The position numbers and the translations under genes were made by a program. Below the pieces are notes generated by a model. It worked only from the letters and a program-made list of their open reading frames with translations. It did no database searches and had not been told where the DNA came from. This document shows, piece by piece, positions 1 to 64,000 of a DNA stretch of 64,000 nt; the first letter of the stretch is position 1, and each line of letters starts with the position of its first letter. Source of the stretch: Hymenobacter sp. YIM 151858-1 (GTDB lineage Bacteria; Bacteroidota; Bacteroidia; Cytophagales; Hymenobacteraceae); NCBI RefSeq assembly GCF_025979705.1, contig NZ_CP110136.1:3720001-3784000 (forward strand). Direction: 5' to 3'.

Positions 1-2470
1 AAGCAGTAGCAGTTGCCTCTTTCGGAGCAGGAGAGGAGGCAATAGATTGTGCAGGGGCTGCTTTGGGTTCCGCCTTCGTTTCCGGCTTAAGGGCTACAGC
101 GGGCGTCTCGTTTTCCTTGTACAGAATGCGCACGCGGTTGTCCACCTCGCCCGGGCGGAAGAACGAGACCGAGGGCTTCTCGGTAGAGGCCAGTGCGCCA
201 GCCAATTGGCCGCTTTCGTAGCGCCCATAGGTGCCCAGCAGCTCCTGTGCCCTAGGTGCCAGCGTACTTTCGGGGTATTTTTTTACAAACGCTGCTACTT
301 CGGCCTTGTGCTTGGCTGGTGGTTGGGTACGCAGCGTCAGGAGTAATTGCATGTACTCGGCGCGGTCGTTCAGGTCGGTTTCGGGGTACTGCTTGCGCGC
401 CCGGGCCAATGCGGCATTGGCTTTTTTGAACTCCTGCTTTTTGTAGAGCGCAAAGGCCGAGTCGAGCCGCACAGCCATGTGTTCGTTGGCCACCGAGGTG
501 CGGCGCAGGTACTCGGGGTCGGCTACCAAGCGGGCAAACGAGGAGTTGGCAAACTCCTGCCGCAGCCGTTGGGCGTAGGTTCCGGCTTTCGCGTCGCCTA
601 GGTCTTTGTAAAGCAGGTAGAGGCTGTAGTACACCTCGGCCGTATGCGGGCTGCGCGGGAAGCGCTGCAGCAATTGCTCGTAGGTTTGCACCGCCTTGGC
701 GGGCTCTTTTAGCTGCTGGTTGTAAATGGCACCTAGGGCAAACATAGCTTCCAGCACCTTGGCTTCAGCTTCCTTTTGCTGCTCGGCCGTAACCGGTATG
801 CTTTGTTGATACTGCACCAACAAAGCAGCGCGCTCGTCGGTAGGCGTAGCCTGCTGGCCCGATGCTCCGTCCGCAGGGTTCACTAGGCTGCCATCGGCGC
901 CCCGTACCGATAACGGAGCATTGGTACCGGCCACGGGCGCACCCGTGGTGGCCAGGCTGCTCAGGCGCCAATTGTCGGTGAGGGGGCGGCTGCCCCAGCG
1001 CCGCTCAAAATCGGAGCGGGCCGTGCTCAGGGCCGTCGGGTTATCAAAGTACCACATGCGGCCGGTAGAGGCGCTGGCGAAGGCCAACGGGTCCACATCG
1101 GGGTTGCCGGCCCGGTTGGGGTCCTGACCTAGGGCCGTTTGGTTGACGCCACGGGCAGCCAACGCGGCTTGCCGCTCGGCGGCTTGTTTGCGGCGCAGCA
1201 ACTCCGCGTCGGCATAAGCCACGAGGCGCGTGCGCAGGGTAGCCGTGTCCAGGCGGGCCAGCGCAAGCAAGCTATCCTGCGTCTCAACGGTAGTGAGCTG
1301 CTGCGCAAAGTCGCGCAGGATGTTGCGCCGTTCTACGATGGCGGCAAACTCCGGCGTTTCCCTGGGTAGGCTTTGGGTGGTACTGTCGTAATAAGCCGCC
1401 GCCGGGCGGTATTTCTGTAGGTTGTCGTAATAGATGCGCCCCGTCAACAGGTAAGCGTAGCCGCGCTGGGCCCGGTTGGTGCTATTCACGCGCACCGATT
1501 GGTTGAGCAGTTTCAAGGCTTCGTCGTAGCGCTGCTGGCGGTATTCCAGCCGAGCCATTTCGTAATACACCTTATCGCGGTACTCGCGGTTGTTCGGGTC
1601 TTTCAGCAGCTTGGCGAAGTACTTGTTCAGGCGCGTGCGGTCCTGCTGGTTCAGGTCCGATACCTGCCCGAGCATCAGTTTGGCAAAAAAATCGAGCTCG
1701 TAGGGCGGGTTGCGCCGCAGTATGCTGTTCAGCTGCGCGTACGCCTCTTTGTCCTGGCCGGTGTTCTGGTACAGCTGCGCCAGCACGTAGCGCGTGCGCG
1801 AGCGTTCGTCCTTCTTCTCTATATAAGGAATGGCCTTGCTCAGGTTCTCAATAGCCCGCCGCTCGTCGCCCTGCCTGATGAAGTACTGCGCCCGCGTCAG
1901 GAACAGCTCACGGGCGTTTTCGGGGATGCCTTGCTCTTTGTCGAGCAAATCCGATACAGCGGCGGCATTTTCCCACTCGTTGGTGGCCATGTAGGTGCGC
2001 ATCAGCCAGATAAGGGCCTCGTGCCGGGCATTGGCGTCCTTGCTGGTGGTGTTCACATACTTAAACGTCTTCAGGGCCTCCTCAAACTCACGTTTGTAAA
2101 AGCGCGCCTTGCCGATAAGGATGTAGGCGTCGTCGGTGTAGTCGCTGGTGCCGTGGCGCTGGATAGGCAACGAAGCCTTCTTCACCACGTCGTCCATGTC
2201 GCCCGTAAGCTGGACGGCCTTTACCGAATCGACTACCGGCAGCAGCGGCAGCGTACGGTTATAGTCGTTCGGCCGCTCCTTATTGAGGGCCACTTCCACG
2301 CTCCGCATCTTTTCGCGCGCCAAAAAGTAGCCGTTGTCGCGGGCCGTAATGTTCTGGTAAGTGCGGGCCACTACGTTGTGACGTTCGGCCGAGCAGCCGG
2401 CCAAAAAAGCGGCGGCGGCAAAAGCCAATCCAGCAACGGGTACCCAAATGATGCGCAAAGAATTCGACAC
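1..2470 (-). CDS. TPR lipoprotein, PorW/SprE type (T9SS), 3' end cut by window
   Basis: Reading the minus strand from a GTG at 2470 gives a signal peptide with lipobox (FLAGC) followed by SAERHNVVARTYQNITARDN, the start typical of the PorW/SprE lipoproteins. These link the rotary/trans-envelope parts of the type IX secretion system and gliding machinery. The rest is a long array of TPR-like helical pairs, with a low-complexity Ala/Pro/Lys tail running off the left edge (last residues read: KEATATA). The frame is open across the whole 2.4 kb. No ATG precedes the lipobox in frame, so GTG is inferred as the start. The family assignment rests on the N-terminal signature and the TPR architecture. 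The C-terminus is not visible. Confidence 0.8.
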   Translation of the reverse strand, partial: MSNSLRIIWVPVAGLAFAAAAFLAGCSAERHNVVARTYQNITARDNGYFLAREKMRSVEVALNKERPNDYNRTLPLLPVVDSVKAVQLTGDMDDVVKKASLPIQRHGTSDYTDDAYILIGKARFYKREFEEALKTFKYVNTTSKDANARHEALIWLMRTYMATNEWENAAAVSDLLDKEQGIPENARELFLTRAQYFIRQGDERRAIENLSKAIPYIEKKDERSRTRYVLAQLYQNTGQDKEAYAQLNSILRRNPPYELDFFAKLMLGQVSDLNQQDRTRLNKYFAKLLKDPNNREYRDKVYYEMARLEYRQQRYDEALKLLNQSVRVNSTNRAQRGYAYLLTGRIYYDNLQKYRPAAAYYDSTTQSLPRETPEFAAIVERRNILRDFAQQLTTVETQDSLLALARLDTATLRTRLVAYADAELLRRKQAAERQAALAARGVNQTALGQDPNRAGNPDVDPLAFASASTGRMWYFDNPTALSTARSDFERRWGSRPLTDNWRLSSLATTGAPVAGTNAPLSVRGADGSLVNPADGASGQQATPTDERAALLVQYQQSIPVTAEQQKEAEAKVLEAMFALGAIYNQQLKEPAKAVQTYEQLLQRFPRSPHTAEVYYSLYLLYKDLGDAKAGTYAQRLRQEFANSSFARLVADPEYLRRTSVANEHMAVRLDSAFALYKKQEFKKANAALARARKQYPETDLNDRAEYMQLLLTLRTQPPAKHKAEVAAFVKKYPESTLAPRAQELLGTYGRYESGQLAGALASTEKPSVSFFRPGEVDNRVRILYKENETPAVALKPETKAEPKAAPAQSIASSPAPKEATATA

Positions 2471-2668
2471 GAGCAGCAGAAAGCAGGCGGGTGAAAGGCA
2501 GTGTGAGCAAAACGCCGACCGACCGTTAATTTGTTCGGCAGCGTCGTAATCCTCCTAGAACGCTACAATGCAAGTAAAAGTACGGGAAAATTGTGCCAGC
2601 CTCGGGTTCGCGCAGCCAGCCTAGGTGCCCGGGTTTAACTGATAGCCAAGCATTAACTCGGCGTACAG

Positions 2669-2676
2669 TACCTTTG
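2669..2676 (+). promoter_or_regulatory. Bacteroidota -7 box upstream of the atp operon
   Basis: TACCTTTG matches the Bacteroidota sigma-A consensus TAnnTTTG and lies 23 nt before the ATG of atpZ. No convincing -33 TTTG is visible at the usual distance. Confidence 0.5.
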
Positions 2677-2699
2677 CAACCCGCTTGCTCCAAACGCGC

Positions 2700-2939
2700 A
2701 TGGCCACACCCGACTCACCATCTTCTAAAAAGCCCGAATCCGATGCGGAACGCGGCCGTCAAATCGGCAAGTTCTCTGGGGTAGGCATGCAAATGCTGGT
2801 GGTAATCGGGCTCAGCGCCTGGGGTGGCGTTACGCTCGACAAGAAGATGGGCTGGGAGCCTTGGGGCACTATCATCCTCACCCTGCTCGGCGTCTTCATT
2901 GCTATGTACCAGGTCATTCGGGCCGTTTCCGAGAAATAA
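2700..2939 (+). CDS. atpZ: AtpZ-like ATP synthase accessory membrane protein
   Basis: A 79-residue protein at the head of the F1FO operon. Residues ~1-25 are hydrophilic and charged. Two membrane segments follow (~27-45 and ~53-72), separated by a short loop containing LDKKMGWEPWG. This is the layout of the AtpZ/AtpI accessory family, which helps c-ring assembly and may move Mg2+. An in-frame TTG at 2685 is possible, but the ATG at 2700 fits the promoter box at 2669 better. The assignment rests on topology and operon position. Confidence 0.75.
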   Translation: MATPDSPSSKKPESDAERGRQIGKFSGVGMQMLVVIGLSAWGGVTLDKKMGWEPWGTIILTLLGVFIAMYQVIRAVSEK

Positions 2940-2996
2940 GCTGCCCGCAAAACCCAGCCCCTTACTGCCCTAGTCAGGTTTGTATTACCCCCGCCT

Positions 2997-3407
2997 GTGA
3001 ACCGCTTCCTCCGCAATCTGCTCTTCTTTTCGGTGCCGTTGGCCGCCTTGCTGTACTTTTTGCGGCAGCAGTACGGCGCAGCTGTAGTGCACCCCCACGC
3101 CGATTACCTGCTGCTGTTTTACGTAGGACTTACGGCCTTTACTTTCTGGCTTACGTACCGGGCCGTAAAGCGCAAACCCGATAGCATGATGACCGCCTGG
3201 TTTGCCACTACTGCCTTGCGTTTGGTACTCGCCATGGTAATAGTTGTAGGCTATTTAGTAAGCGGTGGCGCCAAGGATGGCAACAACACTTGGACTTTTT
3301 TGGGCTTGTTCTTCCTACTGTATTTTCTCTACACTGGGTTTGAAGTCTGGAACGTCGTGACTAACTTGCGCCCGTTTTCAAAACCGGGCTCCGAAAGTGT
3401 GCAATAG
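2997..3407 (+). CDS. AtpI-like four-helix membrane protein
   Basis: A 136-residue protein with four predicted membrane segments (roughly 7-24, 37-55, 66-86 and 97-115) between atpZ and atpB. It starts with GTG at 2997. Position and topology match the poorly conserved AtpI-like proteins that precede atpB in Bacteroidota atp operons and are thought to act as chaperones for c-ring assembly. I see no catalytic motif. Sequence alone does not prove AtpI orthology. Confidence 0.65.
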   Translation: MNRFLRNLLFFSVPLAALLYFLRQQYGAAVVHPHADYLLLFYVGLTAFTFWLTYRAVKRKPDSMMTAWFATTALRLVLAMVIVVGYLVSGGAKDGNNTWTFLGLFFLLYFLYTGFEVWNVVTNLRPFSKPGSESVQ

Positions 3408-3436
3408 TGCACTAAGTAGGCCTTAAATCTCACTGA

Positions 3437-4513
3437 ATGAAGCGGTTTCTGCTCCTTTTCTTCTGGATTCTGACGTTGCCGGTTTTTGCGCAGGAGCATC
3501 ACGGCGATGTGCCATCCACCTCGGCCACGCAGGTGGAAGCCACCGAAGAAGGCGAGTTTAAGCCGGGTGAGATGATTCTGCATCACATTGCTGATGCGCA
3601 CGAATGGCACTTCGCCACGATTGGCCACACGCATGTTACCCTGCCGCTGCCAATAATTGCTTTTCAACCCGGTAAAGGCCTGTCGGTATTCTCCTCCAGC
3701 AAACTAGCTCACGGCGAAACGTACAATGGCCTGAAGCTTGAGCACGAGCACCTTGTGGCCGAAGACGGTAGCAAGGTCTACGACTTCTCGATCACCAAAA
3801 ACGTGGCCTCGCTGCTGTTGAGCGCCCTGCTGCTGATCGTTGTTTTCTTCTCGGTAGCCGGTGGCTATAAGAAGAACCACGGCCGTGCCCCGCGTGGTAT
3901 TCAATCGTTCTTCGAGCCTATTATCGCCTTCATCCGCGATGATATTGCCAAAACCAACATTGGCCCCAAGTACGAGCGTTACCTGCCGTACCTGCTCACG
4001 CTGTTCTTCTTTATCTGGTTCAACAACCTGATGGGTCTGATGCCCGGCGCTGCCAACCTCACCGGCAACATTAGCATCACCTTCCTGCTTGCTCTGCTGA
4101 CCCTGCTAATCACTGTATTTAGCGGCAATAAGAACTACTGGGGTCACATTTTTGCCACTCCCGGCGTGCCTACTTGGCTGCTGCCCATCATGATTCCGGT
4201 AGAACTGATTGGTATCATTACCAAGCCGTTCTCGCTGATGGTGCGTTTGTTCGCCAACATCACGGCAGGTCACATCATCGTGCTGAGCTTTATCTCGCTC
4301 ATCTTCATCTTCAAGAGCGTAGCTGTTTCGCCCCTAGGTGTTGGCTTTGCCTTGTTCATCAACGTGCTGGAAATGCTGGTGGCCATTCTGCAGGCCTACC
4401 TGTTTACCCTGCTCTCGGCCATGTATATCGGCGGTGCGGTAGAGGAGCACCACCACGATGCAGATCTGCAGATCGGCGGCGAAGACATGAGCAAGCCGGC
4501 TGCACATCACTAA
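3437..4513 (+). CDS. atpB: F1FO ATP synthase subunit a
   Basis: A 358-residue subunit a of the proton channel in the inner membrane. It has an N-terminal signal-like helix (1-18) and a long His/Glu-rich periplasmic extension (~20-115), both usual in Bacteroidota. The conserved five-helix core follows from ~120. The essential arginine that faces the c-ring carboxylate is R270 in FSLMVRLFANITAGH. The C-terminus is His-rich. It carries the only CCTAGG copy inside the atp operon (4333), encoding Pro-Leu-Gly. It lies 29 nt after the AtpI-like gene and 63 nt before atpE. Confidence 0.97.
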   Translation: MKRFLLLFFWILTLPVFAQEHHGDVPSTSATQVEATEEGEFKPGEMILHHIADAHEWHFATIGHTHVTLPLPIIAFQPGKGLSVFSSSKLAHGETYNGLKLEHEHLVAEDGSKVYDFSITKNVASLLLSALLLIVVFFSVAGGYKKNHGRAPRGIQSFFEPIIAFIRDDIAKTNIGPKYERYLPYLLTLFFFIWFNNLMGLMPGAANLTGNISITFLLALLTLLITVFSGNKNYWGHIFATPGVPTWLLPIMIPVELIGIITKPFSLMVRLFANITAGHIIVLSFISLIFIFKSVAVSPLGVGFALFINVLEMLVAILQAYLFTLLSAMYIGGAVEEHHHDADLQIGGEDMSKPAAHH

Positions 4514-4576
4514 GCCTGACATTCCCTCTTTTTTGTTTTTCCTGACTTTTTTCTCACTCTCCTAACTCTTTCTGTT

Positions 4577-4837
4577 ATGCTGCTCACTCTGTTGCTGCAG
4601 GTCGTTAATGCTGTTGGTCTGGCCGTTATGGGTGCCGGCCTGGGTGCTGGTCTGGCTATCCTCGGTGCTGGTCTCGGCATTGGTCGCATCGGCGGCAGCG
4701 CCATGGAAGCCATCGGCCGTCAGCCGGAAGCTTCGGGCCGTATCCAAACGGCGATGATCATCGCGGCTGCTCTTATCGAGGGCGCCACCCTGTTCGCCGT
4801 CGTAGTCTGCCTGCTGGTAGCTCTGCGTCTGCAATAA
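4577..4837 (+). CDS. atpE: F1FO ATP synthase subunit c
   Basis: An 86-residue hairpin proteolipid that forms the rotating ring. Two long hydrophobic helices flank the polar loop around GRQPEASGRI. The proton-carrying carboxylate is E68 in ALIEGATLF. The residue after E68 is Gly, not Ser/Thr, and the first helix lacks the Na+-binding Gln/Pro pattern, so H+ coupling is inferred. The first helix is very Gly/Ala-rich (GAGLGAGLAILGAGLGIG). Confidence 0.97.
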   Translation: MLLTLLLQVVNAVGLAVMGAGLGAGLAILGAGLGIGRIGGSAMEAIGRQPEASGRIQTAMIIAAALIEGATLFAVVVCLLVALRLQ

Positions 4838-4991
4838 CAGTCACCCATAAGCGGCCGCCTGTAGCCTTGCTTTGGCAGGGCAGCAGGCGGCCGCGTTGGT
4901 GTAACTGTGCCTACGGAGCGGCTTTGTTCTACAGCGGGCTTGTCCTGCTAGCCACAGTCGCCCATTTCCCACACGCATTGCCCCTAACGCC

Positions 4992-5486
4992 ATGAATCTG
5001 ATTACCCCCGATTTGGGTCTGCTGTTCTGGCAGTTTGTCGTTTTCCTGCTGCTGGTATTCTTGCTGGCGAAGTTTGCGTGGAAGCCCATTCTGGCTGGTC
5101 TCCGCGAGCGGGAAGAATCCATCGAAAACGCCCTGCGTCAAGCCGATCAGGCCAAGCTGGAAATGCAGCAGCTGAAAGCTGGCAATGAAAAGTTGCTGGC
5201 CGAAGCTCGTCAGGAGCGCGACCGTATTCTGAAAGAGGCTGCCACCATCAGCGAACAACTGATTGAGCAAGCCAAGCAGAAAGCGACCGACGAAGGCGCC
5301 CGCATGATTATGCAGGCCCGCGAAGCTATCCAGAACGAAAAGCAAGCTGCTCTGGCCGAAGTGAAAAACACGGCTGCTCAGCTTTCTATCGACATCGCCG
5401 AGCGCATCCTACGCCGCGAGCTGACGGATTCCACTGCGCAAAAGCAACTGGTAACCGATTACCTGCAAGAGGTAAAACTGAACTAA
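4992..5486 (+). CDS. atpF: F1FO ATP synthase subunit b
   Basis: A 164-residue peripheral-stalk subunit. One N-terminal membrane helix (~9-27) is followed by a long charged amphipathic helix rich in Ala, Glu, Lys and Gln, which dimerises and reaches to F1. Length is normal for the family. The 154-nt gap before it has no obvious promoter. It is followed at once by the heptad-type hairpin at 5491-5563, which separates it from atpH. Confidence 0.96.
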   Translation: MNLITPDLGLLFWQFVVFLLLVFLLAKFAWKPILAGLREREESIENALRQADQAKLEMQQLKAGNEKLLAEARQERDRILKEAATISEQLIEQAKQKATDEGARMIMQAREAIQNEKQAALAEVKNTAAQLSIDIAERILRRELTDSTAQKQLVTDYLQEVKLN

Positions 5487-5490
5487 GTTG

Positions 5491-5563
5491 TTAGCTATTA
5501 GCTGCTGGCTGTTAGCTCCGCGCTAACATAGCCAACAGCTAACAGCCAGCAGCTAATAGCTTT
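5491..5563. repeat. Heptad-periodic inverted repeat between atpF and atpH
   Basis: Perfect 25-bp arms at 5493-5517 and 5537-5561 are separated by a 19-nt loop. Each arm is built from 7-nt units such as TTAGCTA, TTAGCTG, CTGGCTG and TTAGCTC. It fills the whole gap between the atpF stop and the atpH start and would form a strong hairpin in the operon mRNA. There is no T-run after it, so it is unlikely to be a full terminator. Confidence 0.85.
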
Positions 5564-5571
5564 CTTAAAAC

Positions 5572-6129
5572 ATGTCTGAACTACGAGTCGCCGCCCGCTA
5601 CGCCAAGTCTTTGCTGGATTTGGCGCAAGAGCAGGGTACGCTGGATACGGTAAAGCAGGACATCGAGCTGTTCGCCAACACGTTGGAGGGCAGCCGCGAC
5701 CTGCGCCTGCTGCTGCGCAATCCTATTGTGCAGCACGACAAGAAGCTGGCCATCCTGCGGCGGCTGTTTGACGGCAAGGTGTCGGACCTCACGATGCGGT
5801 TCTTCACCATTATCACGCAGAAAAACCGCGAAAACGCGCTGGAGTTTATTGGGCCGGAGTTCCTGAACCAGTACAACGCGCTTCGTGGTATCCAAACGGC
5901 TACGGTGACGACGGCTACGCCGCTCACGCCTGAACTCCGCGCGCAAGTGGAGCGTTTGGTGGTCGGTCAGACGGGAGGCCAGGTTATGCTGCAGGAGCAA
6001 GTAGATCCATCATTAATCGGTGGGTTTGTTCTGCGCATCGGCGACCGACAGATCGACGATTCGGTACGCACGCGCCTCAACCGCCTGCGCACCACTTTCA
6101 AAGAGAACCCCTACCAAGCCCAACTATAA
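5572..6129 (+). CDS. atpH: F1FO ATP synthase subunit delta
   Basis: A 185-residue OSCP/delta subunit that caps F1 and binds the b-subunit stalk. The N-terminal helical domain starts ELRVAARYAKSLLDLAQEQG. The C-terminal part has the family signature ending in PSLIGGFVLRIGDRQIDDSV. ATG at 5572 follows the hairpin repeat by 10 nt. The stop is 9 nt before atpA. Confidence 0.95.
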   Translation: MSELRVAARYAKSLLDLAQEQGTLDTVKQDIELFANTLEGSRDLRLLLRNPIVQHDKKLAILRRLFDGKVSDLTMRFFTIITQKNRENALEFIGPEFLNQYNALRGIQTATVTTATPLTPELRAQVERLVVGQTGGQVMLQEQVDPSLIGGFVLRIGDRQIDDSVRTRLNRLRTTFKENPYQAQL

Positions 6130-6138
6130 GTCAGCATC

Positions 6139-7716
6139 ATGGCAGAAGTACGTCCGGATGAAGTATCCGCCATTCTGCGGGAGCAGTTGTCCAATTTCAA
6201 GTCCGAAGCCGAACTCGAAGAAGTCGGTACGGTGCTGCAGGTTGGCGACGGGGTAGCCCGCATTTACGGCCTCTCGAAGGCTCAGTCAGGCGAACTGGTT
6301 GAGTTCGAGAACGGCCTGCAGGCACTGGTTCTGAACCTCGAGGAAGACAACGTAGGTGCCGTAATGCTCGGCGACTACAGCGAAGTACGCGAGGGTGCTA
6401 CCGTGCGCCGCACCAATAAAATTGCTTCGATCAAAGTAGGCGAAGGCATCGTGGGCCGCGTGGTAAACACGCTGGGCCAACCCATCGACGGCCGTGGCCC
6501 CATTGCTGGCGAGCTGTACGACATGCCGCTGGAGCGCAAGGCTCCGGGCGTAATTTTCCGTCAGCCGGTAAACGAGCCCCTGCAAACCGGTATCAAGGCT
6601 ATCGACGCCATGATCCCGATTGGCCGTGGCCAGCGCGAGTTGATCATCGGCGACCGTCAGACGGGTAAGTCGACGGTTGCGCTTGATGCCATCCTGAACC
6701 AGCGCGAGTTCTTCGAGCGCGGCGAACCGGTTTTCTGTATCTACGTTGCCATCGGCCAGAAGGCCTCGACGGTAGCCCAGATCGTGAACTCGCTGCAGCG
6801 CGGTGGTGCCATGGACTACACGGTGGTGGTTTCGGCATCAGCTGCTGACCCCGCGCCGATGCAGTTTTTTGCTCCGTTCACGGGTGCCGCTATCGGCGAA
6901 TTCTTCCGCGACACGGGCCGCCCGGCGCTGGTTGTGTACGACGACTTGTCGAAGCAAGCGGTGGCTTACCGCGAGGTATCGCTGCTGCTGCGCCGCCCGC
7001 CCGGCCGCGAGGCTTACCCCGGCGACGTATTCTACCTGCACAGCCGCCTGCTCGAGCGTGCCGCGAAGATCAACGCTTCGGATGACATCGCCCGCAACAT
7101 GAACGACCTGCCCGACAGCCTGCGTGGTCTTGTTAAGGGCGGTGGTTCACTGACGGCGCTGCCCATCATCGAGACGCAAGCTGGCGACGTATCGGCTTAC
7201 ATCCCGACGAACGTAATTTCGATTACCGACGGTCAGATCTTCCTCGAAACCAACCTCTTCAACTCGGGTATCCGTCCGGCTATCAACGTAGGTATCTCGG
7301 TATCGCGCGTGGGTGGCTCGGCTCAGATCAAATCGATGAAGAAAGTGGCTGGTACGCTGAAGCTCGACCAAGCCCAGTTCCGCGAGCTGGAGGCTTTCGC
7401 CAAGTTCGGTTCGGACCTCGACGCTTCGACCAAGCTTACCATTGAGCGTGGCCGTCGTAACCTCGAAATCCTGAAGCAGCCGCAATTCTCGCCGGTGAAA
7501 GTTGAAGACCAGGTAGCCATCATTTATGCTGCTACCAACGGCCTGCTCGACGCCATCCCGGTAAACCGCGTGCGCGAGTTTGAGAAGGAGTTCACGCAAG
7601 TGATGAACACCCGTCATGCCGACGTGCTGGCTGGCCTGAAGGCCGGTAAGCTCGACGACAACATCACGGGCACCATCCGTCAGGTTATCAAAGACCTGTC
7701 GGCTTCTTACAAGTAG
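6139..7716 (+). CDS. atpA: F1FO ATP synthase subunit alpha
   Basis: A 525-residue non-catalytic nucleotide-binding subunit of F1. It has an N-terminal beta barrel, the Walker A loop GDRQTGKST (171-179), a Walker B strand ending [16 protein letters not shown], and a C-terminal helical domain. Full length for the family. It lies between atpH and atpG. The beta and epsilon genes (atpD, atpC) are not in this operon, as is usual in Bacteroidota, where they sit elsewhere. Confidence 0.98.
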
Positions 7717-7721
7717 TAATT

Positions 7722-7810
7722 AGTTGTCAGTTGTCAGTTGTTGGTTGTCAGTGTGGGGCGGTTCGGCTGCCCTGCACACACTGACAACTGATAACGGGCA
7801 ACTGACAACT
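7722..7810. repeat. Heptad-periodic inverted repeat between atpA and atpG
   Basis: Left arm 7722-7755 and right arm 7777-7810, each 34 nt. They pair over the outer 12 and the inner 11 positions, with an 11-nt mismatched middle. Units are AGTTGTC/GTTGTCA heptamers. The arms occupy nearly the whole gap between the atpA stop (7716) and the atpG ATG (7819). Similar heptamers (STRR) are known from filamentous cyanobacteria. No T-run follows. Confidence 0.8.
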
Positions 7811-7818
7811 CTTTTCAT

Positions 7819-8712
7819 ATGGCAAGCTTAAAAGAAGTCCGTGGCCGCATTCAGTCGGTAAGCTCGACGCAGCAAATCACCAAAGCCATGAAAATGGTGG
7901 CGGCAGCAAAGCTGCGCCGCGCGCAGGACAACATCATGCGCATGCGCCCCTACGCGCAACGCCTGAACAGCATCCTGGCCAATCTGTCGCAAGGCAATGC
8001 GGAGGACAATGTGACCGGTGAATACGGCGCAGTGCGCGACGTGCGCCGCGTGCTCATCATCGCTGTTACCTCGGATCGTGGCTTGGCTGGTGCTTTCAAC
8101 AGCAACATCTTCAAGGCTACGAATGCCCTGATTCAGGAGCGCTACGCCGACCTGGCCGCTGCCGGCAATGTGCGCGTTATGGCCATTGGCCGCAAAGCCC
8201 ACGATTACTTTGGTCGCCGCGGCCTGCTGGTGGGCAACCACACCAACGTGTTCACGAACCTCTCGTTCGACACGGTGCGCGTGGCTGCTGAGGAAGCCAT
8301 GGAAGCCTTCCGCGCCGGGCAGTACGACCAGGTATTGCTGGTGTACAACGAGTTTAAGAACGTGGCTACGCAGATCATCCGTACGGAGCAGCTGCTGCCC
8401 ATTCTGCCGCCCGAAGCACCGGCCACCGCTGCTGCAACCTCCAACCTGGACTACATTTTTGAGCCCAGCAAAGAGGAAATCGTGCTGACGCTGATTCCGA
8501 CGTCGCTGAAAATTCAGCTGTACAAAGCGGTGCTGGAAAGCAACGCTTCGGAGCACGGCGCCCGCATGACGGCGATGGACAAAGCCACCGAAAACGCCGG
8601 TGAACTGCTGAAGTCGCTGAAACTGACGTACAACCGGGGCCGCCAGGCTGCCATCACGAACGAGATTCTCGAAATCGTGGGTGGTGCCGAAGCCTTGGCC
8701 GCCAGCCGCTAA
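7819..8712 (+). CDS. atpG: F1FO ATP synthase subunit gamma
   Basis: A 297-residue central-stalk subunit. The N-terminal helix has the family signature LKEVRGRIQSVSSTQQITKA followed by MKMVAAAKLRRAQ. The C-terminal helix ends in YNRGRQAAITNEILEIVGGA. It is last in the operon and is followed by a bidirectional terminator at 8732-8768. Confidence 0.97.
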   Translation: MASLKEVRGRIQSVSSTQQITKAMKMVAAAKLRRAQDNIMRMRPYAQRLNSILANLSQGNAEDNVTGEYGAVRDVRRVLIIAVTSDRGLAGAFNSNIFKATNALIQERYADLAAAGNVRVMAIGRKAHDYFGRRGLLVGNHTNVFTNLSFDTVRVAAEEAMEAFRAGQYDQVLLVYNEFKNVATQIIRTEQLLPILPPEAPATAAATSNLDYIFEPSKEEIVLTLIPTSLKIQLYKAVLESNASEHGARMTAMDKATENAGELLKSLKLTYNRGRQAAITNEILEIVGGAEALAASR

Positions 8713-8731
8713 GCATAACTGCTTCGCACAG

Positions 8732-8768
8732 CAAAAAAGCCTGCTCCCAACCGGAGCAGGCTTTTTTG
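8732..8768. terminator. Bidirectional terminator between atpG and HAD gene
   Basis: A 16-bp perfect stem (8732-8747 with 8753-8768) around GCCTGCTCC and its complement, flanked by A6 on the left and T6 on the right, so it can serve both convergent genes. Confidence 0.85.
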
Positions 8769-8808
8769 TGAGCAAATGGCACCTAGGGCTGGGCCGGAGG
8801 GGCCTAGG

Positions 8809-9537
8809 TCAAAGTTTGGCGTAGTCGCGCTGGGACACGGTTTTACTGGGCTTTGGGGTAGCGGGGTTTTGCTCGAGTAGTTCCAGCACACGTTCGGGGG
8901 TAAGCTGCGTAAAGTCTTTCATGACGTGCATTGGGGCCTGAAACTGCTCGGGCCGCAGGGCGCTGCTCACGCAGATGCAGCGCATCTTGGCTTTGTATGC
9001 GGCCTGCTCACCCAGGACGGCATCTTCGAACACCACGCAGCGCTCGGGTGCAATTCCCAGTTGCCGGGCACACTCGCTGAAGGTATCGGCGTGGGGCTTG
9101 CCGCGCTCCACATCGGCCTTGCCCACCACCACATCGAAGAAGCGGCGCAGGTTGAGGTGGTCGATGATGTAGCCGATGGTTTCGGGGGCCGAGCCGGTAC
9201 CTAGGGCGATTTTAAATCCGGCCGCTTTTGCTGCCTGCAGAAACTCCGTGAGGCCCTTGATTTCCTGGCGCTTTTCCCAATACAGCACGCGGTACAAAAA
9301 CTCGCGGCGGTCGGCGTAGGTCTTGAGCTCCTTTTCGGGCACCGGGTTGCGGTACACGGTTTTGAGGATGTTGGTAGCGGGCATGCCGTTCAGGCGCTTC
9401 AGCAGTGCAAGGGCGTTGGTTTGCAGGCCCAGCTCCCGGAAAAGCAGCTGAAAGGCCTTGGCCTGATAGCGGGTATTGTCGATGAGCACGCCATCCATAT
9501 CGAAGATAAGGGCGTATTCGGAGGCACGGAGGGGCAT
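8809..9537 (-). CDS. HAD-superfamily hydrolase, beta-phosphoglucomutase-like
   Basis: A 242-residue HAD phosphatase. The nucleophile motif is FDMDGVLIDN (D13 and D15), followed by a helical cap domain, motif II Thr/Ser in ALGTGSAPET, and the late acidic motif VVFEDAVLGEQAA. The cap and the FDMDG start resemble beta-phosphoglucomutase and related sugar-phosphate phosphatases. The substrate cannot be told. The reading frame stays open upstream to 9801, but ATG at 9537 puts the nucleophile at the usual distance from the N-terminus. It is divergent from the pafA-like gene. Confidence 0.85.
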   Translation of the reverse strand: MPLRASEYALIFDMDGVLIDNTRYQAKAFQLLFRELGLQTNALALLKRLNGMPATNILKTVYRNPVPEKELKTYADRREFLYRVLYWEKRQEIKGLTEFLQAAKAAGFKIALGTGSAPETIGYIIDHLNLRRFFDVVVGKADVERGKPHADTFSECARQLGIAPERCVVFEDAVLGEQAAYKAKMRCICVSSALRPEQFQAPMHVMKDFTQLTPERVLELLEQNPATPKPSKTVSQRDYAKL

Positions 9538-9641
9538 AGGGCTAAGTAGCAGAAGGAGTGAGGTAAGCGGAGCGCGGCCGTGTGCATGTACGGGAAGCAG
9601 CCCTCCGAGGCTGCCATAGCCGGGCTTGCGCATTTGCCTGC

Positions 9642-9649
9642 TACCTTTG
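9642..9649 (+). promoter_or_regulatory. -7 box of the PafA-like phosphatase gene
   Basis: TACCTTTG, 51 nt before the ATG at 9701. It rules out the earlier in-frame start at 9626 as the main start. Confidence 0.45.
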
Positions 9650-9700
9650 CGGCCGCAAACTTGGCCGGAGCTATACAAAGCTGCCGGCCGGCGCTTTTTT

Positions 9701-11422
9701 ATGCGAAATACCCTCTTAACCGGATTGTTGGCCACGGCCGCCCTGCTGGGTGGCGCTGCCCAGGCCAGTGCGCAAAAAACCAAAGCCCTGCCCAGGCCCA
9801 AGCTGGTGGTGGGTATTGTGGTAGACCAGATGCGCTACGACTACCTGTACCGCTACTGGAGCAAGTACGGCAACGACGGCTTTAAGCGCCTACTGGGCGA
9901 GGGCTTCAGCTACGAGAACACCCACTACAACTACGTGCCCACCTACACCGGGCCCGGCCACGCCAGCATTTACACTGGCACCACGCCCTCGGTGCACGGC
10001 ATTGTTGGCAACAACTGGTTTGTGCGCGAGGCCGGCAAAGGCACGTACGTGACCGACGATAAGAGCGTGCAGTCGGTGGGCAGCACGTCGGCGGCAGGGC
10101 AACAGTCGCCGCGCAACATGCTGACCACCACCATTACTGACGAGCTGCGCCTGGCCAGCAACTTTCAGAGCAAGGTAATCGGCGTGTGCATCAAGGACCG
10201 CGGCTCAGTGCTGCCGGCCGGGCACGCCGCCAGCGCGGCCTATTGGTTCGATAACAGCAACGGCGCCTTCATCACCAGTACTTTTTATGCCCAGCAGCTG
10301 CCCGAATGGGTGCAGCAGTTCAACCAGCGCAAGCTGGCGGAGCAGTACCTGAGCAAGCCCTGGGAAACGCTGCTGCCCATTGGCGAATACACCGAAAGCA
10401 CCGCCGACGATGTGCCGTGGGAAAACACGTTCCGGGGCGAAGAGAAGCCCGTGTTTCCGCATAACCTGCCTACTCTAAGCGGCGTGGCCCCGGCCGACGT
10501 ACGCAAAACCATGCTGGCAGCCGGCGAAAAAGTACCCAGCACCAACCTCGATCTGATTCGGACGACACCGTTTGGCAATACCCTCACGCTCGACTTTGCG
10601 CTGGAGGCCATGCGGGCTGAGCAGCTGGGCCAGCGCGGGCAAACCGACTTCCTGGCCCTAAGCTTTTCCTCGACCGACTACGTGGGCCACCATTTCGGGG
10701 CCAACGCCATCGAAACCGAGGACACGTACCTGCGCCTCGACCGCGACATTGCGCGCCTGCTCGCGTACCTCGACAAAAACGTGGGCAAAGGCCAATCGTT
10801 GGTGTTTCTGTCGGCCGACCACGGCGCCGCGCACTCCACGGAGTTTTTGCGTAGCCAGCGCCTGCCCGGCAACGGCGTGGGCGTGGGCCTGATGCGCGAC
10901 TCGCTGCAGCGCGAGCTGGTGCGCCGCTTCGGCCCGGGCCAGTGGGTGCTGAGCTACGAAAATCAGCAGGTGTACCTCAACCGCCCGCTGCTGGCCCAGA
11001 AGAAGCTGGACCTGTACCAGATGCAGCAGGAAGTGGCCGGCATCATGACGCAGTTTGCCGGCGTTACGCGGGCCATTGCCGCCACCGATCTGGAAAAATC
11101 GCACTGGGAAAGCGGCATGCTGATGTACCTCGAAAACGGCTATTCCCCGAAGCGCAGCGGCGACGTGATGGTGGTGCTGGCGCCGGGCTGGCTCGAGGCC
11201 TACGGCTACCCCGTAATGAAAGGCACCACGCACGGCTCGTCGGGCGCATACGATACGCACGTACCTTTGCTGTTCTGGGGGTGGCGCGTACCGCACGGCG
11301 AATCGGCCCACCCGGCGCGTATTACCGATATTGCACCCACCGTGGCGCGCTTCCTGCACATACAGGAGCCGAGCGGCTGCACCGGCCAGCCTTTGCAAGA
11401 GGTGCTCAGCAAGAAGAAATAA
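9701..11422 (+). CDS. PafA-like alkaline phosphatase
   Basis: A 573-residue exported phosphomonoesterase. Signal peptide ~1-24, with likely cleavage at ASA-Q. Residues line up with Elizabethkingia PafA: metal ligand D42 ([10 protein letters not shown]), nucleophile T83 in [14 protein letters not shown]104 in HGIVGNNW, and the phosphate-binding pair K165/R167 in CIKDRG. Later metal ligands sit in [10 protein letters not shown] and [14 protein letters not shown]. The K-x-R pair separates PafA monoesterases from NPP diesterases, so phosphomonoesterase activity in the periplasm is the best call. It may help phosphate scavenging. Confidence 0.9.
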
Positions 11423-11513
11423 GCCCAGCCTTTCGGCTGCTACTCTCGTACAAACTCATCCTTTACCCGGCGGAGGCCGCCTTTCCTGGCCCGCCCCACT
11501 CTCATCATCTGCA

Positions 11514-12101
11514 ATGGCTCACGCTCATTCCACTACGCATTTCAACCCCTGGCACGACGTTAACTACGGCTCCAAGGCTCCGCAAACGGTAAACGCCATC
11601 ATCGAAATTCCGAAGGGTTCGAAGGGTAAGTACGAGCTCGACAAAGACAGCGGCCTGCTGAAGCTCGACCGCGTGCTGTTCTCGGCGGTGCATTACCCGG
11701 CTGCTTACGGCTTTATTCCGCAAACCTACTGCGACGACAAAGACCCGCTCGACGTGCTGGTGCTGTGCTCAGTTGACGTGGTGCCGATGTGCCTGATCGA
11801 GGCCAAGGTGATTGGCGTGATGCAGATGATCGACAACAACGAGGAGGACGACAAAATCATTGCCGTAGCGGCCAACGACGTGTCGATGAACCACTACAAC
11901 GACATTTCGGAGCTGCCCCCGCACACGCTGCTCGAAATGCGCCGCTTTTTTGAGGACTACAAGGCCCTCGAAAACAAGCAGGTGGTGGTAGAGAAGTTCA
12001 TGGGCCGCGAAGAAGCCTACAAGATTGTGCAGGACAGCCTGCGCCTCTACGACGAAACCTTCCGCCACAAAAACCACCAGCATCAGCTCTCGATGCTGTA
12101 G
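11514..12101 (+). CDS. ppa: Inorganic pyrophosphatase
   Basis: A 195-residue family I soluble pyrophosphatase, hydrolysing PPi to two phosphates and driving biosynthetic reactions. Visible family motifs are [36 protein letters not shown], and the metal-binding signature [10 protein letters not shown]. The frame is open upstream to 11331, but ATG at 11514 gives the normal length and N-terminus. A strong terminator follows. Confidence 0.95.
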
Positions 12102-12120
12102 GCCCTAGGTGCCTTTGTCA

Positions 12121-12159
12121 ACAAAAAGCCTCTGCCCTAACCGGGCAGAGGCTTTTTGT
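12121..12159. terminator. Terminator after ppa
   Basis: Perfect 17-bp stem (12121-12137 with 12143-12159), AAAAAGCCTCTGCCC and its complement, ending in T5. A CCTAGG copy (12104) sits just before it. Confidence 0.85.
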
Positions 12160-12235
12160 TGGGTGTTGGCTTGGGGCAGCACATTTTGGGCAGCTGAGGC
12201 GTACAAACGGCTACACCCTTCTCCCATTGTACCCC

Positions 12236-12934
12236 ATGACACCCCAAATAGTAGCCTCGCCGCCACCGGCCCCGTCGCTGAAGCGGTTTCTGTACGAGAA
12301 TAGTCTTTCCCTCACCATCACGGTACTGATTGTACTGACTTTGATTGGCCAGACGCTGACCGGCTGGCACGAGTACAACGAAGAGCTGAAAGACCTGCGC
12401 CTGAACGCCCTTCCGCTGGGGCAGTACATTACCTCGGGCCACTGGCTGGAGGCCACGTTTGAGAACTGGGAAAGTGAGTTTTTGCAGATGGCCCTGTACG
12501 TGGTGCTCACCGTAAACCTGCGTCAGAAAGGCTCGGCCGAATCGAAAAAGATTGACGAGGAAGAGGAAGTAGACCGGGAGCCCGACCCTAACAAATCCGA
12601 TGCGCCCTGGCCCGTGAAGCGCGGCGGCTGGTGGCTGGCCTTGTACCGCCGCTCGCTAAGCATTGCGTTTTTGGTGTTGTTTCTGGCTTCGATGTTTTTG
12701 CACGCCCTAGGTGGCGCCGAGGTATACAACATCGAGCAGCAGGCCCACGGCAAGCAAACCGTGAGCGTGTGGGGCTACATGGCCACCGGGCGCTTCTGGT
12801 TCGAGTCGCTGCAGAACTGGCAAAGCGAGTTTATGAGCATCGTGGCCATCGTGGTGCTGTCGATATGGCTGCGCCAGCATGGCTCGCCTGAGTCGAAGCC
12901 CGTGGACGCTGCCCACAACGAAACCGGTAAATAG
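12236..12934 (+). CDS. DUF6766-family membrane protein with internal duplication
   Basis: A 232-residue protein of unknown function with four membrane helices. Residues ~18-105 and ~135-225 are two copies of one unit: helix, short periplasmic stretch, a Trp motif (FENWESEFLQM in copy 1, LQNWQSEFMSI in copy 2), second helix, then LRQKGSAESK or LRQHGSPESK. An acidic linker (EEEEVDREPD) joins them. It matches the DUF6766 pattern as I know it. ATG at 12236 is chosen over the TTG at 12227. No partner gene is evident. Confidence 0.75.
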   Translation: MTPQIVASPPPAPSLKRFLYENSLSLTITVLIVLTLIGQTLTGWHEYNEELKDLRLNALPLGQYITSGHWLEATFENWESEFLQMALYVVLTVNLRQKGSAESKKIDEEEEVDREPDPNKSDAPWPVKRGGWWLALYRRSLSIAFLVLFLASMFLHALGGAEVYNIEQQAHGKQTVSVWGYMATGRFWFESLQNWQSEFMSIVAIVVLSIWLRQHGSPESKPVDAAHNETGK

Positions 12935-13006
12935 CACCTAGGGCGCAGGCGGCAGGCAGCGGCGGCCGGCGTATTTTGCGCGCCCAACGCTCAGCCGCCT
13001 GCCGCA

Positions 13007-13927
13007 ATGCCCCAACCCGCCACTTCATCCTCGTCGTCAGCCCTGGGGCACCGGCGGCCCCGGCTTTGGGCCCTGGCCGATGCGGTGCTGTACGGCAACG
13101 GCTTGCTGGCGGCGGCGGCGGCGGCGCTGGTGGTGGCGTCGGCGCGGTACTGGCAGCGGCCGTTGCCGCCCTCGGTGCCGGCGTTGGTGTTTGCGGCTAC
13201 GCTGTTCGTGTACAACCTCAACGGGGCCCGGCGGCACAACCCGCGCTTGCCGCCCAACGTGCCCGCCCAGCGCCGCTGGATTGTGCAGCATCGCCCGTTG
13301 CTGCTGGGGGTGGTGCTGGGCTCGGCGGCAGCCGTGCTGGCGCTGTACCTATTCAGCCCGTTTACCGAGCGGCTTACGTGGTTTTTGGCGCATCTGGCCT
13401 TGTTGTCGTTGGCATACTCGTGGCCGGTGCTGCCCGGGCGCAACGGCGGCCGCCGGCGGGGCCTGCGCGATATACCCGGCCTGAAAACGCTGCTCATCGG
13501 CTACGTGTGGAGTGCGGTTACGGTGTGGTTGCCGGCGCTGTGCCTGGGTCAGCCCGTGGGTACCCTGCCTGTTTGGCTGCTGTTCGTGCGCCGCTTTTTT
13601 TTCATCCTGGCCATTGCACTGGTATTCGACCTGCGCGACGTAAGCCGCGACCGGCGCGCGGGCACGGCCACGTTGCCGGTGCTGCTGGGCTATGAGCGCG
13701 GCCGCTACGTGGCCCTAGGTTGCGTAATGACCTCGGCTGCTTTGGCGCTGCCGGGGCTGCCGCTGGCCGGGCAACTGGTGCTGGCCGTTCCTACATTGCT
13801 CACCGCACTCGTGGTGTGGTTTGCCGAAGAGGCTCGCTCCGACTACTACTTCGCCCTGTTGGCCGACGGCTTGCTGCTGGTGCAGGCCGCGGCGTTGTTG
13901 CTGGCTGCTACCTGGGCGGGCACCTAG
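13007..13927 (+). CDS. UbiA-like prenyltransferase homologue, first Asp motif missing
   Basis: A 306-residue protein with about eight membrane helices and the UbiA fold pattern. The second Asp-rich loop is well kept (FDLRDVSRDRRAG, ~205-217). Where the first NDxxDxxxD motif should be, the sequence reads VYNLNGARRHNP with no aspartate. Divergent UbiA-like proteins of this kind occur in Bacteroidota, and their substrate is unknown. The gene ends in a TAG that lies inside a CCTAGG copy (13923). Confidence 0.7.
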   Translation: MPQPATSSSSSALGHRRPRLWALADAVLYGNGLLAAAAAALVVASARYWQRPLPPSVPALVFAATLFVYNLNGARRHNPRLPPNVPAQRRWIVQHRPLLLGVVLGSAAAVLALYLFSPFTERLTWFLAHLALLSLAYSWPVLPGRNGGRRRGLRDIPGLKTLLIGYVWSAVTVWLPALCLGQPVGTLPVWLLFVRRFFFILAIALVFDLRDVSRDRRAGTATLPVLLGYERGRYVALGCVMTSAALALPGLPLAGQLVLAVPTLLTALVVWFAEEARSDYYFALLADGLLLVQAAALLLAATWAGT

Positions 13928-13937
13928 GGCTGCTGCC

Positions 13938-15455
13938 TCAAAGAGCATCGGACGTAGTAAGCGCTTGCAGCGCCCGGCCAATGTAGCGCGGCAAGTCGCC
14001 GGCAATCAGGCCCGCCTGGCCGGTATCGGCAACGGCCAGGTCGGCGGCGCGGCCGTGGGCATACACGCCCAGCAGCGCAGCATCCAGGGCACTCAGGCGC
14101 TTATCGGCGCGCAGGGCGGTGAGCAAGCCCGTGAGCACGTCGCCGCTGCCGCCAGTGGCCATGCCCGGGTTGCCGGTGGTGTTGAAGTACAGGTGGCCTT
14201 CGGGCGTAGCCAAGCAAGAGTAGGCACCCTTCAGCAGCACGTAGCAGCGGTATTGCCGGGCAAAGGTGCGCAGCAACTCCAGGCGGTGGTAATCGTTGTG
14301 GGCGGGTTCGGTAAGGCGCTCAAATTCCTTGGGGTGCGGCGTGAGAATGGTACCAGGAGGCAGCAGATCGAGCAAGCTGCGGTTGGCCCCTAGGAGGTTG
14401 AGCGCATCGGCATCGAGCACCAGCGGAACTTTGGCGGTGCACAGCAACTCCTCCAGCACGGCGCGGGTATCATCTGCCTGGTCGATGCCGGGGCCCATGC
14501 CCACGGCGGCGTAAGGTTTTAACTCGGGCAAATTGGTGAGGTGCGTTTTGCAGTCATCGGTCAGGCACATGGCCTCAGGCACGGTGCTTTGCAGCACAGC
14601 GTAACCGGCGGCCGGGGCGGCTACCGTCAGCAGCCCCACGCCGCCGCGCAGGCAAGCCTGCGCAGCCAGCACTGCCGCACCCACTTTGCCGCGGCTGCCG
14701 GCCAGCAGCAGCGCATGGCCGAAAGTGCCTTTGTGAGCGAAGGTAGGCCGGGCGGGCAGGCAGCCGGCCAGCAGCGCAGCATCTACCAAATGCATATCGG
14801 CCTGCACTTCGGCCAGGTACCTAGGGCTGAGGCCGATGGGTACCGCGTGCCACTGCCCCACAAACTCGGCGTTCTGCGGCAACAGCAGGGCCAGCTTCGG
14901 CAGCTCGAAGCTGACGGTGTGCCGGGCGCGCACCACCGGGCTGCCGGCGGGCTGGGACGCATCGGCCAACAGGCCCGAGGGCAAATCGATGCTTACCACG
15001 CGGGCCCCGGCGCTGTTGAGGTGCTGCACCAACGCGCCCGCCGCGCCCGCCAACGGGCGGCTGAGGCCGGTGCCGAACAGCGCATCAACCACCACGGTAT
15101 GGGGGCTGATGGTCGGAAACTGCTCCGGCTGCCACTCGGCTACGTGTAGCTCAACAGGCAAGCGGCCCCGGTTCAGCTCCCAATCGGCCGAGTGCTGTTC
15201 GGCAGGCAACAACCCAACCTGCACTTGGTAACCTTGCTGGTGCAGCAGGCGGGCGGCGGCCAGCCCGTCGCCGCCGTTGTTGCCGGGGCCGCACAGCACC
15301 AGCACCTGGGTGTCGGCAGCAGGGGAGAGGCGGGCGTGCAGCCAGCCGACGAAAGCCGCGGCTGCGCGCTCCATCAGCTCGGCCGATGCAATGCCTTCTT
15401 CTCGGATGGTGGCCGCATCGGCTTCGCGGGTTTGGGCGGCGGTGAGTAGCTTCAT
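13938..15455 (-). CDS. nnr: Bifunctional NAD(P)H-hydrate epimerase / ADP-dependent dehydratase
   Basis: A 505-residue two-domain repair enzyme for hydrated NAD(P)H. The N-terminal epimerase (YjeF_N, ~1-215) has the motif VLCGPGNNGGDGLAAARLL. The C-terminal dehydratase (~225-505) has FGHALLLAGSRGKVGAAVLA, LTPHPKEFERL and the nucleotide-site signature GNPGMATGGSGDVLTGLL. Start at 15455 gives the usual KLLTAAQTREAD beginning. It is convergent with the UbiA-like gene, 10 nt apart. Confidence 0.96.
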   Translation of the reverse strand: MKLLTAAQTREADAATIREEGIASAELMERAAAAFVGWLHARLSPAADTQVLVLCGPGNNGGDGLAAARLLHQQGYQVQVGLLPAEQHSADWELNRGRLPVELHVAEWQPEQFPTISPHTVVVDALFGTGLSRPLAGAAGALVQHLNSAGARVVSIDLPSGLLADASQPAGSPVVRARHTVSFELPKLALLLPQNAEFVGQWHAVPIGLSPRYLAEVQADMHLVDAALLAGCLPARPTFAHKGTFGHALLLAGSRGKVGAAVLAAQACLRGGVGLLTVAAPAAGYAVLQSTVPEAMCLTDDCKTHLTNLPELKPYAAVGMGPGIDQADDTRAVLEELLCTAKVPLVLDADALNLLGANRSLLDLLPPGTILTPHPKEFERLTEPAHNDYHRLELLRTFARQYRCYVLLKGAYSCLATPEGHLYFNTTGNPGMATGGSGDVLTGLLTALRADKRLSALDAALLGVYAHGRAADLAVADTGQAGLIAGDLPRYIGRALQALTTSDAL

Positions 15456-15579
15456 GCCGGTAGCTTACGCAGATTTTGGCGGATGGCCCAACCCTAGGTG
15501 CGCCCGCGGCGCTAAACCGCAGGCAGGGTAAACCCGTTGCTACCTATTCCGCTTTTCAACCGACGCTAACTTACTTGCC

Positions 15580-16047
15580 ATGACAACCTGGGCCGACGTA
15601 ATCCGCCTTTCCAATAACGGGGTGCCCGCCCCCGACCGCCGCGTGGAGAAAACCGATGCCGAGTGGCGCGAGCAACTCACGCCCGAGCAATACCGCGTTA
15701 CCCGCCAGCACGGCACCGAGCGCGCCTTCACGGGCGAGTACTGCGAGGCCCACGACCCCGGCCTGTACGCCTGCGTGTGCTGCGGCACGCCCTGCTACGA
15801 CTCGCGCACGAAGTTCGAATCGGGTACGGGCTGGCCGAGCTTTACCGAGCCCGTGCGCGACAACGTGTTGAAATACAAGAAGGACACGAGCTACGGCATG
15901 GTGCGCGTGGAGGTGCTCTGCAACGTGTGCGACGCCCACCAGGGCCACGTGTTCCCCGATGGGCCGGCGCCCACGGGCTTGCGCTACTGCATCAACTCGG
16001 CCGCCGTGAAGCTGGTAACGGAGTCGCAAACCGCCGACGCACAGTAA
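15580..16047 (+). CDS. msrB: Peptide-methionine (R)-S-oxide reductase
   Basis: A 155-residue cytoplasmic MsrB that reduces methionine-R-sulfoxide in proteins. It has the zinc-binding Cys pairs (CVCCGTPC near 65-72 and CNVCD), the substrate motif [10 protein letters not shown], and the catalytic Cys C137 in [12 protein letters not shown]. Full length for a single-domain MsrB. It is convergent with a GNAT gene, with a CCTAGG-bearing hairpin between them. Confidence 0.96.
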
Positions 16048-16062
16048 TTAAGCTACGAGTAG

Positions 16063-16106
16063 CGCCTAGGTACCCAGGCCGTTAAATGCGCATGGGTACC
16101 TAGGCG
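16063..16106. terminator. CCTAGG-bearing hairpin between convergent genes
   Basis: Perfect 14-bp arms CGCCTAGGTACCCA (16063-16076) and its complement (16093-16106) with a 16-nt loop. Each arm carries one CCTAGG. It lies between the ends of msrB (+) and a GNAT gene (-), where a bidirectional terminator is expected. There is no T-run, so the terminator function is inferred from position and stem strength. Confidence 0.6.
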
Positions 16107-16112
16107 TTCTGG

Positions 16113-16553
16113 TTATGGCTGAGCCCGGTATGGGTCGAGCTTGGCGTTTTCCATGAAGCGCTCGGGGCTGGCCAGGGGCGTAAAGCCGAACCCGGCGTAC
16201 AGCGAGTGGGCGTCGCGGGTGCCGAGCATCCAGCGGCGCAGGCCCTGCAGCTCGGGGTGCGCAGCGATGTACGTCATCAGCAGCTTGCTCAGGCCCTGGC
16301 CGCGGTACTCCTCCAGCACGAACACGTCGCAGAGGTAGGCGAAGGTGGCGCGGTCGGAGATGATGCGGGCAAAGCCCACTTGCTGGCCCTGCGCCGCGTA
16401 CACGCCAAAGCACAGCGAGTTGCGGATGGAGCGCTCCACCAGCTCGCGGCTGATGCCGGGCGCCCAGTACGAGCGGTTGCTGAGGAAATCGTGGATGAGG
16501 CCGACATCGAGGCGGCGGCTGTCGGTAGAAACGGTAAAGGCAGATGACGACAT
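16113..16553 (-). CDS. GNAT-family N-acetyltransferase
   Basis: A 146-residue single-domain GNAT. The acetyl-CoA binding motif A is YLCDVFVLEEYRGQGLSKLL, and the C-terminal strand-helix is DAHSLYAGFGF. The N-terminal DVGLIHDFLSNRSYWAPGIS and the general layout match a common group of small uncharacterised GNATs whose acceptor is unknown. Starts at ATG 16553, divergent from sdaA. Confidence 0.88.
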   Translation of the reverse strand: MSSSAFTVSTDSRRLDVGLIHDFLSNRSYWAPGISRELVERSIRNSLCFGVYAAQGQQVGFARIISDRATFAYLCDVFVLEEYRGQGLSKLLMTYIAAHPELQGLRRWMLGTRDAHSLYAGFGFTPLASPERFMENAKLDPYRAQP

Positions 16554-16607
16554 GCGCAGAGAAGGGCAAAGGCCAGCAGAGGCCTATTTCGGGCGGAAAG
16601 TAAGCGG

Positions 16608-16615
16608 TATCTTTG
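16608..16615 (+). promoter_or_regulatory. Candidate -7 box upstream of sdaA
   Basis: TATCTTTG fits TAnnTTTG. It lies about 140 nt before the sdaA ATG, which would leave a long leader. No -33 element was confirmed. Confidence 0.35.
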
Positions 16616-16757
16616 GAAGCTGTGCGGCCAGCTAGAAATAGCTGCCTGCGAGCATCGGCTGCGAAAATGCAGGCTTGCCGGCACCCCTGGGTGCGCAACC
16701 GCGTTTAGCAGCTATTGCCCCATCCGCTCACTTACCACCTGCTTTCCCCGCATTCCC

Positions 16758-17663
16758 ATGTCGTTGCTTTTTAATGATTTTGCCAGCTGGCAAGCGCATT
16801 GCGCCCAAACCGGCGAGGCGCTCTGGCAGCCGGTGCTGGCCTACGAAATGGAGCAGAAAGGCCGCTCCGAAGAAGAAATCTGGGACGGCCTGCAGCGCGC
16901 CTACGACGTGATGCGCGACGCCGTGCGTACTGGCCTGAGCGAAGACATGACCTCGCGCTCGGGTATGATTAAGAACGGTGCCAAGAAGGTGGCCGCCTCG
17001 CCCGTAACGGTGCTTTCGCCCGAGTTTAAGATGCTGGTAACCCGCGCCCTAGGTGCCAAGGAGGTAAACTCGTGCATGGGCCGCGTGGTAGCCGCGCCCA
17101 CAGCTGGCGCCTCGGGCATTTTGCCCGGCATCCTCACGACCACGCAGGAGCTGCATAAGCTCGACGACCGAAGCATACTGGAAGGTTTGCTTGTGGCCGC
17201 GGGCGTGGCGCTCATCATCGAGCAAAATGCCTCCTTGGCGGGTGCCGTGGGCGGCTGCCAGGCCGAAACCGGCAGCGCCGCCGCGATGGGCGCCGGTGCC
17301 ATTGTGTACTGCCTGGGCGGCTCCGTGGAGCAGGCTTTTGCCGCCGTGGCCATTACCATTCAGTGCATGCTGGGCCTGGTGTGCGACCCGGTGGCGGGCC
17401 TCGTGGAGGTACCCTGCGTGGTGCGCAACGCCTCGGCCGCGGCCATTGCTTTTTCGTCGGCTCAAATTGCCATTGCCGGTGTCGATCCGGTTATTCCCGT
17501 CGACCAATGCGTGGCGGCCCTGGGCGAAGTGGGCGAAAGCATGGAAACGCGCTACAAGGAAACGGCCCTGGGCGGCTTGGCCAACACGCCGCGCGCCCGC
17601 CAGATCGAGCAGAAAGTGCTGGTGCAGGACATCCAGATTTTGCCCGATCAGCCGGAGGCTTAG
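16758..17663 (+). CDS. sdaAA: L-serine ammonia-lyase, iron-sulfur-dependent, alpha subunit
   Basis: A 301-residue alpha chain of the Fe-S L-serine dehydratase (serine to pyruvate plus ammonia). Family motifs are EVNSCMGRVVAAPTAGASG, GGCQAETGSAAAMGAGA and GLVCDPVAGLVEVPCVVRN. The three conserved cysteines for the 4Fe-4S cluster lie in these segments. No beta-subunit gene is adjacent, so the partner must be encoded elsewhere. A CCTAGG copy (17048) encodes ALG. Confidence 0.93.
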   Translation: MSLLFNDFASWQAHCAQTGEALWQPVLAYEMEQKGRSEEEIWDGLQRAYDVMRDAVRTGLSEDMTSRSGMIKNGAKKVAASPVTVLSPEFKMLVTRALGAKEVNSCMGRVVAAPTAGASGILPGILTTTQELHKLDDRSILEGLLVAAGVALIIEQNASLAGAVGGCQAETGSAAAMGAGAIVYCLGGSVEQAFAAVAITIQCMLGLVCDPVAGLVEVPCVVRNASAAAIAFSSAQIAIAGVDPVIPVDQCVAALGEVGESMETRYKETALGGLANTPRARQIEQKVLVQDIQILPDQPEA

Positions 17664-17686
17664 GGTTGCTGATTTCGGCCCACCGC

Positions 17687-17719
17687 AACGCCCCGCTGGC
17701 TAGGTGCCGGCGGGGCGTT
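17687..17719 (+). terminator. Terminator after sdaAA
   Basis: A 14-bp stem with one mismatch (17687-17700 with 17706-17719), AACGCCCCGC and complement, followed by TTTCG. Confidence 0.7.
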
Positions 17720-17757
17720 TTCGTGCACTGACGGTGAATAGCAACACGGTAGTAACT

Positions 17758-17937
17758 GTCATCCTGAGCAAAGCGAAGGACCTTCTCACGTTGGGACCTC
17801 ACCCCCAGCCCCTCTCCAAAAGAGAGGGGAGCGGATGCTATCTGGCGTCAGCGCGAGCTGCCTCGGCTTCGCTCGGCATGACAACGACCTAGGGGCATGT
17901 TCGGCGTGAGAAGGTCCTTCGCTTGGCTCAGGATGAC
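17758..17937. repeat. MITE-like element with 33-bp terminal inverted repeats
   Basis: Left arm 17758-17790 (begins GTCATCCTGAGCAAAGCGAA) and right arm 17905-17937 are inverted repeats matching at 32 of 33 positions. The 114-nt interior holds a second hairpin (CCCCTCTC-AAAA-type, 17808-17829) and a GGCTTCGCTCGGCATGAC stretch. Motifs very like these occur as dispersed non-coding repeats in many bacterial genomes. There is no coding potential. It fills most of the gap between sdaAA and the next gene (17663-17984). The rest of the gap holds only the sdaAA terminator and two CCTAGG copies. Confidence 0.8.
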
Positions 17938-17983
17938 GGGAGTTATCCAACGTCAGCGCGCGAAATGCCTGCCCTAGGTGCCG

Positions 17984-19036
17984 CTACACGGTTTTTACAT
18001 CGGGGGCGGTGAGGAGCTTGGCCAGAAACGTAACGGGCTCGTTGTAGCGGCCGCGCAGGGTGTGGTAGTGCCGCCACGCGGCCTCCGGGTCGGGGTGCAG
18101 TTTCAGGTTGTGCTCCTGCAGGCACTTGTAGGCTTCGAAGAACTCCTGGCGGCTGGGCTCCTCGAGGGCGTCGTTGGGCTCCAGCAGCTCGGTGGGTTTG
18201 CTGCGGGCGTGGCGGTCGAAAAAGCGGTACACGCGGTTCACGGCCAGGCAGCCGGCCTTGAAGGTGAGCTCCACTTGGTTGCTGCGGGGCTGCTCGACGG
18301 CGCTGATGATGAGGGCGGCTGCATCGAGCAGAATGCCGGCGGTGGCAATCCAGGAGCGACCCGGCTGCGGCGAGCGAAAAAACGACAGCACCGGCAGCGA
18401 GGTATGCGTTTCGTCAATCTCCACAAACCATTCTTCCCAGGCGCGCCAATCAGTGTCGTCGTCGAGCAGGGTGCCGCTGCGGTTCAGCCACACAAGCAAG
18501 TTGGTAGCCGTGCTGGGGGCGCCGGCGCGCAGCTCGAGTTGGGCCACCACCAGCTCGCGCCGCGAAAAAGCCTGGTAAATGGTGGGCAGGTACGAGATGA
18601 GCAGCGTCATCAACAGTAAGCCCCAGGTGGCCTCGGAGTACGACAGAAAAGCCCCGGCCAGGGTGTTGGCTTTATCGGAGCCGAGCGTGAGTAGGCTGTT
18701 GCTGCTGAGGCGGTAGCAAAACGTCCAGGAGCCTTCGCCCACGGCCCAAAGCATGCCCGTGTACCCGAGGGCGATGAGGCCCAGCCAAGCGATGGGCAGC
18801 GCCACCAGGGCCACCGGGGCGTACAGGGCCAGCACCCGGTCGCGGCGGGCGAAGGTGCGGCCGGTAGCCGCTATCAAGTGAAACACCAGCCGCACGCTCC
18901 GAAACACGACGGTGCTCAGCAGCACCGACTCGTTGCGCGGCAGCACAAACGCCCGAATGGCGGCCGCCAGCGTGTAGAGCACCACCGCCATGCCCGCCAG
19001 CAGCACCGCGCCGCGTATGGCCCAATCAATCAGCAT
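17984..19036 (-). CDS. Two-pore-helix channel-like membrane protein, function unknown
   Basis: A 350-residue protein with N-terminal membrane helices (~8-30, ~75-100), then a re-entrant-loop-like stretch NSLLTLGSDKANTLAG and another helix (~140-160). The C-terminal half is soluble, with acidic and aromatic stretches. The loop resembles the P-loop of ion_trans_2 potassium channels (TxGxGD), but reads TLGSD, so the selectivity filter is degenerate. I do not recognise a specific family. It could be a channel-derived sensor. Confidence 0.6.
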   Translation of the reverse strand: MLIDWAIRGAVLLAGMAVVLYTLAAAIRAFVLPRNESVLLSTVVFRSVRLVFHLIAATGRTFARRDRVLALYAPVALVALPIAWLGLIALGYTGMLWAVGEGSWTFCYRLSSNSLLTLGSDKANTLAGAFLSYSEATWGLLLMTLLISYLPTIYQAFSRRELVVAQLELRAGAPSTATNLLVWLNRSGTLLDDDTDWRAWEEWFVEIDETHTSLPVLSFFRSPQPGRSWIATAGILLDAAALIISAVEQPRSNQVELTFKAGCLAVNRVYRFFDRHARSKPTELLEPNDALEEPSRQEFFEAYKCLQEHNLKLHPDPEAAWRHYHTLRGRYNEPVTFLAKLLTAPDVKTV

Positions 19037-19127
19037 AAAACCCCGTTAGGTACGTACCGTCGAGGTTGTACGGGCCGGGCGGTGGGCGGTTTGGCCGGGT
19101 TCCTGGGTTGGGGCTGCCGCCGGCTAC

Positions 19128-20507
19128 CTAGGGGCGCCGCTCCTGCCAGAGCTGGCGGAACGATTTGGGCGCCAGTTGCACGGCCTCTCGGCGCTTGTTC
19201 CAGCCGGTTTGGCCCAGCAGGCGGTTCAGCACCCAGCGCTTGGCCGCAATGGGTGCCATGCCCCACAGCCAGCGGTGCTTCATGCCGTAGAGCCACAGCT
19301 TAATGCCGCGTGCCTCGTCAGCGTCGTTGTGGTGCTCGCGCACGCTTTGCTGGCGGTTGAGTAGCAAAATGTTGTGGATAGGGATGCGCACCGGGCAAAC
19401 CGACGAGCAGGCCCCGCACAACGACGAAGCGTAACTCAGGTGCTTGTTGTCTTCGAAACCGGCGAGGTGTGGCGTAATAACCGAGCCAATGGGGCCGGAG
19501 TACGTGGCCTCGTAGGTATGCCCGCCGATGTTTTTGTACACGGGGCACACGTTTAGGCACGCTCCGCACCGGATGCACTGCAGCGCCTCGCGCTTATCGG
19601 GCTGGGCCAGCAGGTTGGTGCGGCCGTTATCGAGCAGCACCACGTACATCTCGTCGGGGCCGTCCTTCTCCAGGGGCTGGCGCGGCCCCAGGTACACGGT
19701 GTTGTACACGGTTAGCTGCTGGCCGGTGCCGCTGGTGCTGAGCAGGGGCCAGAACAAATCGAGGTCCTGCAGCGTCGGAATCAGCTTTTCGATGCCCACC
19801 ACGGCAATGTGCGTGCGCGGAAATGCGGCCGAGAGGCGGGCGTTGCCCTCGTTTTCCGTCACGGCCACACCGCCCACGTCGGCCACCAGAAAATTGCCGC
19901 CCGTAATGCCGATTTCGGCCGCGGTGTACTTGTTGCGCAGCAGCTTGCGCGCGGTGTACACCAGCTGCTGGGCGTCGTCGGTGGGCGCAATCTTCAGGTG
20001 CTTTACGAAGATGTCGGCAATGTCCTTCTTGCTCAGGTGCATGGCCGGCGTTACGATGTGGTAGGGCCGCTCGCCGTTCAGCTGCACGATGTACTCGCCC
20101 AGGTCCGTCTCCACCGATTCGACGCCGTTCTTCTCGAGGTAGTCGTTCAGATGGATTTCCTCCGTGGTCATGCTCTTGGCCTTCACCACGGTGCGGGCCC
20201 GGCGGCGTTGCACAATTTTGCCGATTTCAACGAGGGCCTCCTTGGCATCCTGCGCCCAAATTACCTTGCCGCCGCGCCGGGTAAAGTTTTCCTCCCACTG
20301 CAGCAGGTACTGATCGAGGTTGTTCACCACCTGGGCCTTGCGGTAAGCGGCGCGCGAGCGGGCCAGCTCGTGGTTGCGGTACCACTCGAGGCCTTGCTGC
20401 ACGGCCGCGTTGTACTTGCCAATGTTGAACCGGATTTTGCGGCGGTGCTCCAGGTCGAAGGCTTTCGAATCGGAGTCAACCAGGAATTGAGAAGCTTTAG
20501 CAGTCAT
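19128..20507 (-). CDS. LutB-like lactate utilisation iron-sulfur protein
   Basis: A 459-residue protein with an N-terminal LUD domain (~60-290, with HLSKKDIADIFVKHL and GGNFLVADVGGVAVTENEGN) and a C-terminal ferredoxin-like domain. Two 4Fe-4S motifs are visible: CIRCGACLNVCPVY and CGACSSVCPV. This is the LutB/YkgF architecture of the L-lactate oxidation complex. LutA and LutC are not adjacent, so its partners are elsewhere. ATG at 20507 (TAKASQFLVDSDS) is preferred to an upstream ATG at 20537. Its stop TAG lies inside a CCTAGG (19127). Confidence 0.9.
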   Translation of the reverse strand: MTAKASQFLVDSDSKAFDLEHRRKIRFNIGKYNAAVQQGLEWYRNHELARSRAAYRKAQVVNNLDQYLLQWEENFTRRGGKVIWAQDAKEALVEIGKIVQRRRARTVVKAKSMTTEEIHLNDYLEKNGVESVETDLGEYIVQLNGERPYHIVTPAMHLSKKDIADIFVKHLKIAPTDDAQQLVYTARKLLRNKYTAAEIGITGGNFLVADVGGVAVTENEGNARLSAAFPRTHIAVVGIEKLIPTLQDLDLFWPLLSTSGTGQQLTVYNTVYLGPRQPLEKDGPDEMYVVLLDNGRTNLLAQPDKREALQCIRCGACLNVCPVYKNIGGHTYEATYSGPIGSVITPHLAGFEDNKHLSYASSLCGACSSVCPVRIPIHNILLLNRQQSVREHHNDADEARGIKLWLYGMKHRWLWGMAPIAAKRWVLNRLLGQTGWNKRREAVQLAPKSFRQLWQERRP

Positions 20508-20554
20508 GGCAGCACAAATCGGGGCAATCGGCAGCAATTGTGACTATAAAAATG

Positions 20555-20593
20555 CGGAAGTCTGCCGAGAGTTCAGTTCTCGGCAGACTTCCG
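20555..20593 (-). terminator. Terminator of the first M28 peptidase gene
   Basis: A 16-bp stem (20555-20570 with 20578-20593), CGGAAGTCTGCCGAGA and complement. On the minus strand it is followed by ATTTTTATAG. Confidence 0.75.
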
Positions 20594-20666
20594 GGCAAAA
20601 ACGCACGGTAATTAGGCCGCACCAACGCAGCAACTTGCTGCCAACGGCCACTTGCCCGAGCGAAAC

Positions 20667-22331
20667 CTAGGGCTTGTTCGAATCGACCACGGGGCGGGAG
20701 TCGCGGTTTACCAGCTCCCAGGCCGTATGAAACACCAAACGGCCGCGCTTTTCCATCAGCGGAAATTCAATCTTCTCCACGTCGTCGGTGGTTTGGTGGT
20801 AGTCGGCGTGGTCGCCGGTGGTGTAGAAGATAACCGGCACCTTGTGCTTGGCAAAGTTGTAGTGGTCGGAGCGGTAGTACACGCGCTCGGGGTCTTTGGG
20901 GTCGTTGTAGCGGTAGTCGAGGGCCAGCTGCGTGTACTTCTGGTTCATGGCCTCGCTGATGGCGTGCAGCTCCGACGAGAGCTTATCCGAGCCCACCAGG
21001 CACACGTATTGGTCGCCGGGCTTGTGGTGGTCGTCGGTGCGGCCCACCATGTCCATGTTCAGGTCGGCAATGGTTTGCGCCAGCGGAAACACCGGGTTGC
21101 TGGTATAAAACTCCGAGCCGAACAGGCCTTCTTCCTCGCCCGTAACGGCCAGAAACAGGATGCTGCGGCGCGGGCCGTGCCCTTCGGCTTTGGCTTTGCT
21201 GAATGCCTCGGCCAGCTCCAGCACCGATACCGTGCCCGAGCCGTCGTCGTCGGCGCCGTTGTACACCTTGCCGTCGCGCACGCCTAGGTGGTCGTAGTGG
21301 GCCGAAAGCACCAGCACCTCGTCTTTCTTGTCGGTGCCCTCGAGGTAGCCCATCACGTTTTCGGTGGCGAAGGTTTCCGTTTTGCGCGGCGAGCGTACCA
21401 CCACCTTCGCAGGTTTAAACGAAGCTTTCGTGGGCTTGCCAGCTGCGGCCACGGCAGCCTGGTACTTGGCCACGCCCTCGGCATTGCTGCCCAGCAGCTC
21501 GTAGCCGGCCGCCGTCGAGATGAAATACGTAGCGGCCCTAGGTGGCTGCGCCTGCGCTTTGCCCGGGAAGCCCATGCGCGGCTGGCTGAGGTAGGGCTTA
21601 AACCGCGCCAGCGTTTGGGCAAACTTCTCGGCATCGGGGTTGATGAAGAACACCGAGCGGGCCCCTTTTTGCGTGGCCAGCGCCGATTTGGCGCGGGTAT
21701 CGGCGCCCCATTTGCTGGGCTTGCCATCGGTGCTCAGCAGCGGCTTGCCGTCTTTGGTCGGCTCGCCTACCAGCATCACCAAATCCTTGCCTGTTACATC
21801 GAGCCCGGCGTAGTCGTCGTAGCCGTTGTGCTCGATGCCGTAGCCCACAAACACCGGCTGCAGGGTGGTTTCCTGCGCAAACGGCGAGTCGCCGCTTACA
21901 AAGTAATCCTCCAGCGCCTTGTACTGCTGCTTGCCAATCTGCAGCTTCATTTGCTCGGCGGCCCACTTGTTGCGCTCCAACGTAAAGTGCTGGATGTAGG
22001 GGCTATCGGAGTTTTGCACCGGCCCCGCCAGGCCCAGGGCGGCAAATTGTTTGGCCAGGTACTCGGCAGCCATTTTCTGGCCCTTCTCGCCGGTTTCGCG
22101 GCCTTCGTAGGCGTCCGAGGCCAGCACCGTCAGGTGCTTGCGCAAGTCGTCCTGCGTGATGGTAGCGGCGTAGTTCACGGCCCAGTCGGTGGCAGCCGGT
22201 GCCGCCGCCGCTTGTTCCGTTTTGGTCTTCGTCTTGACCTTGGTTTTGCTCTGGGCCAGCGCGGGCTGGGCGCCACCTAGGGCCGCCCAACCCAAAGCCG
22301 CGGCCAGGGCGTAAAGTTGAGGTTTGTGCAT
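20667..22331 (-). CDS. M28-family metallopeptidase, exported (copy 1)
   Basis: A 554-residue secreted zinc peptidase. Signal peptide ~1-26, a Lys/Thr linker, a PA-type insert domain (~120-290), then the M28 catalytic core. Zinc ligands and the catalytic acid are visible in VLSAHYDHLG, YNGADDDGSGT, FLAVTGEEEGLFGS, NMDMVGRTD and FYTTGDHADYHQTTDD. Aminopeptidase activity is inferred from the family. It is about half identical by eye to the next gene downstream, so the pair is a tandem duplication. Its stop TAG lies in CCTAGG (20666). Confidence 0.92.
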   Translation of the reverse strand: MHKPQLYALAAALGWAALGGAQPALAQSKTKVKTKTKTEQAAAAPAATDWAVNYAATITQDDLRKHLTVLASDAYEGRETGEKGQKMAAEYLAKQFAALGLAGPVQNSDSPYIQHFTLERNKWAAEQMKLQIGKQQYKALEDYFVSGDSPFAQETTLQPVFVGYGIEHNGYDDYAGLDVTGKDLVMLVGEPTKDGKPLLSTDGKPSKWGADTRAKSALATQKGARSVFFINPDAEKFAQTLARFKPYLSQPRMGFPGKAQAQPPRAATYFISTAAGYELLGSNAEGVAKYQAAVAAAGKPTKASFKPAKVVVRSPRKTETFATENVMGYLEGTDKKDEVLVLSAHYDHLGVRDGKVYNGADDDGSGTVSVLELAEAFSKAKAEGHGPRRSILFLAVTGEEEGLFGSEFYTSNPVFPLAQTIADLNMDMVGRTDDHHKPGDQYVCLVGSDKLSSELHAISEAMNQKYTQLALDYRYNDPKDPERVYYRSDHYNFAKHKVPVIFYTTGDHADYHQTTDDVEKIEFPLMEKRGRLVFHTAWELVNRDSRPVVDSNKP

Positions 22332-22397
22332 AAGGCAAAATTATTGGCTGTCGGAGATATTGCTGGGCTTAAGCCCGCCCGGGGGCGCTGCTAAATG

Positions 22398-22433
22398 CAA
22401 CGGCCCGGCAGATGGATACCTGCCGGGCCGTTG
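22398..22433 (-). terminator. Terminator-like hairpin after second M28 gene
   Basis: Perfect 14-bp stem (22398-22411 with 22420-22433), CAACGGCCCGGCAG and complement, 8-nt loop. No clear T-run. Confidence 0.5.
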
Positions 22434-22540
22434 GGGGTAAGTAGCCGATAGCCAGCGGGGGCTAAGGTGCTCGGCAGGCAGTGGCATGCTCCCAAAGCTC
22501 TCCTTGCCCGCAGTGCCCGCTACCGGCTACTCAAAGTCAC

Positions 22541-24244
22541 CTAGGGTTTGTTCGAGTCGACCACGATGCGGTTGTCGCGGTTCACCAGCTCCCAGGCCGC
22601 ATGGAACACCACGCGGGCGCGCTTCTCCATTTTCGGGAATTCAATTTTGTCGACTTCGTCTTTGGCGCCGTGGTAATCGTCGTGCACGCCGTTGAAGAAA
22701 AACGCCACCGGAATGCCGTGCTTCGCGAAGTTGTAGTGGTCGGAGCGGTAGTAGAAGCGGTTCGGATCGTTCGGGTCGTTGTAGCGGAAGTCCAGATCCA
22801 TGGCGCCGTTCTTCTCGTTGGCGGCCAGCACAATCTTGTGCAGCTCCGAGGAGAGCTTGTCCGAGCCAATCACGTATACGTAGTCGCCTTTGCCTTCGTG
22901 CTCCTTATCGGTACGGCCCACCATGTCGATGTTCAGGTCGGCTACGGTTTGGGCCAGCGGGAACACGGGGTGGTCGGAGTAGTACTCCGAGCCCAGCAGG
23001 CCCTTTTCTTCGCCCGTTACCGTCAGGAACAGGATGCTGCGGCGCGGGCCGTGGCCCTCGGCTTTAGCTTTCACGAACGCCTCGGCCATTTCGAGCACCG
23101 ATACCGTGCCCGAGCCGTCGTCGTCGGCGCCGTTGTGCACCTCGCCGTTAATGATGCCGATGTGGTCGTAGTGCGCCGATACCACAATCAGTTCGTCCTT
23201 TTTGTCGGTGCCCTCGAGGTAGCCCAGCACGTTTTCGGTCGTGAACTTCTCGCGCTTCTTGGGGGCGCTGATGGCAAACTTCGCGGGCTTAAAGGTGGCC
23301 TTGGTGGGTTTACCGCTGGCGCCTACGCCGGTTTCGTACTTGCGCACGTTGGCATCGGTGGTGCCCAGCAGCTTGGCACCTAGGGCCGGCGACACGAAGA
23401 ACGTGGCCGCGCGGGGTTCCTTCTTGGCATCGGCAAAGCCAATGCTGGGGCGGCTCAGGTAAGGCGCCATGCGGGCCGCCGTTTTGCCGAAGTTGTCGTT
23501 GGGGTTGAAGCTCACGAAGAACACCGAGCGGGCGCCCTTTTGCGTGGCCATGGCCGCCTTGGCGCGGTAGTCGTTGCCCCATTTGCTGGCGGCGCCGTCT
23601 TTGCCCAGCAGGGCTTTGCCGTCCTTGGTCGGCTCGCCCATCAGGATGATGAGGTCCTTGCCTTTTACATCGAGGCCGGCGTAATCGGAGTAGCCATCCT
23701 GCTCGATGCCGTAGCCCACAAACACCGGCTGCACAGTGGTTTCCTGCTCAAACGGCGAGCCGCCGTAAGCGTAGAAATCCTCCATCCACTTAAACGTTTG
23801 GCCGCCCACTTTCAGGGTAGCGCCGCCCGCCCACGTGCTGCGCTCCATCGTGAAGTGCTGCATGTAGGGGTTGTCGGAGTCTTTCACGGGGCCCACCAGG
23901 CCCAGCTCCTGAAAGCGCTTGGCCAGGTACTCGGCAGCCATCTTCTGGCCCTTTTCGCCGGTTTCTCGGCCTTCGTAAGCGTCCGAGGCCAGCACCGTCA
24001 GGTGCTTGCGCAGGTCGTCCTGCGTGATGGTGGCGGCGTAGGTGGTGGCCAGGTCGGCGGCGGGGGCTGCGGCGGCAGCCGCGGCCGGGGCAGCCGCGGC
24101 AGCGGGCGCTGCGGCGCCCTTCGGGGCCTCCGACTTGTGCTTTACCTTCACCTTGCGCTTGCCGCTAGGTGCATCTTGCGCCGCAGCCGGCCCGGCAACT
24201 ACCGAGGCAGCCAGCAGCAGCGCGTAAAAAGACTTGTGTGACAT
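22541..24244 (-). CDS. M28-family metallopeptidase, exported (copy 2)
   Basis: A 567-residue paralogue of the neighbouring peptidase with the same order of parts: signal peptide (~1-22), a low-complexity Ala/Pro linker (~40-70), PA-type insert, and M28 core. The same metal motifs appear (VVSAHYDHIG, HNGADDDGSGT, FLTVTGEEKGLLGS, NIDMVGRTD, FFFNGVHDDYHGAKD). ATG at 24244 gives a proper signal peptide; an in-frame ATG at 24340 would bury it. Its stop TAG is again part of a CCTAGG (22540), as in copy 1, so this C-terminus was probably duplicated with the gene. Confidence 0.92.
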   Translation of the reverse strand: MSHKSFYALLLAASVVAGPAAAQDAPSGKRKVKVKHKSEAPKGAAAPAAAAAPAAAAAAAPAADLATTYAATITQDDLRKHLTVLASDAYEGRETGEKGQKMAAEYLAKRFQELGLVGPVKDSDNPYMQHFTMERSTWAGGATLKVGGQTFKWMEDFYAYGGSPFEQETTVQPVFVGYGIEQDGYSDYAGLDVKGKDLIILMGEPTKDGKALLGKDGAASKWGNDYRAKAAMATQKGARSVFFVSFNPNDNFGKTAARMAPYLSRPSIGFADAKKEPRAATFFVSPALGAKLLGTTDANVRKYETGVGASGKPTKATFKPAKFAISAPKKREKFTTENVLGYLEGTDKKDELIVVSAHYDHIGIINGEVHNGADDDGSGTVSVLEMAEAFVKAKAEGHGPRRSILFLTVTGEEKGLLGSEYYSDHPVFPLAQTVADLNIDMVGRTDKEHEGKGDYVYVIGSDKLSSELHKIVLAANEKNGAMDLDFRYNDPNDPNRFYYRSDHYNFAKHGIPVAFFFNGVHDDYHGAKDEVDKIEFPKMEKRARVVFHAAWELVNRDNRIVVDSNKP

Positions 24245-24368
24245 AGGCAGACAGCGCACCGCGCTGCGAGTAGGGGAAAGGGTGAGTGAATAAGAAGTAG
24301 AGCGGGGGTTTGCCAGGCAAAGACACTCGACAAATGGCAAGGTTGCCGCCCGGCCCTAGGTGGTTTGG

Positions 24369-24848
24369 CTAAGCTTGCACAATGAGCACCGTGGCGTAGG
24401 CCGCCACGCCCTCCTGCCGGCCCACAAAGCCCAGCTTTTCGGTGGTGGTGGCCTTGATGGAGATGTCGCCTTCGGGAATGCCCATCACCTCGGCCAGCAC
24501 GCGCTGCATCTCGGCAATGTGCGGGTTCACTTTGGGCCGCTCCAGGCAAATCGTCGAGTCGATGTTGCTCACCTCGTAGCCCCGCTCGCGCAGCAGGCGC
24601 ATCACCTCGCGCAGCAGGCGTTTCGAGTCGATGCCTTTGTACTGCGGGTCGGTGTCGGGGAAGTGGAAACCGATGTCGCGCAGGTTGGCCGCGCCCAGCA
24701 GCGCGTCGCAGATAACGTGGATGAGCACATCGGCGTCGGAATGACCTAGGGCGCCGTGGGTGTGTTCGATCTGAATGCCGCCGAGCCAGAAAGGCAGGCC
24801 CTCGCGCAGCTGGTGCACATCGTAGCCGAAGCCGGTGCGAATTCTCAT
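24369..24848 (-). CDS. ispF: 2-C-methyl-D-erythritol 2,4-cyclodiphosphate synthase
   Basis: A 159-residue MEP-pathway enzyme. The start RIRTGFGYDVHQL gives the zinc ligands D10 and H12; the third His is in LGHSDADVLIHVICDALLGA. The substrate loop is DIGFHFPDTDPQYKGIDS and the C-terminal motif is IKATTTEKLGFVGRQEGVAA. Trimeric cytoplasmic enzyme with a normal length. ATG at 24848 is preferred over 24860 because the family starts directly with this strand. Confidence 0.96.
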   Translation of the reverse strand: MRIRTGFGYDVHQLREGLPFWLGGIQIEHTHGALGHSDADVLIHVICDALLGAANLRDIGFHFPDTDPQYKGIDSKRLLREVMRLLRERGYEVSNIDSTICLERPKVNPHIAEMQRVLAEVMGIPEGDISIKATTTEKLGFVGRQEGVAAYATVLIVQA

Positions 24849-25030
24849 GTGAGCAGGCAATTGGGGTAAAAATACGACTCCAAGGTACGGAGCCGGGGCC
24901 GTACGGCCGAGTTGGCAGCTTGGGGGCAGTGCGTTTTAAAAAAGTAGGGGGCAGGGTAAGGTAAAACCACTGCGCCTGCGTCGGCCCCAAAAGCCGACCG
25001 AACAATCCAGAATAATAGCGAAAAAATAAT

Positions 25031-25058
25031 GGAAACTTTGGGTCCACTTATAGTTTCC
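25031..25058 (+). promoter_or_regulatory. Candidate TetR operator
   Basis: Inverted repeat GGAAACT-N14-AGTTTCC (25031-25037 with 25052-25058). It covers the -33 TTTG (25037-25040) and ends 4 nt before the -7 box of the tetR-efflux operon, a good place for autorepression. Confidence 0.45.
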
Positions 25059-25062
25059 GTTG

Positions 25063-25070
25063 TACCTTTG
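25063..25070 (+). promoter_or_regulatory. -7 box of the tetR-efflux operon, leaderless type
   Basis: TACCTTTG ends only 4 nt before the GTG start at 25075. With a TTTG at 25037-25040, 22 nt upstream, it looks like a full Bacteroidota promoter. The transcript would begin at or very near the start codon. Confidence 0.55.
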
Positions 25071-25074
25071 TGCC

Positions 25075-25710
25075 GTGAGTACGGAAATAAAGGATCGGAT
25101 TCTGCAGGCGGCAGTTGAGCTGTTTATGCGCAACGGCATCCGCAGTGTTTCAATGGATGACATCGCCGCCCAACTCGGCATGTCGAAAAAGACGCTCTAC
25201 AAGTGGTTCGATAACAAAGACCAGATTGTGCTGGCTACCATGCAGCAGCACCTGGGCCGCGAAGAATCGAGCTGCGAGCTGGTGTTTGCCGCCGGCGGCA
25301 ACGCATTGGAGGAAATGTTCAGCCTGATGCACTGGCACAAGCAAATGCTCTCGACGGTGCACCCGAGCATCTTCCATGAGTTGCAGAAATACTACCCCGA
25401 AGCCTGGGCCTTGTTCGAGGAGCACAAGAACACGTTCATCCTCAGCAAGATCACCGAGAACCTGCGCCGGGGCATCGACGAAGGCCTGTTCCGGGCCGAC
25501 CTCGATGTGGAAATAATAGCCCGGCTGCGCCTGGCCGAGATTGAGCTGATGTTCGACGGGCGCGTGTTTCCGCCGCGGCAGTTTGAGCTGCAGCGCCTGC
25601 ACATGGCCACCGTCGAGCACTACCTCTATGGCATTTGCACCGTCAAGGGCCACCGGCTCATCAACCAGTACCGCCAGGTTACGGAAGAAGTCGAAGAAGA
25701 AATCAAGTAA
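25075..25710 (+). CDS. TetR/AcrR-family transcriptional regulator
   Basis: A 211-residue repressor-type protein. The N-terminal TetR helix-turn-helix (~3-50) reads STEIKDRILQAAVELFMRNG, then SVSMDDIAAQLGMSKKTLYK. The ligand-binding domain is less conserved. It starts with GTG at 25075; a TTG at 25060 would overlap the promoter box. It is the first gene of the efflux operon, with tolC 33 nt downstream, so it probably represses its own operon and responds to a pump substrate. Confidence 0.9.
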   Translation: MSTEIKDRILQAAVELFMRNGIRSVSMDDIAAQLGMSKKTLYKWFDNKDQIVLATMQQHLGREESSCELVFAAGGNALEEMFSLMHWHKQMLSTVHPSIFHELQKYYPEAWALFEEHKNTFILSKITENLRRGIDEGLFRADLDVEIIARLRLAEIELMFDGRVFPPRQFELQRLHMATVEHYLYGICTVKGHRLINQYRQVTEEVEEEIK

Positions 25711-25743
25711 GTCTCCCGCTCTCAACTCCTATACCATCTCGCA

Positions 25744-27264
25744 ATGAAAAAAGCGTTTCGCCTGCTGCTGCTGGTAGCTGCACCGGGCCTTTTGGGGCTG
25801 CCCACGCTATCGGCGCAAACCCCCTCCACGGGGCAGCCGGTGGCCACCAGCACCCCCATGGCTTTCAGCTTGCAGCAGGCCATCAACTACGCGTTGCAGA
25901 ACAAGTCTACGCTGCAGGCTACGCGCATCAACGAGAAAGTGGCGCAGGCGCGCGTGGGCGAAATCCGCGCTACGGGCTTGCCACAGATCAACGGCGCCGT
26001 TACCGTCACCGACAACTTTAAGCTGCAGAAGGCACTGGTAAGCTTCCCCAACCAGCAAACCGTGCTCACGCGCGAGCAAATCAACCAGGCCCAGGGCGGG
26101 CAGGAGGCGGTGCTCACGAGCCGCCAGGGCCCGGCCATTCCGCCGCAGCCGTTCGCGTTTGGCCTGCAGTGGCAGGGCACCGCCGGCGTGCAGGCTTCGC
26201 AGCTGTTGTTCAACGGCTCGTACCTCCTAGGTCTGAAAGCAGCCAAAGTGTACGAGGCCCTGTCGGTGAAGCAGACGCAGCAAAGCGAAATCGAGGTGAT
26301 GGAGCAGGTGTCGAAAGCCTACTACAGCACCCTGGTGGCCCGCGAGCGGCTGCAGCTGCTGGCGCGCAACGTGGAGCGCCTCGACACTCTGCTGTACCAA
26401 ACCAAGCAAACCTACAAGGAAGGCTTTGTTGAAAAGCTCGACGTGGACCGCCTGCAGGTGCAGGTAAACAACCTGAAGATTGAGCAGCAAAATGCCCAAC
26501 GCCTTGTCGATCTGAGCGTGGCCTTGCTGAAGTTTCAGATGGGCCTTGATCAGCGGCAGCCCGTTACCCTCACCGATAACCTCGACGGGGCCGTGGTAGA
26601 TGCCGAAGCCGAGCGCCAGCGCCTCAACGCGGGCCTCAGCACCGATTTCAACTACAGCAACCGCGTGGAGTACTCGGTGCTGGAAACCCAGCGCGACCTG
26701 GCCGTGCTCGACGTACGCAACCGCCGCGCGGGCTACCTGCCTTCGCTTAACCTGGTGGCCGGCTATGGCGTCAACGGCTCCGATCGTACCCTAGGTGGCC
26801 TGATGGAATTCCGCGGTACCAATTCATTCAACGAGCAGGGCTTCCGCAACCAAAACTGGTTTGGCTTCGGCAACGTCGGCCTGCAGCTTTCTGTCCCGGT
26901 GTTCGATGGCTTCCGCAAGAAGTACAGCATCGAGCAGGGCAAGCTGGCCCTGGAGCAGGTAAACAAAGGCTTTACCACGCTGCAGCAGAGCATCGATTTG
27001 CAGCGCGCCCAAACCCAAACCACCCTGCAAAACTCGCTCGATGTGCTGGCCAACCAAAAAGCCAACCTCGACCTGGCCACCAACGTGGCGCGCGTGGCCA
27101 AGATCAAGTTTCAGGAGGGCGTAGGCTCGAACCTGGAGGTGATTACGGCCGAAACCGATTTGCGCCAGGCCCAAACCAACTACTACGCAGCCTTGTATGA
27201 TGTGCTGGTAGCCAAAGTAGACTTCAACAAAGCGTCGGGCTCTCTCTCGACGCCGAGCAAATAG
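25744..27264 (+). CDS. TolC-family outer membrane efflux protein
   Basis: A 506-residue outer membrane channel with signal peptide (~1-24, ending LSAQT). Two related halves of long coiled-coil helices and beta strands follow, typical of TolC/OEP proteins (LQQAINYALQNKSTLQATRI near the start, VEYSVLETQRDLAVLDVRNR mid-way, VGSNLEVITAETDLRQAQTN near the end). It is second in the tetR operon and is expected to dock with the adaptor and RND pump encoded next. Two CCTAGG copies (26226, 26790) encode Leu-Gly. Confidence 0.94.
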   Translation: MKKAFRLLLLVAAPGLLGLPTLSAQTPSTGQPVATSTPMAFSLQQAINYALQNKSTLQATRINEKVAQARVGEIRATGLPQINGAVTVTDNFKLQKALVSFPNQQTVLTREQINQAQGGQEAVLTSRQGPAIPPQPFAFGLQWQGTAGVQASQLLFNGSYLLGLKAAKVYEALSVKQTQQSEIEVMEQVSKAYYSTLVARERLQLLARNVERLDTLLYQTKQTYKEGFVEKLDVDRLQVQVNNLKIEQQNAQRLVDLSVALLKFQMGLDQRQPVTLTDNLDGAVVDAEAERQRLNAGLSTDFNYSNRVEYSVLETQRDLAVLDVRNRRAGYLPSLNLVAGYGVNGSDRTLGGLMEFRGTNSFNEQGFRNQNWFGFGNVGLQLSVPVFDGFRKKYSIEQGKLALEQVNKGFTTLQQSIDLQRAQTQTTLQNSLDVLANQKANLDLATNVARVAKIKFQEGVGSNLEVITAETDLRQAQTNYYAALYDVLVAKVDFNKASGSLSTPSK

Positions 27265-27375
27265 GCGGTTAGCGCCTGATACCCCATGCAAACGCTCCCC
27301 GCGAACACTTCAACCATGAAACGTTCTTTTCAGCAGGCTTTCGCTAACCGCACGCTGTTTTTGGCTACTCGTACC

Positions 27376-28506
27376 ATGAAATCGACCACCTCGGCCGCGG
27401 TGCTGGCGCTGGCCTTTTTGGCCTCCTGCGGTGGCGAGAAAGACCCGCAAGCTGAGCTGGCCAAGCTTAAGCAAGAGCAAGCCGCCACGCAAGCCAAAAT
27501 TGCCGAGCTGGAAGCCAAAGGCGGCGCCAAAACCGCTGCCGTAGCCGCTACGCCTGTTTCGGTTATCAGCGTGCAGCCCGAAAGCTTTACCAGCTACCTG
27601 GAGGTGCAGGGCCGGGCCGACTTCGACGAAAACGCCAACGTGTCGCCGCGCGTGCCGGCCGTAATTACCGACATCCGCGTGCAGCGCGGCGACCGGGTGA
27701 GCCGCGGCCAAGTGCTGGCTACGCAGGATGCCGCGGTGCTCGAATCGGGCATTGCCGAGCTGCGTACCCGCCTCGAGCTGGCCCGCACCGTGTTCGAAAA
27801 GCAGGACCGCCTCTGGAAGCAGCAGATCGGTACCGAAATTCAGTACCTGCAAGCCAAAAACAACTACGAAGCTCTGCAGCGCAGCCTCGCTACGCAGCAG
27901 CGCCAACGCGCTATGTACAACGTGGTGGCCCCGTTTAGCGGCGTGGTTGACGATGTGCCCGCCAAAGTGGGCGAAATGGGCAACCCCGGTATGCCGGTGG
28001 TGCGCCTGGTAAGCGGTGCCGGCAACAAAATTGTGGCCGACGTATCGGAAAACTACGCGGCTAACATCAAGGCCGGCGACAAGGCCTTGGTGAGCATCCC
28101 CGACCTAGGCGCCACGGATATTCCCTCCACTGTTCGTACGGTGAGCCGCACCATCAACCCGGCCAGCCGCACTTTTGCCGTAGAGCTGCGCCTCAACGGC
28201 TCGCAAGCCCAGCAGCTGCGCCCCAACATGGTGGCCACGGTGCGCATCCAGAACTACAACAAAGCCCAGGCTACGGTACTGCCGGTTGACCTGGTACAGC
28301 GCGACGAAGAAAATAGCTACGTTTTTGTGGTTGAAGACCAAGGCGGTAAGAAAATTGCCGCCAAGCGCGTGGTGCAGACCGGCGCCACCTACAACGGCAA
28401 AATGGAAATCACCGGCGGCCTGAAGCCCAACGACCAAGTGATTTCGGCTGGTTACCAGAACCTCAACGAGGGCCAAACGGTGGCGTTGGCAGAAGCTAGG
28501 AGCTAG
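27376..28506 (+). CDS. RND efflux periplasmic adaptor, lipoprotein
   Basis: A membrane-fusion protein of about 376 residues from this start. Starting at 27376 gives a lipoprotein signal with lipobox FLASC. In-frame ATGs at 27286 and 27316 are possible but would put 20-30 residues ahead of it. A coiled coil ([20 protein letters not shown]) comes first, then the lipoyl domain ([20 protein letters not shown]), an alpha hairpin and beta barrel. The last residues EARS and the TAG stop are encoded by the heptad repeat that starts at 28491, so the original C-terminus may have been altered. Confidence 0.88.
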
Positions 28507-28942
28507 AAGCTAGGAGCAAGGAGCTAGAATGCTGCAGGAAATGGAACGAGGCGCCAAAAGCTTTCAGGAACTGGTGGTGTGGCAAAAAGCCCACCAGCTA
28601 GTGCTGGCTGTGTACCGCGTGTCCGAATCTTTTCCGAAGCACGAGCTCTTTGCCCTAACGGCTCAGCTCCGCCGGGCCGCCGTATCGGTGCCGGCCAACA
28701 TTGCCGAGGGCTTCCGCAAGCGGGGCCTGAAAGACAAGATCCGGTTCTTCAATACTGCCGAAGGCTCCCTGGAGGAGGTGCAGTATTACTTTATTCTGGC
28801 GCAAGACCTAGGGTACGCCAGTACCCGGGCACTGACCGAGCAAGCGAACGAAGTAGGGCGGTTGCTGCACGCGTACGGCAAAACCATGCGTGCCAGCGCG
28901 GCAGCCGCTTCTAACTCCTAGCTTCTAACTCCTAGCTCCTCA
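28491..28942. mobile_element. Inverted-repeat-flanked four-helix-bundle (IVS-like) element
   Basis: Left arm 28491-28531 and right arm 28907-28942 are inverted repeats made of 7-nt units (AAGCTAG/GAGCTAG on the left, CTTCTAA/CTCCTAG on the right). A 17-nt core matches at 16 positions. They enclose one ORF of the 23S rRNA intervening-sequence protein family. The left arm also supplies the adaptor gene's stop and sits against the ORF's ATG; the right arm supplies the ORF's stop. In RNA the arms could pair and loop out the ORF, as rRNA intervening sequences do. Mobility is inferred; no target duplication was seen. Confidence 0.55.
28529..28921 (+). CDS. Four-helix-bundle protein (23S rRNA IVS protein / bAvd-like)
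   Basis: A 130-residue all-alpha protein of the S23/IVP family (Pfam PF05635 in my knowledge). Signature segments are SFQELVVWQKAHQLVLAVYR, LTAQLRRAAVSVPANIAEGF and TAEGSLEEVQYYFILAQDLG. Relatives sit in intervening sequences of 23S rRNA genes, or act as Avd in diversity-generating retroelements; the biochemical role is not settled. Here it lies between the adaptor and pump genes of an efflux operon and is hemmed by heptad inverted repeats that give it its stop. No reverse transcriptase or template repeat is nearby. ATG at 28541 is an alternative start. Confidence 0.85.
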   Translation: MLQEMERGAKSFQELVVWQKAHQLVLAVYRVSESFPKHELFALTAQLRRAAVSVPANIAEGFRKRGLKDKIRFFNTAEGSLEEVQYYFILAQDLGYASTRALTEQANEVGRLLHAYGKTMRASAAAASNS

Positions 28943-28947
28943 TCGCA

Positions 28948-31900
28948 ATGCAGGACATCGAAAAAGAGTTTGGGCCCACCAGTTGGTCCATCAATAACAA
29001 GACGAGTATCTACATCATCACGCTCTTGCTGTGCGTGGCCGGTGTGTTTGCCTACATCAAGCTGGGCAAGGAGAAGTTTCCGGACATCGTGATTCCGCGC
29101 ATCATCGTGGCCACGATTTACCCCGGTACTTCGCCAACCGACATCGAGAACCTGGTGACGCGCCAGCTCGAGAAGGAAATCAAGTCCGTGAACGGGGTTA
29201 AGAAGATCAACTCGACCTCAAACCAGGACTACTGCATCGTGGACGTGGAGTTTAACTCCGGTGTGGACGTGCAGTACGCCAAGCAGCTCATCAAGGACGC
29301 CGTGGACAAGGCTTCTACCGAGCTGCCCAACGACCTGCCCTCGCCGCCTACCGTGCAGGAAGTAAACCTGTCGGAGCTGCCGATCATGCAGATCAACTTG
29401 GCCGGCAACCTGCCCGCCTCGCAGCTCAAGAAGCTGGCCGACGACTTCCAGGACAAGATTGAGGCCCTGCCCGAAATCACCCGCGTCGACATCATCGGTG
29501 CGCTGGAGCAGCAGGTAAACGTAGACGTGGACATGTACAAGCTGCGTGCTGCCCGCCTGAGCTTCACCGACATCCAGGCGGCCATTGCCCGCGAGAACAT
29601 CACCATTTCGGGTGGCTCTATTGACGTAGGCAACCAGAAACGCGCCGTGCGCGTGGCTGGCCAGTACGCCAACGCCGCCGACATTGCCAACATTCAGGTG
29701 AAAAACCTGAGCGGCGCAGCCGTGCGCCTCGGCGACATTGCCAACGTGGAGGATGCCTTTAAAGACCGCGAATCCTACGCGCGCCTCGATGGCAAGCCCT
29801 CGATTACGCTGAACGTAATTAAGCGCCAAGGCGAAAACCTCATCGATGCCTCCGACAAGATCAAGCAACTGGTAGAAGACTCGAAGAAAGATTTGTCGAG
29901 CGACCTGCGCGTAACCATTACGGGTGACACCTCCAACGACACCCGCGTAACGCTGCACGACCTGATCAACACCATCATCATCGGCTTCATCCTCGTTACG
30001 GTGATTCTGATGTTCTTCATGGGTACCACCAACGCCTTGTTCGTGGGTTTGTCGGTGCCGCTGTCCATGTTCCTGGCTTTCGTGGTGCTGCCCATGTTCG
30101 GCTTCGCCCTGAACATGATTGTGCTCTTCGCTTTCCTGCTGGCCCTAGGTATTGTGGTGGACGACGCCATCGTGGTAATCGAAAACACCCACCGCATCCT
30201 GCACGAGCACCCGAACCTGAGCACCGCACAGGCCGCCAAGTTTGCGGCCGGCGAAGTGTTCGTGCCCGTACTGGCTGGTACCCTCACCACCGTGGCTCCG
30301 TTTGTGCCGCTGATGTTCTGGCCGGGCATTGTGGGTAGTTTCATGTTCTACCTGCCCGTTACGCTCATTCTGACGCTGATGTCGTCGCTGATCGTGGCCT
30401 TCATCATGAACCCGGTGTTTGCCGTGTCGTTCATGGAGCGCGAAGACCACCACCACGAGGACAGCAAGCCCAAAGTGACGCGTAGCCTACTGATCTGGAC
30501 GGCGGTGCTGGTAGGCTTTGGCATCCTGTTTAACCTGGTGGGTATCGGAGGCCACTCCGAAGCCGGAGCCGAAGGCGCTGCTGCCGTAGCGGCCGGCGCC
30601 GAGTCGCCTAGCTTTTTCAAGGAGCACGGCCACTTCATCGGCAACCTGTCGCTGTTCGTTGCTGCCTTTATCTGGCTGAACATGTTCGTGTTCAACAAGG
30701 GCATTGCCTGGTTCCAGACCAAGGCCCTGCCGCGCTTCCAGAACGGCTACGCTAACCTGGTGCGTTGGGCTATCAGCCATCCGGCCCTGGTAATGATTGG
30801 TGTGGTGGTGCTGTTCATCGGCTCGTTTGTAGCTGTAGGTATCCGCAGCCCCAAGGTTGACTTCTTCCCCAAGGGCGACCCGAAATTCGTGTACACCTAC
30901 CTCCGCATGCCCGTGGGTACCCGCGTGGAGGTAACCGACTCGGTGGCCCGCATCCTGGAAAAGCGCATCTATGGCGTTATCGGCCAGAGCAACCCCGACG
31001 TGGAATCGGTGATTACCAACGTTGCCATCGGCGCCAACGACCCGGGCGAGGCTTCGGCTACGGGCGTGTCGCAGTCGCATCTGGCCAAGGTAGCCGTGGC
31101 GTTCAAGGAACTGAGCGAGCGGACGGGCCCCAGCACCCGCACCTACATGGATAAAATCCGGGAGGTGGTGAAGGGTATTCCCGGCACCGAAATTTCGGTT
31201 GACCAGGAATCGAGCGGCCCGCCCACGGGTAAAGAAATTGCCATTGAGGTGGCCGGCGACGATTACCCCACGCTGGCTGCACTCTCGAAGGATGTGATTC
31301 GGTACGTGAATTCGAAGAACATCGGCGGCATCGAGCAGCTCCGCTCGAACCTGGAGGACCGCAACCCGGAAATTGCCGTGAACATCGACCGTGTGCGCGC
31401 CAACCGCGAAGGCATCAGCACGGCGCAGATCGGCATGGAGGTGCGTACCTCCATCTACGGCTCGGAAGCCAGCAAATTCAAGACGCCCGACGATGAGTAC
31501 CCCATTCAGGTGCGCTACGCCAAGCCCTACCGCGAAGACGTAAACGCCATCCTCAATGCCCCGCTCACCTTCCGCGACTTCACCGGCCAGATGCGCCAAG
31601 TGCCCATCTCATCGGTAGCCGACGTGAAATATGGCACCACCTACGGCGGCATTAAGCGCAAAGACGTGAAGCGCGTTATCACCATCTCCTCGAACGTGCT
31701 GAGCGGCTTCACCGGCCCCGACGTGGTTCGCAACATCGAGACGGCGCTGAAAGCATACCCCACGCCTCCCGGCTACACCATCAAGATGGGCGGCGCGCAG
31801 GAAGATCAAAAGGAGACTTCCGACTTCCTGCCCATTGCCGGCCTGGGCGCCCTGGCCCTGATCTTCCTGATTCTGGTGGTGCAGTTCAACTCGTTCAGCA

Positions 31901-32463
31901 AGCCGGTTATCATCTTGTCCGAAGTGCTGTTCTCTATTGCCGGCGTATTTTGGGGCCTGGCCATCACGGGCATGAACATCAGCATCGTGATGACGGGTGT
32001 GGGCATCATCGCCTTGGCCGGTATTGTGGTGAAAAACGGCATTCTGCTGGTCGAGTTCACCGACATTCTGCGCGCTCAGGGCATGCCGCTGCGCGAAGCC
32101 ATTGTGCTGGCCGGCCGCACCCGCCTGAACCCGGTAATCCTGACGGCTACGGCCGCTACCCTAGGTCTGATTCCGCTGGCCATCGGCCTGAACGTCGACT
32201 TCTACGAGATGTTTGCTGCCTTCGATCCGATGTTCTACATCGGCGGCGAGTCGGTAACGTTCTGGGGCCCGCTGGCCTGGACGATCATCTTCGGTCTGGT
32301 TTTCGCTACGGTTATCACGCTGGTGGTGGTACCGGTAATGTACCTGCTGAGCGAAACGCTGAAAGGCAAGGTATCGGGCAAAGACCCCGATGCCAACGTG
32401 CGGCAGGAGGTCGACGAAGAAGAAGTGTCGGCCGCCACGCCACCGATTCTTGCCGAGTACTAA
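28948..32463 (+). CDS. RND-family efflux permease
   Basis: A 1171-residue inner-membrane proton-drug antiporter of the AcrB/HAE-like group. The N-terminal membrane helix (~20-40) is followed by a porter domain, then helices with the signature GIVVDDAIVVIENTHR (~401-416), whose adjacent Asp pair is the proton relay. The second half repeats the fold and ends in a soluble acidic tail. It is longer than AcrB because residues ~490-590 add a His/Asp-rich loop and two extra hydrophobic stretches. It forms a tripartite pump with the TolC-like and adaptor proteins. Substrates are unknown. Confidence 0.94.
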   Translation: MQDIEKEFGPTSWSINNKTSIYIITLLLCVAGVFAYIKLGKEKFPDIVIPRIIVATIYPGTSPTDIENLVTRQLEKEIKSVNGVKKINSTSNQDYCIVDVEFNSGVDVQYAKQLIKDAVDKASTELPNDLPSPPTVQEVNLSELPIMQINLAGNLPASQLKKLADDFQDKIEALPEITRVDIIGALEQQVNVDVDMYKLRAARLSFTDIQAAIARENITISGGSIDVGNQKRAVRVAGQYANAADIANIQVKNLSGAAVRLGDIANVEDAFKDRESYARLDGKPSITLNVIKRQGENLIDASDKIKQLVEDSKKDLSSDLRVTITGDTSNDTRVTLHDLINTIIIGFILVTVILMFFMGTTNALFVGLSVPLSMFLAFVVLPMFGFALNMIVLFAFLLALGIVVDDAIVVIENTHRILHEHPNLSTAQAAKFAAGEVFVPVLAGTLTTVAPFVPLMFWPGIVGSFMFYLPVTLILTLMSSLIVAFIMNPVFAVSFMEREDHHHEDSKPKVTRSLLIWTAVLVGFGILFNLVGIGGHSEAGAEGAAAVAAGAESPSFFKEHGHFIGNLSLFVAAFIWLNMFVFNKGIAWFQTKALPRFQNGYANLVRWAISHPALVMIGVVVLFIGSFVAVGIRSPKVDFFPKGDPKFVYTYLRMPVGTRVEVTDSVARILEKRIYGVIGQSNPDVESVITNVAIGANDPGEASATGVSQSHLAKVAVAFKELSERTGPSTRTYMDKIREVVKGIPGTEISVDQESSGPPTGKEIAIEVAGDDYPTLAALSKDVIRYVNSKNIGGIEQLRSNLEDRNPEIAVNIDRVRANREGISTAQIGMEVRTSIYGSEASKFKTPDDEYPIQVRYAKPYREDVNAILNAPLTFRDFTGQMRQVPISSVADVKYGTTYGGIKRKDVKRVITISSNVLSGFTGPDVVRNIETALKAYPTPPGYTIKMGGAQEDQKETSDFLPIAGLGALALIFLILVVQFNSFSKPVIILSEVLFSIAGVFWGLAITGMNISIVMTGVGIIALAGIVVKNGILLVEFTDILRAQGMPLREAIVLAGRTRLNPVILTATAATLGLIPLAIGLNVDFYEMFAAFDPMFYIGGESVTFWGPLAWTIIFGLVFATVITLVVVPVMYLLSETLKGKVSGKDPDANVRQEVDEEEVSAATPPILAEY

Positions 32464-32584
32464 GCCCCGGGCTTGCAACCTTTTGCGCCTGAAATGGCTC
32501 CGGCTTATGGCACCCCTGCCTTAAGCCGGAGCCAAGACGGACAATCTTCCTTACCTCTTTCCGTTCTAATTGTCGTTTCACGCC

Positions 32585-32857
32585 ATGTTAACCCGAACGA
32601 CTACCGCCGCCCCCGCCAGCATCGAACAACAGGTGCTGCGCATCATCAGCAAGCGTAAAGCCATCAAGCCCAACCGCCTGCGTGTATCAAGCAACCTCAG
32701 CCGCGAACTTGGGTTCGATACGGTTGATGTGGTTGATATCATTCTGGAACTCGAACGCCGCTTCCACATCACCATTCCCGACGAGGTGCCGCTGAATACC
32801 GTACGCGACTTTGTGCGCTACGTGGCTGCGCACCTGGGGGGCTCCAAGGCGCAGTAG
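32585..32857 (+). CDS. Acyl-carrier-protein-like protein lacking the Ser attachment site
   Basis: A 90-residue helical protein with the ACP fold pattern: RIISKRKAIKPNRLRVSSNL, then SRELGFDTVDVVDIILELER and RFHITIPDEVPLNTVRDFVR. In true ACPs the phosphopantetheine serine sits in the DSL motif at the start of helix 2; here the same place reads FDTVD with Thr. So it either cannot be loaded in the usual way or uses the Thr. It stands alone, with no fatty-acid or polyketide genes beside it, and has a terminator behind it. Confidence 0.75.
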   Translation: MLTRTTTAAPASIEQQVLRIISKRKAIKPNRLRVSSNLSRELGFDTVDVVDIILELERRFHITIPDEVPLNTVRDFVRYVAAHLGGSKAQ

Positions 32858-32878
32858 TCGTTTCCGGCACCTAGGGCC

Positions 32879-32929
32879 AATAGCAAAAGGCCCGCATACC
32901 TGAGCCAGGTATGCGGGCCTTTTGCTATT
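32879..32929. terminator. Bidirectional terminator after the ACP-like gene
   Basis: Perfect 23-bp stem (32879-32901 with 32907-32929) and 5-nt loop, AATAGCAAAAGGCCCGC and complement, lying between convergent genes. A CCTAGG copy (32870) abuts it. Confidence 0.85.
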
Positions 32930-32950
32930 GCAGGCGGGTTGGGCGCAGGG

Positions 32951-33733
32951 CTACCGCACGTTGCCGCCGGTGTCGCCGCCGCGCAGGCCGCTGCTTTTGG
33001 GGTCGCGGCTGCCGGCCGTGCTGGCTCCCTCCACGTTGGGGTTGGGCTTCACGTCGAGGTCGGGGTGGTGGGTATCGGCAACGCTGCCCTCCGGGTGCGC
33101 ATCGCTTACCTGGTTGGCGGGGTCGGGTTGCGAGCCGCCGGGCAGGTCGGCGCGGCCGGCACGCTTCGCCGATTCGGGGCTTTCGACAAACGAGCCGCTG
33201 CTCACGCTGTGCTCGGCTTGTTCGAGGCGCTGGGCCGCTGCGGCCGTGCCCGACAAAGGCTGGTCGGTGGCGGCTTTTTCGGCGCCTAGGTTGCTGCCGG
33301 CTGCCAAGGGCTGGGCGCGCGTACGCTCCCATTCTTCAAACTTGTCCATTTCGTTTTTCAGGGTGCTGGTAAACCATGCCAACAAGGCTACGTCATCAAG
33401 CAAGCCGACAACCGGAATGAAGTCGGGCACCAGGTCGATGGGGCTCATGAAGTAAATAAGCACCGCCACGGCACCCAGCACCGTAGGCGTGGGCACGCCG
33501 TGGTACTCGCCCGAAGCGGCAGAGCGCACCAGTCGGAAGAGGGTTTGCAGGCTTTCCCAAGCCTCCTGGGCAAGGTGGCCCAGCTCCTTTTTCTCGCTGG
33601 CTTTGTGGTAGGCGTCGCTAAGCAGCTGTTTGATGCGCAACGGCTGGCGCAAATAGCCCTCGGCTTTGCGTAAGAAACCTTTAAACAGAGGCGACGAGGC
33701 AACTTGCTCGCCGTTGGGTTGGTTGGTAGCCAT
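32951..33733 (-). CDS. DUF1232 (YkvA-like) membrane protein with disordered tail
   Basis: A 260-residue protein. The DUF1232 core (~75-125) has the signature GAVAVLIYFMSPIDLVPDFI then PVVGLLDDVALLAWF. It is preceded by a helical N-terminal region and followed by a long Ser/Gly/Asp-rich low-complexity tail (~150-260) ending GGDTGGNVR. YkvA-type proteins are small membrane proteins of unknown function. ATG at 33733 is chosen; the frame is open upstream to 33820 but the extra residues look unlike a protein start. Confidence 0.8.
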   Translation of the reverse strand: MATNQPNGEQVASSPLFKGFLRKAEGYLRQPLRIKQLLSDAYHKASEKKELGHLAQEAWESLQTLFRLVRSAASGEYHGVPTPTVLGAVAVLIYFMSPIDLVPDFIPVVGLLDDVALLAWFTSTLKNEMDKFEEWERTRAQPLAAGSNLGAEKAATDQPLSGTAAAAQRLEQAEHSVSSGSFVESPESAKRAGRADLPGGSQPDPANQVSDAHPEGSVADTHHPDLDVKPNPNVEGASTAGSRDPKSSGLRGGDTGGNVR

Positions 33734-33857
33734 ACAGCTAGGCAGGTGAAGAGAGAATAATGGCACTGCAACGCGGCCAAAGCCGGTGCTGGTTGCCGTT
33801 CTAATACTACTACGCGGCAAAATAGTTATTGGGCAGCATTAAGGCAGCTAAACAAAA

Positions 33858-33882
33858 AGCCCCCGCCGGTGGGGCAGGGGCT
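33858..33882 (-). terminator. Terminator of the C40 peptidase gene
   Basis: A 10-bp stem with one mismatch. On the minus strand it reads AGCCCCTGCC, loop, then GGCGGGGGCT followed by TTTTGTTT. Confidence 0.65.
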
Positions 33883-33908
33883 CTCGTATTGGTTGGGCGA
33901 AGCCCGGT

Positions 33909-34508
33909 TTAGTTTACGTTGACGCGGCCGGCCGCGTAGAAATTGCGCTGGTAGTACGGCTGCTGCAGCGAGCTTACCATTACGCCGCCGTTCGTAGCCG
34001 AGTGGGCAAACTTGCCGTCTTTCAGGTAGATGCCTACGTGGTAGATAGGCTGGCCGGGGCCGCGACGGAAGAATACCAGGTCGCCGGTTTGCATCTCGTC
34101 TTTGCCTACGCGCTTCACGTTGTTGAACATGGAGCGCGAGCTGTGCACCAGGTTGATGCCGTATACCTCCTTAAACACGCGGGTTACGAAGCCCGAGCAA
34201 TCGGTGCCGCTTTTGCTGTTGCTGCCGAAGCGGTAGGGGGTGCCTAGCCACTCGGTAATGGTGCGCAGCAGGCTGGCGTTGTCGTTGTAGCTGGCCTTAA
34301 TACCCAAGGCCTGCGAGTAGTAGCCAACGTTCAGCGAGTCGCGGAAGCTGGCGGGGTTATCACCTTCGAGAAACGAAAGAAACGAAGCCTCGGCAATGGG
34401 AGCCGCAGCGCCCGCCGCCGGAGCGGCTTTGCCATCCGGCACGTAATCAAAGAAAAAAGAAAGAGCCAGTGAAACAGCGGCGAGGCAACACAAAAGGGTA
34501 TTCTTCAT
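33909..34508 (-). CDS. NlpC/P60 (C40) family peptidase
   Basis: A 199-residue exported cell-wall hydrolase. Signal peptide ~1-20, then a Pro/Ala linker, and a C-terminal NlpC/P60 domain. The catalytic Cys is in SKSGTDCSGFVTRVF, the catalytic His in QPIYHVGIYL and the third polar residue in KFAHSATNGG. The family cleaves D-Glu to diamino-acid bonds in peptidoglycan stem peptides. Single gene with its own terminator. Confidence 0.92.
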   Translation of the reverse strand: MKNTLLCCLAAVSLALSFFFDYVPDGKAAPAAGAAAPIAEASFLSFLEGDNPASFRDSLNVGYYSQALGIKASYNDNASLLRTITEWLGTPYRFGSNSKSGTDCSGFVTRVFKEVYGINLVHSSRSMFNNVKRVGKDEMQTGDLVFFRRGPGQPIYHVGIYLKDGKFAHSATNGGVMVSSLQQPYYQRNFYAAGRVNVN

Positions 34509-34807
34509 TGTCCGTCGTGTGGGATTTGGTTCCGCTCCCGAGCGGCGACCCTAACGGGCCGGGTGGCGTACTTTTCTTCTCTAAGACAGCTGTTTGAGAA
34601 GGTGATGAAATCAGTTCGTTGAACTCCGGTTCGGATAAGTTATATCTCCCCCGATACCGTAAAACTAACCGCCAACCAGAAGACGTACAAGCTTTTGAGC
34701 TAAAAATGGCGTATTTTCCTCGTAATGTGCTATTCGGGTGGCTGCCAAAGCTCGACGTAGCTGCCTAACCTTTAGTCAATTAGCTCGTAATAAGCACCCT
34801 TTTTCCA
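34509..34807. other. Intergenic gap, divergent promoters expected
   Basis: A 299-nt AT-richer stretch between two divergent genes. It must hold the promoters of both, but I see no clear TAnnTTTG box, repeat or hairpin, and no CCTAGG. Confidence 0.5.
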
Positions 34808-35215
34808 ATGGATACCCCCAAGCTCCCGCGCATAGTCGAAAACTCGCCGCTGGCCCGCGTTGCCCGCTGGAAGCTGAGGCAAGCCAATGTGGCTATGGTA
34901 CTTGGCCGCACCATTCATTTGAGCGGCGTATCGCGCGCCGATTTTCTGCGCGATGCCTCCTGGGTAGCGCACGAGCTTTGCCACATCCGGCAGGTGCAGG
35001 AGCATGGTCTGCTGGGCTTTCTGTGGAAATACCTGGTGGAGTCGGCGCGGGTGGGGTACTACGCCAACCGCTTTGAGGCCGAAGCCCGCGAGGCCGGCCG
35101 CCGCGATGCTGCGCAAGTAGCCGCATGGCTGGGCCTTGCCCCGCCGAAGGGCCCCGGCCGCGGCGGTTCGGAGCCGGCATCGGCAACGGGTGCGCGGCCC
35201 GATGTGGTGGTGTGA
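34808..35215 (+). CDS. DUF4157-like small metallopeptidase-fold protein
   Basis: A 135-residue protein with an HExxH motif (SWVAHELCHIRQVQEHG, ~55-71) followed by YYANRFEAEAREAG, where a downstream Glu could be the third zinc ligand. This is the core pattern of DUF4157 zincin-like domains. The short N-terminal part and a low-complexity Gly/Pro tail (~110-135) carry no other domain. No signal peptide is seen, so it is probably cytoplasmic. Activity is not established for this group. Confidence 0.7.
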   Translation: MDTPKLPRIVENSPLARVARWKLRQANVAMVLGRTIHLSGVSRADFLRDASWVAHELCHIRQVQEHGLLGFLWKYLVESARVGYYANRFEAEAREAGRRDAAQVAAWLGLAPPKGPGRGGSEPASATGARPDVVV

Positions 35216-35396
35216 GCGGCCTAGGTGCTGACCAGAACCAGTTGGCGGGCAGCAGTGCGCAGCGCGCTTTAAGCTGAACGCTAAGGCAAAAAGCCGCTCG
35301 CCGCTTGAAACCCCGAGAGCCAATTTTACGAATAGTGGCGTGTAACTGAGGCTGGTAACGCCAGCTGATGGTTTAACTATACCAAACTCCTAAAAC

Positions 35397-35666
35397 ATGG
35401 CTACGCAAAACACCTCCAATAACACCGACTTCCTGGGCACTGCTAACAGCTCTTCGCGCCCCGGCCAGCAAGAAAACAGCGCCAATCCCGCCGCTTCGCA
35501 GAAAGGCAACATGATGGGCGGCCTGAACAATACCCTGAAAAACTTCGGCGACTCGGCCGCCGGTCAGCTAAACAAGCTGAGCACTACCCAAAAAGTAGTG
35601 GGTGGCCTGGCCCTGGCGGCCGGCATCAGCTGGCTGAGCAAGGCCATGAACAAGCGCAACGCTTAA
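35397..35666 (+). CDS. Small conserved-type protein, function unknown
   Basis: An 89-residue protein with a polar Asn/Ser/Gln-rich N-terminal half (~1-45), a short amphipathic stretch (LNNTLKNFGDSAAGQLNKL) and one C-terminal hydrophobic helix (VVGGLALAAGISWLS) followed by a basic end (KAMNKRNA). It is not recognised. Codon use and a strong terminator just behind support a real gene. It could be a tail-anchored or membrane-associated stress protein. Confidence 0.6.
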   Translation: MATQNTSNNTDFLGTANSSSRPGQQENSANPAASQKGNMMGGLNNTLKNFGDSAAGQLNKLSTTQKVVGGLALAAGISWLSKAMNKRNA

Positions 35667-35693
35667 GCCAGGCCAACGCCTGGGTCTGAAAAA

Positions 35694-35735
35694 CACAAAG
35701 CGGCCCGTTTCCGGAAGGAAACGGGCCGCTTTGTG
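35694..35735. terminator. Bidirectional terminator between small gene and tRNA-Thr
   Basis: Perfect 19-bp stem (35694-35712 with 35717-35735) with a GGAA tetraloop, CACAAAGCGGCCCGTTTCC and complement. It lies 6 nt from the 3' end of the tRNA on the other strand. Confidence 0.85.
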
Positions 35736-35741
35736 CGTGGA

Positions 35742-35813
35742 GCCTGCTATTGGACTCGAACCAACGACCTGCTCATTACGAATGAGCTGCTCTACCAACT
35801 GAGCTAAGCAGGC
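35742..35813 (-). tRNA. tRNA-Thr (anticodon CGT)
   Basis: Read on the minus strand, it folds into a full cloverleaf: acceptor GCCTGCT with AGCAGGC, D-stem GCTC/GAGC with loop AGTTGGTA, anticodon stem GCTCA/TGAGC with loop TTCGTAA (anticodon CGT, reading ACG), variable AGGTC, and T-arm GTTGG-TTCGAGT-CCAAT. CCA is not fully encoded (TCC follows). Confidence 0.95.
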
Positions 35814-35981
35814 ATTTACCCGGCGCAAGCCGTAGCTGTCGTTCGGGGCTGCAAATATAAACAGCCGGTTTAACTCCATCCAATTCGCCCGAAAAAAAAT
35901 CTTGGCTGCATAACCCCCGCGCGGCCGTTGCGTTTGGCAAGGCAACGGCTGGGCTGCTCAGCTCCGCAAAACTTTGTTTCT

Positions 35982-36446
35982 ATGGCTACTCCCGATCAGT
36001 CCGACGATGTGCTGCAGGCGCTGGTAAGCGGCTTTGTAGGTTCGATAACATTAACACTGGTGCACCAGACGGCGCGCGAGCTAACCCCCGATGCCCCCCG
36101 CATGGATGTGCTGGGCATGCGTGGCCTGCGTAAGCTGCTGGCCGCGGCCGATGCACCCCAGCCCGACCACAAAACCCTGTACAACACTACCATGGCCGGC
36201 GACTTACTCGTGAACGGCCTCTACTACAGCCTGGTGGGCAGCGGCCGCGACGCCTGGATACGCGGCGCCGCCCTAGGTGTAGCCGCCGGGGTAGGAGGCG
36301 TGCTGCTGCCGGGCCCCATGGGCTTGGGTGATGGGCCTAGCAACCGCACCCCGCAAACCCAGCTGATGACGGTAGCGTGGTATACCCTGGGTGGTTTGGC
36401 GGCGGCTGGTATGTCGCGGCTGTGGAGCCGGCTGGGCAAGCGGTAA
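35982..36446 (+). CDS. Uncharacterised membrane protein
   Basis: A 154-residue protein. The N-terminal segment (LQALVSGFVGSITLTLVHQT) is hydrophobic, a soluble stretch with RMDVLGMRGLRKLLAAADAP follows, then two or three hydrophobic segments (WIRGAALGVAAGVGGVLLPG and VAWYTLGGLAAAGMSRLW). I do not recognise a family. ATG at 35982 fits a box-like ACTTTG 8 nt before it; the frame is open upstream to 35928 but through poor codons. Confidence 0.6.
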   Translation: MATPDQSDDVLQALVSGFVGSITLTLVHQTARELTPDAPRMDVLGMRGLRKLLAAADAPQPDHKTLYNTTMAGDLLVNGLYYSLVGSGRDAWIRGAALGVAAGVGGVLLPGPMGLGDGPSNRTPQTQLMTVAWYTLGGLAAAGMSRLWSRLGKR

Positions 36447-36524
36447 AATCGCGCAATGGTGAGGTGAGGTTTTGGTGAAAGTCGAAGCGCATACACATTT
36501 CACGATTTCACCACCCCGCCTCTC

Positions 36525-36532
36525 TACCTTTG
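36525..36532 (+). promoter_or_regulatory. -7 box of the fkbM gene, leaderless type
   Basis: TACCTTTG ends 7 nt before the ATG at 36540, so transcription should start at or next to the start codon. No -33 element is obvious. Confidence 0.5.
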
Positions 36533-36539
36533 CCCGGCA

Positions 36540-37310
36540 ATGAAAGCACTGCGCAAACTACTGGTTGGCACGTTGGGCTTTGAGCGCTACATCCGGCTGG
36601 CCAGCCACGTGTATTTGCGGCTGGTGGCACTGGGGTGGGGGCGTGCGAAGTACCCCGAGCTGTTTTTTCTGGAGAAGCTGGTAAAGCCCGGCTACGTGTG
36701 CCTCGATATCGGCGCGAACCTGGGATACTACTCCGTGGCGTTGTCGCGGTTGGTAGGGCCAAAAGGCAAGGTGCTGGCCGTGGAGCCCGTGCCGCTGTTT
36801 CAGCAGATTTGGCAAGACAACGTACGGCTGAGTGGCTACGACAACCTGCTGCTGCTGCCCTACGCCCTAGGTGGCCAGAACGCGATGGTGAAGATGGGCA
36901 CGCCTGCCCGCAACGGCCTGCTGCACCACGGCATGACCAAAGTAACCGACAGCAACCCCGGCGAGCAGTACGGCCAGTACTACGACGTGGAAATGCGCGT
37001 GCCCGACGAGCTACTGGCTGATTTCGACCGGCTCGACTTTATTAAGTGCGACGTAGAAGGCTTCGAGTACGAAGTATTTCGGCACATGCAGGATACGCTA
37101 CGGCGGCACCGGCCCGTTATTCAAACCGAGCTGAACGGCCTCGAAAACCGCCAGCGCGTGGCTAGCCTGCTGGCCGAATTGGGCTACCGGCCCTACGTGC
37201 TGGAAACCATGGGCGCCGCGCCGCAGTTAGTACCTTGCCCCGACGAGGTGCTGACGGCACCCGCCGACCGCGACTTTTACTTTCAACCCGACTACCCCGC
37301 TTCCCGCTGA
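36540..37310 (+). CDS. FkbM-family SAM-dependent methyltransferase
   Basis: A 256-residue class I methyltransferase. The SAM motif I is VCLDIGANLGYYSVALSRLV (~58-77), the acidic end of strand 2 is in KVLAVEPVPLFQ, and the catalytic-region segment is LDFIKCDVEGFEYEVFRHMQ, all typical of FkbM proteins, which usually O-methylate sugars or secondary metabolites. Acceptor unknown. Its stop overlaps the next ATG by one base, so the two genes are translationally coupled. Confidence 0.88.
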   Translation: MKALRKLLVGTLGFERYIRLASHVYLRLVALGWGRAKYPELFFLEKLVKPGYVCLDIGANLGYYSVALSRLVGPKGKVLAVEPVPLFQQIWQDNVRLSGYDNLLLLPYALGGQNAMVKMGTPARNGLLHHGMTKVTDSNPGEQYGQYYDVEMRVPDELLADFDRLDFIKCDVEGFEYEVFRHMQDTLRRHRPVIQTELNGLENRQRVASLLAELGYRPYVLETMGAAPQLVPCPDEVLTAPADRDFYFQPDYPASR

Positions 37311-37603
37311 TGTTCATCAAATTCCTGCTCATAACCTTTATTGTGTCGATGGTGCTGCGGCTGGTGATGCCTACGCTGCTGCGCTGGGCACTTGGTGCTT
37401 TCGTGAAGCGGCAGATGCGCAAAGGCGGCGTGGTGTTCGGGCCGGGTGGCAATCCGTTTGCGCCGCCCTCGCCTTCGGGCGGGCCCGGCCACAACACGCC
37501 CAACGGCCAGGTGCGCGTCGATTACGTGCCGCCAACGGGCAAGCGGCAGCCCGATACGAATTTCCGCGGCGGCGAGTACGTCGATTTCGAGGAAGTGAAA
37601 TAA
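37310..37603 (+). CDS. DUF4834-family small membrane-anchored protein
   Basis: A 97-residue protein: one N-terminal hydrophobic helix (FIKFLLITFIVSMVLRLVMP), a basic stretch, a Gly/Pro-rich linker, and the conserved C-terminus FRGGEYVDFEEVK typical of DUF4834 in Bacteroidota. Function unknown. Overlaps the fkbM stop (TGATG). A T-tailed terminator follows. Confidence 0.8.
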   Translation: MFIKFLLITFIVSMVLRLVMPTLLRWALGAFVKRQMRKGGVVFGPGGNPFAPPSPSGGPGHNTPNGQVRVDYVPPTGKRQPDTNFRGGEYVDFEEVK

Positions 37604-37624
37604 TCGGACTACCTTCGGGCTTCA

Positions 37625-37657
37625 AGCCCGGCTGGCGCCTGCCGGCCGGGCTTTTTT
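37625..37657 (+). terminator. Terminator after the DUF4834 gene
   Basis: Stem AGCCCGGC (37625-37632) with GCCGGGCT (37645-37652) and further internal pairing, then a run of T ending at 37657. Confidence 0.75.
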
Positions 37658-37742
37658 ATGCTTGTGGGGGTGGTGTGCCGCGCGCCCTGGGTGCTGTGGC
37701 CTGCCCCCTGCCTTACCGCCTACTTACTACCAGCTACCGTAC

Positions 37743-40316
37743 ATGCCCGCTGTCGAATCGCCCGCGCCAACAGCACCCTCGTGGGGCCGCCGTTTGCTGC
37801 CGCACCTGCTAGCCGTAGCCTTCCTGCTCGTGCTGGCCGTTCTGTATTTCTCGCCCATTGTGTTCGGGGGCAAAACCCTGGCCCAGCACGACATCGTGCA
37901 GTTCAATGGCAGTGCCCGCGAGGCGCTTACCTACCGGCAGCAAACTGGCCAGGAAGCCCTCTGGACGAATTCCATGTTCTCGGGCATGCCCACGTACCTG
38001 ATCAGTACCCGCTTTCCCGGCGACTTATCGGTGTACCTGAACTACGTGTTCACGGTGGGGCTGCCGGCGGTGGCGGCCAACCTGTTTGCCGCCCTGTTTT
38101 GCGGCTACCTGCTGTTTGCCTTTTTGGGCATGCGGCCGTTGGTAGCGCTGGTGGGCGCCATTGCGCTGGGTTTCACGAGCTACAACCTCATTATTCTGGC
38201 CGCGGGGCACAACTCCAAGTCGTACGCCCTGGCGTATGCGCCGCTGGTGCTGGCCGGCTTGCTGGTTACGTTCCGCCGGCAGCGGCTGCTTGGCGCGGCC
38301 TTGTTTGCCCTAGGTCTGACGATGAACATCCGGGCCAACCACCTGCAGATTACTTACTACCTGCTGCTGCTGGTGCTGGTGTTTGGGGTGGTGGAGCTGA
38401 TTTTTGCGGCGCGCGAAAAGCGCCTGCCCGATTTCTTCCAGCGTACGGCTCTGCTGGCGGTGGGTGCCCTGCTGGCCGTGGGCGTAAGCTTCGGCCGCCT
38501 CTACACCACGGCTACCTACACCAAGTACAGCATCCGGGGTAAATCGGAGCTGACGACGCCCGCACCTGCCGCTCCGGGCGAGCAAGCTGCCGCTCCCGCA
38601 GCCGATGGCGAAGGCGGCGGCCTCGACCGCGACTACGCCTTCAACTGGAGCTACGGCGTGGGCGAAACCATTACGCTGCTGATCCCCAACTACTACGGCG
38701 GCGCCTCGCAAGGCACACTCGACGACGACTCGAACACCGGCAAGGCCCTGACGGGCCTAGGTGTGCCGCCCGTGCAGCTCGAGCAGTACCTCGCGGGCAT
38801 GCCTACCTACTGGGGCGACCAGCCCATTACCAGCGGCCCCGTGTACATGGGCGCGGTGGTGTGCTTGCTGTTTGTGCTGGGCTTGTTTGTGGCCGACCGC
38901 CGCACGCGCGTTTGGCTGCTGGTGGGCACCATCCTGTCGATTCTGCTGGCCTGGGGCAAGAACTTCGCCACCTTCAACGACTTGATGTTCGACTACTTCC
39001 CGGGCTACAACAAGTTCCGGTCGGTGTCGATGGCGTTGGTAATTGCGCAGTTGGCCATGCCGCTGCTGGCCGTGCTGGCTCTGGCCCGCGTGCTACGCAA
39101 CCGCCCGGCTGCGGCGGCGCCGGCCGCCCACCCCAAGCTGCCCACCATGGCCGCTGCCGATAGCCCCGAAACCGCCGAGCTGCGCCGCAAGCTGCTGCTG
39201 GCCACGGGCATTACGGCCGGCATTTGCGTGCTGGCGTTCATCTTCGGCCTAGGTGCCGACTTTGCTTCGCCCATCGACAGCCAGCTGCAGCAGCAGGGTT
39301 TTCCGATTGATGCCTTGCGCCAAGACCGCGCTGCCCTCATGCGCGCCGATGTGCTCCGCTCGCTGTTCTTCATCGTGGCTACGGCCGGGGTGCTGTGGTT
39401 CTACCTGAACCGCAAGCTGACCATGACGGTAGCCGCTGGCATTGTAGCCCTGCTCACGCTCATCGACCTGTGGGCCGTGGATAAGCGTTACCTGGGCGAA
39501 AGCAGCTTCCAGAACGAAACCGTAGCGCAGCAGTTTGTGCCCTCGCGCGCCGATTCGCAAATCCTTGCCGACCCCACGCTGCACTACCGCGTGCTCAACC
39601 TCAGCAACCCCTTCAACGAGGCCCAAACTTCGTACTTCCACAAGAGCATCGGGGGCTACCACGGCGCCAAGCTGCGCCGGTACCAGGACCTGATCGAGCG
39701 GCAGATTTCGCAGAACAACCCGCGCATCCTGAGCATGCTCAACGCGCGCTACGTCATCACGCAGGATCAGCAGGGGCAGCCCGTGGCCCAGCGCAACCCC
39801 GGTGCCCTCGGCAACGCGTGGTTTGTAAGCACCATTCAGCCGGTGCAGAACGCCGACCAGGAAATGGCCGCGCTCAGCAACTTCGACCCCGTGAACACGG
39901 CCATTGTTGATGTAAGCAAGTTTCCGCAGAACAAAACCAGCTACAACGCCGCGGGCTCCAGCATCACGCTTACCAACTACTCGCCCAACGAGCTGAAGTA
40001 CAGCGTGAATGCCGCGCAAGAAGGCTTCGTGGTGTTCTCCGAAATCTACTACCCCGAAGGTTGGAACGCCTACCTCGACGGCAAGCCCGTGCCGCACGTG
40101 CGGGCCAACTACGTGCTGCGCGCCATGCAAGTGCCCGCCGGCCAACACACCCTCGAGTTTAAGTTCGAGCCGAAGGAGTACGCCATTGGCAACACGGTGT
40201 CGCTGGTGTCGTCGCTGCTGTTGTTTGGGGTGCTGATTGGGGCCGTGGTGTACGCCGTGCGCCGCAAGCCCACGCCCGAGCCCGAAGCTGCGCGCGACGA
40301 GCTAATTGCCGCATAG
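37743..40316 (+). CDS. YfhO-family multi-pass membrane protein
   Basis: An 857-residue inner-membrane protein with some 12-13 hydrophobic segments and a C-terminal periplasmic beta domain (~600-820, including VVFSEIYYPEGWNAYLDGKP). It resembles the GT-C-like YfhO family. The first periplasmic loop has LAQHDIVQFNGSAREALTYR, with the Asp pattern that serves as catalytic base in GT-C enzymes, and the motif GFTSYNLIILAAGHNSKSYA is typical of the Bacteroidota members. Likely role: transfer of sugars from lipid-linked donors to envelope polymers. Four CCTAGG-type Leu-Gly sites lie near or inside it. Confidence 0.85.
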   Translation: MPAVESPAPTAPSWGRRLLPHLLAVAFLLVLAVLYFSPIVFGGKTLAQHDIVQFNGSAREALTYRQQTGQEALWTNSMFSGMPTYLISTRFPGDLSVYLNYVFTVGLPAVAANLFAALFCGYLLFAFLGMRPLVALVGAIALGFTSYNLIILAAGHNSKSYALAYAPLVLAGLLVTFRRQRLLGAALFALGLTMNIRANHLQITYYLLLLVLVFGVVELIFAAREKRLPDFFQRTALLAVGALLAVGVSFGRLYTTATYTKYSIRGKSELTTPAPAAPGEQAAAPAADGEGGGLDRDYAFNWSYGVGETITLLIPNYYGGASQGTLDDDSNTGKALTGLGVPPVQLEQYLAGMPTYWGDQPITSGPVYMGAVVCLLFVLGLFVADRRTRVWLLVGTILSILLAWGKNFATFNDLMFDYFPGYNKFRSVSMALVIAQLAMPLLAVLALARVLRNRPAAAAPAAHPKLPTMAAADSPETAELRRKLLLATGITAGICVLAFIFGLGADFASPIDSQLQQQGFPIDALRQDRAALMRADVLRSLFFIVATAGVLWFYLNRKLTMTVAAGIVALLTLIDLWAVDKRYLGESSFQNETVAQQFVPSRADSQILADPTLHYRVLNLSNPFNEAQTSYFHKSIGGYHGAKLRRYQDLIERQISQNNPRILSMLNARYVITQDQQGQPVAQRNPGALGNAWFVSTIQPVQNADQEMAALSNFDPVNTAIVDVSKFPQNKTSYNAAGSSITLTNYSPNELKYSVNAAQEGFVVFSEIYYPEGWNAYLDGKPVPHVRANYVLRAMQVPAGQHTLEFKFEPKEYAIGNTVSLVSSLLLFGVLIGAVVYAVRRKPTPEPEAARDELIAA

Positions 40317-40338
40317 GTAACGCCAGCGCATACAGCGA

Positions 40339-40371
40339 ACTGCCACTGTTCCGGCCCGGAGCAGTGGCAGT
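40339..40371 (+). terminator. Terminator after the yfhO-like gene
   Basis: Perfect 10-bp stem ACTGCCACTG (40339-40348) with 40362-40371, followed by GTTGTTTTC. Confidence 0.65.
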
Positions 40372-40433
40372 GTTGTTTTCAGCCAGCACGTGGCGGCCCT
40401 AGGTCGGCGGCTTGTGTTTCCTTTGCAGGAGCT

Positions 40434-41366
40434 ATGCCCCAGCCAGCACCGCCCATTCTGCTCGATTTGCCCGAGGCCGTTGCCGAGCGGCGCGGCGTGC
40501 GCCTGCGCCTGCTGCGCGACGATCTGCTGCACCCGGAGCTGCCGGGCAACAAGTGGCGCAAGCTCAAGTACAACCTGCTCGAGGCGCGGCACCTAGGGCA
40601 TAGCACGCTGCTTACGTTTGGCGGCGCGTACTCCAACCACCTGGCCGCAGTGGCCGCGGCCGGTCGGCTGCAAGGCTTCGGTACCATTGGCGTGGTTCGC
40701 GGCGAGGCCGCCCCCGAGCTTAGCCCCACGCTGCAGCAGTGCCAGGCCGATGGCATGCGGCTGCACTTCATCAGCCGCGAGGCGTACCGGCAGCGGCACG
40801 ATGCTGCCTGGGTTGCCGAGCTAGTGGCGCACCTAGGGCCAGCCTACGTAGTGCCCGAAGGCGGCACCAACACGTTGGCCTTACGCGGTTGCGCCGAGCT
40901 GGTAACGGAGCTCGATGCTGCCCAAGAAGCTTTCGACACCTTGGCCCTGGCCTGCGGCACCGGCGGTACGCTGGCCGGCTTGCTCGTGGGCCTGGGCGGG
41001 CAGCGGAAGGCCCTAGGCGTGGCAGCCCTAAAGGGCGCCGATTTCCTGCGCGACGATGTCAACAACCTTACCCAGGTGGCAGTGGGGGAAGAGTTCAGCA
41101 ACTGGCATCTGCATACGACGGCGCACTTCGGAGGCTACGCCAAGTATTCCGAGCCGCTGCTGGCCTTTATCCATAGCTTCTACCAACGCCACCACGTAGT
41201 GCTCGACCCGGTGTATACAGGCAAGCTGCTTTACGGCGTGTTGCAACTGATTGAGGAAGGCTACTTTGCCGCGGGCAGTACCGTGGTAGCCGTGCATACC
41301 GGCGGCCTGCAGGGTTGGGCCGGGTTTCAGCAGCGCTTCGGCGTGCGGGCGCCGGGTTCCGTATAG
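40434..41366 (+). CDS. PLP-dependent ACC deaminase / D-cysteine desulfhydrase family
   Basis: A 310-residue fold-type II PLP enzyme. The PLP lysine lies in the family motif GNKWRKLKYNLLEARHLG, the pyridoxal-contacting segment is LTFGGAYSNHLAAVAAAGRL, and the phosphate-binding Gly loop is LALACGTGGTLAGLLVG. Members act on 1-aminocyclopropane-1-carboxylate or D-cysteine; the substrate here cannot be told by eye. Three CCTAGG copies lie in this gene (40592, 40832, 41012), all read as Leu-Gly. Confidence 0.88.
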   Translation: MPQPAPPILLDLPEAVAERRGVRLRLLRDDLLHPELPGNKWRKLKYNLLEARHLGHSTLLTFGGAYSNHLAAVAAAGRLQGFGTIGVVRGEAAPELSPTLQQCQADGMRLHFISREAYRQRHDAAWVAELVAHLGPAYVVPEGGTNTLALRGCAELVTELDAAQEAFDTLALACGTGGTLAGLLVGLGGQRKALGVAALKGADFLRDDVNNLTQVAVGEEFSNWHLHTTAHFGGYAKYSEPLLAFIHSFYQRHHVVLDPVYTGKLLYGVLQLIEEGYFAAGSTVVAVHTGGLQGWAGFQQRFGVRAPGSV

Positions 41367-41398
41367 CCTGGTATTGTCGACCTCGTTCCTCAACGCTC

Positions 41399-42028
41399 AT
41401 GATGCTTTTGCTGCGGCGCTTGGTGCCTTTGCTGTTTTTGGTTGCGCTGGGTTGGTTTCTGTGGAAGAAAGTAGCCCCGAGCCTGCGCGACCTGAACCCA
41501 TTGGTGGAGCCCGCGCCGCGCGTAACCGTAACGCACAACACCGTGCTCGAGAAGATCGAGGGCTTGGGTAAGCTGGAGCTGGTGCGCTACCGCTTTAAGG
41601 ATGTGGTGGAGTACCGCAAAAGCACCTACCGTTTTCTGCCCGATGCCAAAGTGGCCCTTATTGTGGCCGGCGAGGCCATCGGCTGCGTTGATCTGCGTAA
41701 GGTAGGCGCGTTGGATGTGGTGTTCGAAGGCGACTCGGTGGTGCGCGTGGCCTTGCCTGCGCCCGAGCTGTGCACCTGGCGCATCGACCACTCCCAAAGC
41801 CGCGTGTACGATACCGAAAATGCTCTGCTGCAAGATGCCGCGCTGGTTGACGAGGGCTACAAGTACGCCGAGCAGAACGTGCGCCGCGCCGCGTTGCAGT
41901 CGGGCATTTTGGCGCAAACCCAGCAAAACGCCGAGCAGATTTTGCGGCCCATGCTCGAAACCCTCACCGGCCGCCGCGTGGTGCTAACCCAGCAAACCGC
42001 ACCGCCGCAACGTGGGCGGCTGCAGTAG
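41399..42028 (+). CDS. DUF4230-family membrane-anchored protein
   Basis: A 209-residue protein. One N-terminal membrane helix (LLRRLVPLLFLVALGWFLW), then a soluble domain with the DUF4230 pattern: a strand-rich half (KLELVRYRFKDVVEYRKS, ALIVAGEAIGCVDLRKVGA) and a helical C-terminus (AALQSGILAQTQQNAEQILR). It probably faces the periplasm. Function unknown. Two adjacent ATGs at 41399 and 41402. Confidence 0.8.
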   Translation: MMLLLRRLVPLLFLVALGWFLWKKVAPSLRDLNPLVEPAPRVTVTHNTVLEKIEGLGKLELVRYRFKDVVEYRKSTYRFLPDAKVALIVAGEAIGCVDLRKVGALDVVFEGDSVVRVALPAPELCTWRIDHSQSRVYDTENALLQDAALVDEGYKYAEQNVRRAALQSGILAQTQQNAEQILRPMLETLTGRRVVLTQQTAPPQRGRLQ

Positions 42029-42159
42029 CTCAACCGCTTATTGGTTTGTGATTGATAAGCTAACTAGCTGTATCACATTATTATGCGAGCCTGAAAAGTG
42101 GCATCGGGCAATTGGGCGCTGTAGCTTTAGGTAGTCACCCGCCTAACCTCTTATCAGCT

Positions 42160-42690
42160 ATGGAAACCAAAGCCCCCACCGTTGCGCAACTCTTCTCCAC
42201 CGACACGGACTGGCAAACGCCACTCATGCCCACCGGGGTGCCGTTTGTGGGCCGCACTGCCACCGCCGAAACCTGGGAGTTTGCCGGCATCTGCGCAAAG
42301 CCCTTGGCTACCTCGCGCGAAACCCACGGCGAGTTTGCCCTGCTCGATGTAACTATGCAGCGCTGTATGGATTTGCCCCCGCACCTGCACCACAACGAAT
42401 CGGAAACGTTTTACCTGCTCGAAGGCGCCATGCGCTTCGAAGTAGGCAACGAGGTGATTGAGGCCGGCCCCGGCGACGCCGTGCACCTGCCGCGCGGCTT
42501 GCGCCACGCCTGCCACGTAGTATCGGGCCAGGCGCGGGCGCTGCTGCTGATTACGCCCGGTGGCGGCGAGCAGTACTACCGCGAGCTATCCAAGCCCGAG
42601 CGCGGCATGATTGCGCCCGGCCTTCGGGCCACCCCCGACCGCGCCACGCTGCAAGCCGCAGCCAGCAAGTTTGGCGTGCAGCAGTTTTAG
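42160..42690 (+). CDS. Cupin-domain protein
   Basis: A 176-residue protein with one cupin_2 barrel. Cupin motif 1 is LPPHLHHNESETFYLLEGAM (metal ligands H, H, E), and motif 2 is DAVHLPRGLRHACHV (third His). The N-terminal ~55 residues are less conserved. It could be a dioxygenase, isomerase or sugar-binding protein; nothing nearby gives the substrate. ATG at 42160 gives METKAPTVAQLF. Confidence 0.85.
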   Translation: METKAPTVAQLFSTDTDWQTPLMPTGVPFVGRTATAETWEFAGICAKPLATSRETHGEFALLDVTMQRCMDLPPHLHHNESETFYLLEGAMRFEVGNEVIEAGPGDAVHLPRGLRHACHVVSGQARALLLITPGGGEQYYRELSKPERGMIAPGLRATPDRATLQAAASKFGVQQF

Positions 42691-42717
42691 GCGCAGCATA
42701 GCATTGGTATCAACGCC

Positions 42718-42761
42718 CGCGAGCCGCGCCGGCGCACACGTGTGCGCCGGCGCGGCTCGCG
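42718..42761. repeat. Perfect 44-nt GC palindrome
   Basis: Arms of 22 bp with no loop, centred on ACACGTGT and made almost only of G and C (GAGCCGCGCCGGCGCACAC on the left). It lies 28 nt after the cupin stop and 22 nt before the end of the next (minus) gene. It may act as a bidirectional terminator, but it has no T-run. Confidence 0.7.
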
Positions 42762-42782
42762 CGTGTTAGCAACCTAGGGCAG

Positions 42783-42953
42783 CTAGCCGGCTGCTACCTT
42801 CTTGCGTTTTTTTCTCTTGCCGGCGAGTTCCGTAAACAGATTCGAGAGCACGCCGGTAACCACGCCCACAATTACTTCGGGGCCTTCTTTGCGGAGCAGG
42901 CGGCGCACTTCTTTGCGCAGCACTTTTAGCGCTTTTTTGCGGAGCTTAGCCAT
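42783..42953 (-). CDS. Small basic protein, function unknown
   Basis: A 56-residue Lys/Arg-rich protein: basic helix (KLRKKALKVLRKEVRRLLRK), a short hydrophobic segment (EVIVGVVTGVLSNLFTELAG) and a basic tail (KRKKRKKVAAG). The layout suggests a membrane- or nucleic-acid-associated peptide. It is not recognised. An ATG at 42980 would add nine residues. Confidence 0.5.
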   Translation of the reverse strand: MAKLRKKALKVLRKEVRRLLRKEGPEVIVGVVTGVLSNLFTELAGKRKKRKKVAAG

Positions 42954-43074
42954 AGGAGCAGCGGGGTAGAGGTACAGCAAGCCACTGCCGTAACCTAGGA
43001 GAGCTAGGTAGCAGCGGCTTTACCGGGGTATACGGCCGGGCTGGTGCTTTGGCTGATGCGCTGCACTGGTGCCG

Positions 43075-43566
43075 CTAGTCGTCGGCCAGTACTTCACCTA
43101 GGGCGTCCTGAATCAGGTCGGACTCGTAGCCTTTCTGGGTAGCGTAAGCCATCAGCTTTTGCCGGCGCTTCAGCGGGTGGCTTTCCTTTTCGAGCGCGTT
43201 CTTCTTCTCGAGCAGCTCGCGCAGGTTCTGGTAGTACTCGTCGCCGTCGATTTCGCTCATGCCGGCTTTGATGCAGAACTCCGAAATGTGGCGCTGCTTC
43301 AGCTCGAGCCGAATGCGGCGGCGGCCCCATTTCTTGAGGCGGTACTTGCCGCGCACAAACGAGCGGGCAAAGCGCTCCTCGTCGAGCAGCTTTTCGCGTA
43401 CCAACCGGATGATGATTTCGCCGGCCTCCTCTTCGTCGAGGCCGTAGCTGCGCAGCTTGTCCTCTACCTCGCGGTGGCTGCGCTCCTGATAGGCGCAGTA
43501 CGCGGCTATTTTCTGCAGGGCCTCGCCGGGCGTGTAGGTTTTGCGTTTGCGCGAAGCGTCTTCCAT
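43075..43566 (-). CDS. recX: Regulatory protein RecX
   Basis: A 163-residue helical-repeat protein that modulates RecA filaments. Family motifs are ALQKIAAYCAYQERSHREVE, KLRSYGLDEEEAGEIIIRLV, then KLLDEERFARSFVRGKYRLK and KWGRRRIRLELKQRHIS. recA is not adjacent. Its 3' end includes a CCTAGG (43097) read as DALGE. Confidence 0.93.
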   Translation of the reverse strand: MEDASRKRKTYTPGEALQKIAAYCAYQERSHREVEDKLRSYGLDEEEAGEIIIRLVREKLLDEERFARSFVRGKYRLKKWGRRRIRLELKQRHISEFCIKAGMSEIDGDEYYQNLRELLEKKNALEKESHPLKRRQKLMAYATQKGYESDLIQDALGEVLADD

Positions 43567-43908
43567 TACTCAAGCAAAATAAGCAGGCAGGTGCCTTGCC
43601 CTAGGTGCGCTTACGTACAATGCCCGGGGCAGGCTGCAACCCTAGGTGCGCGGTAGGCTTTTGGCCAAGCCGGGCAAAAAAACAGCCGCCGCCCAGGAGG
43701 CGGCGGCTGTTCGCTCACATAAACAAGTTGAATCCAAAAACTGAAACCAAAAAGGAAGGCAAAGGTTCTTCGATTCAGCTGGGGCAAGATAGCACGTTTT
43801 GCCCACATTACGCACAATATTAAGCAATTAAAATACCCGAATAGTGCCTATTTCGTACTCCGCCGATTTGCACAGACCTTTGCGGCCTTTCTCTTTTTTC
43901 TTGGCGCT
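43567..43908. other. Intergenic region with direct CCTAGG repeats and hairpin
   Basis: 342 nt between recX (-) and an EamA gene (+). It holds two direct copies of CCCTAGGTGCGC (43599-43610 and 43640-43651), a hairpin at 43681-43711, and an AT-rich stretch (43800-43880) that probably carries promoters. No convincing coding frame. Confidence 0.6.
43681..43788 (-). ncRNA. Candidate small RNA on the minus strand
   Basis: The hairpin at 43681-43711 (13-bp perfect stem) is followed by a T7 run only when read on the minus strand, yet no minus gene lies upstream of it. A promoter-like box (minus-strand TATCTTGC, 43784-43791) and a TTG at 43815-43817 sit about 75 nt upstream. Together they would make a transcript of roughly 100 nt. 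The box deviates from TAnnTTTG and no known RNA family was recognised. Confidence 0.25.
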
Positions 43909-44811
43909 ATGCTATTAAGTCGCGGGGCCCGGTACATGCTTGTTTCCACGCTTTGCTTTGCGCTGATGAACGTGTGCGTGAAGCTGCTGAAGCACTTGCC
44001 GGCTATGGAAATTATCCTGTTTCGGTCGGCTATGTCGGTGTTGCTGAGCTACCTAACGCTGCGGGCCCTGCGCATCCGGCCGTGGGGCTCCAACCACTTC
44101 TTCCTGATAGCCCGCGGCACCACCGGCGCCATGGCCCTGATGCTGTACTTTTTCACGTTGCAGCGCATGCCCTTGGCCACCGCCGTAACGGTGCAATACC
44201 TGGCGCCCATCTTCACGGCCATCATCGGCATCTTCGTAGTAAAGGAGCGGGTGCTGCCCTGGCAGTGGGCGTTTTTCCTGCTCTCGTTTGCGGGCGTTAT
44301 CTGGGCCGAAGGCGTGGATACCCGCGTGGAGCCCATGTGGTTAGGGTTGGGCGTGCTGTCGGCGGTGTTTTCGGGGTTCAGCTACAACTCCATCCGCCGG
44401 CTCAAGGGCAAAGAGCACCCGCTGGTAATAGTGTTTTACTTTCCGATGGTGGCGTTGCCCATCTCGGCTGCCTTTTGCCTGTTCAACTGGCAAACGCCGC
44501 AAGGGCTCGATTGGCTGTGGCTGCTACTGACCGGGGTGCTTACCCAAGGCGCGCAGGTGTACATGACGAAAGCCTACCAGGCCGAGCGCCTCGCCAGCGT
44601 AGCCAACCTCAACTACATCGGTATTCTGTACGCCCTAGGTCTCGGCTACGTGTTCTTCGGCGAGGCCTTTCCGCCGGGCGCCTACGTGGGCATGGCGTTG
44701 GTGCTGGCCGGCGTGCTGCTGAACTCGTGGTACCTGGCCCGGCACGCCCGGCGCACGCAGGCGCCCACGCCCGAGCCCGATGCCGTGGAGGGCGAAGCCG
44801 TGCGCGGGTAG
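43909..44811 (+). CDS. EamA/DMT-family transporter
   Basis: A 300-residue inner-membrane protein with ten predicted helices in two EamA repeats (~10-140 and ~150-285). It starts SRGARYMLVSTLCFALMNVC; the end of repeat 1 is TAVTVQYLAPIFTAIIGIFV and of repeat 2 is ASVANLNYIGILYALGLGYV. Drug/metabolite exporters of this kind cannot be given a substrate from sequence. A hydrophilic tail follows the last helix. Confidence 0.88.
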   Translation: MLLSRGARYMLVSTLCFALMNVCVKLLKHLPAMEIILFRSAMSVLLSYLTLRALRIRPWGSNHFFLIARGTTGAMALMLYFFTLQRMPLATAVTVQYLAPIFTAIIGIFVVKERVLPWQWAFFLLSFAGVIWAEGVDTRVEPMWLGLGVLSAVFSGFSYNSIRRLKGKEHPLVIVFYFPMVALPISAAFCLFNWQTPQGLDWLWLLLTGVLTQGAQVYMTKAYQAERLASVANLNYIGILYALGLGYVFFGEAFPPGAYVGMALVLAGVLLNSWYLARHARRTQAPTPEPDAVEGEAVRG

Positions 44812-44892
44812 GCCAAAATTTGCTGACCCAGGCAACGCCGCTACTGCCGCGGCACTCTTAGCTGTATCTTCCCCGCCGAAGAGAAGAGCATT

Positions 44893-47556
44893 ATGTTGCC
44901 TGCTATGCGTCGTCAGTACCTGGTTTGTTGCTTTTGTTTGTGGTGTGTGTTGCTGGCGCCGCTGGGGCTGCGGGCCGGCGTTATCCGGGGGCGCATTACC
45001 GACCCCAAAGGCGAGGTGCTGGCGTTTGCCAATGTGGCCGTGAAGGGCACCAGCACCAGCACAGCCTCCAACGAGCAGGGCAATTACCAATTGCCGCTGG
45101 CCGCCGGCCGCTACGAGCTGGTGTTTCAGTACGTCGGCTTTAAGCCTCACGTGGAAGCCGTGCGCGTAGCCGGCGGCGACACCGTAACCACGCTCAACGT
45201 AACCCTCACGCCCGAAAACTACCAGCTGCGCGAGGTGGTGGTGCGGGCCAAAGACAAAGACCCCGCCTACGCCATCGTGCAGCACGCCATCGATTGGCGC
45301 AGCTACCACCGGCGCGAGGTAGCTGCTTTTACGGCGCGTACCTACGTCAAAGCCCTGGCCCGCCTCAACGAAGCGCCTAGCCGCATCCTGGGTCTGTTCA
45401 AAACCGGCCCCGATCTGAAGCCGGGCATCATCTATCTGTCGGAGTCGGTATCGGAAGTGGCGTTTCAGCAACCCAACGTGGTGCGCGAGCGGATGCTATC
45501 CTCCCGGGTCAGCGGCGACGCCAAAGCCTTCAGCCTGAACCGCGCCGGTGCGGGCCGCGGCCTGAGCTTTTACAACCCCGTGCTGAAGCTGTTTTCGGAG
45601 CGCGGGTTTGTGTCGCCCATTGCGCCCAACGCGTTTCTGTTCTACCAGTACACCCTCGAGGGCACCACGCAGCAAAACGGCCAAATGGTGCACAAAATCA
45701 GGGTAACGCCGCGCCGCCGCACCGACCCGGTATTTGCCGGCCATATCTACGTTATCGAGGGCACGTGGCGCTTGCACTCGGTGTCGCTCACGCTGAACAA
45801 GGATGCCCAGCTGGACTACGTCGACGACGTGCGCATCGACCAGATTTATGCACCTGCGCCCGGTGTTCCGCATGTGTGGGTGATGCAGTCGCAGAAGCTT
45901 ACGGCCACGTACTCGGCGTTTGGGTTCAAGGGCAATGCCTACCTCACGGCCGTGTACTCGAGCTACCGCGTTACGCCTACCTACGCCAACCGGCCGGTGC
46001 CTGCCCAGGCCCCGGCACCCGCTACCAACGAGCCCGCCCACGCCGAAACCGTAGCCGAGGCCAAGCAGCAGCGCGCCACGGTGCGCGCGCTTACGCGGCA
46101 GGTAAAGCGCCAGAGCAAGCGCACGGGCGCGGCCGCCGTCGATTCGCTGGCGCGGCAAGCAGGCGCGCTGGAGGTGGAGAAAATGGGCAAGCACGAAGTG
46201 CTGCGGGTTGAAAAAGGCGTGAACGAGCGCGACAGCAGCTACTGGGCCCAGGTGCGGCCCGTGCCGCTCACCGACGAAGAAAAGCGCGACTACCGCGTGA
46301 AGGACAGCACCGAAGTGGTGCGCAACTCCAAGCCCTACCAGGATTCGCTCGACCGCATCCGCAATAAGTTCGATGCCAAGAGCTTTATGCTGACGGGCTA
46401 CACCTACAGCCGCTCGCACCGCAAGGAGCAGTTCTACGTAGCGCCGCTGTTCAACATTCTGCAATACAGCACCGTAGAGGGCACCATCGTGAACCCGCAG
46501 TTCACCTACACCCGCTCCACCGACGACCGCCGCCGCTTCTGGCTCACGCCCTCGTTGCGCTACGGCACCGAGGCCCGGCTTTTCAGTCCTTCCGTGGAGC
46601 TGAACTGGCAGCACGACCCCGCGCGCACCGCCCGCCTGCAGGTGGTGGTGGGCCGCACCGTCGAGAACTTCGACCCGAACTCGCAGCTCACGCCGGCCAT
46701 CAACACCTCGTACACGCTGCTGCGCAACCGCAATTTTGCCAAGTACTACCAGCGCCGCGGAGCCGAAGTGGGCTACCTGCGCGAGGTGCTCAACGGCCTA
46801 ACGGTGCGCGGCGCCATCAGCTACTTCGACCGCCGCGAGCTGCAGAACGCCACCATCGATTTGCTCAACGACATTCCGGGCCGGGCTTTCACGCCCAACC
46901 AGCCCGTGGCGGCCGAGCTGCCGCAGGGCGCCGGTTTTGGGCGCAGCCGCGCCCTAGGTTCGGAGGTGTGGCTGAGCTACCAGCCGGGGCAGCGCTACAT
47001 CAGCCGGCCCGACGGCCGCATCAACCTGGGTTCGCGCTACCCCGTGTTTCGGGCTACCTGGCGCCAGGGGTGGGGCATCGGGAACTTCAGCGACGTGCGC
47101 TACACTATGCTGGAGGCGGGCGTGCGGCAAAGCCTGAACTTAGGCCTGCTGGGCACCAGTAACTACTACGCCAACGTGGGCGGCTTTTTGGGCGCCCCCC
47201 AGCTGGCCTTCATGGATTACCGCCATTTCTCGGGCAACCTCACGCGCTTTGCCGCCGATTTCTCGCGCTTTCAGTTGCTCGACTACTACCGCTACAGCAC
47301 GCGCCGCACGTTTGTGGAGGCCCACTACGACCACCACTTCAACGGTTTCTTCCTGAACAAAATACCCTTGCTGAAGCGCCTGAAGTGGCAGGAAGTGGGC
47401 ACCGTAAACTACCTGCGCACGGCCGCCGCCGGTCACTACGTGGAGCTGGGCGTAGGCATCGAGCACTTCTTCAAGTTCGGGCGCATCGATTACTTCACGG
47501 CGCTGCAGTCGGGCCGGAAGCTTGAGCAGGGCTTGCGCCTGGGCTTCGGTTTTTAA
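44893..47556 (+). CDS. DUF5686 outer-membrane protein with CarboxypepD_reg domain
   Basis: An 887-residue exported protein. Signal peptide ~1-32 (ATG 44905 is an alternative start), an N-terminal carboxypeptidase-regulatory-like beta sandwich (~33-115, IRGRITDPKGEVLAFANVAV), then the DUF5686 region and a C-terminal beta-rich half with many alternating strands ending in GLRLGFGF, as expected for an outer-membrane barrel. Such proteins are common in Bacteroidota. Function unknown; a transport or assembly role is plausible. Cys-rich signal segment (VCCFCLWC) is odd. Confidence 0.85.
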   Translation: MLPAMRRQYLVCCFCLWCVLLAPLGLRAGVIRGRITDPKGEVLAFANVAVKGTSTSTASNEQGNYQLPLAAGRYELVFQYVGFKPHVEAVRVAGGDTVTTLNVTLTPENYQLREVVVRAKDKDPAYAIVQHAIDWRSYHRREVAAFTARTYVKALARLNEAPSRILGLFKTGPDLKPGIIYLSESVSEVAFQQPNVVRERMLSSRVSGDAKAFSLNRAGAGRGLSFYNPVLKLFSERGFVSPIAPNAFLFYQYTLEGTTQQNGQMVHKIRVTPRRRTDPVFAGHIYVIEGTWRLHSVSLTLNKDAQLDYVDDVRIDQIYAPAPGVPHVWVMQSQKLTATYSAFGFKGNAYLTAVYSSYRVTPTYANRPVPAQAPAPATNEPAHAETVAEAKQQRATVRALTRQVKRQSKRTGAAAVDSLARQAGALEVEKMGKHEVLRVEKGVNERDSSYWAQVRPVPLTDEEKRDYRVKDSTEVVRNSKPYQDSLDRIRNKFDAKSFMLTGYTYSRSHRKEQFYVAPLFNILQYSTVEGTIVNPQFTYTRSTDDRRRFWLTPSLRYGTEARLFSPSVELNWQHDPARTARLQVVVGRTVENFDPNSQLTPAINTSYTLLRNRNFAKYYQRRGAEVGYLREVLNGLTVRGAISYFDRRELQNATIDLLNDIPGRAFTPNQPVAAELPQGAGFGRSRALGSEVWLSYQPGQRYISRPDGRINLGSRYPVFRATWRQGWGIGNFSDVRYTMLEAGVRQSLNLGLLGTSNYYANVGGFLGAPQLAFMDYRHFSGNLTRFAADFSRFQLLDYYRYSTRRTFVEAHYDHHFNGFFLNKIPLLKRLKWQEVGTVNYLRTAAAGHYVELGVGIEHFFKFGRIDYFTALQSGRKLEQGLRLGFGF

Positions 47557-47566
47557 GCCATCAGCC

Positions 47567-48505
47567 CTAGGCCACGCGCGTAGCTTGCTCGGGCTCGGGC
47601 GCTGCTTCGGTTGCCAGGGGCTGGCGCCTGGCCGGCCAGTTGTACAGCAGCACCGATACCACAATCAGCCCGTAGGCAATTACCTGGTTGGCCGCTGCCG
47701 ACTCGCCGAAGTACAGAAACGCCAGCAGAAACGACACCAGCGGGTTCAGGTACATCAGGATGCCTACCGTGCCCGACGACAAACCACCTAGGGCAAACAA
47801 GTTCAGGAACAGGGGCAGCACTGTAAAACCTGCGCTCAGCAGGCCCACAATCAGTAGCAGGCGCGTATCGGCGAAGCCCGCGGCGGGGGCGGCACCCAGG
47901 GGCCCGGCCAGCGGCACGAGCACCGCGGTGGCCAGCAGCAGCTGCAAGCCCAACAGCACCAGCTTATCGTAGTGGCGCAGCACGCGTTGGGTAATCAGGT
48001 AGCTGGCGTAGCTCAGGGCCACAAGCAAGCTCATGCCCACGGTTTGCAGGTCGCCCGTAGCCAGCAGGCCGCAGCTGACCAGGCTGATGGCAATGGCTGC
48101 GCCCTGCACCGGCCGCAGCCGCTCGCCCAGCACGGCCCAACCCAGCAAGGCCGTCAGAATGGGGCAAAGCAGGTAGGCAAACGAGCCGGCCTGCACGCTT
48201 ACGTGGTTGACCACGTAGATGAACAGCAGCCAGTTGATGGTGAGCAGCATACCACCTAGGGCCGTCAGGCCAAGCATGCGGCGCCGCTCGGCCGGCACCG
48301 CCGTGCGGTATTGCTGCCAGGTTTGCTGCAAGGCATTGCGCCGGCCAATCAGCAAAATGGCCGCCAGCAACAGCAAGGCCAGCACTACTCGGAAATAGAG
48401 AATCTGGCCGCTGGCGTAGCCCGCAAGCAGGCGCAGCGGAATCGGGAAGAAGCCCCAGATAAGGTAAGCGGCCAGTGCGGCCGTATGAAAGCGGGATGGT
48501 TTCAA
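47567..48505 (-). CDS. rarD: RarD-type EamA transporter
   Basis: A 312-residue protein with ten membrane helices. The start FHTAALAAYLIWGFFPIPLR, the motif NWLLFIYVVNHVSVQAGSFA (RarD-typical asparagine-rich helix) and the C-terminal LGGLSSGTVGILMYLNPLVS match RarD rather than other EamA proteins. Substrate unknown. The TAG stop is part of CCTAGG (47566). Confidence 0.88.
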   Translation of the reverse strand: MKPSRFHTAALAAYLIWGFFPIPLRLLAGYASGQILYFRVVLALLLLAAILLIGRRNALQQTWQQYRTAVPAERRRMLGLTALGGMLLTINWLLFIYVVNHVSVQAGSFAYLLCPILTALLGWAVLGERLRPVQGAAIAISLVSCGLLATGDLQTVGMSLLVALSYASYLITQRVLRHYDKLVLLGLQLLLATAVLVPLAGPLGAAPAAGFADTRLLLIVGLLSAGFTVLPLFLNLFALGGLSSGTVGILMYLNPLVSFLLAFLYFGESAAANQVIAYGLIVVSVLLYNWPARRQPLATEAAPEPEQATRVA

Positions 48506-48649
48506 GCCGGTAAGCGTATGCGCCTAGGTGGCGCGCCGAAAAAGACCGCAAAGATAACCGGTTGCGGAGGCAATATTCTGAATGCGTGTAAACTAAACCC
48601 GGCGAAGCGCCGGCGCGGGTGCCTGGGTGAAATGGCCGCGTGCGGGCTC

Positions 48650-48657
48650 TACCTTTG
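48650..48657 (+). promoter_or_regulatory. -7 box of murF-alr, leaderless type
   Basis: TACCTTTG ends 7 nt before the ATG at 48665, so the mRNA probably has little or no 5' leader. Confidence 0.5.
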
Positions 48658-48664
48658 CGCTGCT

Positions 48665-51163
48665 ATGCTCACCTTCTCCCATCTGCCGGCACTTACGGGC
48701 GGTACGCTGCTTCAGGCGCCTTTTGAGGTTGCCGCCCCGGTGCTTCACTTGTTGCTCGATAGCCGCCGCATGGCCCAGGCCGCCGGCACCTTGTTTGTGG
48801 CGCTGCGCGGCCCCCACCACGATGGCCATCAGTACCTGCCCGAGCTGTACCAGCGTGGGGTGCGCCTGTTCCTGATCGACAAAGCCGAGCTGCTGCCCGG
48901 AACGCTGGCCGATTACCCCGAAGCGGGCTTTGTGTTGGTGCCCGATAGCCTGGCCGCGTTGCAGCGCATGGCGGCAGAGCACCGCGCGCAGTTCAGCATC
49001 CCGGTGGTAGGCATCACGGGCTCCAACGGCAAAACCATCGTGAAGGAGTGGCTGGCCCAACTGCTCAGCCCCGACGAGCTTATCTGCCGCTCGCCGCGCA
49101 GCTACAACTCCCAAGTAGGCGTGCCGCTGAGCGTGTGGGAGCTGCGGCCGGCCCACACGCTGGGCATTTTTGAAGCGGGCATTTCGGAGCGCGGCGAAAT
49201 GGCACGCCTCGCGCAGGTCATTCAGCCAACCCTAGGTGTGTTTACCAACCTGGGATCGGCGCACGACGCCGGCTTTGCCTCGCACGCCGAAAAAGCGGCC
49301 GAAAAGGCGCAGCTGTTTGCGGGCGTCGACACCCTGTTTTACTGCCGCGACCACGCCGAGGTGCACGCTGCCGCAGCGCAGTTGCCCGCGCACGTGCTGC
49401 GCTTTAGCTGGTCGCGCCGCGGGGCGCCCGGAGCCCAGGTGCACGTGCAGCTCGAACCGGGTGCCGACCCCCAGCAGCCGCTGGCGCACGTGCAGTACCT
49501 AGGGCACACGCACGCATTTACGTTGCCCTTCGCCGACGAGCCTTCCGTCGAAAACGCCATGCATTGCGTGGCCGTGCTGTTGTGGCGCGGCTTGCCGGCC
49601 GCCGAGCTGCAACGCCGCCTGTTGCGCCTGCAGCCCGTGGCCATGCGCCTCGAAATGAAGCAGGCCATTCACGACTGCTACATCCTCGACGACACCTACA
49701 ACAACGACCTGGCCGGCCTCGACCTCGCCCTCGATGCCCTAGGTCGGCAGCCGCGCCGCGGCCGCCGCACCCTCATCCTGTCCGATTTGCTCGAATCGGG
49801 CCTGCCCGCCGCCGAGCTGTACCGGCAAGTGGCGCAGCTGGCGCAGCAGCACCGCGTGCAGCGCGTGCTGGCCGTGGGGCCCGAAATCGGCCAGCACCAA
49901 ACCCTGCTGCAAGCGGCCGTGCCCGAGGCGCAGTTCTTTGCCGACACCGACGCGCTGCTCGCCTGGTTTCACCCCGACCATTTCCGCCACGAAACCATTC
50001 TGGTAAAAGGCGCCCGCCGCTTCGGCTTCGAGCGGGTGGTAGCAGCTTTCCAACGCAAGATCCACGGCACGGTGCTGGAGGTAAACCTCGATGCTTTGGT
50101 GCACAACCTCAACTACTACCGCGCCCGCCTGCAGCCCGGTACCCGCCTCATGGTAATGGTAAAGGCGTTTGCCTACGGCAGCGGTTCGTACGAAGTAGCC
50201 AACCTGCTGGAGTTTCACCGCGTCGATTACCTCGCCGTGGCCTATACCGACGAAGGCGTGCAGCTGCGCGAGCACGGCATTTCGTTGCCGATTATGGTGA
50301 TGAATCCCTCGCCCGATTCGTTTGCCTTGCTTCGGCAGTACCACCTCGAGCCCGAAATCTATTCGTTTGCCCGCTTGCGCGAGTACCTGCTGGCCGCGCA
50401 GGATGGTCCGTTGCCGCCGGTTCACCTCAAGCTCGATACCGGCATGCGGCGCCTGGGCTTCGACGAAGCCGACCTAGGTGAGCTGCTGCCTTTGCTGCAG
50501 CAGCACGCTGGCACGCTGCGCGTGGCCAGCGCCCTCACCCACCTGGCCGGCGCCGACGAAGAGCAGCACAACAGCTTTTCGCACCGGCAGCTGGCGGCCT
50601 TCCAGCGCATGGCCGCCCGCCTCGAAACGGCCCTGGGTTACACCGTTATCAAGCACGCGTTGAACTCACCGGGCATCATGCGCTTCCCGGAAGCCCAGTT
50701 CGATATGGTGCGCCTGGGCATTGGCTTGTACGGGGTAGAGGCTGCCGGGCTCAACCCAACGGCGCTTCGCCCGGTAAGCACGCTGCGCACCACCGTGTCG
50801 CAGCTGAAAACCGTGCCCGCCGGCGAAACCGTAGGCTACGGCCGCCGCGGCGAGGCCGCCGACCACAACCGGCGCATTGCCACTTTGGCCATTGGCTACG
50901 CCGATGGCTACGACCGGCGCTTTTCGCGCGGGGCAGGGGCTGTGGTTATCCGTGGCCAACGGGCACCAATTGTCGGCAACGTATGCATGGATATGTGCAT
51001 GGCCGACGTGACGAACATACCCGGGGTGCAGGAGGGCGATACGGCCGTGGTATTCGGCGAAGAGCTGCCCCTCACCGAGCTGGCAGCCTGCATCGGCACC
51101 ATTCCGTACGAGCTGCTCACCAACGTCAGCGAAAGGGTAAAACGGGTGTTTGTTTCGGAGTAG
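48665..51163 (+). CDS. Bifunctional MurF ligase / alanine racemase
   Basis: An 832-residue fusion found across Bacteroidota. Residues ~1-450 are MurF, which adds D-Ala-D-Ala to UDP-MurNAc-tripeptide; the ATP loop is GITGSNGKT (116-124). Residues ~455-832 are alanine racemase, which makes the D-Ala: PLP lysine K500 in VMVKAFAYGSG and the second catalytic base Y725 in VGYGRRGE. So one protein supplies and uses D-Ala in peptidoglycan synthesis. The frame is open upstream to 48311, but the promoter box and MurF start fix ATG 48665. Four CCTAGG copies all encode Leu-Gly. Confidence 0.95.
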   Translation: MLTFSHLPALTGGTLLQAPFEVAAPVLHLLLDSRRMAQAAGTLFVALRGPHHDGHQYLPELYQRGVRLFLIDKAELLPGTLADYPEAGFVLVPDSLAALQRMAAEHRAQFSIPVVGITGSNGKTIVKEWLAQLLSPDELICRSPRSYNSQVGVPLSVWELRPAHTLGIFEAGISERGEMARLAQVIQPTLGVFTNLGSAHDAGFASHAEKAAEKAQLFAGVDTLFYCRDHAEVHAAAAQLPAHVLRFSWSRRGAPGAQVHVQLEPGADPQQPLAHVQYLGHTHAFTLPFADEPSVENAMHCVAVLLWRGLPAAELQRRLLRLQPVAMRLEMKQAIHDCYILDDTYNNDLAGLDLALDALGRQPRRGRRTLILSDLLESGLPAAELYRQVAQLAQQHRVQRVLAVGPEIGQHQTLLQAAVPEAQFFADTDALLAWFHPDHFRHETILVKGARRFGFERVVAAFQRKIHGTVLEVNLDALVHNLNYYRARLQPGTRLMVMVKAFAYGSGSYEVANLLEFHRVDYLAVAYTDEGVQLREHGISLPIMVMNPSPDSFALLRQYHLEPEIYSFARLREYLLAAQDGPLPPVHLKLDTGMRRLGFDEADLGELLPLLQQHAGTLRVASALTHLAGADEEQHNSFSHRQLAAFQRMAARLETALGYTVIKHALNSPGIMRFPEAQFDMVRLGIGLYGVEAAGLNPTALRPVSTLRTTVSQLKTVPAGETVGYGRRGEAADHNRRIATLAIGYADGYDRRFSRGAGAVVIRGQRAPIVGNVCMDMCMADVTNIPGVQEGDTAVVFGEELPLTELAACIGTIPYELLTNVSERVKRVFVSE

Positions 51164-51228
51164 GGCTAAGGGCTGACCAACACAGGTTGTGGTGTGTGCG
51201 TATGCAGCCCACACTCCCAACCACACCC

Positions 51229-51882
51229 ATGAAAAAACAGATCCTTTCCCTGATGGCCGGTATGGCCTTGTTCACGGCCTGCAACGACCTCAATAAGCCC
51301 CAAGCCAAAGACGAACCGCAGGAAGCCACCCAGGACACCGCCGTGGTGTACCGCGACGGCAAAACCGCCGCCGATGCCGCCGCCGGTGCTGCTGCCTCCG
51401 TCGAAAACGCTGCCGACCAGGCCGGTGCTGCCGTAGACCCCGATAACTGGGACCTCGACGTAGACCTGCCCAACGTGCGCTACGAGGAAGTAACGCTGCC
51501 CGATGTTGAAGTGCGCGGCAACGACCGGTACAGCGTGTACTCGGTTGACGAGAAGGTGTTCTTCGATACCGACAAAGCCGAGCTCAAGCCTTCGGCCAAA
51601 AATGCTCTGGAGCAAATTTCGGCCTCCATCGGCAAGCGCTTCGGTGGCAAAGATGTCCGCATCATGGGTTTTACGGACTCGCGCGGCGACAAAAACTACA
51701 ACAAAGAGCTGAGTGCCCAGCGCGCCGAAGCCGTGAAAAACTGGCTGGTGAAAAACGGCAAGGTGGATGCCAGCCGCGTGAGCCTGGAGCCAATGGGCGA
51801 AGCGGCACCGGCCGCCTCGAACGCCACGGCTACAGGCCGTCAGCAAAACCGCCGCGTCGAAATTGCGGTGCGCAACAGCTAA
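51229..51882 (+). CDS. OmpA-family lipoprotein
   Basis: A 217-residue lipoprotein. Signal with lipobox LFTAC (~1-18), a long Ala/Asp-rich linker (~20-90), and a C-terminal OmpA domain (~105-217) with KVFFDTDKAELKPSAKNALE, the peptidoglycan-binding signature GFTDSRGDKNYNKELSAQRA and QQNRRVEIAVRN. It should tie the outer membrane to the cell wall. The frame is open upstream, but ATG 51229 begins the signal peptide. Confidence 0.92.
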   Translation: MKKQILSLMAGMALFTACNDLNKPQAKDEPQEATQDTAVVYRDGKTAADAAAGAAASVENAADQAGAAVDPDNWDLDVDLPNVRYEEVTLPDVEVRGNDRYSVYSVDEKVFFDTDKAELKPSAKNALEQISASIGKRFGGKDVRIMGFTDSRGDKNYNKELSAQRAEAVKNWLVKNGKVDASRVSLEPMGEAAPAASNATATGRQQNRRVEIAVRNS

Positions 51883-51915
51883 GCCGGGCCTGTGGTTGCC
51901 CCAGGTACAGGTGCC

Positions 51916-51959
51916 CAACAGAAAGGCCGGTTTCCTGCAGGAAACCGGCCTTTCTGTTG
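51916..51959. terminator. Bidirectional terminator, perfect 44-nt palindrome
   Basis: Arms of 22 bp with no loop, centred on CTGCAG (CAGAAAGGCCGGTTTCCTG on the left), between the convergent ompA-like and regulatory-domain genes. Confidence 0.8.
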
Positions 51960-52008
51960 ATTGGCTGACGAGCAACGGGCGAGGTAAAACGCCGGCTGGC
52001 AGCAGCTA

Positions 52009-52908
52009 TTACTTGTAAACGTCGACCTCGGCCTTGATCATGGCGTTGTAGCGCAGACCCGTGCCGTTCGACATGGTAATCAGGCTCCAGCCTTTGCCCA
52101 TGGAGTACGTCCAGGTGCGGCTTTCCTTGAACTCGAAGGTGGGCTTCATGATCTGGCCGTAAGGCGTGTAGTTATCCATGAAGTTGGTGGTGTAGAACTT
52201 GTCGCCCGACACAATCCACTCCATTGCCACGAAGAATCCTTCGTCGGGCGCCATGATGTTGTAGGGCGTCATGTCGATGGTGAACCAAGCGCCACCGCCC
52301 GGCGCCGATACCACCACGTTCTCCGTGAGCAGGTCGGTGTTGGGGGCGTTGTAGTCGCCGTCGTTCTTGTAGATACGCACCCGGAAAGGCTCTTTCGGGA
52401 AGCCGTGCTCACCGATGTAGAACGATACCGTGCGGATCATGCCGAGCTTTTTGCCCTTCTCGTTCTTCACGAAGAAAGCGTATTGGCTGCCGGGCATGCC
52501 CTGAATCATGCCCTCGCCGGGCGTGTTGTTGCGGGCACCCATGTCGGCGTTTTTCACCTTGCCGGCTTCCACTTTTACCTCGGCCAGCACAATGTTGCGC
52601 TTGGTAACCTCCACGATGAGGTCTTCGAGCTTGGCACCGCGCTTCACGGCTACGGCCTTGCGGATGTAGCCCAGGGCCTGGATGATAAGGGAGTCTTGGG
52701 CGGCTTTCTCCGGCTGTGCCATCTGAAAGAAACCGTATTCGTTTGTCAACGCACCGGTTTGTTCTTCTTTCAGGCCAATAGAGGCAAAGGGGATGGGCTC
52801 TTTGGTTTTGGCGTCAACCACGCGGCCTGTAATGCGATTATCCTGCGCACTAACCAACTGCGGGAGCAACCAACCTAGCGCAACGAAAAAGAGTAGGCGT
52901 TTGAGCAT
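52009..52908 (-). CDS. Exported protein with CarboxypepD_reg-like domain
   Basis: A 299-residue secreted protein. Signal peptide ~1-21 (LVSAQ), then a carboxypeptidase-regulatory-like beta sandwich (~24-100, ITGRVVDAKTKEPIPFASIG) and a C-terminal beta-rich domain of ~180 residues (with SFYIGEHGFPKEPFRVRIYK and WSLITMSNGTGLRYNAMI) that I cannot name. Such N-terminal domains are usually found on TonB receptors; here no receptor follows. Probably a periplasmic or surface protein. ATG at 52908 is needed for the signal peptide. Confidence 0.8.
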   Translation of the reverse strand: MLKRLLFFVALGWLLPQLVSAQDNRITGRVVDAKTKEPIPFASIGLKEEQTGALTNEYGFFQMAQPEKAAQDSLIIQALGYIRKAVAVKRGAKLEDLIVEVTKRNIVLAEVKVEAGKVKNADMGARNNTPGEGMIQGMPGSQYAFFVKNEKGKKLGMIRTVSFYIGEHGFPKEPFRVRIYKNDGDYNAPNTDLLTENVVVSAPGGGAWFTIDMTPYNIMAPDEGFFVAMEWIVSGDKFYTTNFMDNYTPYGQIMKPTFEFKESRTWTYSMGKGWSLITMSNGTGLRYNAMIKAEVDVYK

Positions 52909-53036
52909 AAGCGGTGGATTATAAAACCAAAAATACAAGCAGTTTAGACGGTTACTGCAATCTTCCTTCGAATATTTATAAAAGTGCAATTTGGGCCCAG
53001 GTAAGTGCTAACCAGCTGGTGCTACGAAGCTTTGAT

Positions 53037-53068
53037 TTTGGCGGAAACCTTTGCGGGGCGTACCTTTG
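53037..53068 (+). promoter_or_regulatory. Full -33/-7 promoter of feoAB
   Basis: TTTG at 53037-53040, 20 nt spacer, TACCTTTG at 53061-53068: the best match to the Bacteroidota sigma-A promoter in the window. FeoA's GTG lies 31 nt downstream. No Fur box was confirmed. Confidence 0.6.
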
Positions 53069-53099
53069 TTTATAGCTTGTCTAAATAAACGTACCGCCT

Positions 53100-53357
53100 G
53101 TGCCCACCCTGTCTGTTGCTTCCGCCACCACGTCCCGCAGCGTTAAAGATCTGCGCTTGGGCGAGACGGGTACCATCTGTTGCCTTAAGGATCCTGAAAT
53201 GGCACTTAAGCTCCTGGAGATGGGATGCATACCGGGTACGCAGGTAACGCTTAGCGGCCGGGCGCCGCTGGGTTGCCCCATTACCTTGCACGTCGACGGC
53301 GAATATACGCTGTCGTTGCGAGTAAGCGAAGCGGCTACAATCATGCTAAAGGATTAA
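53100..53357 (+). CDS. feoA: Ferrous iron transport protein A
   Basis: An 85-residue SH3-like protein starting with GTG. It has the FeoA core LGETGTICCLKDPEMALKLLEMGC (quoted in part: EMALKLLEMGCIPGTQVTL) and the closing strand LSLRVSEAATIMLK. It is a cytoplasmic partner of FeoB, encoded 11 nt downstream. The two Cys in TICCL are unusual but not unique. Transcribed from the promoter at 53037-53068. Confidence 0.92.
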   Translation: MPTLSVASATTSRSVKDLRLGETGTICCLKDPEMALKLLEMGCIPGTQVTLSGRAPLGCPITLHVDGEYTLSLRVSEAATIMLKD

Positions 53358-53368
53358 CGCTTCGGCGG

Positions 53369-55549
53369 ATGGCGAGTGCGGCAGTATTAACTCCTGACCC
53401 GAAGCAGGGCCAGCCAGGCGCAGCAGTAGCTGCCACCCGGTCAGTAGCGGAGCGCCATACGCGCATCGCCCTGATTGGCAACCCCAACTCGGGCAAGTCG
53501 TCGCTGTTTAATCAGCTGACGGGGCTTAACCAGAAGGTGGGCAACTTTCCGGGCGTAACCGTCGACCGCAAAACCGGCGTGGCGCAGCTTACGGCCCACC
53601 ACCGGGCCGAAATCATCGACCTGCCCGGTACGTATTCGCTCTACCCGAAGAGCCTTGACGAGAAAGTCATCACCGACTTGCTCTACGACCGCGCCTCCAG
53701 CGAGTACCCCGACTTTGTGGTGGTTACGGCCGACGCTTCCAACCTGAAGCGCAACCTGTTGCTGTTTACGCAGCTGGCCGATCTGCAACTGCCCATGGTG
53801 CTGGCCCTGAACATGATGGACACGGCCGAGCAGCACGGTGTTCAGATCGACGTGGCCGAGCTGCAGCAGCAACTGGGGGTGCCCGTCATCCCGATGAATG
53901 CCCGCAAAGGCGTGGGCGTAACGGCGCTCAAAATCGTGATGGCGCAGGAGCTGGGCCCGCCCAGCCAAACGTTCTTCGAAGCCACCGACGAGCTGCTGCC
54001 GATGATCCGGCAGATTCGCTACTACTTCAACCTGCACAACGATTACCTGGCGCTGCACTACGCGCACCAGTACGAGCGACTGAAGTTTTTGTCGGCCGAT
54101 GATAAGGCGTACATCCACGAGCTGCGGCAGCAATACGGCTTCGACTCGGTGGCCTTGCAAGCCCAGGAAACCATCGACCGGTACGCCCGCATTTCGGAGC
54201 TGCTGCTTGATGTGGTACGCGTAACGCGGGCCGAGAAAAACGAGTCGTACAGCAACAAGATAGACCGGGTGCTCACGCACAAAGTGTGGGGCTACCTGAT
54301 TTTCCTTAGCATCCTGTTCCTGCTCTTCCAGGCCATTTTCGCCTGGGCCGAGCTGCCCATGGACCTCATCGACCAGGGCGTAGCCTGGCTGGGTGGGCAG
54401 GTAAAAACCTTGGGCGAGGGCCCACTCGTCGACCTGCTTTCCGACGGTATTATTGCCGGCTTGGGCGGGGTGCTGATGTTTATCCCGCAGATTGCGCTGC
54501 TCTTCGCGTTCATTGCCGTGCTCGAAGAGTCGGGCTACATGGCGCGCGTCACGTTCATGATGGACAAGATCATGCGCAAGTTTGGGCTGAACGGCAAAAG
54601 CGTGGTGCCCCTGATTTCGGGTATGGCTTGCGCCGTGCCGGCCATCATGAGCGCACGCACCATCGAGAACTGGAAAGACCGCATCATCACCATTTTTGTA
54701 GTGCCGCTGATGTCGTGCTCGGCGCGCATTCCGGTGTACACGGTGCTGGTGGCGCTGGTGGTGCCCGAGCGTACCGTCCTAGGTATCTTCAACCTGCAGG
54801 GCGTGGCCCTGATGGGGCTTTACCTCTTGGGATTTGTGTCGGCAGTGCTTTCGGCTTGGGCCTTAAAAACGCTGCTGCGGGCCAAGGAACGCAGCTTCTT
54901 CATCATGGAGTTTCCGGTGTACCGCTGGCCGCGCTGGAAAAACGTGGGCCTGACCATCGTGGAGAAAGTGAAGGCATTCGTGTTTCAGGCAGGTAAAATC
55001 ATCGTGGCCATTTCGGTGCTGGTGTGGGTGCTGGCCTCCTACGGCCCCGGCGACTCCCTAGGTCGGGCCGAGCAGCAGGCCCGTGCCGAGGCCGCGCGGC
55101 AGCAACTCACGCCCGAGCAAACCGATAACCTAATTGCTTCGCACAAGCTCGAAAGCTCGTATGCCGGGGTGTTTGGCCGTACCATCGAGCCGGCGGTGCG
55201 CCCCCTGGGTTTCGACTGGAAAGTGAGCATAGCCCTGCTTACCTCGTTTGCCGCGCGCGAGGTGTTCGTGGGCACCATGTCGACGATTTACAGCGTGGGG
55301 CAGGATGCCGACATGAGCACGGTACAGGAAAAACTGCGCGCCGAAAAAGACGAGTTCGGTCAGCCGTTCTTCACGCCGGCCCGGGCGGCTTCGCTGCTGG
55401 TGTTTTACGTGTTTGCCATGCAATGCGTGAGCACCCTGGCCACCACTTACCGCGAAACCAAAGGCTGGAAGTGGCCGCTGCTGCAGCTGGGGTATATGTC
55501 GGGCCTGGCCTACGTAATGTCGCTGCTGGTGTACCAGGTGCTCAAGTAG
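53369..55549 (+). CDS. feoB: Ferrous iron transport protein B
   Basis: A 726-residue Fe2+ permease. The N-terminal G domain has G1 GNPNSGKSS (37-45), G3 in IIDLPGTYSLYP and G4-like ALNMMDTAEQHG. A GDI-type helical domain and two Gate motifs follow, with the conserved Cys in SGMACAVPAIMSARTI and near FAMQCVSTLAT. Eight or so membrane helices. ATG 53369 is chosen; the frame is open upstream through feoA. With feoA it imports ferrous iron under low oxygen. Confidence 0.95.
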   Translation: MASAAVLTPDPKQGQPGAAVAATRSVAERHTRIALIGNPNSGKSSLFNQLTGLNQKVGNFPGVTVDRKTGVAQLTAHHRAEIIDLPGTYSLYPKSLDEKVITDLLYDRASSEYPDFVVVTADASNLKRNLLLFTQLADLQLPMVLALNMMDTAEQHGVQIDVAELQQQLGVPVIPMNARKGVGVTALKIVMAQELGPPSQTFFEATDELLPMIRQIRYYFNLHNDYLALHYAHQYERLKFLSADDKAYIHELRQQYGFDSVALQAQETIDRYARISELLLDVVRVTRAEKNESYSNKIDRVLTHKVWGYLIFLSILFLLFQAIFAWAELPMDLIDQGVAWLGGQVKTLGEGPLVDLLSDGIIAGLGGVLMFIPQIALLFAFIAVLEESGYMARVTFMMDKIMRKFGLNGKSVVPLISGMACAVPAIMSARTIENWKDRIITIFVVPLMSCSARIPVYTVLVALVVPERTVLGIFNLQGVALMGLYLLGFVSAVLSAWALKTLLRAKERSFFIMEFPVYRWPRWKNVGLTIVEKVKAFVFQAGKIIVAISVLVWVLASYGPGDSLGRAEQQARAEAARQQLTPEQTDNLIASHKLESSYAGVFGRTIEPAVRPLGFDWKVSIALLTSFAAREVFVGTMSTIYSVGQDADMSTVQEKLRAEKDEFGQPFFTPARAASLLVFYVFAMQCVSTLATTYRETKGWKWPLLQLGYMSGLAYVMSLLVYQVLK

Positions 55550-55600
55550 GGGCGCACGTAGCACGCACCCGCCGGGCTACCGGTTTCCCTAGGTGTAATT

Positions 55601-55645
55601 CAAACGAAAAGCCCGAGCCAGCTAATGGCTCGGGCTTTTCGTTTG
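55601..55645. terminator. Bidirectional terminator after feoB
   Basis: Perfect 20-bp stem (55601-55620 with 55626-55645), CAAACGAAAAGCCCGAGCCA and complement, between convergent genes. A CCTAGG copy (55588) precedes it. Confidence 0.85.
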
Positions 55646-55684
55646 CACAAATCCGCGCAAAAAGCGGGCGCGTGCAACGCGCTC

Positions 55685-56395
55685 CTACGTGCCGATCAGG
55701 AACACGGCGGGTTGCTTGTGCAGATCGGGCAGCGGGGCCTTCTTCCAGCCGGCCACGGTGTCGGTGCGCAGGTACTCGTTGGGCGCCGTAAGGTTGGCGG
55801 CCACACACAGGCGGGTACTGGGCTGGAGTTGCGCGAGCAAATCTTCCAGCAGCTGCATGTTGCGGTACGGCGTTTCGATGAACAGCTGCGTTTGGTGCTG
55901 GGCCAAGGCCTGGCGCTCCAGTTGCTTCACGGCAGCGGAGCGCTTCGGCCGCTCGATGGGCAGGTAGCCATGAAAAGCAAAGCTTTGCCCGTTGAAACCC
56001 GAACCCATCAGGGCCAGCAAAAGCGACGACGGCCCCACCAGCGGCACCACCCGGATACCCAGGCGGTGGGCTTCGCCTGCCAGCGCGGCGCCGGGGTCGG
56101 CAATGCCGGGGCAGCCGGCCTCGCTGATGACGCCGGCGCTGATGCCTTGCTTCAGCAGGGGCTCCAAGGCGGCACGCACCTGCGCGTCGGTCGAGTCTTT
56201 GTCGATAACCGAAATGCGCAGCTCTTCAATTACCTGCGCCGGGGCTACTTGCTTGATGAAACGGCGGGCCGTGCGGGCATTCTCGACCAAGAAATACCCT
56301 AGGTCGGCCACGCGCTCAGCAATTTGAGGGGGCAGTACCCGGGCGGCCGTATCGTCGGCCAGCACCGTCGGAATGAGGTAGAGCGTTCCTTTCAA
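55685..56395 (-). CDS. Tetrapyrrole-methylase-family SAM methyltransferase (RsmI-related)
   Basis: A 236-residue methyltransferase of the RsmI/YraL side of the tetrapyrrole methylase family. It has GTLYLIPTVLADD at the start, the Gly/Asp loop VISEAGCPGIADPGAALAGE and the substrate-side motif VVPLVGPSSLLLALMGSGFN. It is shorter than RsmI (about 280) and begins differently, so it is a Bacteroidota-type paralogue; rRNA methylation is only a guess. The start codon is TTG at 56395: upstream is a TAA in the heptad repeat and there is no early ATG. Confidence 0.85.
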   Translation of the reverse strand: MKGTLYLIPTVLADDTAARVLPPQIAERVADLGYFLVENARTARRFIKQVAPAQVIEELRISVIDKDSTDAQVRAALEPLLKQGISAGVISEAGCPGIADPGAALAGEAHRLGIRVVPLVGPSSLLLALMGSGFNGQSFAFHGYLPIERPKRSAAVKQLERQALAQHQTQLFIETPYRNMQLLEDLLAQLQPSTRLCVAANLTAPNEYLRTDTVAGWKKAPLPDLHKQPAVFLIGT

Positions 56396-56399
56396 GCGT

Positions 56400-56431
56400 A
56401 ATTATTAATTAATAATTATGAATTAATAATT
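56400..56431. repeat. AT-only heptad palindrome overlapping a gene end
   Basis: 32 nt made of AATTATT, AATTAAT, AATTATG, AATTAAT units. The first 18 nt form a perfect palindrome. It fills the gap between two minus genes and encodes the last two residues (Asn-Tyr) and the TAA stop of the alpha/beta hydrolase. Confidence 0.8.
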
Positions 56432-57205
56432 GACCGAGGCAAAAGCGGTTACCAGCTCAAATACTTTGTCGTGGGCTTCGGCGTGCACCCAGTGGCCGGC
56501 ATCCACCACGGTTTCGACGACGGAGTTGGGAAACAGCTGCGGAATGTGGTAAAGCTTGTCCTCGGTGCTGATGTAGTCGGATTTGCCGCCGCGGATAAAC
56601 AGCGTGGGCTTCAGGAAAGGCGTTTCGGCCGTGATTTCGGCGCCGATGGCTTCCATCTCGGCTGTGAGGGCGGCCAGGTTGGGGCGCCAGGCAAAGGAGT
56701 TGTCGTCGCGGCGGTAGAGGTTCTTGAGCAGAAACTGGCGCACATCGGGCCAGCGGATGTGCTGCGATAACGCCTCGTCGGCTTGCTGGCGGTTTTCGAG
56801 TTTGCCTAGGTCCACGGCGTGCAGGCCGGCCAGAATATCGTCCTGGTGGCGCATGTCGCTGAAGCGCGGGGCAATATCGAGCACCACCAGCCGGGCCAGC
56901 CGCTCGGGGTGGCTGAGGGCCAGGCGCATGGCTACTTTGCCGCCCATGCTGTGGCCCAGCAGGGTAAGCTGGCTGCCGTCGAGCCCTAGGTGGTCGAACA
57001 GCTCCAGCACATCCTGGGCCATCAGCTCGTAGCTGTGCTCGGGGGCGTGGGGCGAGCGGCCGTGGTTGCGCAAATCGACGGCAATAACGCGGAAGTGCTC
57101 GGCCCAGCGGCGCGCCAGGCTTTGCCAGTTATCAAGCGTGCCAAACAGTCCGTGCAGAATAACGAGCGGGTGGCCCTGGCCTTGTTCGCGGTAATGTAGT
57201 TGCAT
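56423..57205 (-). CDS. Alpha/beta-hydrolase, YbfF-like esterase
   Basis: A 260-residue hydrolase. The oxyanion segment is VILHGLFGTLDNWQSLARRW, the nucleophile elbow GHSMGG holds the catalytic Ser, the acid is in the FIRGGKSDYI region, and the catalytic His is in VVDAGHWVHAEAHDKV. It resembles the YbfF acyl-CoA esterase group. ATG 57205 gives MQLHYREQGQGHP, the usual start. Its extreme 3' end lies in the AT heptad repeat. Confidence 0.9.
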   Translation of the reverse strand: MQLHYREQGQGHPLVILHGLFGTLDNWQSLARRWAEHFRVIAVDLRNHGRSPHAPEHSYELMAQDVLELFDHLGLDGSQLTLLGHSMGGKVAMRLALSHPERLARLVVLDIAPRFSDMRHQDDILAGLHAVDLGKLENRQQADEALSQHIRWPDVRQFLLKNLYRRDDNSFAWRPNLAALTAEMEAIGAEITAETPFLKPTLFIRGGKSDYISTEDKLYHIPQLFPNSVVETVVDAGHWVHAEAHDKVFELVTAFASVNY

Positions 57206-57244
57206 AGCGGGCGTAAAGGTCGGAAGCCCGGCGCACATATGCGG

Positions 57245-59155
57245 CTACACGTGCGTGCGGGGCAGCGTGAACTGTACGGTGGTGCCCTGGCCCGGGGTGC
57301 TTTTGATGTGCAGCTCGCCGCCTTGCCGCCGCACAAACGCCAGGCACAGCGGCAACCCCAGGCCGGTGCCCGAGCGCGCGCGGCCCACAGCCGGGCGGGG
57401 CGGCGTGCGGCCGGGATCGAGCAAAGCCTGAACCTGCTCCTCGGGCATGCCAAAGCCGGTGTCCCAAACGCTTATTGCCACCATGCGGTCGTCGGGCGTG
57501 AGCACGGCGCCTAGGCGAATGGAGCCACCCACGGGGGTGCATTTCAGGGCGTTGCTCACGAGGTTGCGCAAAATGGTGCGCGTCATGTTGGCATCGGCCC
57601 AAGCCGTGAGGCCTTCGGCCGCAGCTACGCTGAGGCCAATTTGCCGGGCCTGGGCGGCGGGGCGGTGAAGGGCTTCCACGTCGCGCAGCAGCTCGCCCAG
57701 CTGCAGCTGTTGGGGCTGAAAGGCCAGCTCGCCGGTTTGCGTAACGGCCCAGTTCAGCAGGTTGTCGAGCAGGCTGTTGAGGTGCTGCGCCGATTGCCGC
57801 ACTTGCTCGGGCAAGCGGCGCAGGCCTTGCTCGTCGCCGGTGCGCAGGTAAAAATCGATAAGCTCCGTTACGCCCACAAACGAGGTAACGGGGCCGCGCA
57901 AATCGTGCGCTACGATGGAGTAAAGCCGGTCTTTGCTCGAGGCCAGCTGCTGGGTTTGGGCATTGGCCCGCTCCAGCGCCGCGTGGTTGGCCGCGAGGGC
58001 CCGCTTGCTGCGCCGCAACTGCCACGTAAGCCCGCCCGCGCCCACCAGGCCCAGCACCAAAGCGCCCACGGCAATGCGCAGCTCGCGGTTGCGCAGCTGC
58101 TGCAGCTCGGTGCGCTGGGTAAGCAGCCGAATCTGGTTTTCTTTTTCGGCGGTTTCGTAGCGCGACTGCAGCGCCGACAGGGTACCGAGGCGGGCGCGGC
58201 TGTTAAGCGTATCGTTGAGGGCCTCGTAGCGCTGCCGCCACTCGTAGGCCTGGCGGTACTGCTGGCGCGCGGCCTGAATGTTGGCCATCAGGTCGTAGCC
58301 ATCGAGCACGCGTTCCAAAAAACCAATGCGGCGGCCCTGGGCCAGCGCTTTGCGGGTTAGCTCCTCGGCTTCGTCGAGCTTGTTGGTGAGTAGCAATACC
58401 GTAGCCAGCAGCTCTTGCTGGCTGGTTACGAAGCGCGGGTTGTTGGCCGCTTCGCTGAGCTCAAGGGCTTTGCGCAGCAGGCCTTCGGCGATGCCGTAGT
58501 TGCCGATTTGCAGGTAGTGCGTGCCTAGGTGCCCCAGGTACATGGCCTCGCCGGCACGGTCGCCGGAGCGGCGGGCCAGTTGCGTGGCGTACCGGGTGTA
58601 CTGCATGCCTTTGGGGTATTGGCCCTCGTAAAAGAAAAGCCCCCCTAGGTTGCCGTACAGCATAAGCTGCGTGCGGACGCTAACGCCGGGGGTGCGCACC
58701 CGCGTGAGGGCTTGCCGGTAGTTGGCCCAGGCATTTATGGTATCGCCGCGCTCGTGGTGGATGCTGCCCATGGCGGTGTAGCCGCGCACGATGCCATCGG
58801 TATTCTGAAGCTCTTGCGCCAGCAGCAGGGCCTCTTGCTGCAGTTTAAGGGCGTGGGGGCCATCGGACAGGTTGGCGTAGCAGCTGCCTAGGTGCAGCAA
58901 GGCCCGCATCAGGCCGGGCTTGTCCTCGAGGCGGCGGGCCAGGCGCACCGCTTCTTCGCCGTAGCGCACGGCCTGGGTGGGCGTATGATCGTGCAGAGCG
59001 TAGCACAACTGGCTGAGTACGCGCACCCGGCCGGTGTCGGGGGGCAAAGCCGGTAAGCTCTGCCGCAGCCGAGCCACGCCGAGCGAATCCTGGGCATGGG
59101 CCGCCAGGCTTGCCCACAGCCAAAAGCACAAAAACCCAGGCAGAAACCGCCCCAT
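57245..59155 (-). CDS. TPR-containing sensor histidine kinase
   Basis: A 636-residue kinase. Signal peptide (~1-22), about six TPR repeats in the periplasm (~30-330), one membrane helix (~355-375), a short coiled coil, then the kinase core. The phospho-acceptor is H417 in YSIVAHDLRGPVTSF. The ATPase has the N box TILRNLVSNALKCTP, G1 VWDTGFGMP and G2 GTGLGLPLCLAFVRRQGGEL. No response regulator is next to it, so it is an orphan. Four CCTAGG copies all encode Leu-Gly. Confidence 0.92.
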   Translation of the reverse strand: MGRFLPGFLCFWLWASLAAHAQDSLGVARLRQSLPALPPDTGRVRVLSQLCYALHDHTPTQAVRYGEEAVRLARRLEDKPGLMRALLHLGSCYANLSDGPHALKLQQEALLLAQELQNTDGIVRGYTAMGSIHHERGDTINAWANYRQALTRVRTPGVSVRTQLMLYGNLGGLFFYEGQYPKGMQYTRYATQLARRSGDRAGEAMYLGHLGTHYLQIGNYGIAEGLLRKALELSEAANNPRFVTSQQELLATVLLLTNKLDEAEELTRKALAQGRRIGFLERVLDGYDLMANIQAARQQYRQAYEWRQRYEALNDTLNSRARLGTLSALQSRYETAEKENQIRLLTQRTELQQLRNRELRIAVGALVLGLVGAGGLTWQLRRSKRALAANHAALERANAQTQQLASSKDRLYSIVAHDLRGPVTSFVGVTELIDFYLRTGDEQGLRRLPEQVRQSAQHLNSLLDNLLNWAVTQTGELAFQPQQLQLGELLRDVEALHRPAAQARQIGLSVAAAEGLTAWADANMTRTILRNLVSNALKCTPVGGSIRLGAVLTPDDRMVAISVWDTGFGMPEEQVQALLDPGRTPPRPAVGRARSGTGLGLPLCLAFVRRQGGELHIKSTPGQGTTVQFTLPRTHV

Positions 59156-59239
59156 GCTGACGACGAATTTACGCGGAGGTGGTAGGGAGGATTGCCTGGC
59201 TAATATAACAACACTTATATGCAGTTTTGCAATAGCCAG

Positions 59240-59824
59240 TTACAACCAACAAAACCACCGTTCGCGGCGCTGCAAATGGGTATGGCGCAAGAACTCCGCC
59301 ACGGGCCCTAGGTTGGTGAGCAGCGAGGTAAGCGTGATGATGCGGCCATCGTGCAGGTGCAGGCGCAGGTACTCGTACTTGCTCCAGAACACCCGGCGCG
59401 TGCGGCACACGGCGTACTCCACCTGGGTTATGTCGCGCCGCTCGAAGGGCATCAGATACGGGCCCTGGTACACCTCCAGCACGTTGCGCTTGGGTTCGAA
59501 CAGCAGCGTGGTGTGGCGGTTGTGTCGGTAGTACTGCCAGTGCAGCGCAAAGCTCGGTAACGAAAAACCGAGCACGGCCGCCGCTAGCACCGCTATTAGC
59601 ACGGCCTCCCAGCTGCCTATGGGCCGGGCCAGCGACTGCGCAATGGGCGGCAAACCCACGGCCAGGGTAGCCATGGGCCAGGTGAGCAAATACACCCCCC
59701 GCCAGTAGTGAGCCTGAAAAACAGTGCGTTTGCGCCCGAACAGCCTCAATGCCCACTGCACCACCAAGACAAGCAGCCCAATGCTTACCGCCAGCTCCAG
59801 CAGCGGGCCCAGCACTTTCCGCAT
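59240..59824 (-). CDS. Membrane protein with PH-like domain
   Basis: A 194-residue protein. Four hydrophobic segments (roughly 5-25, 42-60, 68-85 and 88-100) are followed by a soluble region (~105-194) with strands such as TLLFEPKRNVLEVYQGPYLM and LRLHLHDGRIITLTSLLTNL, suggesting a bacterial PH-like fold. Function unknown. ATG overlaps the selD stop (ATGA), so it is coupled to selD. Confidence 0.65.
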   Translation of the reverse strand: MRKVLGPLLELAVSIGLLVLVVQWALRLFGRKRTVFQAHYWRGVYLLTWPMATLAVGLPPIAQSLARPIGSWEAVLIAVLAAAVLGFSLPSFALHWQYYRHNRHTTLLFEPKRNVLEVYQGPYLMPFERRDITQVEYAVCRTRRVFWSKYEYLRLHLHDGRIITLTSLLTNLGPVAEFLRHTHLQRRERWFCWL

Positions 59825-60903
59825 CAGCGCACCACGATGTACGGTTCGGGGGCCCGGCGCGCGCGCAGCTGGCCAAAGGGCTCGGCCGGCACACCCGCGT
59901 CGCGAAGCAGCTGCTCCACGGCGGCACGGCCCTCGGGCGCTACGCACACCAGCAGGCCGCCCGAGGTTTGCGGGTCGCAAAGCCAGTGGCGCTGCTCTTC
60001 GCTGATGTCGCCGCCAAAGCCCGACACTTTATGGCCGTACGAATCCCAGTTGCGGTGCGTGCCGCCGGGTATAGCTTTCTGTTGGCGGTAGGCTTCGGCG
60101 GCGGCAATGCGCGGTACCTGCGCAAAGTCGATTTCGGCCGTGAGCTGGCTGCCCTCGGCTACTTCGGCCAAATGACCCAGGAGGCCGAAACCGGTTACGT
60201 CGGTCATGGCCTTTACTTGGGGCAGCTTACCTAGGGGTTCACCCAATTTGTTGAGCTGCATCATTTGGCGCGGGGCCAGTTGCGCGTCGGCTTCCGTAAG
60301 CAAGCCTTTCTTTTGGGCCGTGGTAAGCATGCCCACCCCCAGGGGCTTGGTGAGGTAGAGCAGGCAGCCCTCGGTGGCGGTGTCGTTGCGCTTCAGGTTC
60401 GGGATGTCGACCAATCCATTCACGGCCAAGCCGAAGATGGGCTCCGGCGAATCGATGCTGTGGCCACCGGCCAGGGCAATGCCGGCTTCGGCGCAAATGC
60501 TGCGGCTGCCCTCGATTACGCGGCGGGCCACTTCGGGCGGGAGCTTATCGATGGGCCAGCCCAGCACGGCAATGGCCAGCACGGGGCGGCCGCCCATGGC
60601 GTACACATCCGAAATGGCATTGGCCGAGGCAATGCGCCCAAAGTCGTACGCATCGTCGACGATGGGCATGAAGAAATCGGTGGTGCTGATGAGGGCCTGG
60701 CCCGTGCCCAGGTCGTACACGGCCGCGTCGTCGCGCGAGGAGTTGCCCACGAGCAGGCGTTCGTCGTGGGGCTGCGGCACGGTGGTGTGCAAAATCTGGT
60801 CGAGCACCTTCGGCGCGATTTTGCAGCCGCAACCAGCGCCGTGGCTGTATTGCGTGAGGCGAACGGCTTCGGGAGCGGCAGAGGCAAGCAAGTCGGAGTT
60901 CAT
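59824..60903 (-). CDS. selD: Selenide, water dikinase
   Basis: A 359-residue enzyme that makes selenophosphate from selenide and ATP. The start [17 protein letters not shown] gives C25 and K28, matching E. coli C17 and K20; the catalytic residue is Cys, not selenocysteine. The AIR-synthase fold continues with [20 protein letters not shown] and [19 protein letters not shown]. It is followed by the PH-like gene (4-nt overlap) and preceded by selU, its likely client. Confidence 0.96.
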
Positions 60904-60950
60904 ATCAAGTCGGAAAATACAGCAGCGGCAGGTGCACGAGGCCTCGCAGC

Positions 60951-62009
60951 TTAATAACCAGCGGCTTTGGGAGCACCCGCTGAAAGTTGATTAGCGGCAG
61001 CCAGTACCAGCTCGGCATTCACCGCCGGGTCGCAGGTATCCGAAGGCACCCGCACCATCGGTACTTTGCCCAGGCGGTCGTCGAGGCCGTGGCTGTAGGT
61101 TTTGTCGTAATAACCTAAGGCAATGTCCACCATCTTCTCCATGTCGCCGGCATCAATGGCCGCCAGGGCTTCCTTGGTCATCAGCCCACCGAGCTTTTTC
61201 TGGATGCGCCCGATGGCCTGGCGCAGCAGCTCGGGCTCGTGGCGGCCGTACTCGTCGGCCAGCTTGCGAGTGCGCACCGGCCTGGGTATGTCGAGTATTA
61301 CCAGCGGAGCCTGGCGCAGCTGTTCGTAGAAGATGCCCGGCAGGGCCACGGTGCCAATCGTGCGGCTTTCATCTTCGGCCCACAGCCTAGGTGCCTGGGC
61401 CAACTGGCTGAGCTGCCAGGCCAGCTCGTTCTCAAACTGCTCGGTGGTGGGTTGCGGCGGCAGCCCGATGGCCCCAAACGCGGAGCCCTTGTGGTGGGCC
61501 AGCCCTTCCAGGTCGATGGTGGGCTCGTGGTGGCGGCCGGCCAGCACGTGCAGCACATCGGTTTTGCCCGAGCCGGTAAGCCCGCCTAGGGTCAGGAGCG
61601 GGCGAGGGCGGGCAAATTCGGCCAGCGCCCAGCGGCGGTAGTCTTTGTAGCCTTTGTCGAGCAGGTGCACGCGAAACCCGGCCAGCTCGAGCAGCCACTG
61701 CATAGCCCCCGAGCGCATGCCACCGCGCCAGCAGTGCAGGCGCACCTCTTTGCCGGGAGCCAGCCTTTGGGCTTCGCGCACCATCTGGCTCATCTTCGGC
61801 CCGAAGAAATCCAGACCTAGGAGCACGGCTTTGTCTTGGCTTATGCGCTTGTAGGTGGTGCCGATGCGCGCCCGCTCCTCGTCGGAGAAAATCGGGAAGC
61901 TCACGGCCCCCGGAATGTGCCCCTGCGCGTACTCCAGCGGCGCACGTGCATCAAAGATGGGTGCATCGGCGGGGCCAGCCAGGAAATCGGGGAGGGGAAG
62001 ACGGGGCAA
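60951..62009 (-). CDS. selU: tRNA 2-selenouridine synthase
   Basis: A 352-residue two-domain enzyme (also called MnmH/YbbB). The N-terminal rhodanese domain has the active Cys C93 in [11 protein letters not shown]; the C-terminal ATPase-like domain has a P-loop GLTGSGKT (143-150). It swaps sulfur for selenium in 2-thiouridine at the tRNA wobble base, with selenophosphate from SelD encoded just downstream. The start is TTG at 62009, since no ATG precedes the rhodanese domain in frame. Confidence 0.94.
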
Positions 62010-62012
62010 GGT

Positions 62013-62100
62013 GGGAAGGAGGAAGGATGAATGATGAGGAAAGAAAAGCCAGGGAAAGGAAGCAGTCAGTTCGTCCTTCTTCCTTCCTCATTCTTAATTA
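62013..62100. repeat. Purine-rich heptad inverted repeat between selU and pdxJ
   Basis: Left arm 62013-62048 (GGAAGGA, GGAAGGA, TGAATGA, TGAGGAA units) and right arm 62073-62100 (TCCTTCT, TCCTTCC, TCATTCT, TAATTAA units) are imperfect inverted repeats. The right arm supplies the TAA stop of pdxJ. Confidence 0.7.
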
Positions 62101-62811
62101 AACAAGCTGCCGGCGGTACAGCTGAACGGTGTTTTCGAGCCCTAGGTACAAGGCGTCGCAAATGAGCGCGTGGCCGATGCTTACCTCCAGCAGGCCCGGC
62201 AGCTCCTGCTTCAGGAAAGCCAGGTTATCGAGGTCGAGGTCGTGGCCGGCATTTACCCCTAGGCCGAGCTGCTGCGCCAGCTCGGCGGCGGCGCGGTAAG
62301 GTGCCACGGCGGCTTCGCGGTTGTGGTGGTACTGCGTGGCGTAGGCCTCGGTGTACAGCTCGATGCGGTCGGTGCCGGTGCCTACAGCGGCTTTCACCAT
62401 CTCTAGGTCAGGGTCGAGGAAAATGCTCACGCGGCACCCCAACGATTTCAGCTCGGCTACAATGCCTTGCAGGTACTCCTGGTGGCGAATGGTGTCCCAG
62501 CCAGCATTGGAGGTAATGGCATCGGGCGCATCGGGCACCAGCGTTACCTGCTCGGGGCGCACTTCGCGCACCAAATCGAGGAAATCGGGCGTGGGGTTGC
62601 CTTCTACGTTCAGCTCAGTGGTTACAACGCGCTTCAGGTCGCGCACATCTTGGTAGCGAATGTGGCGCTCATCGGGGCGGGGATGCACCGTAATGCCCTC
62701 GGCGCCAAACCGCTCACAGTCGCGGGCGGCTTGCAACACATCGGGGCGATTGTGGCCGCGGGCGTTCCGCAGGGTGGCTATTTTATTTATGTTTACGCTA
62801 AGCTTTGTCAT
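62098..62811 (-). CDS. pdxJ: Pyridoxine 5'-phosphate synthase
   Basis: A 237-residue TIM-barrel enzyme of the DXP-dependent vitamin B6 pathway, joining deoxyxylulose phosphate and 3-amino-1-hydroxyacetone phosphate. Visible motifs are [20 protein letters not shown], the catalytic-loop segment [31 protein letters not shown] and the C-terminal phosphate site [14 protein letters not shown] with [16 protein letters not shown]. Its stop lies in the heptad repeat. Full length. Confidence 0.96.
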
Positions 62812-63056
62812 ATCCTTTACGTGCCCGAAGCAATACGCCCGGCGGCTGCCAAAGATATAGTTCTGGCCCCGGTGGCGTACAATTTCTGTTCTTGCCTGAG
62901 GCAGGCTACACTACCGCTCTGGCTTGCTGCCAGGTTTCAGAATCACCTAGGTTAGATAATAGTTAGCCCGCCGGTATCGTACGTAGTAGCACCGGGCATG
63001 CCCATTGTGTTGCCAAAAGGACTAATCTTGCACCTCATTTTTCTGCCGCTTCTGTT

Positions 63057-63518
63057 ATGACGCTGAAAGAACGCATCGACGCCGATATCAAGAAGGCCAT
63101 GCTGGCCAAAGACAAAGTTCGCCTTACTGCGCTGCGCAGCATCAAGTCGCAAATCATGCTGGCCGAAACCGCCGAGGGCTTTCAGGGAAGCCTGAATGCT
63201 GACGCCGAGCTGAAGCTGCTGAACAAAGCCGCCAAGCAGCGCCGCGAAGCCGCCGAGATGTACCAGAAGCAGTTTCGCTCCGACCTCGAAGAAGTAGAGT
63301 TGGCCGAGTTGGCCATCATTGAGGAGTACCTGCCCGCGCAGCTTTCCGATGCCGACCTCACCGAGCGCCTCGTTGAAATCATTTCGCGTGTAGGTGCCAC
63401 GGGGCCTTCCGACCTAGGCAAAGTAATGGGCGTAGCCGCGCGTGAGCTGGCTGGCCAGGCCGATGGCCGCGCCATTTCGCAAGAGGTAAACCGCTTGCTG
63501 AACAACACCAATTTCTAA
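63057..63518 (+). CDS. GatB/YqeY-domain protein
   Basis: A 153-residue helical protein of the YqeY family: starts TLKERIDADIKKAMLAKDKV, LTALRSIKSQIMLAETAEG, then EEYLPAQLSDADLTERLVEI and LGKVMGVAARELAGQADGRA. It resembles the C-terminal tRNA-binding region of GatB, but stand-alone members have no proven role. The stop is directly followed by a heptad repeat. Confidence 0.92.
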   Translation: MTLKERIDADIKKAMLAKDKVRLTALRSIKSQIMLAETAEGFQGSLNADAELKLLNKAAKQRREAAEMYQKQFRSDLEEVELAELAIIEEYLPAQLSDADLTERLVEIISRVGATGPSDLGKVMGVAARELAGQADGRAISQEVNRLLNNTNF

Positions 63519-63590
63519 AGGGCTAAAGGCTTAGCGAGTTAGGCATTAGCGGGTGAACCGACCAGCTCTCCTAACTTGCTAAGCCCTGTA
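63519..63590. repeat. Heptad-type inverted repeat between yqeY and cvpA
   Basis: Core arms 63526-63543 and 63570-63587 match at 16 of 18 positions (AAGGCTTAGCGAGTTAGG on the left). The left side continues in 7-nt units (GGGCTAA, AGGCTTA, GCGAGTT, AGGCATT). It starts right at the yqeY stop and ends 24 nt before the cvpA ATG. No T-run. Confidence 0.75.
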
Positions 63591-63613
63591 GTCAACGTCC
63601 CGATTTCCAGTAC

Positions 63614-64000
63614 ATGTCTGGCTTCGACCTTCTGTTGCTTGTGCCGTTGGCCGTGGGTGCGGTTAAGGGTTTCCGGCGTGGTATTGTGCTGGAGGTAGCC
63701 TCGTTGGTAGCCTTTGTGCTCGGCGTGCTTGGTGGACTAAAGCTACTGGGAGCAGCCATTCCGCTGGTGCGGCACTACGTGGGCGAAGCGTTTGGCATGC
63801 TGCCGTTGGTGTCGTTTCTGCTGGTGTTTGCCATCATCGCCTGGGGTGTGCACATGGCCGGCGGCCTGCTGAAAAGCGTGGTACACCTTACACCCTTAGG
63901 TGTGCTCGACAACCTGGTGGGCGGGGCTGCTGGCGCGCTGAAGTGGATACTTGGGCTGAGCCTGCTGCTTTACGGCACTGGCCTGGCCGGCTTGCCCATT
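63614..64000 (+). CDS. CvpA-family membrane protein, 3' end cut by window
   Basis: The first 129 residues of a CvpA/colicin-V-production-type protein: four membrane segments, the first starting SGFDLLLLVPLAVGAVKGFR, with the conserved RGIVLEVASLVAF and later HLTPLGVLDNLVGGAAGALK. Family members are inner-membrane proteins linked to envelope stress tolerance. It runs off the right edge with the frame open. Confidence 0.85.
   Translation, partial: MSGFDLLLLVPLAVGAVKGFRRGIVLEVASLVAFVLGVLGGLKLLGAAIPLVRHYVGEAFGMLPLVSFLLVFAIIAWGVHMAGGLLKSVVHLTPLGVLDNLVGGAAGALKWILGLSLLLYGTGLAGLPI

Follow-up and report, generated by a model that had tools for sequence, protein, structure and literature searches.

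The best-known examples of uptake words spread over whole genomes come from Neisseriaceae and Pasteurellaceae; HIP1 of cyanobacteria remains unexplained. The DUS of Neisseriaceae come in dialects (PMC3630211), uptake sites of Pasteurellaceae are biased to gene ends (PMC2346458), and words that differ by one mismatch from a known uptake sequence are described as elevated about ten-fold in PMC1939737, where GCCTAGGC appears as an under-represented rather than an enriched word. HIPs occur at a density of about one per thousand bases (PMC4390886). Within Bacteroidota, Riemerella takes up DNA via ComEC, DprA, ComF and RecA together with proteins that lack homology to known machinery (PMC8459023). 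Here we describe a dispersed word, CCTAGG, in a 64,000-nucleotide stretch of Hymenobacter DNA (the window), in the genome to which it belongs and in related genomes; our literature search found no report of such a tag for this bacterial group.

CCTAGG in the window and its genome

The window holds 83 copies of CCTAGG, a field dispersed over both strands from 251 to 63418 in which the coordinates of all copies were listed. By chance, 100 dinucleotide shuffles gave a mean of 13.7 and a maximum of 26, and an order-2 model predicts 10.1. Among the 64 six-base palindromes CCTAGG ranks first in the window, at 6.1 times its order-1 expectation, followed by a word at 2.8 times. The maximal-order estimate for the 6-mer (74 expected) is uninformative, because nearly every CCTAG or CTAGG word in the window is the motif itself. 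The first-pass annotation had set about 83 copies against some 20 expected, and our recount of 83 against about 14 bears out the strong over-representation. Its further estimates, that three quarters of all CTAG lie within CCTAGG and that about half of the copies are extended, agree with the counts of 83 out of 113 and of 39 for GCCCTAGGT (two strands summed).

The core is followed by T on one strand only in 75 of the 83 copies, on both strands in two (ACCTAGGT) and on neither in six. Accordingly, the field from 251 to 63418 contains 48 matches to CCTAGGT on the plus strand and 31 on the minus strand, the two palindromic sites being counted on both, along with the six copies that have no T on either side. 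The longest common form, the 12-base GCCCTAGGTGCC, occurs 10 times (two strands summed): on the plus strand at 249–260 and from 12102, 17046 and 17971, and on the minus strand at 728–739 and with lower coordinates 8778, 13919, 23375, 32866 and 40588. Two gaps free of CCTAGG were observed, at 4339–8781, which encloses ATP synthase genes (B, delta, alpha and gamma families) at 4,992–8,709, and at 50479–54777; both had been pointed out earlier, as a copy-poor atp operon and an empty 50.5–54.7 kb, and both are real.

The whole genome of 4,621,779 bases contains 5,325 copies of CCTAGG and 75 of the reversed word GGATCC. The resulting density of one copy per 868 bases is at the level of about one copy per kb. 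We also looked for the two outcomes named beforehand as refuting the claim, a whole-genome count near the Markov expectation and enrichment confined to the window, and neither occurred.

The oriented unit and its placement

In the window's genome and two relatives (G000, G005 and G007, of which G000 is the window's own), the repeated unit is the 7-mer CCTAGGT, which is oriented and generally takes the form GC-CCTAGGT-GC. Within 464 kb of G000, 527 of 574 copies carry T on one side, 13 carry it on both (ACCTAGGT) and 34 on neither. At 442 intergenic sites the flanks show G(-2) at a frequency of 0.50, C(-1) at 0.57, G(+7) at 0.55 and C(+8) at 0.46. A weak box, RGSRSC, lies 23–28 bases downstream of CCTAGGT (positions +29 to +34), with chi-square values of 36–97 at these sites against a median of 3.7, and this asymmetric footprint was found separately in each of the three genomes. 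The earlier label of palindrome is therefore inapt for the window's genome, where the unit is oriented, although the full palindrome ACCTAGGT is frequent in H. cavernae and two further genomes (G076 and G158). Forward and reverse counts of CCCTAGGT are equal genome-wide in G000, G005 and G007 (1551/1555, 1487/1493 and 1381/1427, respectively), and each of the three, as in DUS and USS, has a short word that is not a palindrome and is repeated hundreds to thousands of times in both orientations.

The core of the motif is sharp, as its one-mismatch 8-mers reach at most 2.1 times expectation, with change tolerated at position -1 only. Even spacing of sites was not seen (CV 0.87–0.99), and a stem joining +7 to +9 with +29 to +31 was rejected, since complementary pairs numbered 405, 396 and 328 against 407, 432 and 389 expected.

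In terms of placement, the sites occupy genes, in both sense and antisense orientation, as well as intergenic DNA, which rules out an RNA-level signal. Their density is highest in convergent gaps (4.79 per kb) and stands at 0.99 per kb in genes; a bias toward gene ends was looked for and not found. The sampled mobile DNA is poor in the word: an integrated island (L024) has no site in the 17 kb following its integrase gene, and an 80-kb sample of four small contigs contains three CCTAGG. This depletion comes from a small sample, and both contigs and island may just have been acquired recently.

Distribution and origin among relatives

Within the genus, three of eight genomes contain 5,325–6,212 copies of CCTAGG and the remaining five only 123–249. 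In 220 kb from each of two low sister species, G001 and G003, no comparable word of that rank was seen. Of 120 genomes in one genus (g5) six are motif-rich, as are 12 of 50 in another (g3); among named strains, H. cavernae CGMCC 1.15197 is motif-rich and H. rigui KCTC 12533 motif-poor. Of the alignable window sites, 55 of 71 are identical in G005 and 51 of 70 in G007; for three low relatives the counts are 1 of 43, 0 of 39 and 0 of 40. Identity to the high relatives is 0.92 in the core and about 0.85 in the flanks; for the low relatives the corresponding values are 0.60–0.65 and about 0.79. These alignments indicate that the sites arose by base changes inside the core and were conserved afterwards.

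The flanks of CCTAGG vary by lineage. In a sister genus the word recurs patchily with different flanks, and the downstream box is absent; outside the window clade one of 249 sites had it, where other offsets led us to expect 2.8. The palindrome ACCTAGGT makes up 10 of 22 copies of CCTAGG in H. cavernae (L145), 20 of 44 in G158 and 10 of 26 in G076, while G125 and G140 have no T on either side in 43 of 116 and 29 of 77 copies, respectively. Pontibacter has a different word, CAGGTATAG, which is just as patchy. A scan of other named Bacteroidota covered 80 loci, 76 of them of sufficient length and none above about 21.6 kb; strong dispersed words were confined to a single Hymenobacter locus and two from Pontibacter, with a weaker one in L217. 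With thousands of copies in the window's genome and a few relatives and almost none in closely related species, CCTAGG has the look of a tag for self-recognition or DNA maintenance.

This distribution is significant as the word has been switched on within a single genus, and the sister species poor in the motif, whose nucleotide identity is about 80%, provide a natural control; presence and absence can thus guide the search for the responsible gene. The origin of such genome-wide words thus becomes open to direct study in Hymenobacter.

Candidate explanations and known systems

Our first choice, a tentative one, is that CCTAGGT may be a chromosome-wide self-DNA tag acting like DNA uptake sequences, without the known pilus receptor. 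A putative DNA-binding receptor of an uptake or recombination apparatus would recognize the core and, in the window clade, would also contact the weak box 23–28 bases downstream. Preferential uptake or recombination of tagged DNA would lead tagged alleles to displace untagged ones, and tags would accumulate wherever protein sequence and regulation permit; it is the binding, and preferential uptake or recombination as the driving force, that we infer. In favor of this reading are the oriented unit and asymmetric footprint of the window clade, the equal forward and reverse counts, the sites that are derived and afterwards conserved, the excess of coding copies over codon shuffles, the peak density in convergent gaps and the scarcity in sampled mobile DNA. 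The variant flanks and the Pontibacter word recall the dialects described for DUS (PMC3630211). Should the tag serve uptake, it would point to a new DNA receptor in Bacteroidota.

Several observations count against uptake. The PilB/PilT-type ATPase PF00437, detected in 14 of 14 control genomes, was over the cut-off in none of 24 family genomes (sub-threshold matches in three), so that the type IV pilus machinery of DUS and USS systems was not found and a minor-pilin receptor of the known kind is unlikely. The lack of enrichment among core one-mismatch forms, the lack of gene-end bias and the absence of the box outside the window clade point the same way. ComEC is not informative, because it is present in all 24 genomes, motif-rich and motif-poor alike (E. 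coli among the controls was also positive). Outside the window clade, a palindromic HIP-like unit fits the frequency of ACCTAGGT and the T-less copies better, and we weight uptake lower because ACCTAGGT is common, and the downstream box absent, in the other genus.

A close rival, possible but somewhat doubtful, is a HIP1-like process in which DNA modification, a mismatch-repair ratchet (Elhai's model) or a chromosome-wide DNA-binding protein favors and protects CCTAGG(T) with no role in uptake. The density of one per 868 bases is near that of HIPs, which share both the patchiness and the alternative words in related genomes (PMC4390886). The sharp core and the frequent ACCTAGGT in H. cavernae, G158 and G076 are also as expected, as is near-saturation, N in ACCTNGG being A in 65–70% of cases in high genomes versus 0.5–1% in low ones. 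The oriented unit and one-sided footprint of the window clade argue against such a process, as does the lack of the word in small contigs, though these may be recent. Moreover, the methyltransferase families PF00145, PF01555 and PF02384 are missing from seven, five and one, respectively, of nine motif-rich Hymenobacter-type genomes, and none of the three is common to all nine. The earlier description of the motif as HIP1- or uptake-like thus stands as regards a genome-wide dispersed motif, but a search of three families did not reveal the cognate methyltransferase that marks HIP1, and no writer or reader protein of the word was found. That none of these three families occurs in all nine genomes also weakens the unlikely proposal that CCTAGG is recognized by a defense enzyme, of the restriction-modification or another type, and kept as a self label. 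An oriented 7-base word with a contact about 25 bases downstream does recall type III or MmeI-like enzymes, but restriction normally gives site avoidance rather than enrichment. AvrII, BlnI and others recognize CCTAGG (PMC1939737).

A signal for chromosome handling, for example Chi or an FtsK-orienting sequence (KOPS), would likewise be short, oriented and present thousands of times, yet orientation showed no bias by region (heterogeneity p 0.55, 0.89 and 0.75 over 21, 18 and 19 stretches, with the origin unmapped), and the word is present or absent within a single genus; we consider this very unlikely. A by-product of codon or amino-acid usage is refuted. Nearly all coding copies do share the frame C-CTA-GG (Leu-Gly), but they number 325, 320 and 315 against 12.8, 14.4 and 17.7 under protein-preserving codon shuffles, CTA accounts for 674 of 13,260 Leu codons in called G000 genes with 315 of these inside CCTAGG, and genes are poorer in the word than intergenic DNA.

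Returning to the self-DNA tag, we suggest, more tentatively than for CCTAGGT itself, that Hymenobacteraceae may have evolved, more than once, an uptake or recombination tag independent of type IV pili, with at least two words (CCTAGGT and CAGGTATAG) and a receptor yet to be found. Like DUS and USS, the word is short, occurs in thousands of copies on both strands and has lineage variants (PMC3630211); one orientation is somewhat commoner in genes, and it is scarce in mobile DNA. Unlike them, it is accompanied by no type IV pilus ATPase in the 24 genomes searched and is commonly palindromic (ACCTAGGT) in some relatives, its core one-mismatch forms stay within 2.1-fold (compare PMC1939737), and its sites lack the gene-end bias of Pasteurellaceae (PMC2346458). 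Riemerella transformation demonstrates ComEC-based DNA uptake in Bacteroidota; the portions of PMC8459023 available to us mention no uptake word. With HIP1 and the alternate HIPs of cyanobacteria the word shares a frequency of about one per kb, patchiness among relatives, alternative words and a sharp core (PMC4390886). It differs from HIP1 in the oriented unit and one-sided footprint of the window clade and in three methyltransferase families that do not track the word; the palindromic unit of the HIP1 type does not apply to G000 (13 of 574 copies) and applies in part to H. cavernae, G158 and G076.

An oriented word in the window clade

CCTAGGT is a real motif, genome-wide and derived, with recurrences elsewhere in the family Hymenobacteraceae. 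The genome of the window (G000) comprises 4,621,779 bases in three contigs, with the window in contig 1 (3,720,001–3,784,000). The best named match to the AtpA gene of the window (6,139–7,713), in a scan that may omit the records nearest the window's own, is Hymenobacter gummosus at 97%, and we call the organism a Hymenobacter lineage. The over-representation of CCTAGG claimed in the first-pass annotation was borne out, with 83 copies in the window versus a shuffle mean of 13.7, and 5,325 across the genome versus 75 of the reversed word. Composition models were run on 464 kb of G000 (the window together with twenty 20-kb stretches), where CCTAGG was observed 574 times (expected 78.7 at order 2 and 102.5 at order 3), CCTAGGT gave 553 strand matches (expected 35.2 and 56.9), and CCCTAGGT was found 339 times (expected 7.7 and 11.7).

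The accompanying description of the word as a palindrome does not hold for the window clade (G000 and its relatives G005 and G007), and holds in part for G076 and G158 of the sister genus g5 and for Hymenobacter cavernae, in which ACCTAGGT is common. Specifically, 527 of 574 sites in G000, 451 of 499 in G005 and 431 of 504 in G007 have a T after the core on just one of the strands, and ACCTAGGT is counted 13, 9 and 19 times, respectively. A profile of 442 intergenic sites from the three genomes combined, with offsets relative to CCTAGGT, revealed near-core preferences for G(-2) (0.50), C(-1) (0.57), G(+7) (0.55) and C(+8) (0.46), followed by mostly weak signal (chi-square maximum 22, at +22 and +25) up to a downstream box, R(+29) G(+30) not-T(+31) R(+32) S(+33) C(+34), where chi-square climbs to 36–97 from a median of 3.7. 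This box is present in each genome separately (chi-square at +32 of 74, 68 and 33 in G000, G005 and G007) and is weak, as RGSRSC is found at 115 of 1,481 sites (other offsets average 18). Complementary pairing between the box and the core flank showed no excess over expectation, so the box is more probably a protein contact than part of a hairpin. Tolerance for change within the core is low, the top one-mismatch 8-mer at any core position standing at only 2.1x.

With respect to genes, matches in G000 comprised 184 sense, 141 antisense, 184 intergenic and 44 edge sites, classes that are approximate since our home-made codon-score gene caller leaves 17–23% of the DNA uncalled. Pooled over the three genomes, density was 4.79 matches per kb in convergent gaps, 2.36 in tandem gaps, 1.69 in divergent gaps and 0.99 in coding DNA. 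Genic copies lie nearly all in the C-CTA-GG frame (Leu-Gly), in both orientations, and coding copies numbered 325, 320 and 315 versus means of 12.8, 14.4 and 17.7 in protein-preserving codon shuffles (20 each). In ACCTNGG, N is A in 65–70% of cases in the three CCTAGG-rich genomes and in 0.5–1% in the CCTAGG-poor G003 and G001. Regional orientation of CCTAGGT did not depart from even in the G000, G005 and G007 samples (p 0.55, 0.89 and 0.75); the G007 sample overall held 259 forward versus 210 reverse copies, and CCCTAGGT genome-wide in G007 was split 1381 versus 1427.

In locus L024 (G000 from 3.00 Mb), CCTAGG is found at 193, 1,332, 1,563 and 2,484 and not in the final 17.5 kb, and an integrase-like gene begins at 3,074. 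The integrated island from ~3,074 to the end (G000 from 3.003 Mb), which lacks CCTAGG, carries DUF6615 and Schlafen/AlbA genes besides the integrase-like one; shortly past it, at G000 3,021,030, is a C5 methyltransferase gene. Four small contigs, presumed plasmids (two G000, two G005), were sampled for 20 kb apiece and contained 2, 0, 1 and 0 CCTAGG, and 1 CCTAGGT versus 4.7 expected from their own composition. Two other poor 20-kb stretches in otherwise motif-rich genomes, L121 (G007, 4 CCTAGG) and L129 (G140, 1), are possibly further islands.

Origin and distribution of the sites

The history of the sites was followed from the 77 window sites with T, using the alignable subset for each relative. 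Identical sites were found at 55 of 71 positions in G005 and 51 of 70 in G007 (0.46 for random 7-mers in either genome), and at 1 of 43 in G003, 0 of 39 in G001 and 0 of 40 in G002, all CCTAGG-poor (random 7-mers 0.28–0.30). Both G005 and G007 could be aligned at 71 sites, of which 43 were common to all three genomes and 11 were confined to G000. As judged from these alignments, the sites arose by substitutions inside the core in the CCTAGG-rich lineage and were afterwards retained, since core identity is below that of the flanks against poor relatives (0.60–0.65 versus about 0.79) and above it against rich ones (0.92 versus about 0.85). A single mutational step does not account for them, because differences between rich and poor genomes are spread over several core positions, most commonly position 3 (A/G) and position 6 (T/C).

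Among eight genomes of the window's genus, CCTAGG numbers 5,325, 5,678 and 6,212 in G000, G005 and G007 and 123–249 in the remaining five; over aligned window DNA, identity to G000 is 88% for G005 and G007 and 80–81% for G003, G001 and G002. In the motif-poor sister species, CCTAGG was counted 3 times in G001 and 7 times in G003 (220 kb each), and because these numbers fall below those predicted by composition (order-2 expectations for related words), avoidance of CTAG would seem to be the default condition. Across the family, 9 of 204 genomes exceed 300 copies of CCCTAGGT, namely the window clade and 6 of 120 in g5 (G125, 2,643; G140, 2,746; G076, 988; G158, 979; G070, 896; G109, 337). This scatter means that the word was either gained repeatedly or lost many times, and we infer repeated gain. 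The named H. cavernae genome (5.6 Mb) contains 8,746 CCTAGGT strand matches, palindromes being counted twice, versus 124 for the control; the nine other genomes reached via named loci contain 54–318.

The g5 flanks are not like those of the window clade: G076 prefers ACCTAGCT, and ACCTAGGT stands at 29x in G158. The latter form accounts for 10 of 26 CCTAGG in G076, 20 of 44 in G158 and 10 of 22 in H. cavernae (L145). CCTAGG lacks T on either side at 43 of 116 sites in G125 and 29 of 77 in G140; these two genomes show a milder enrichment (4.0x and 3.8x, respectively) and no scarcity of CTAG. These g5 genomes and H. cavernae lack the downstream box (1 of 249 sites versus 2.8 expected).

A second dispersed word, CAGGTATAG, exceeds 1,000 copies in 12 of 50 genomes of genus g3, which we take to be Pontibacter, and reaches at most 411 in the others. 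Two Pontibacter loci (L148 and L149) bear (C)AGGTATAG in place of CCTAGGT, and between them 31 of 48 alignable AGGTATA are identical (random 7-mers 0.35). No box like that of the window clade was found downstream of this word in 541 sites. In a Winogradskyella MAG (L217), an imperfect palindrome, TCCTGC-GAA-N-GCAGGAA, recurs across 21 kb (e.g. at 104, 15616, 17167 and 19367) and may be a separate dispersed repeat.

Candidate genes and comparison with known systems

ComEC was present in all 24 family genomes searched, and PF00437 (type IV pilus/type II secretion ATPase) was above the family cut-off in 0 of 24 Hymenobacteraceae genomes. Within Bacteroidota, competence using proteins of no known homology is described for Riemerella (PMC8459023). 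A search of 40 genomes for three methyltransferase families located PF00145 in 16, PF01555 in 28 and PF02384 in 39. Of these families, PF00145 was missing from 7, PF01555 from 5 and PF02384 from 1 of 9 motif-rich Hymenobacter-type genomes; among the 11 motif-rich g3 genomes in the search, 7 likewise had no PF00145. No report of CCTAGGT, or of any uptake sequence in Hymenobacter or Pontibacter, was found among the papers listed by searches of the open-licence PMC literature, which excludes subscription papers and preprints.

Set against tags of self-DNA used in uptake and the HIP1 palindrome of cyanobacteria, the window-clade motif looks, on our analysis, most like an uptake sequence, although it lacks the pilus, near-match and gene-end marks of known examples. 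The g5 motif looks more like a HIP-type palindrome.
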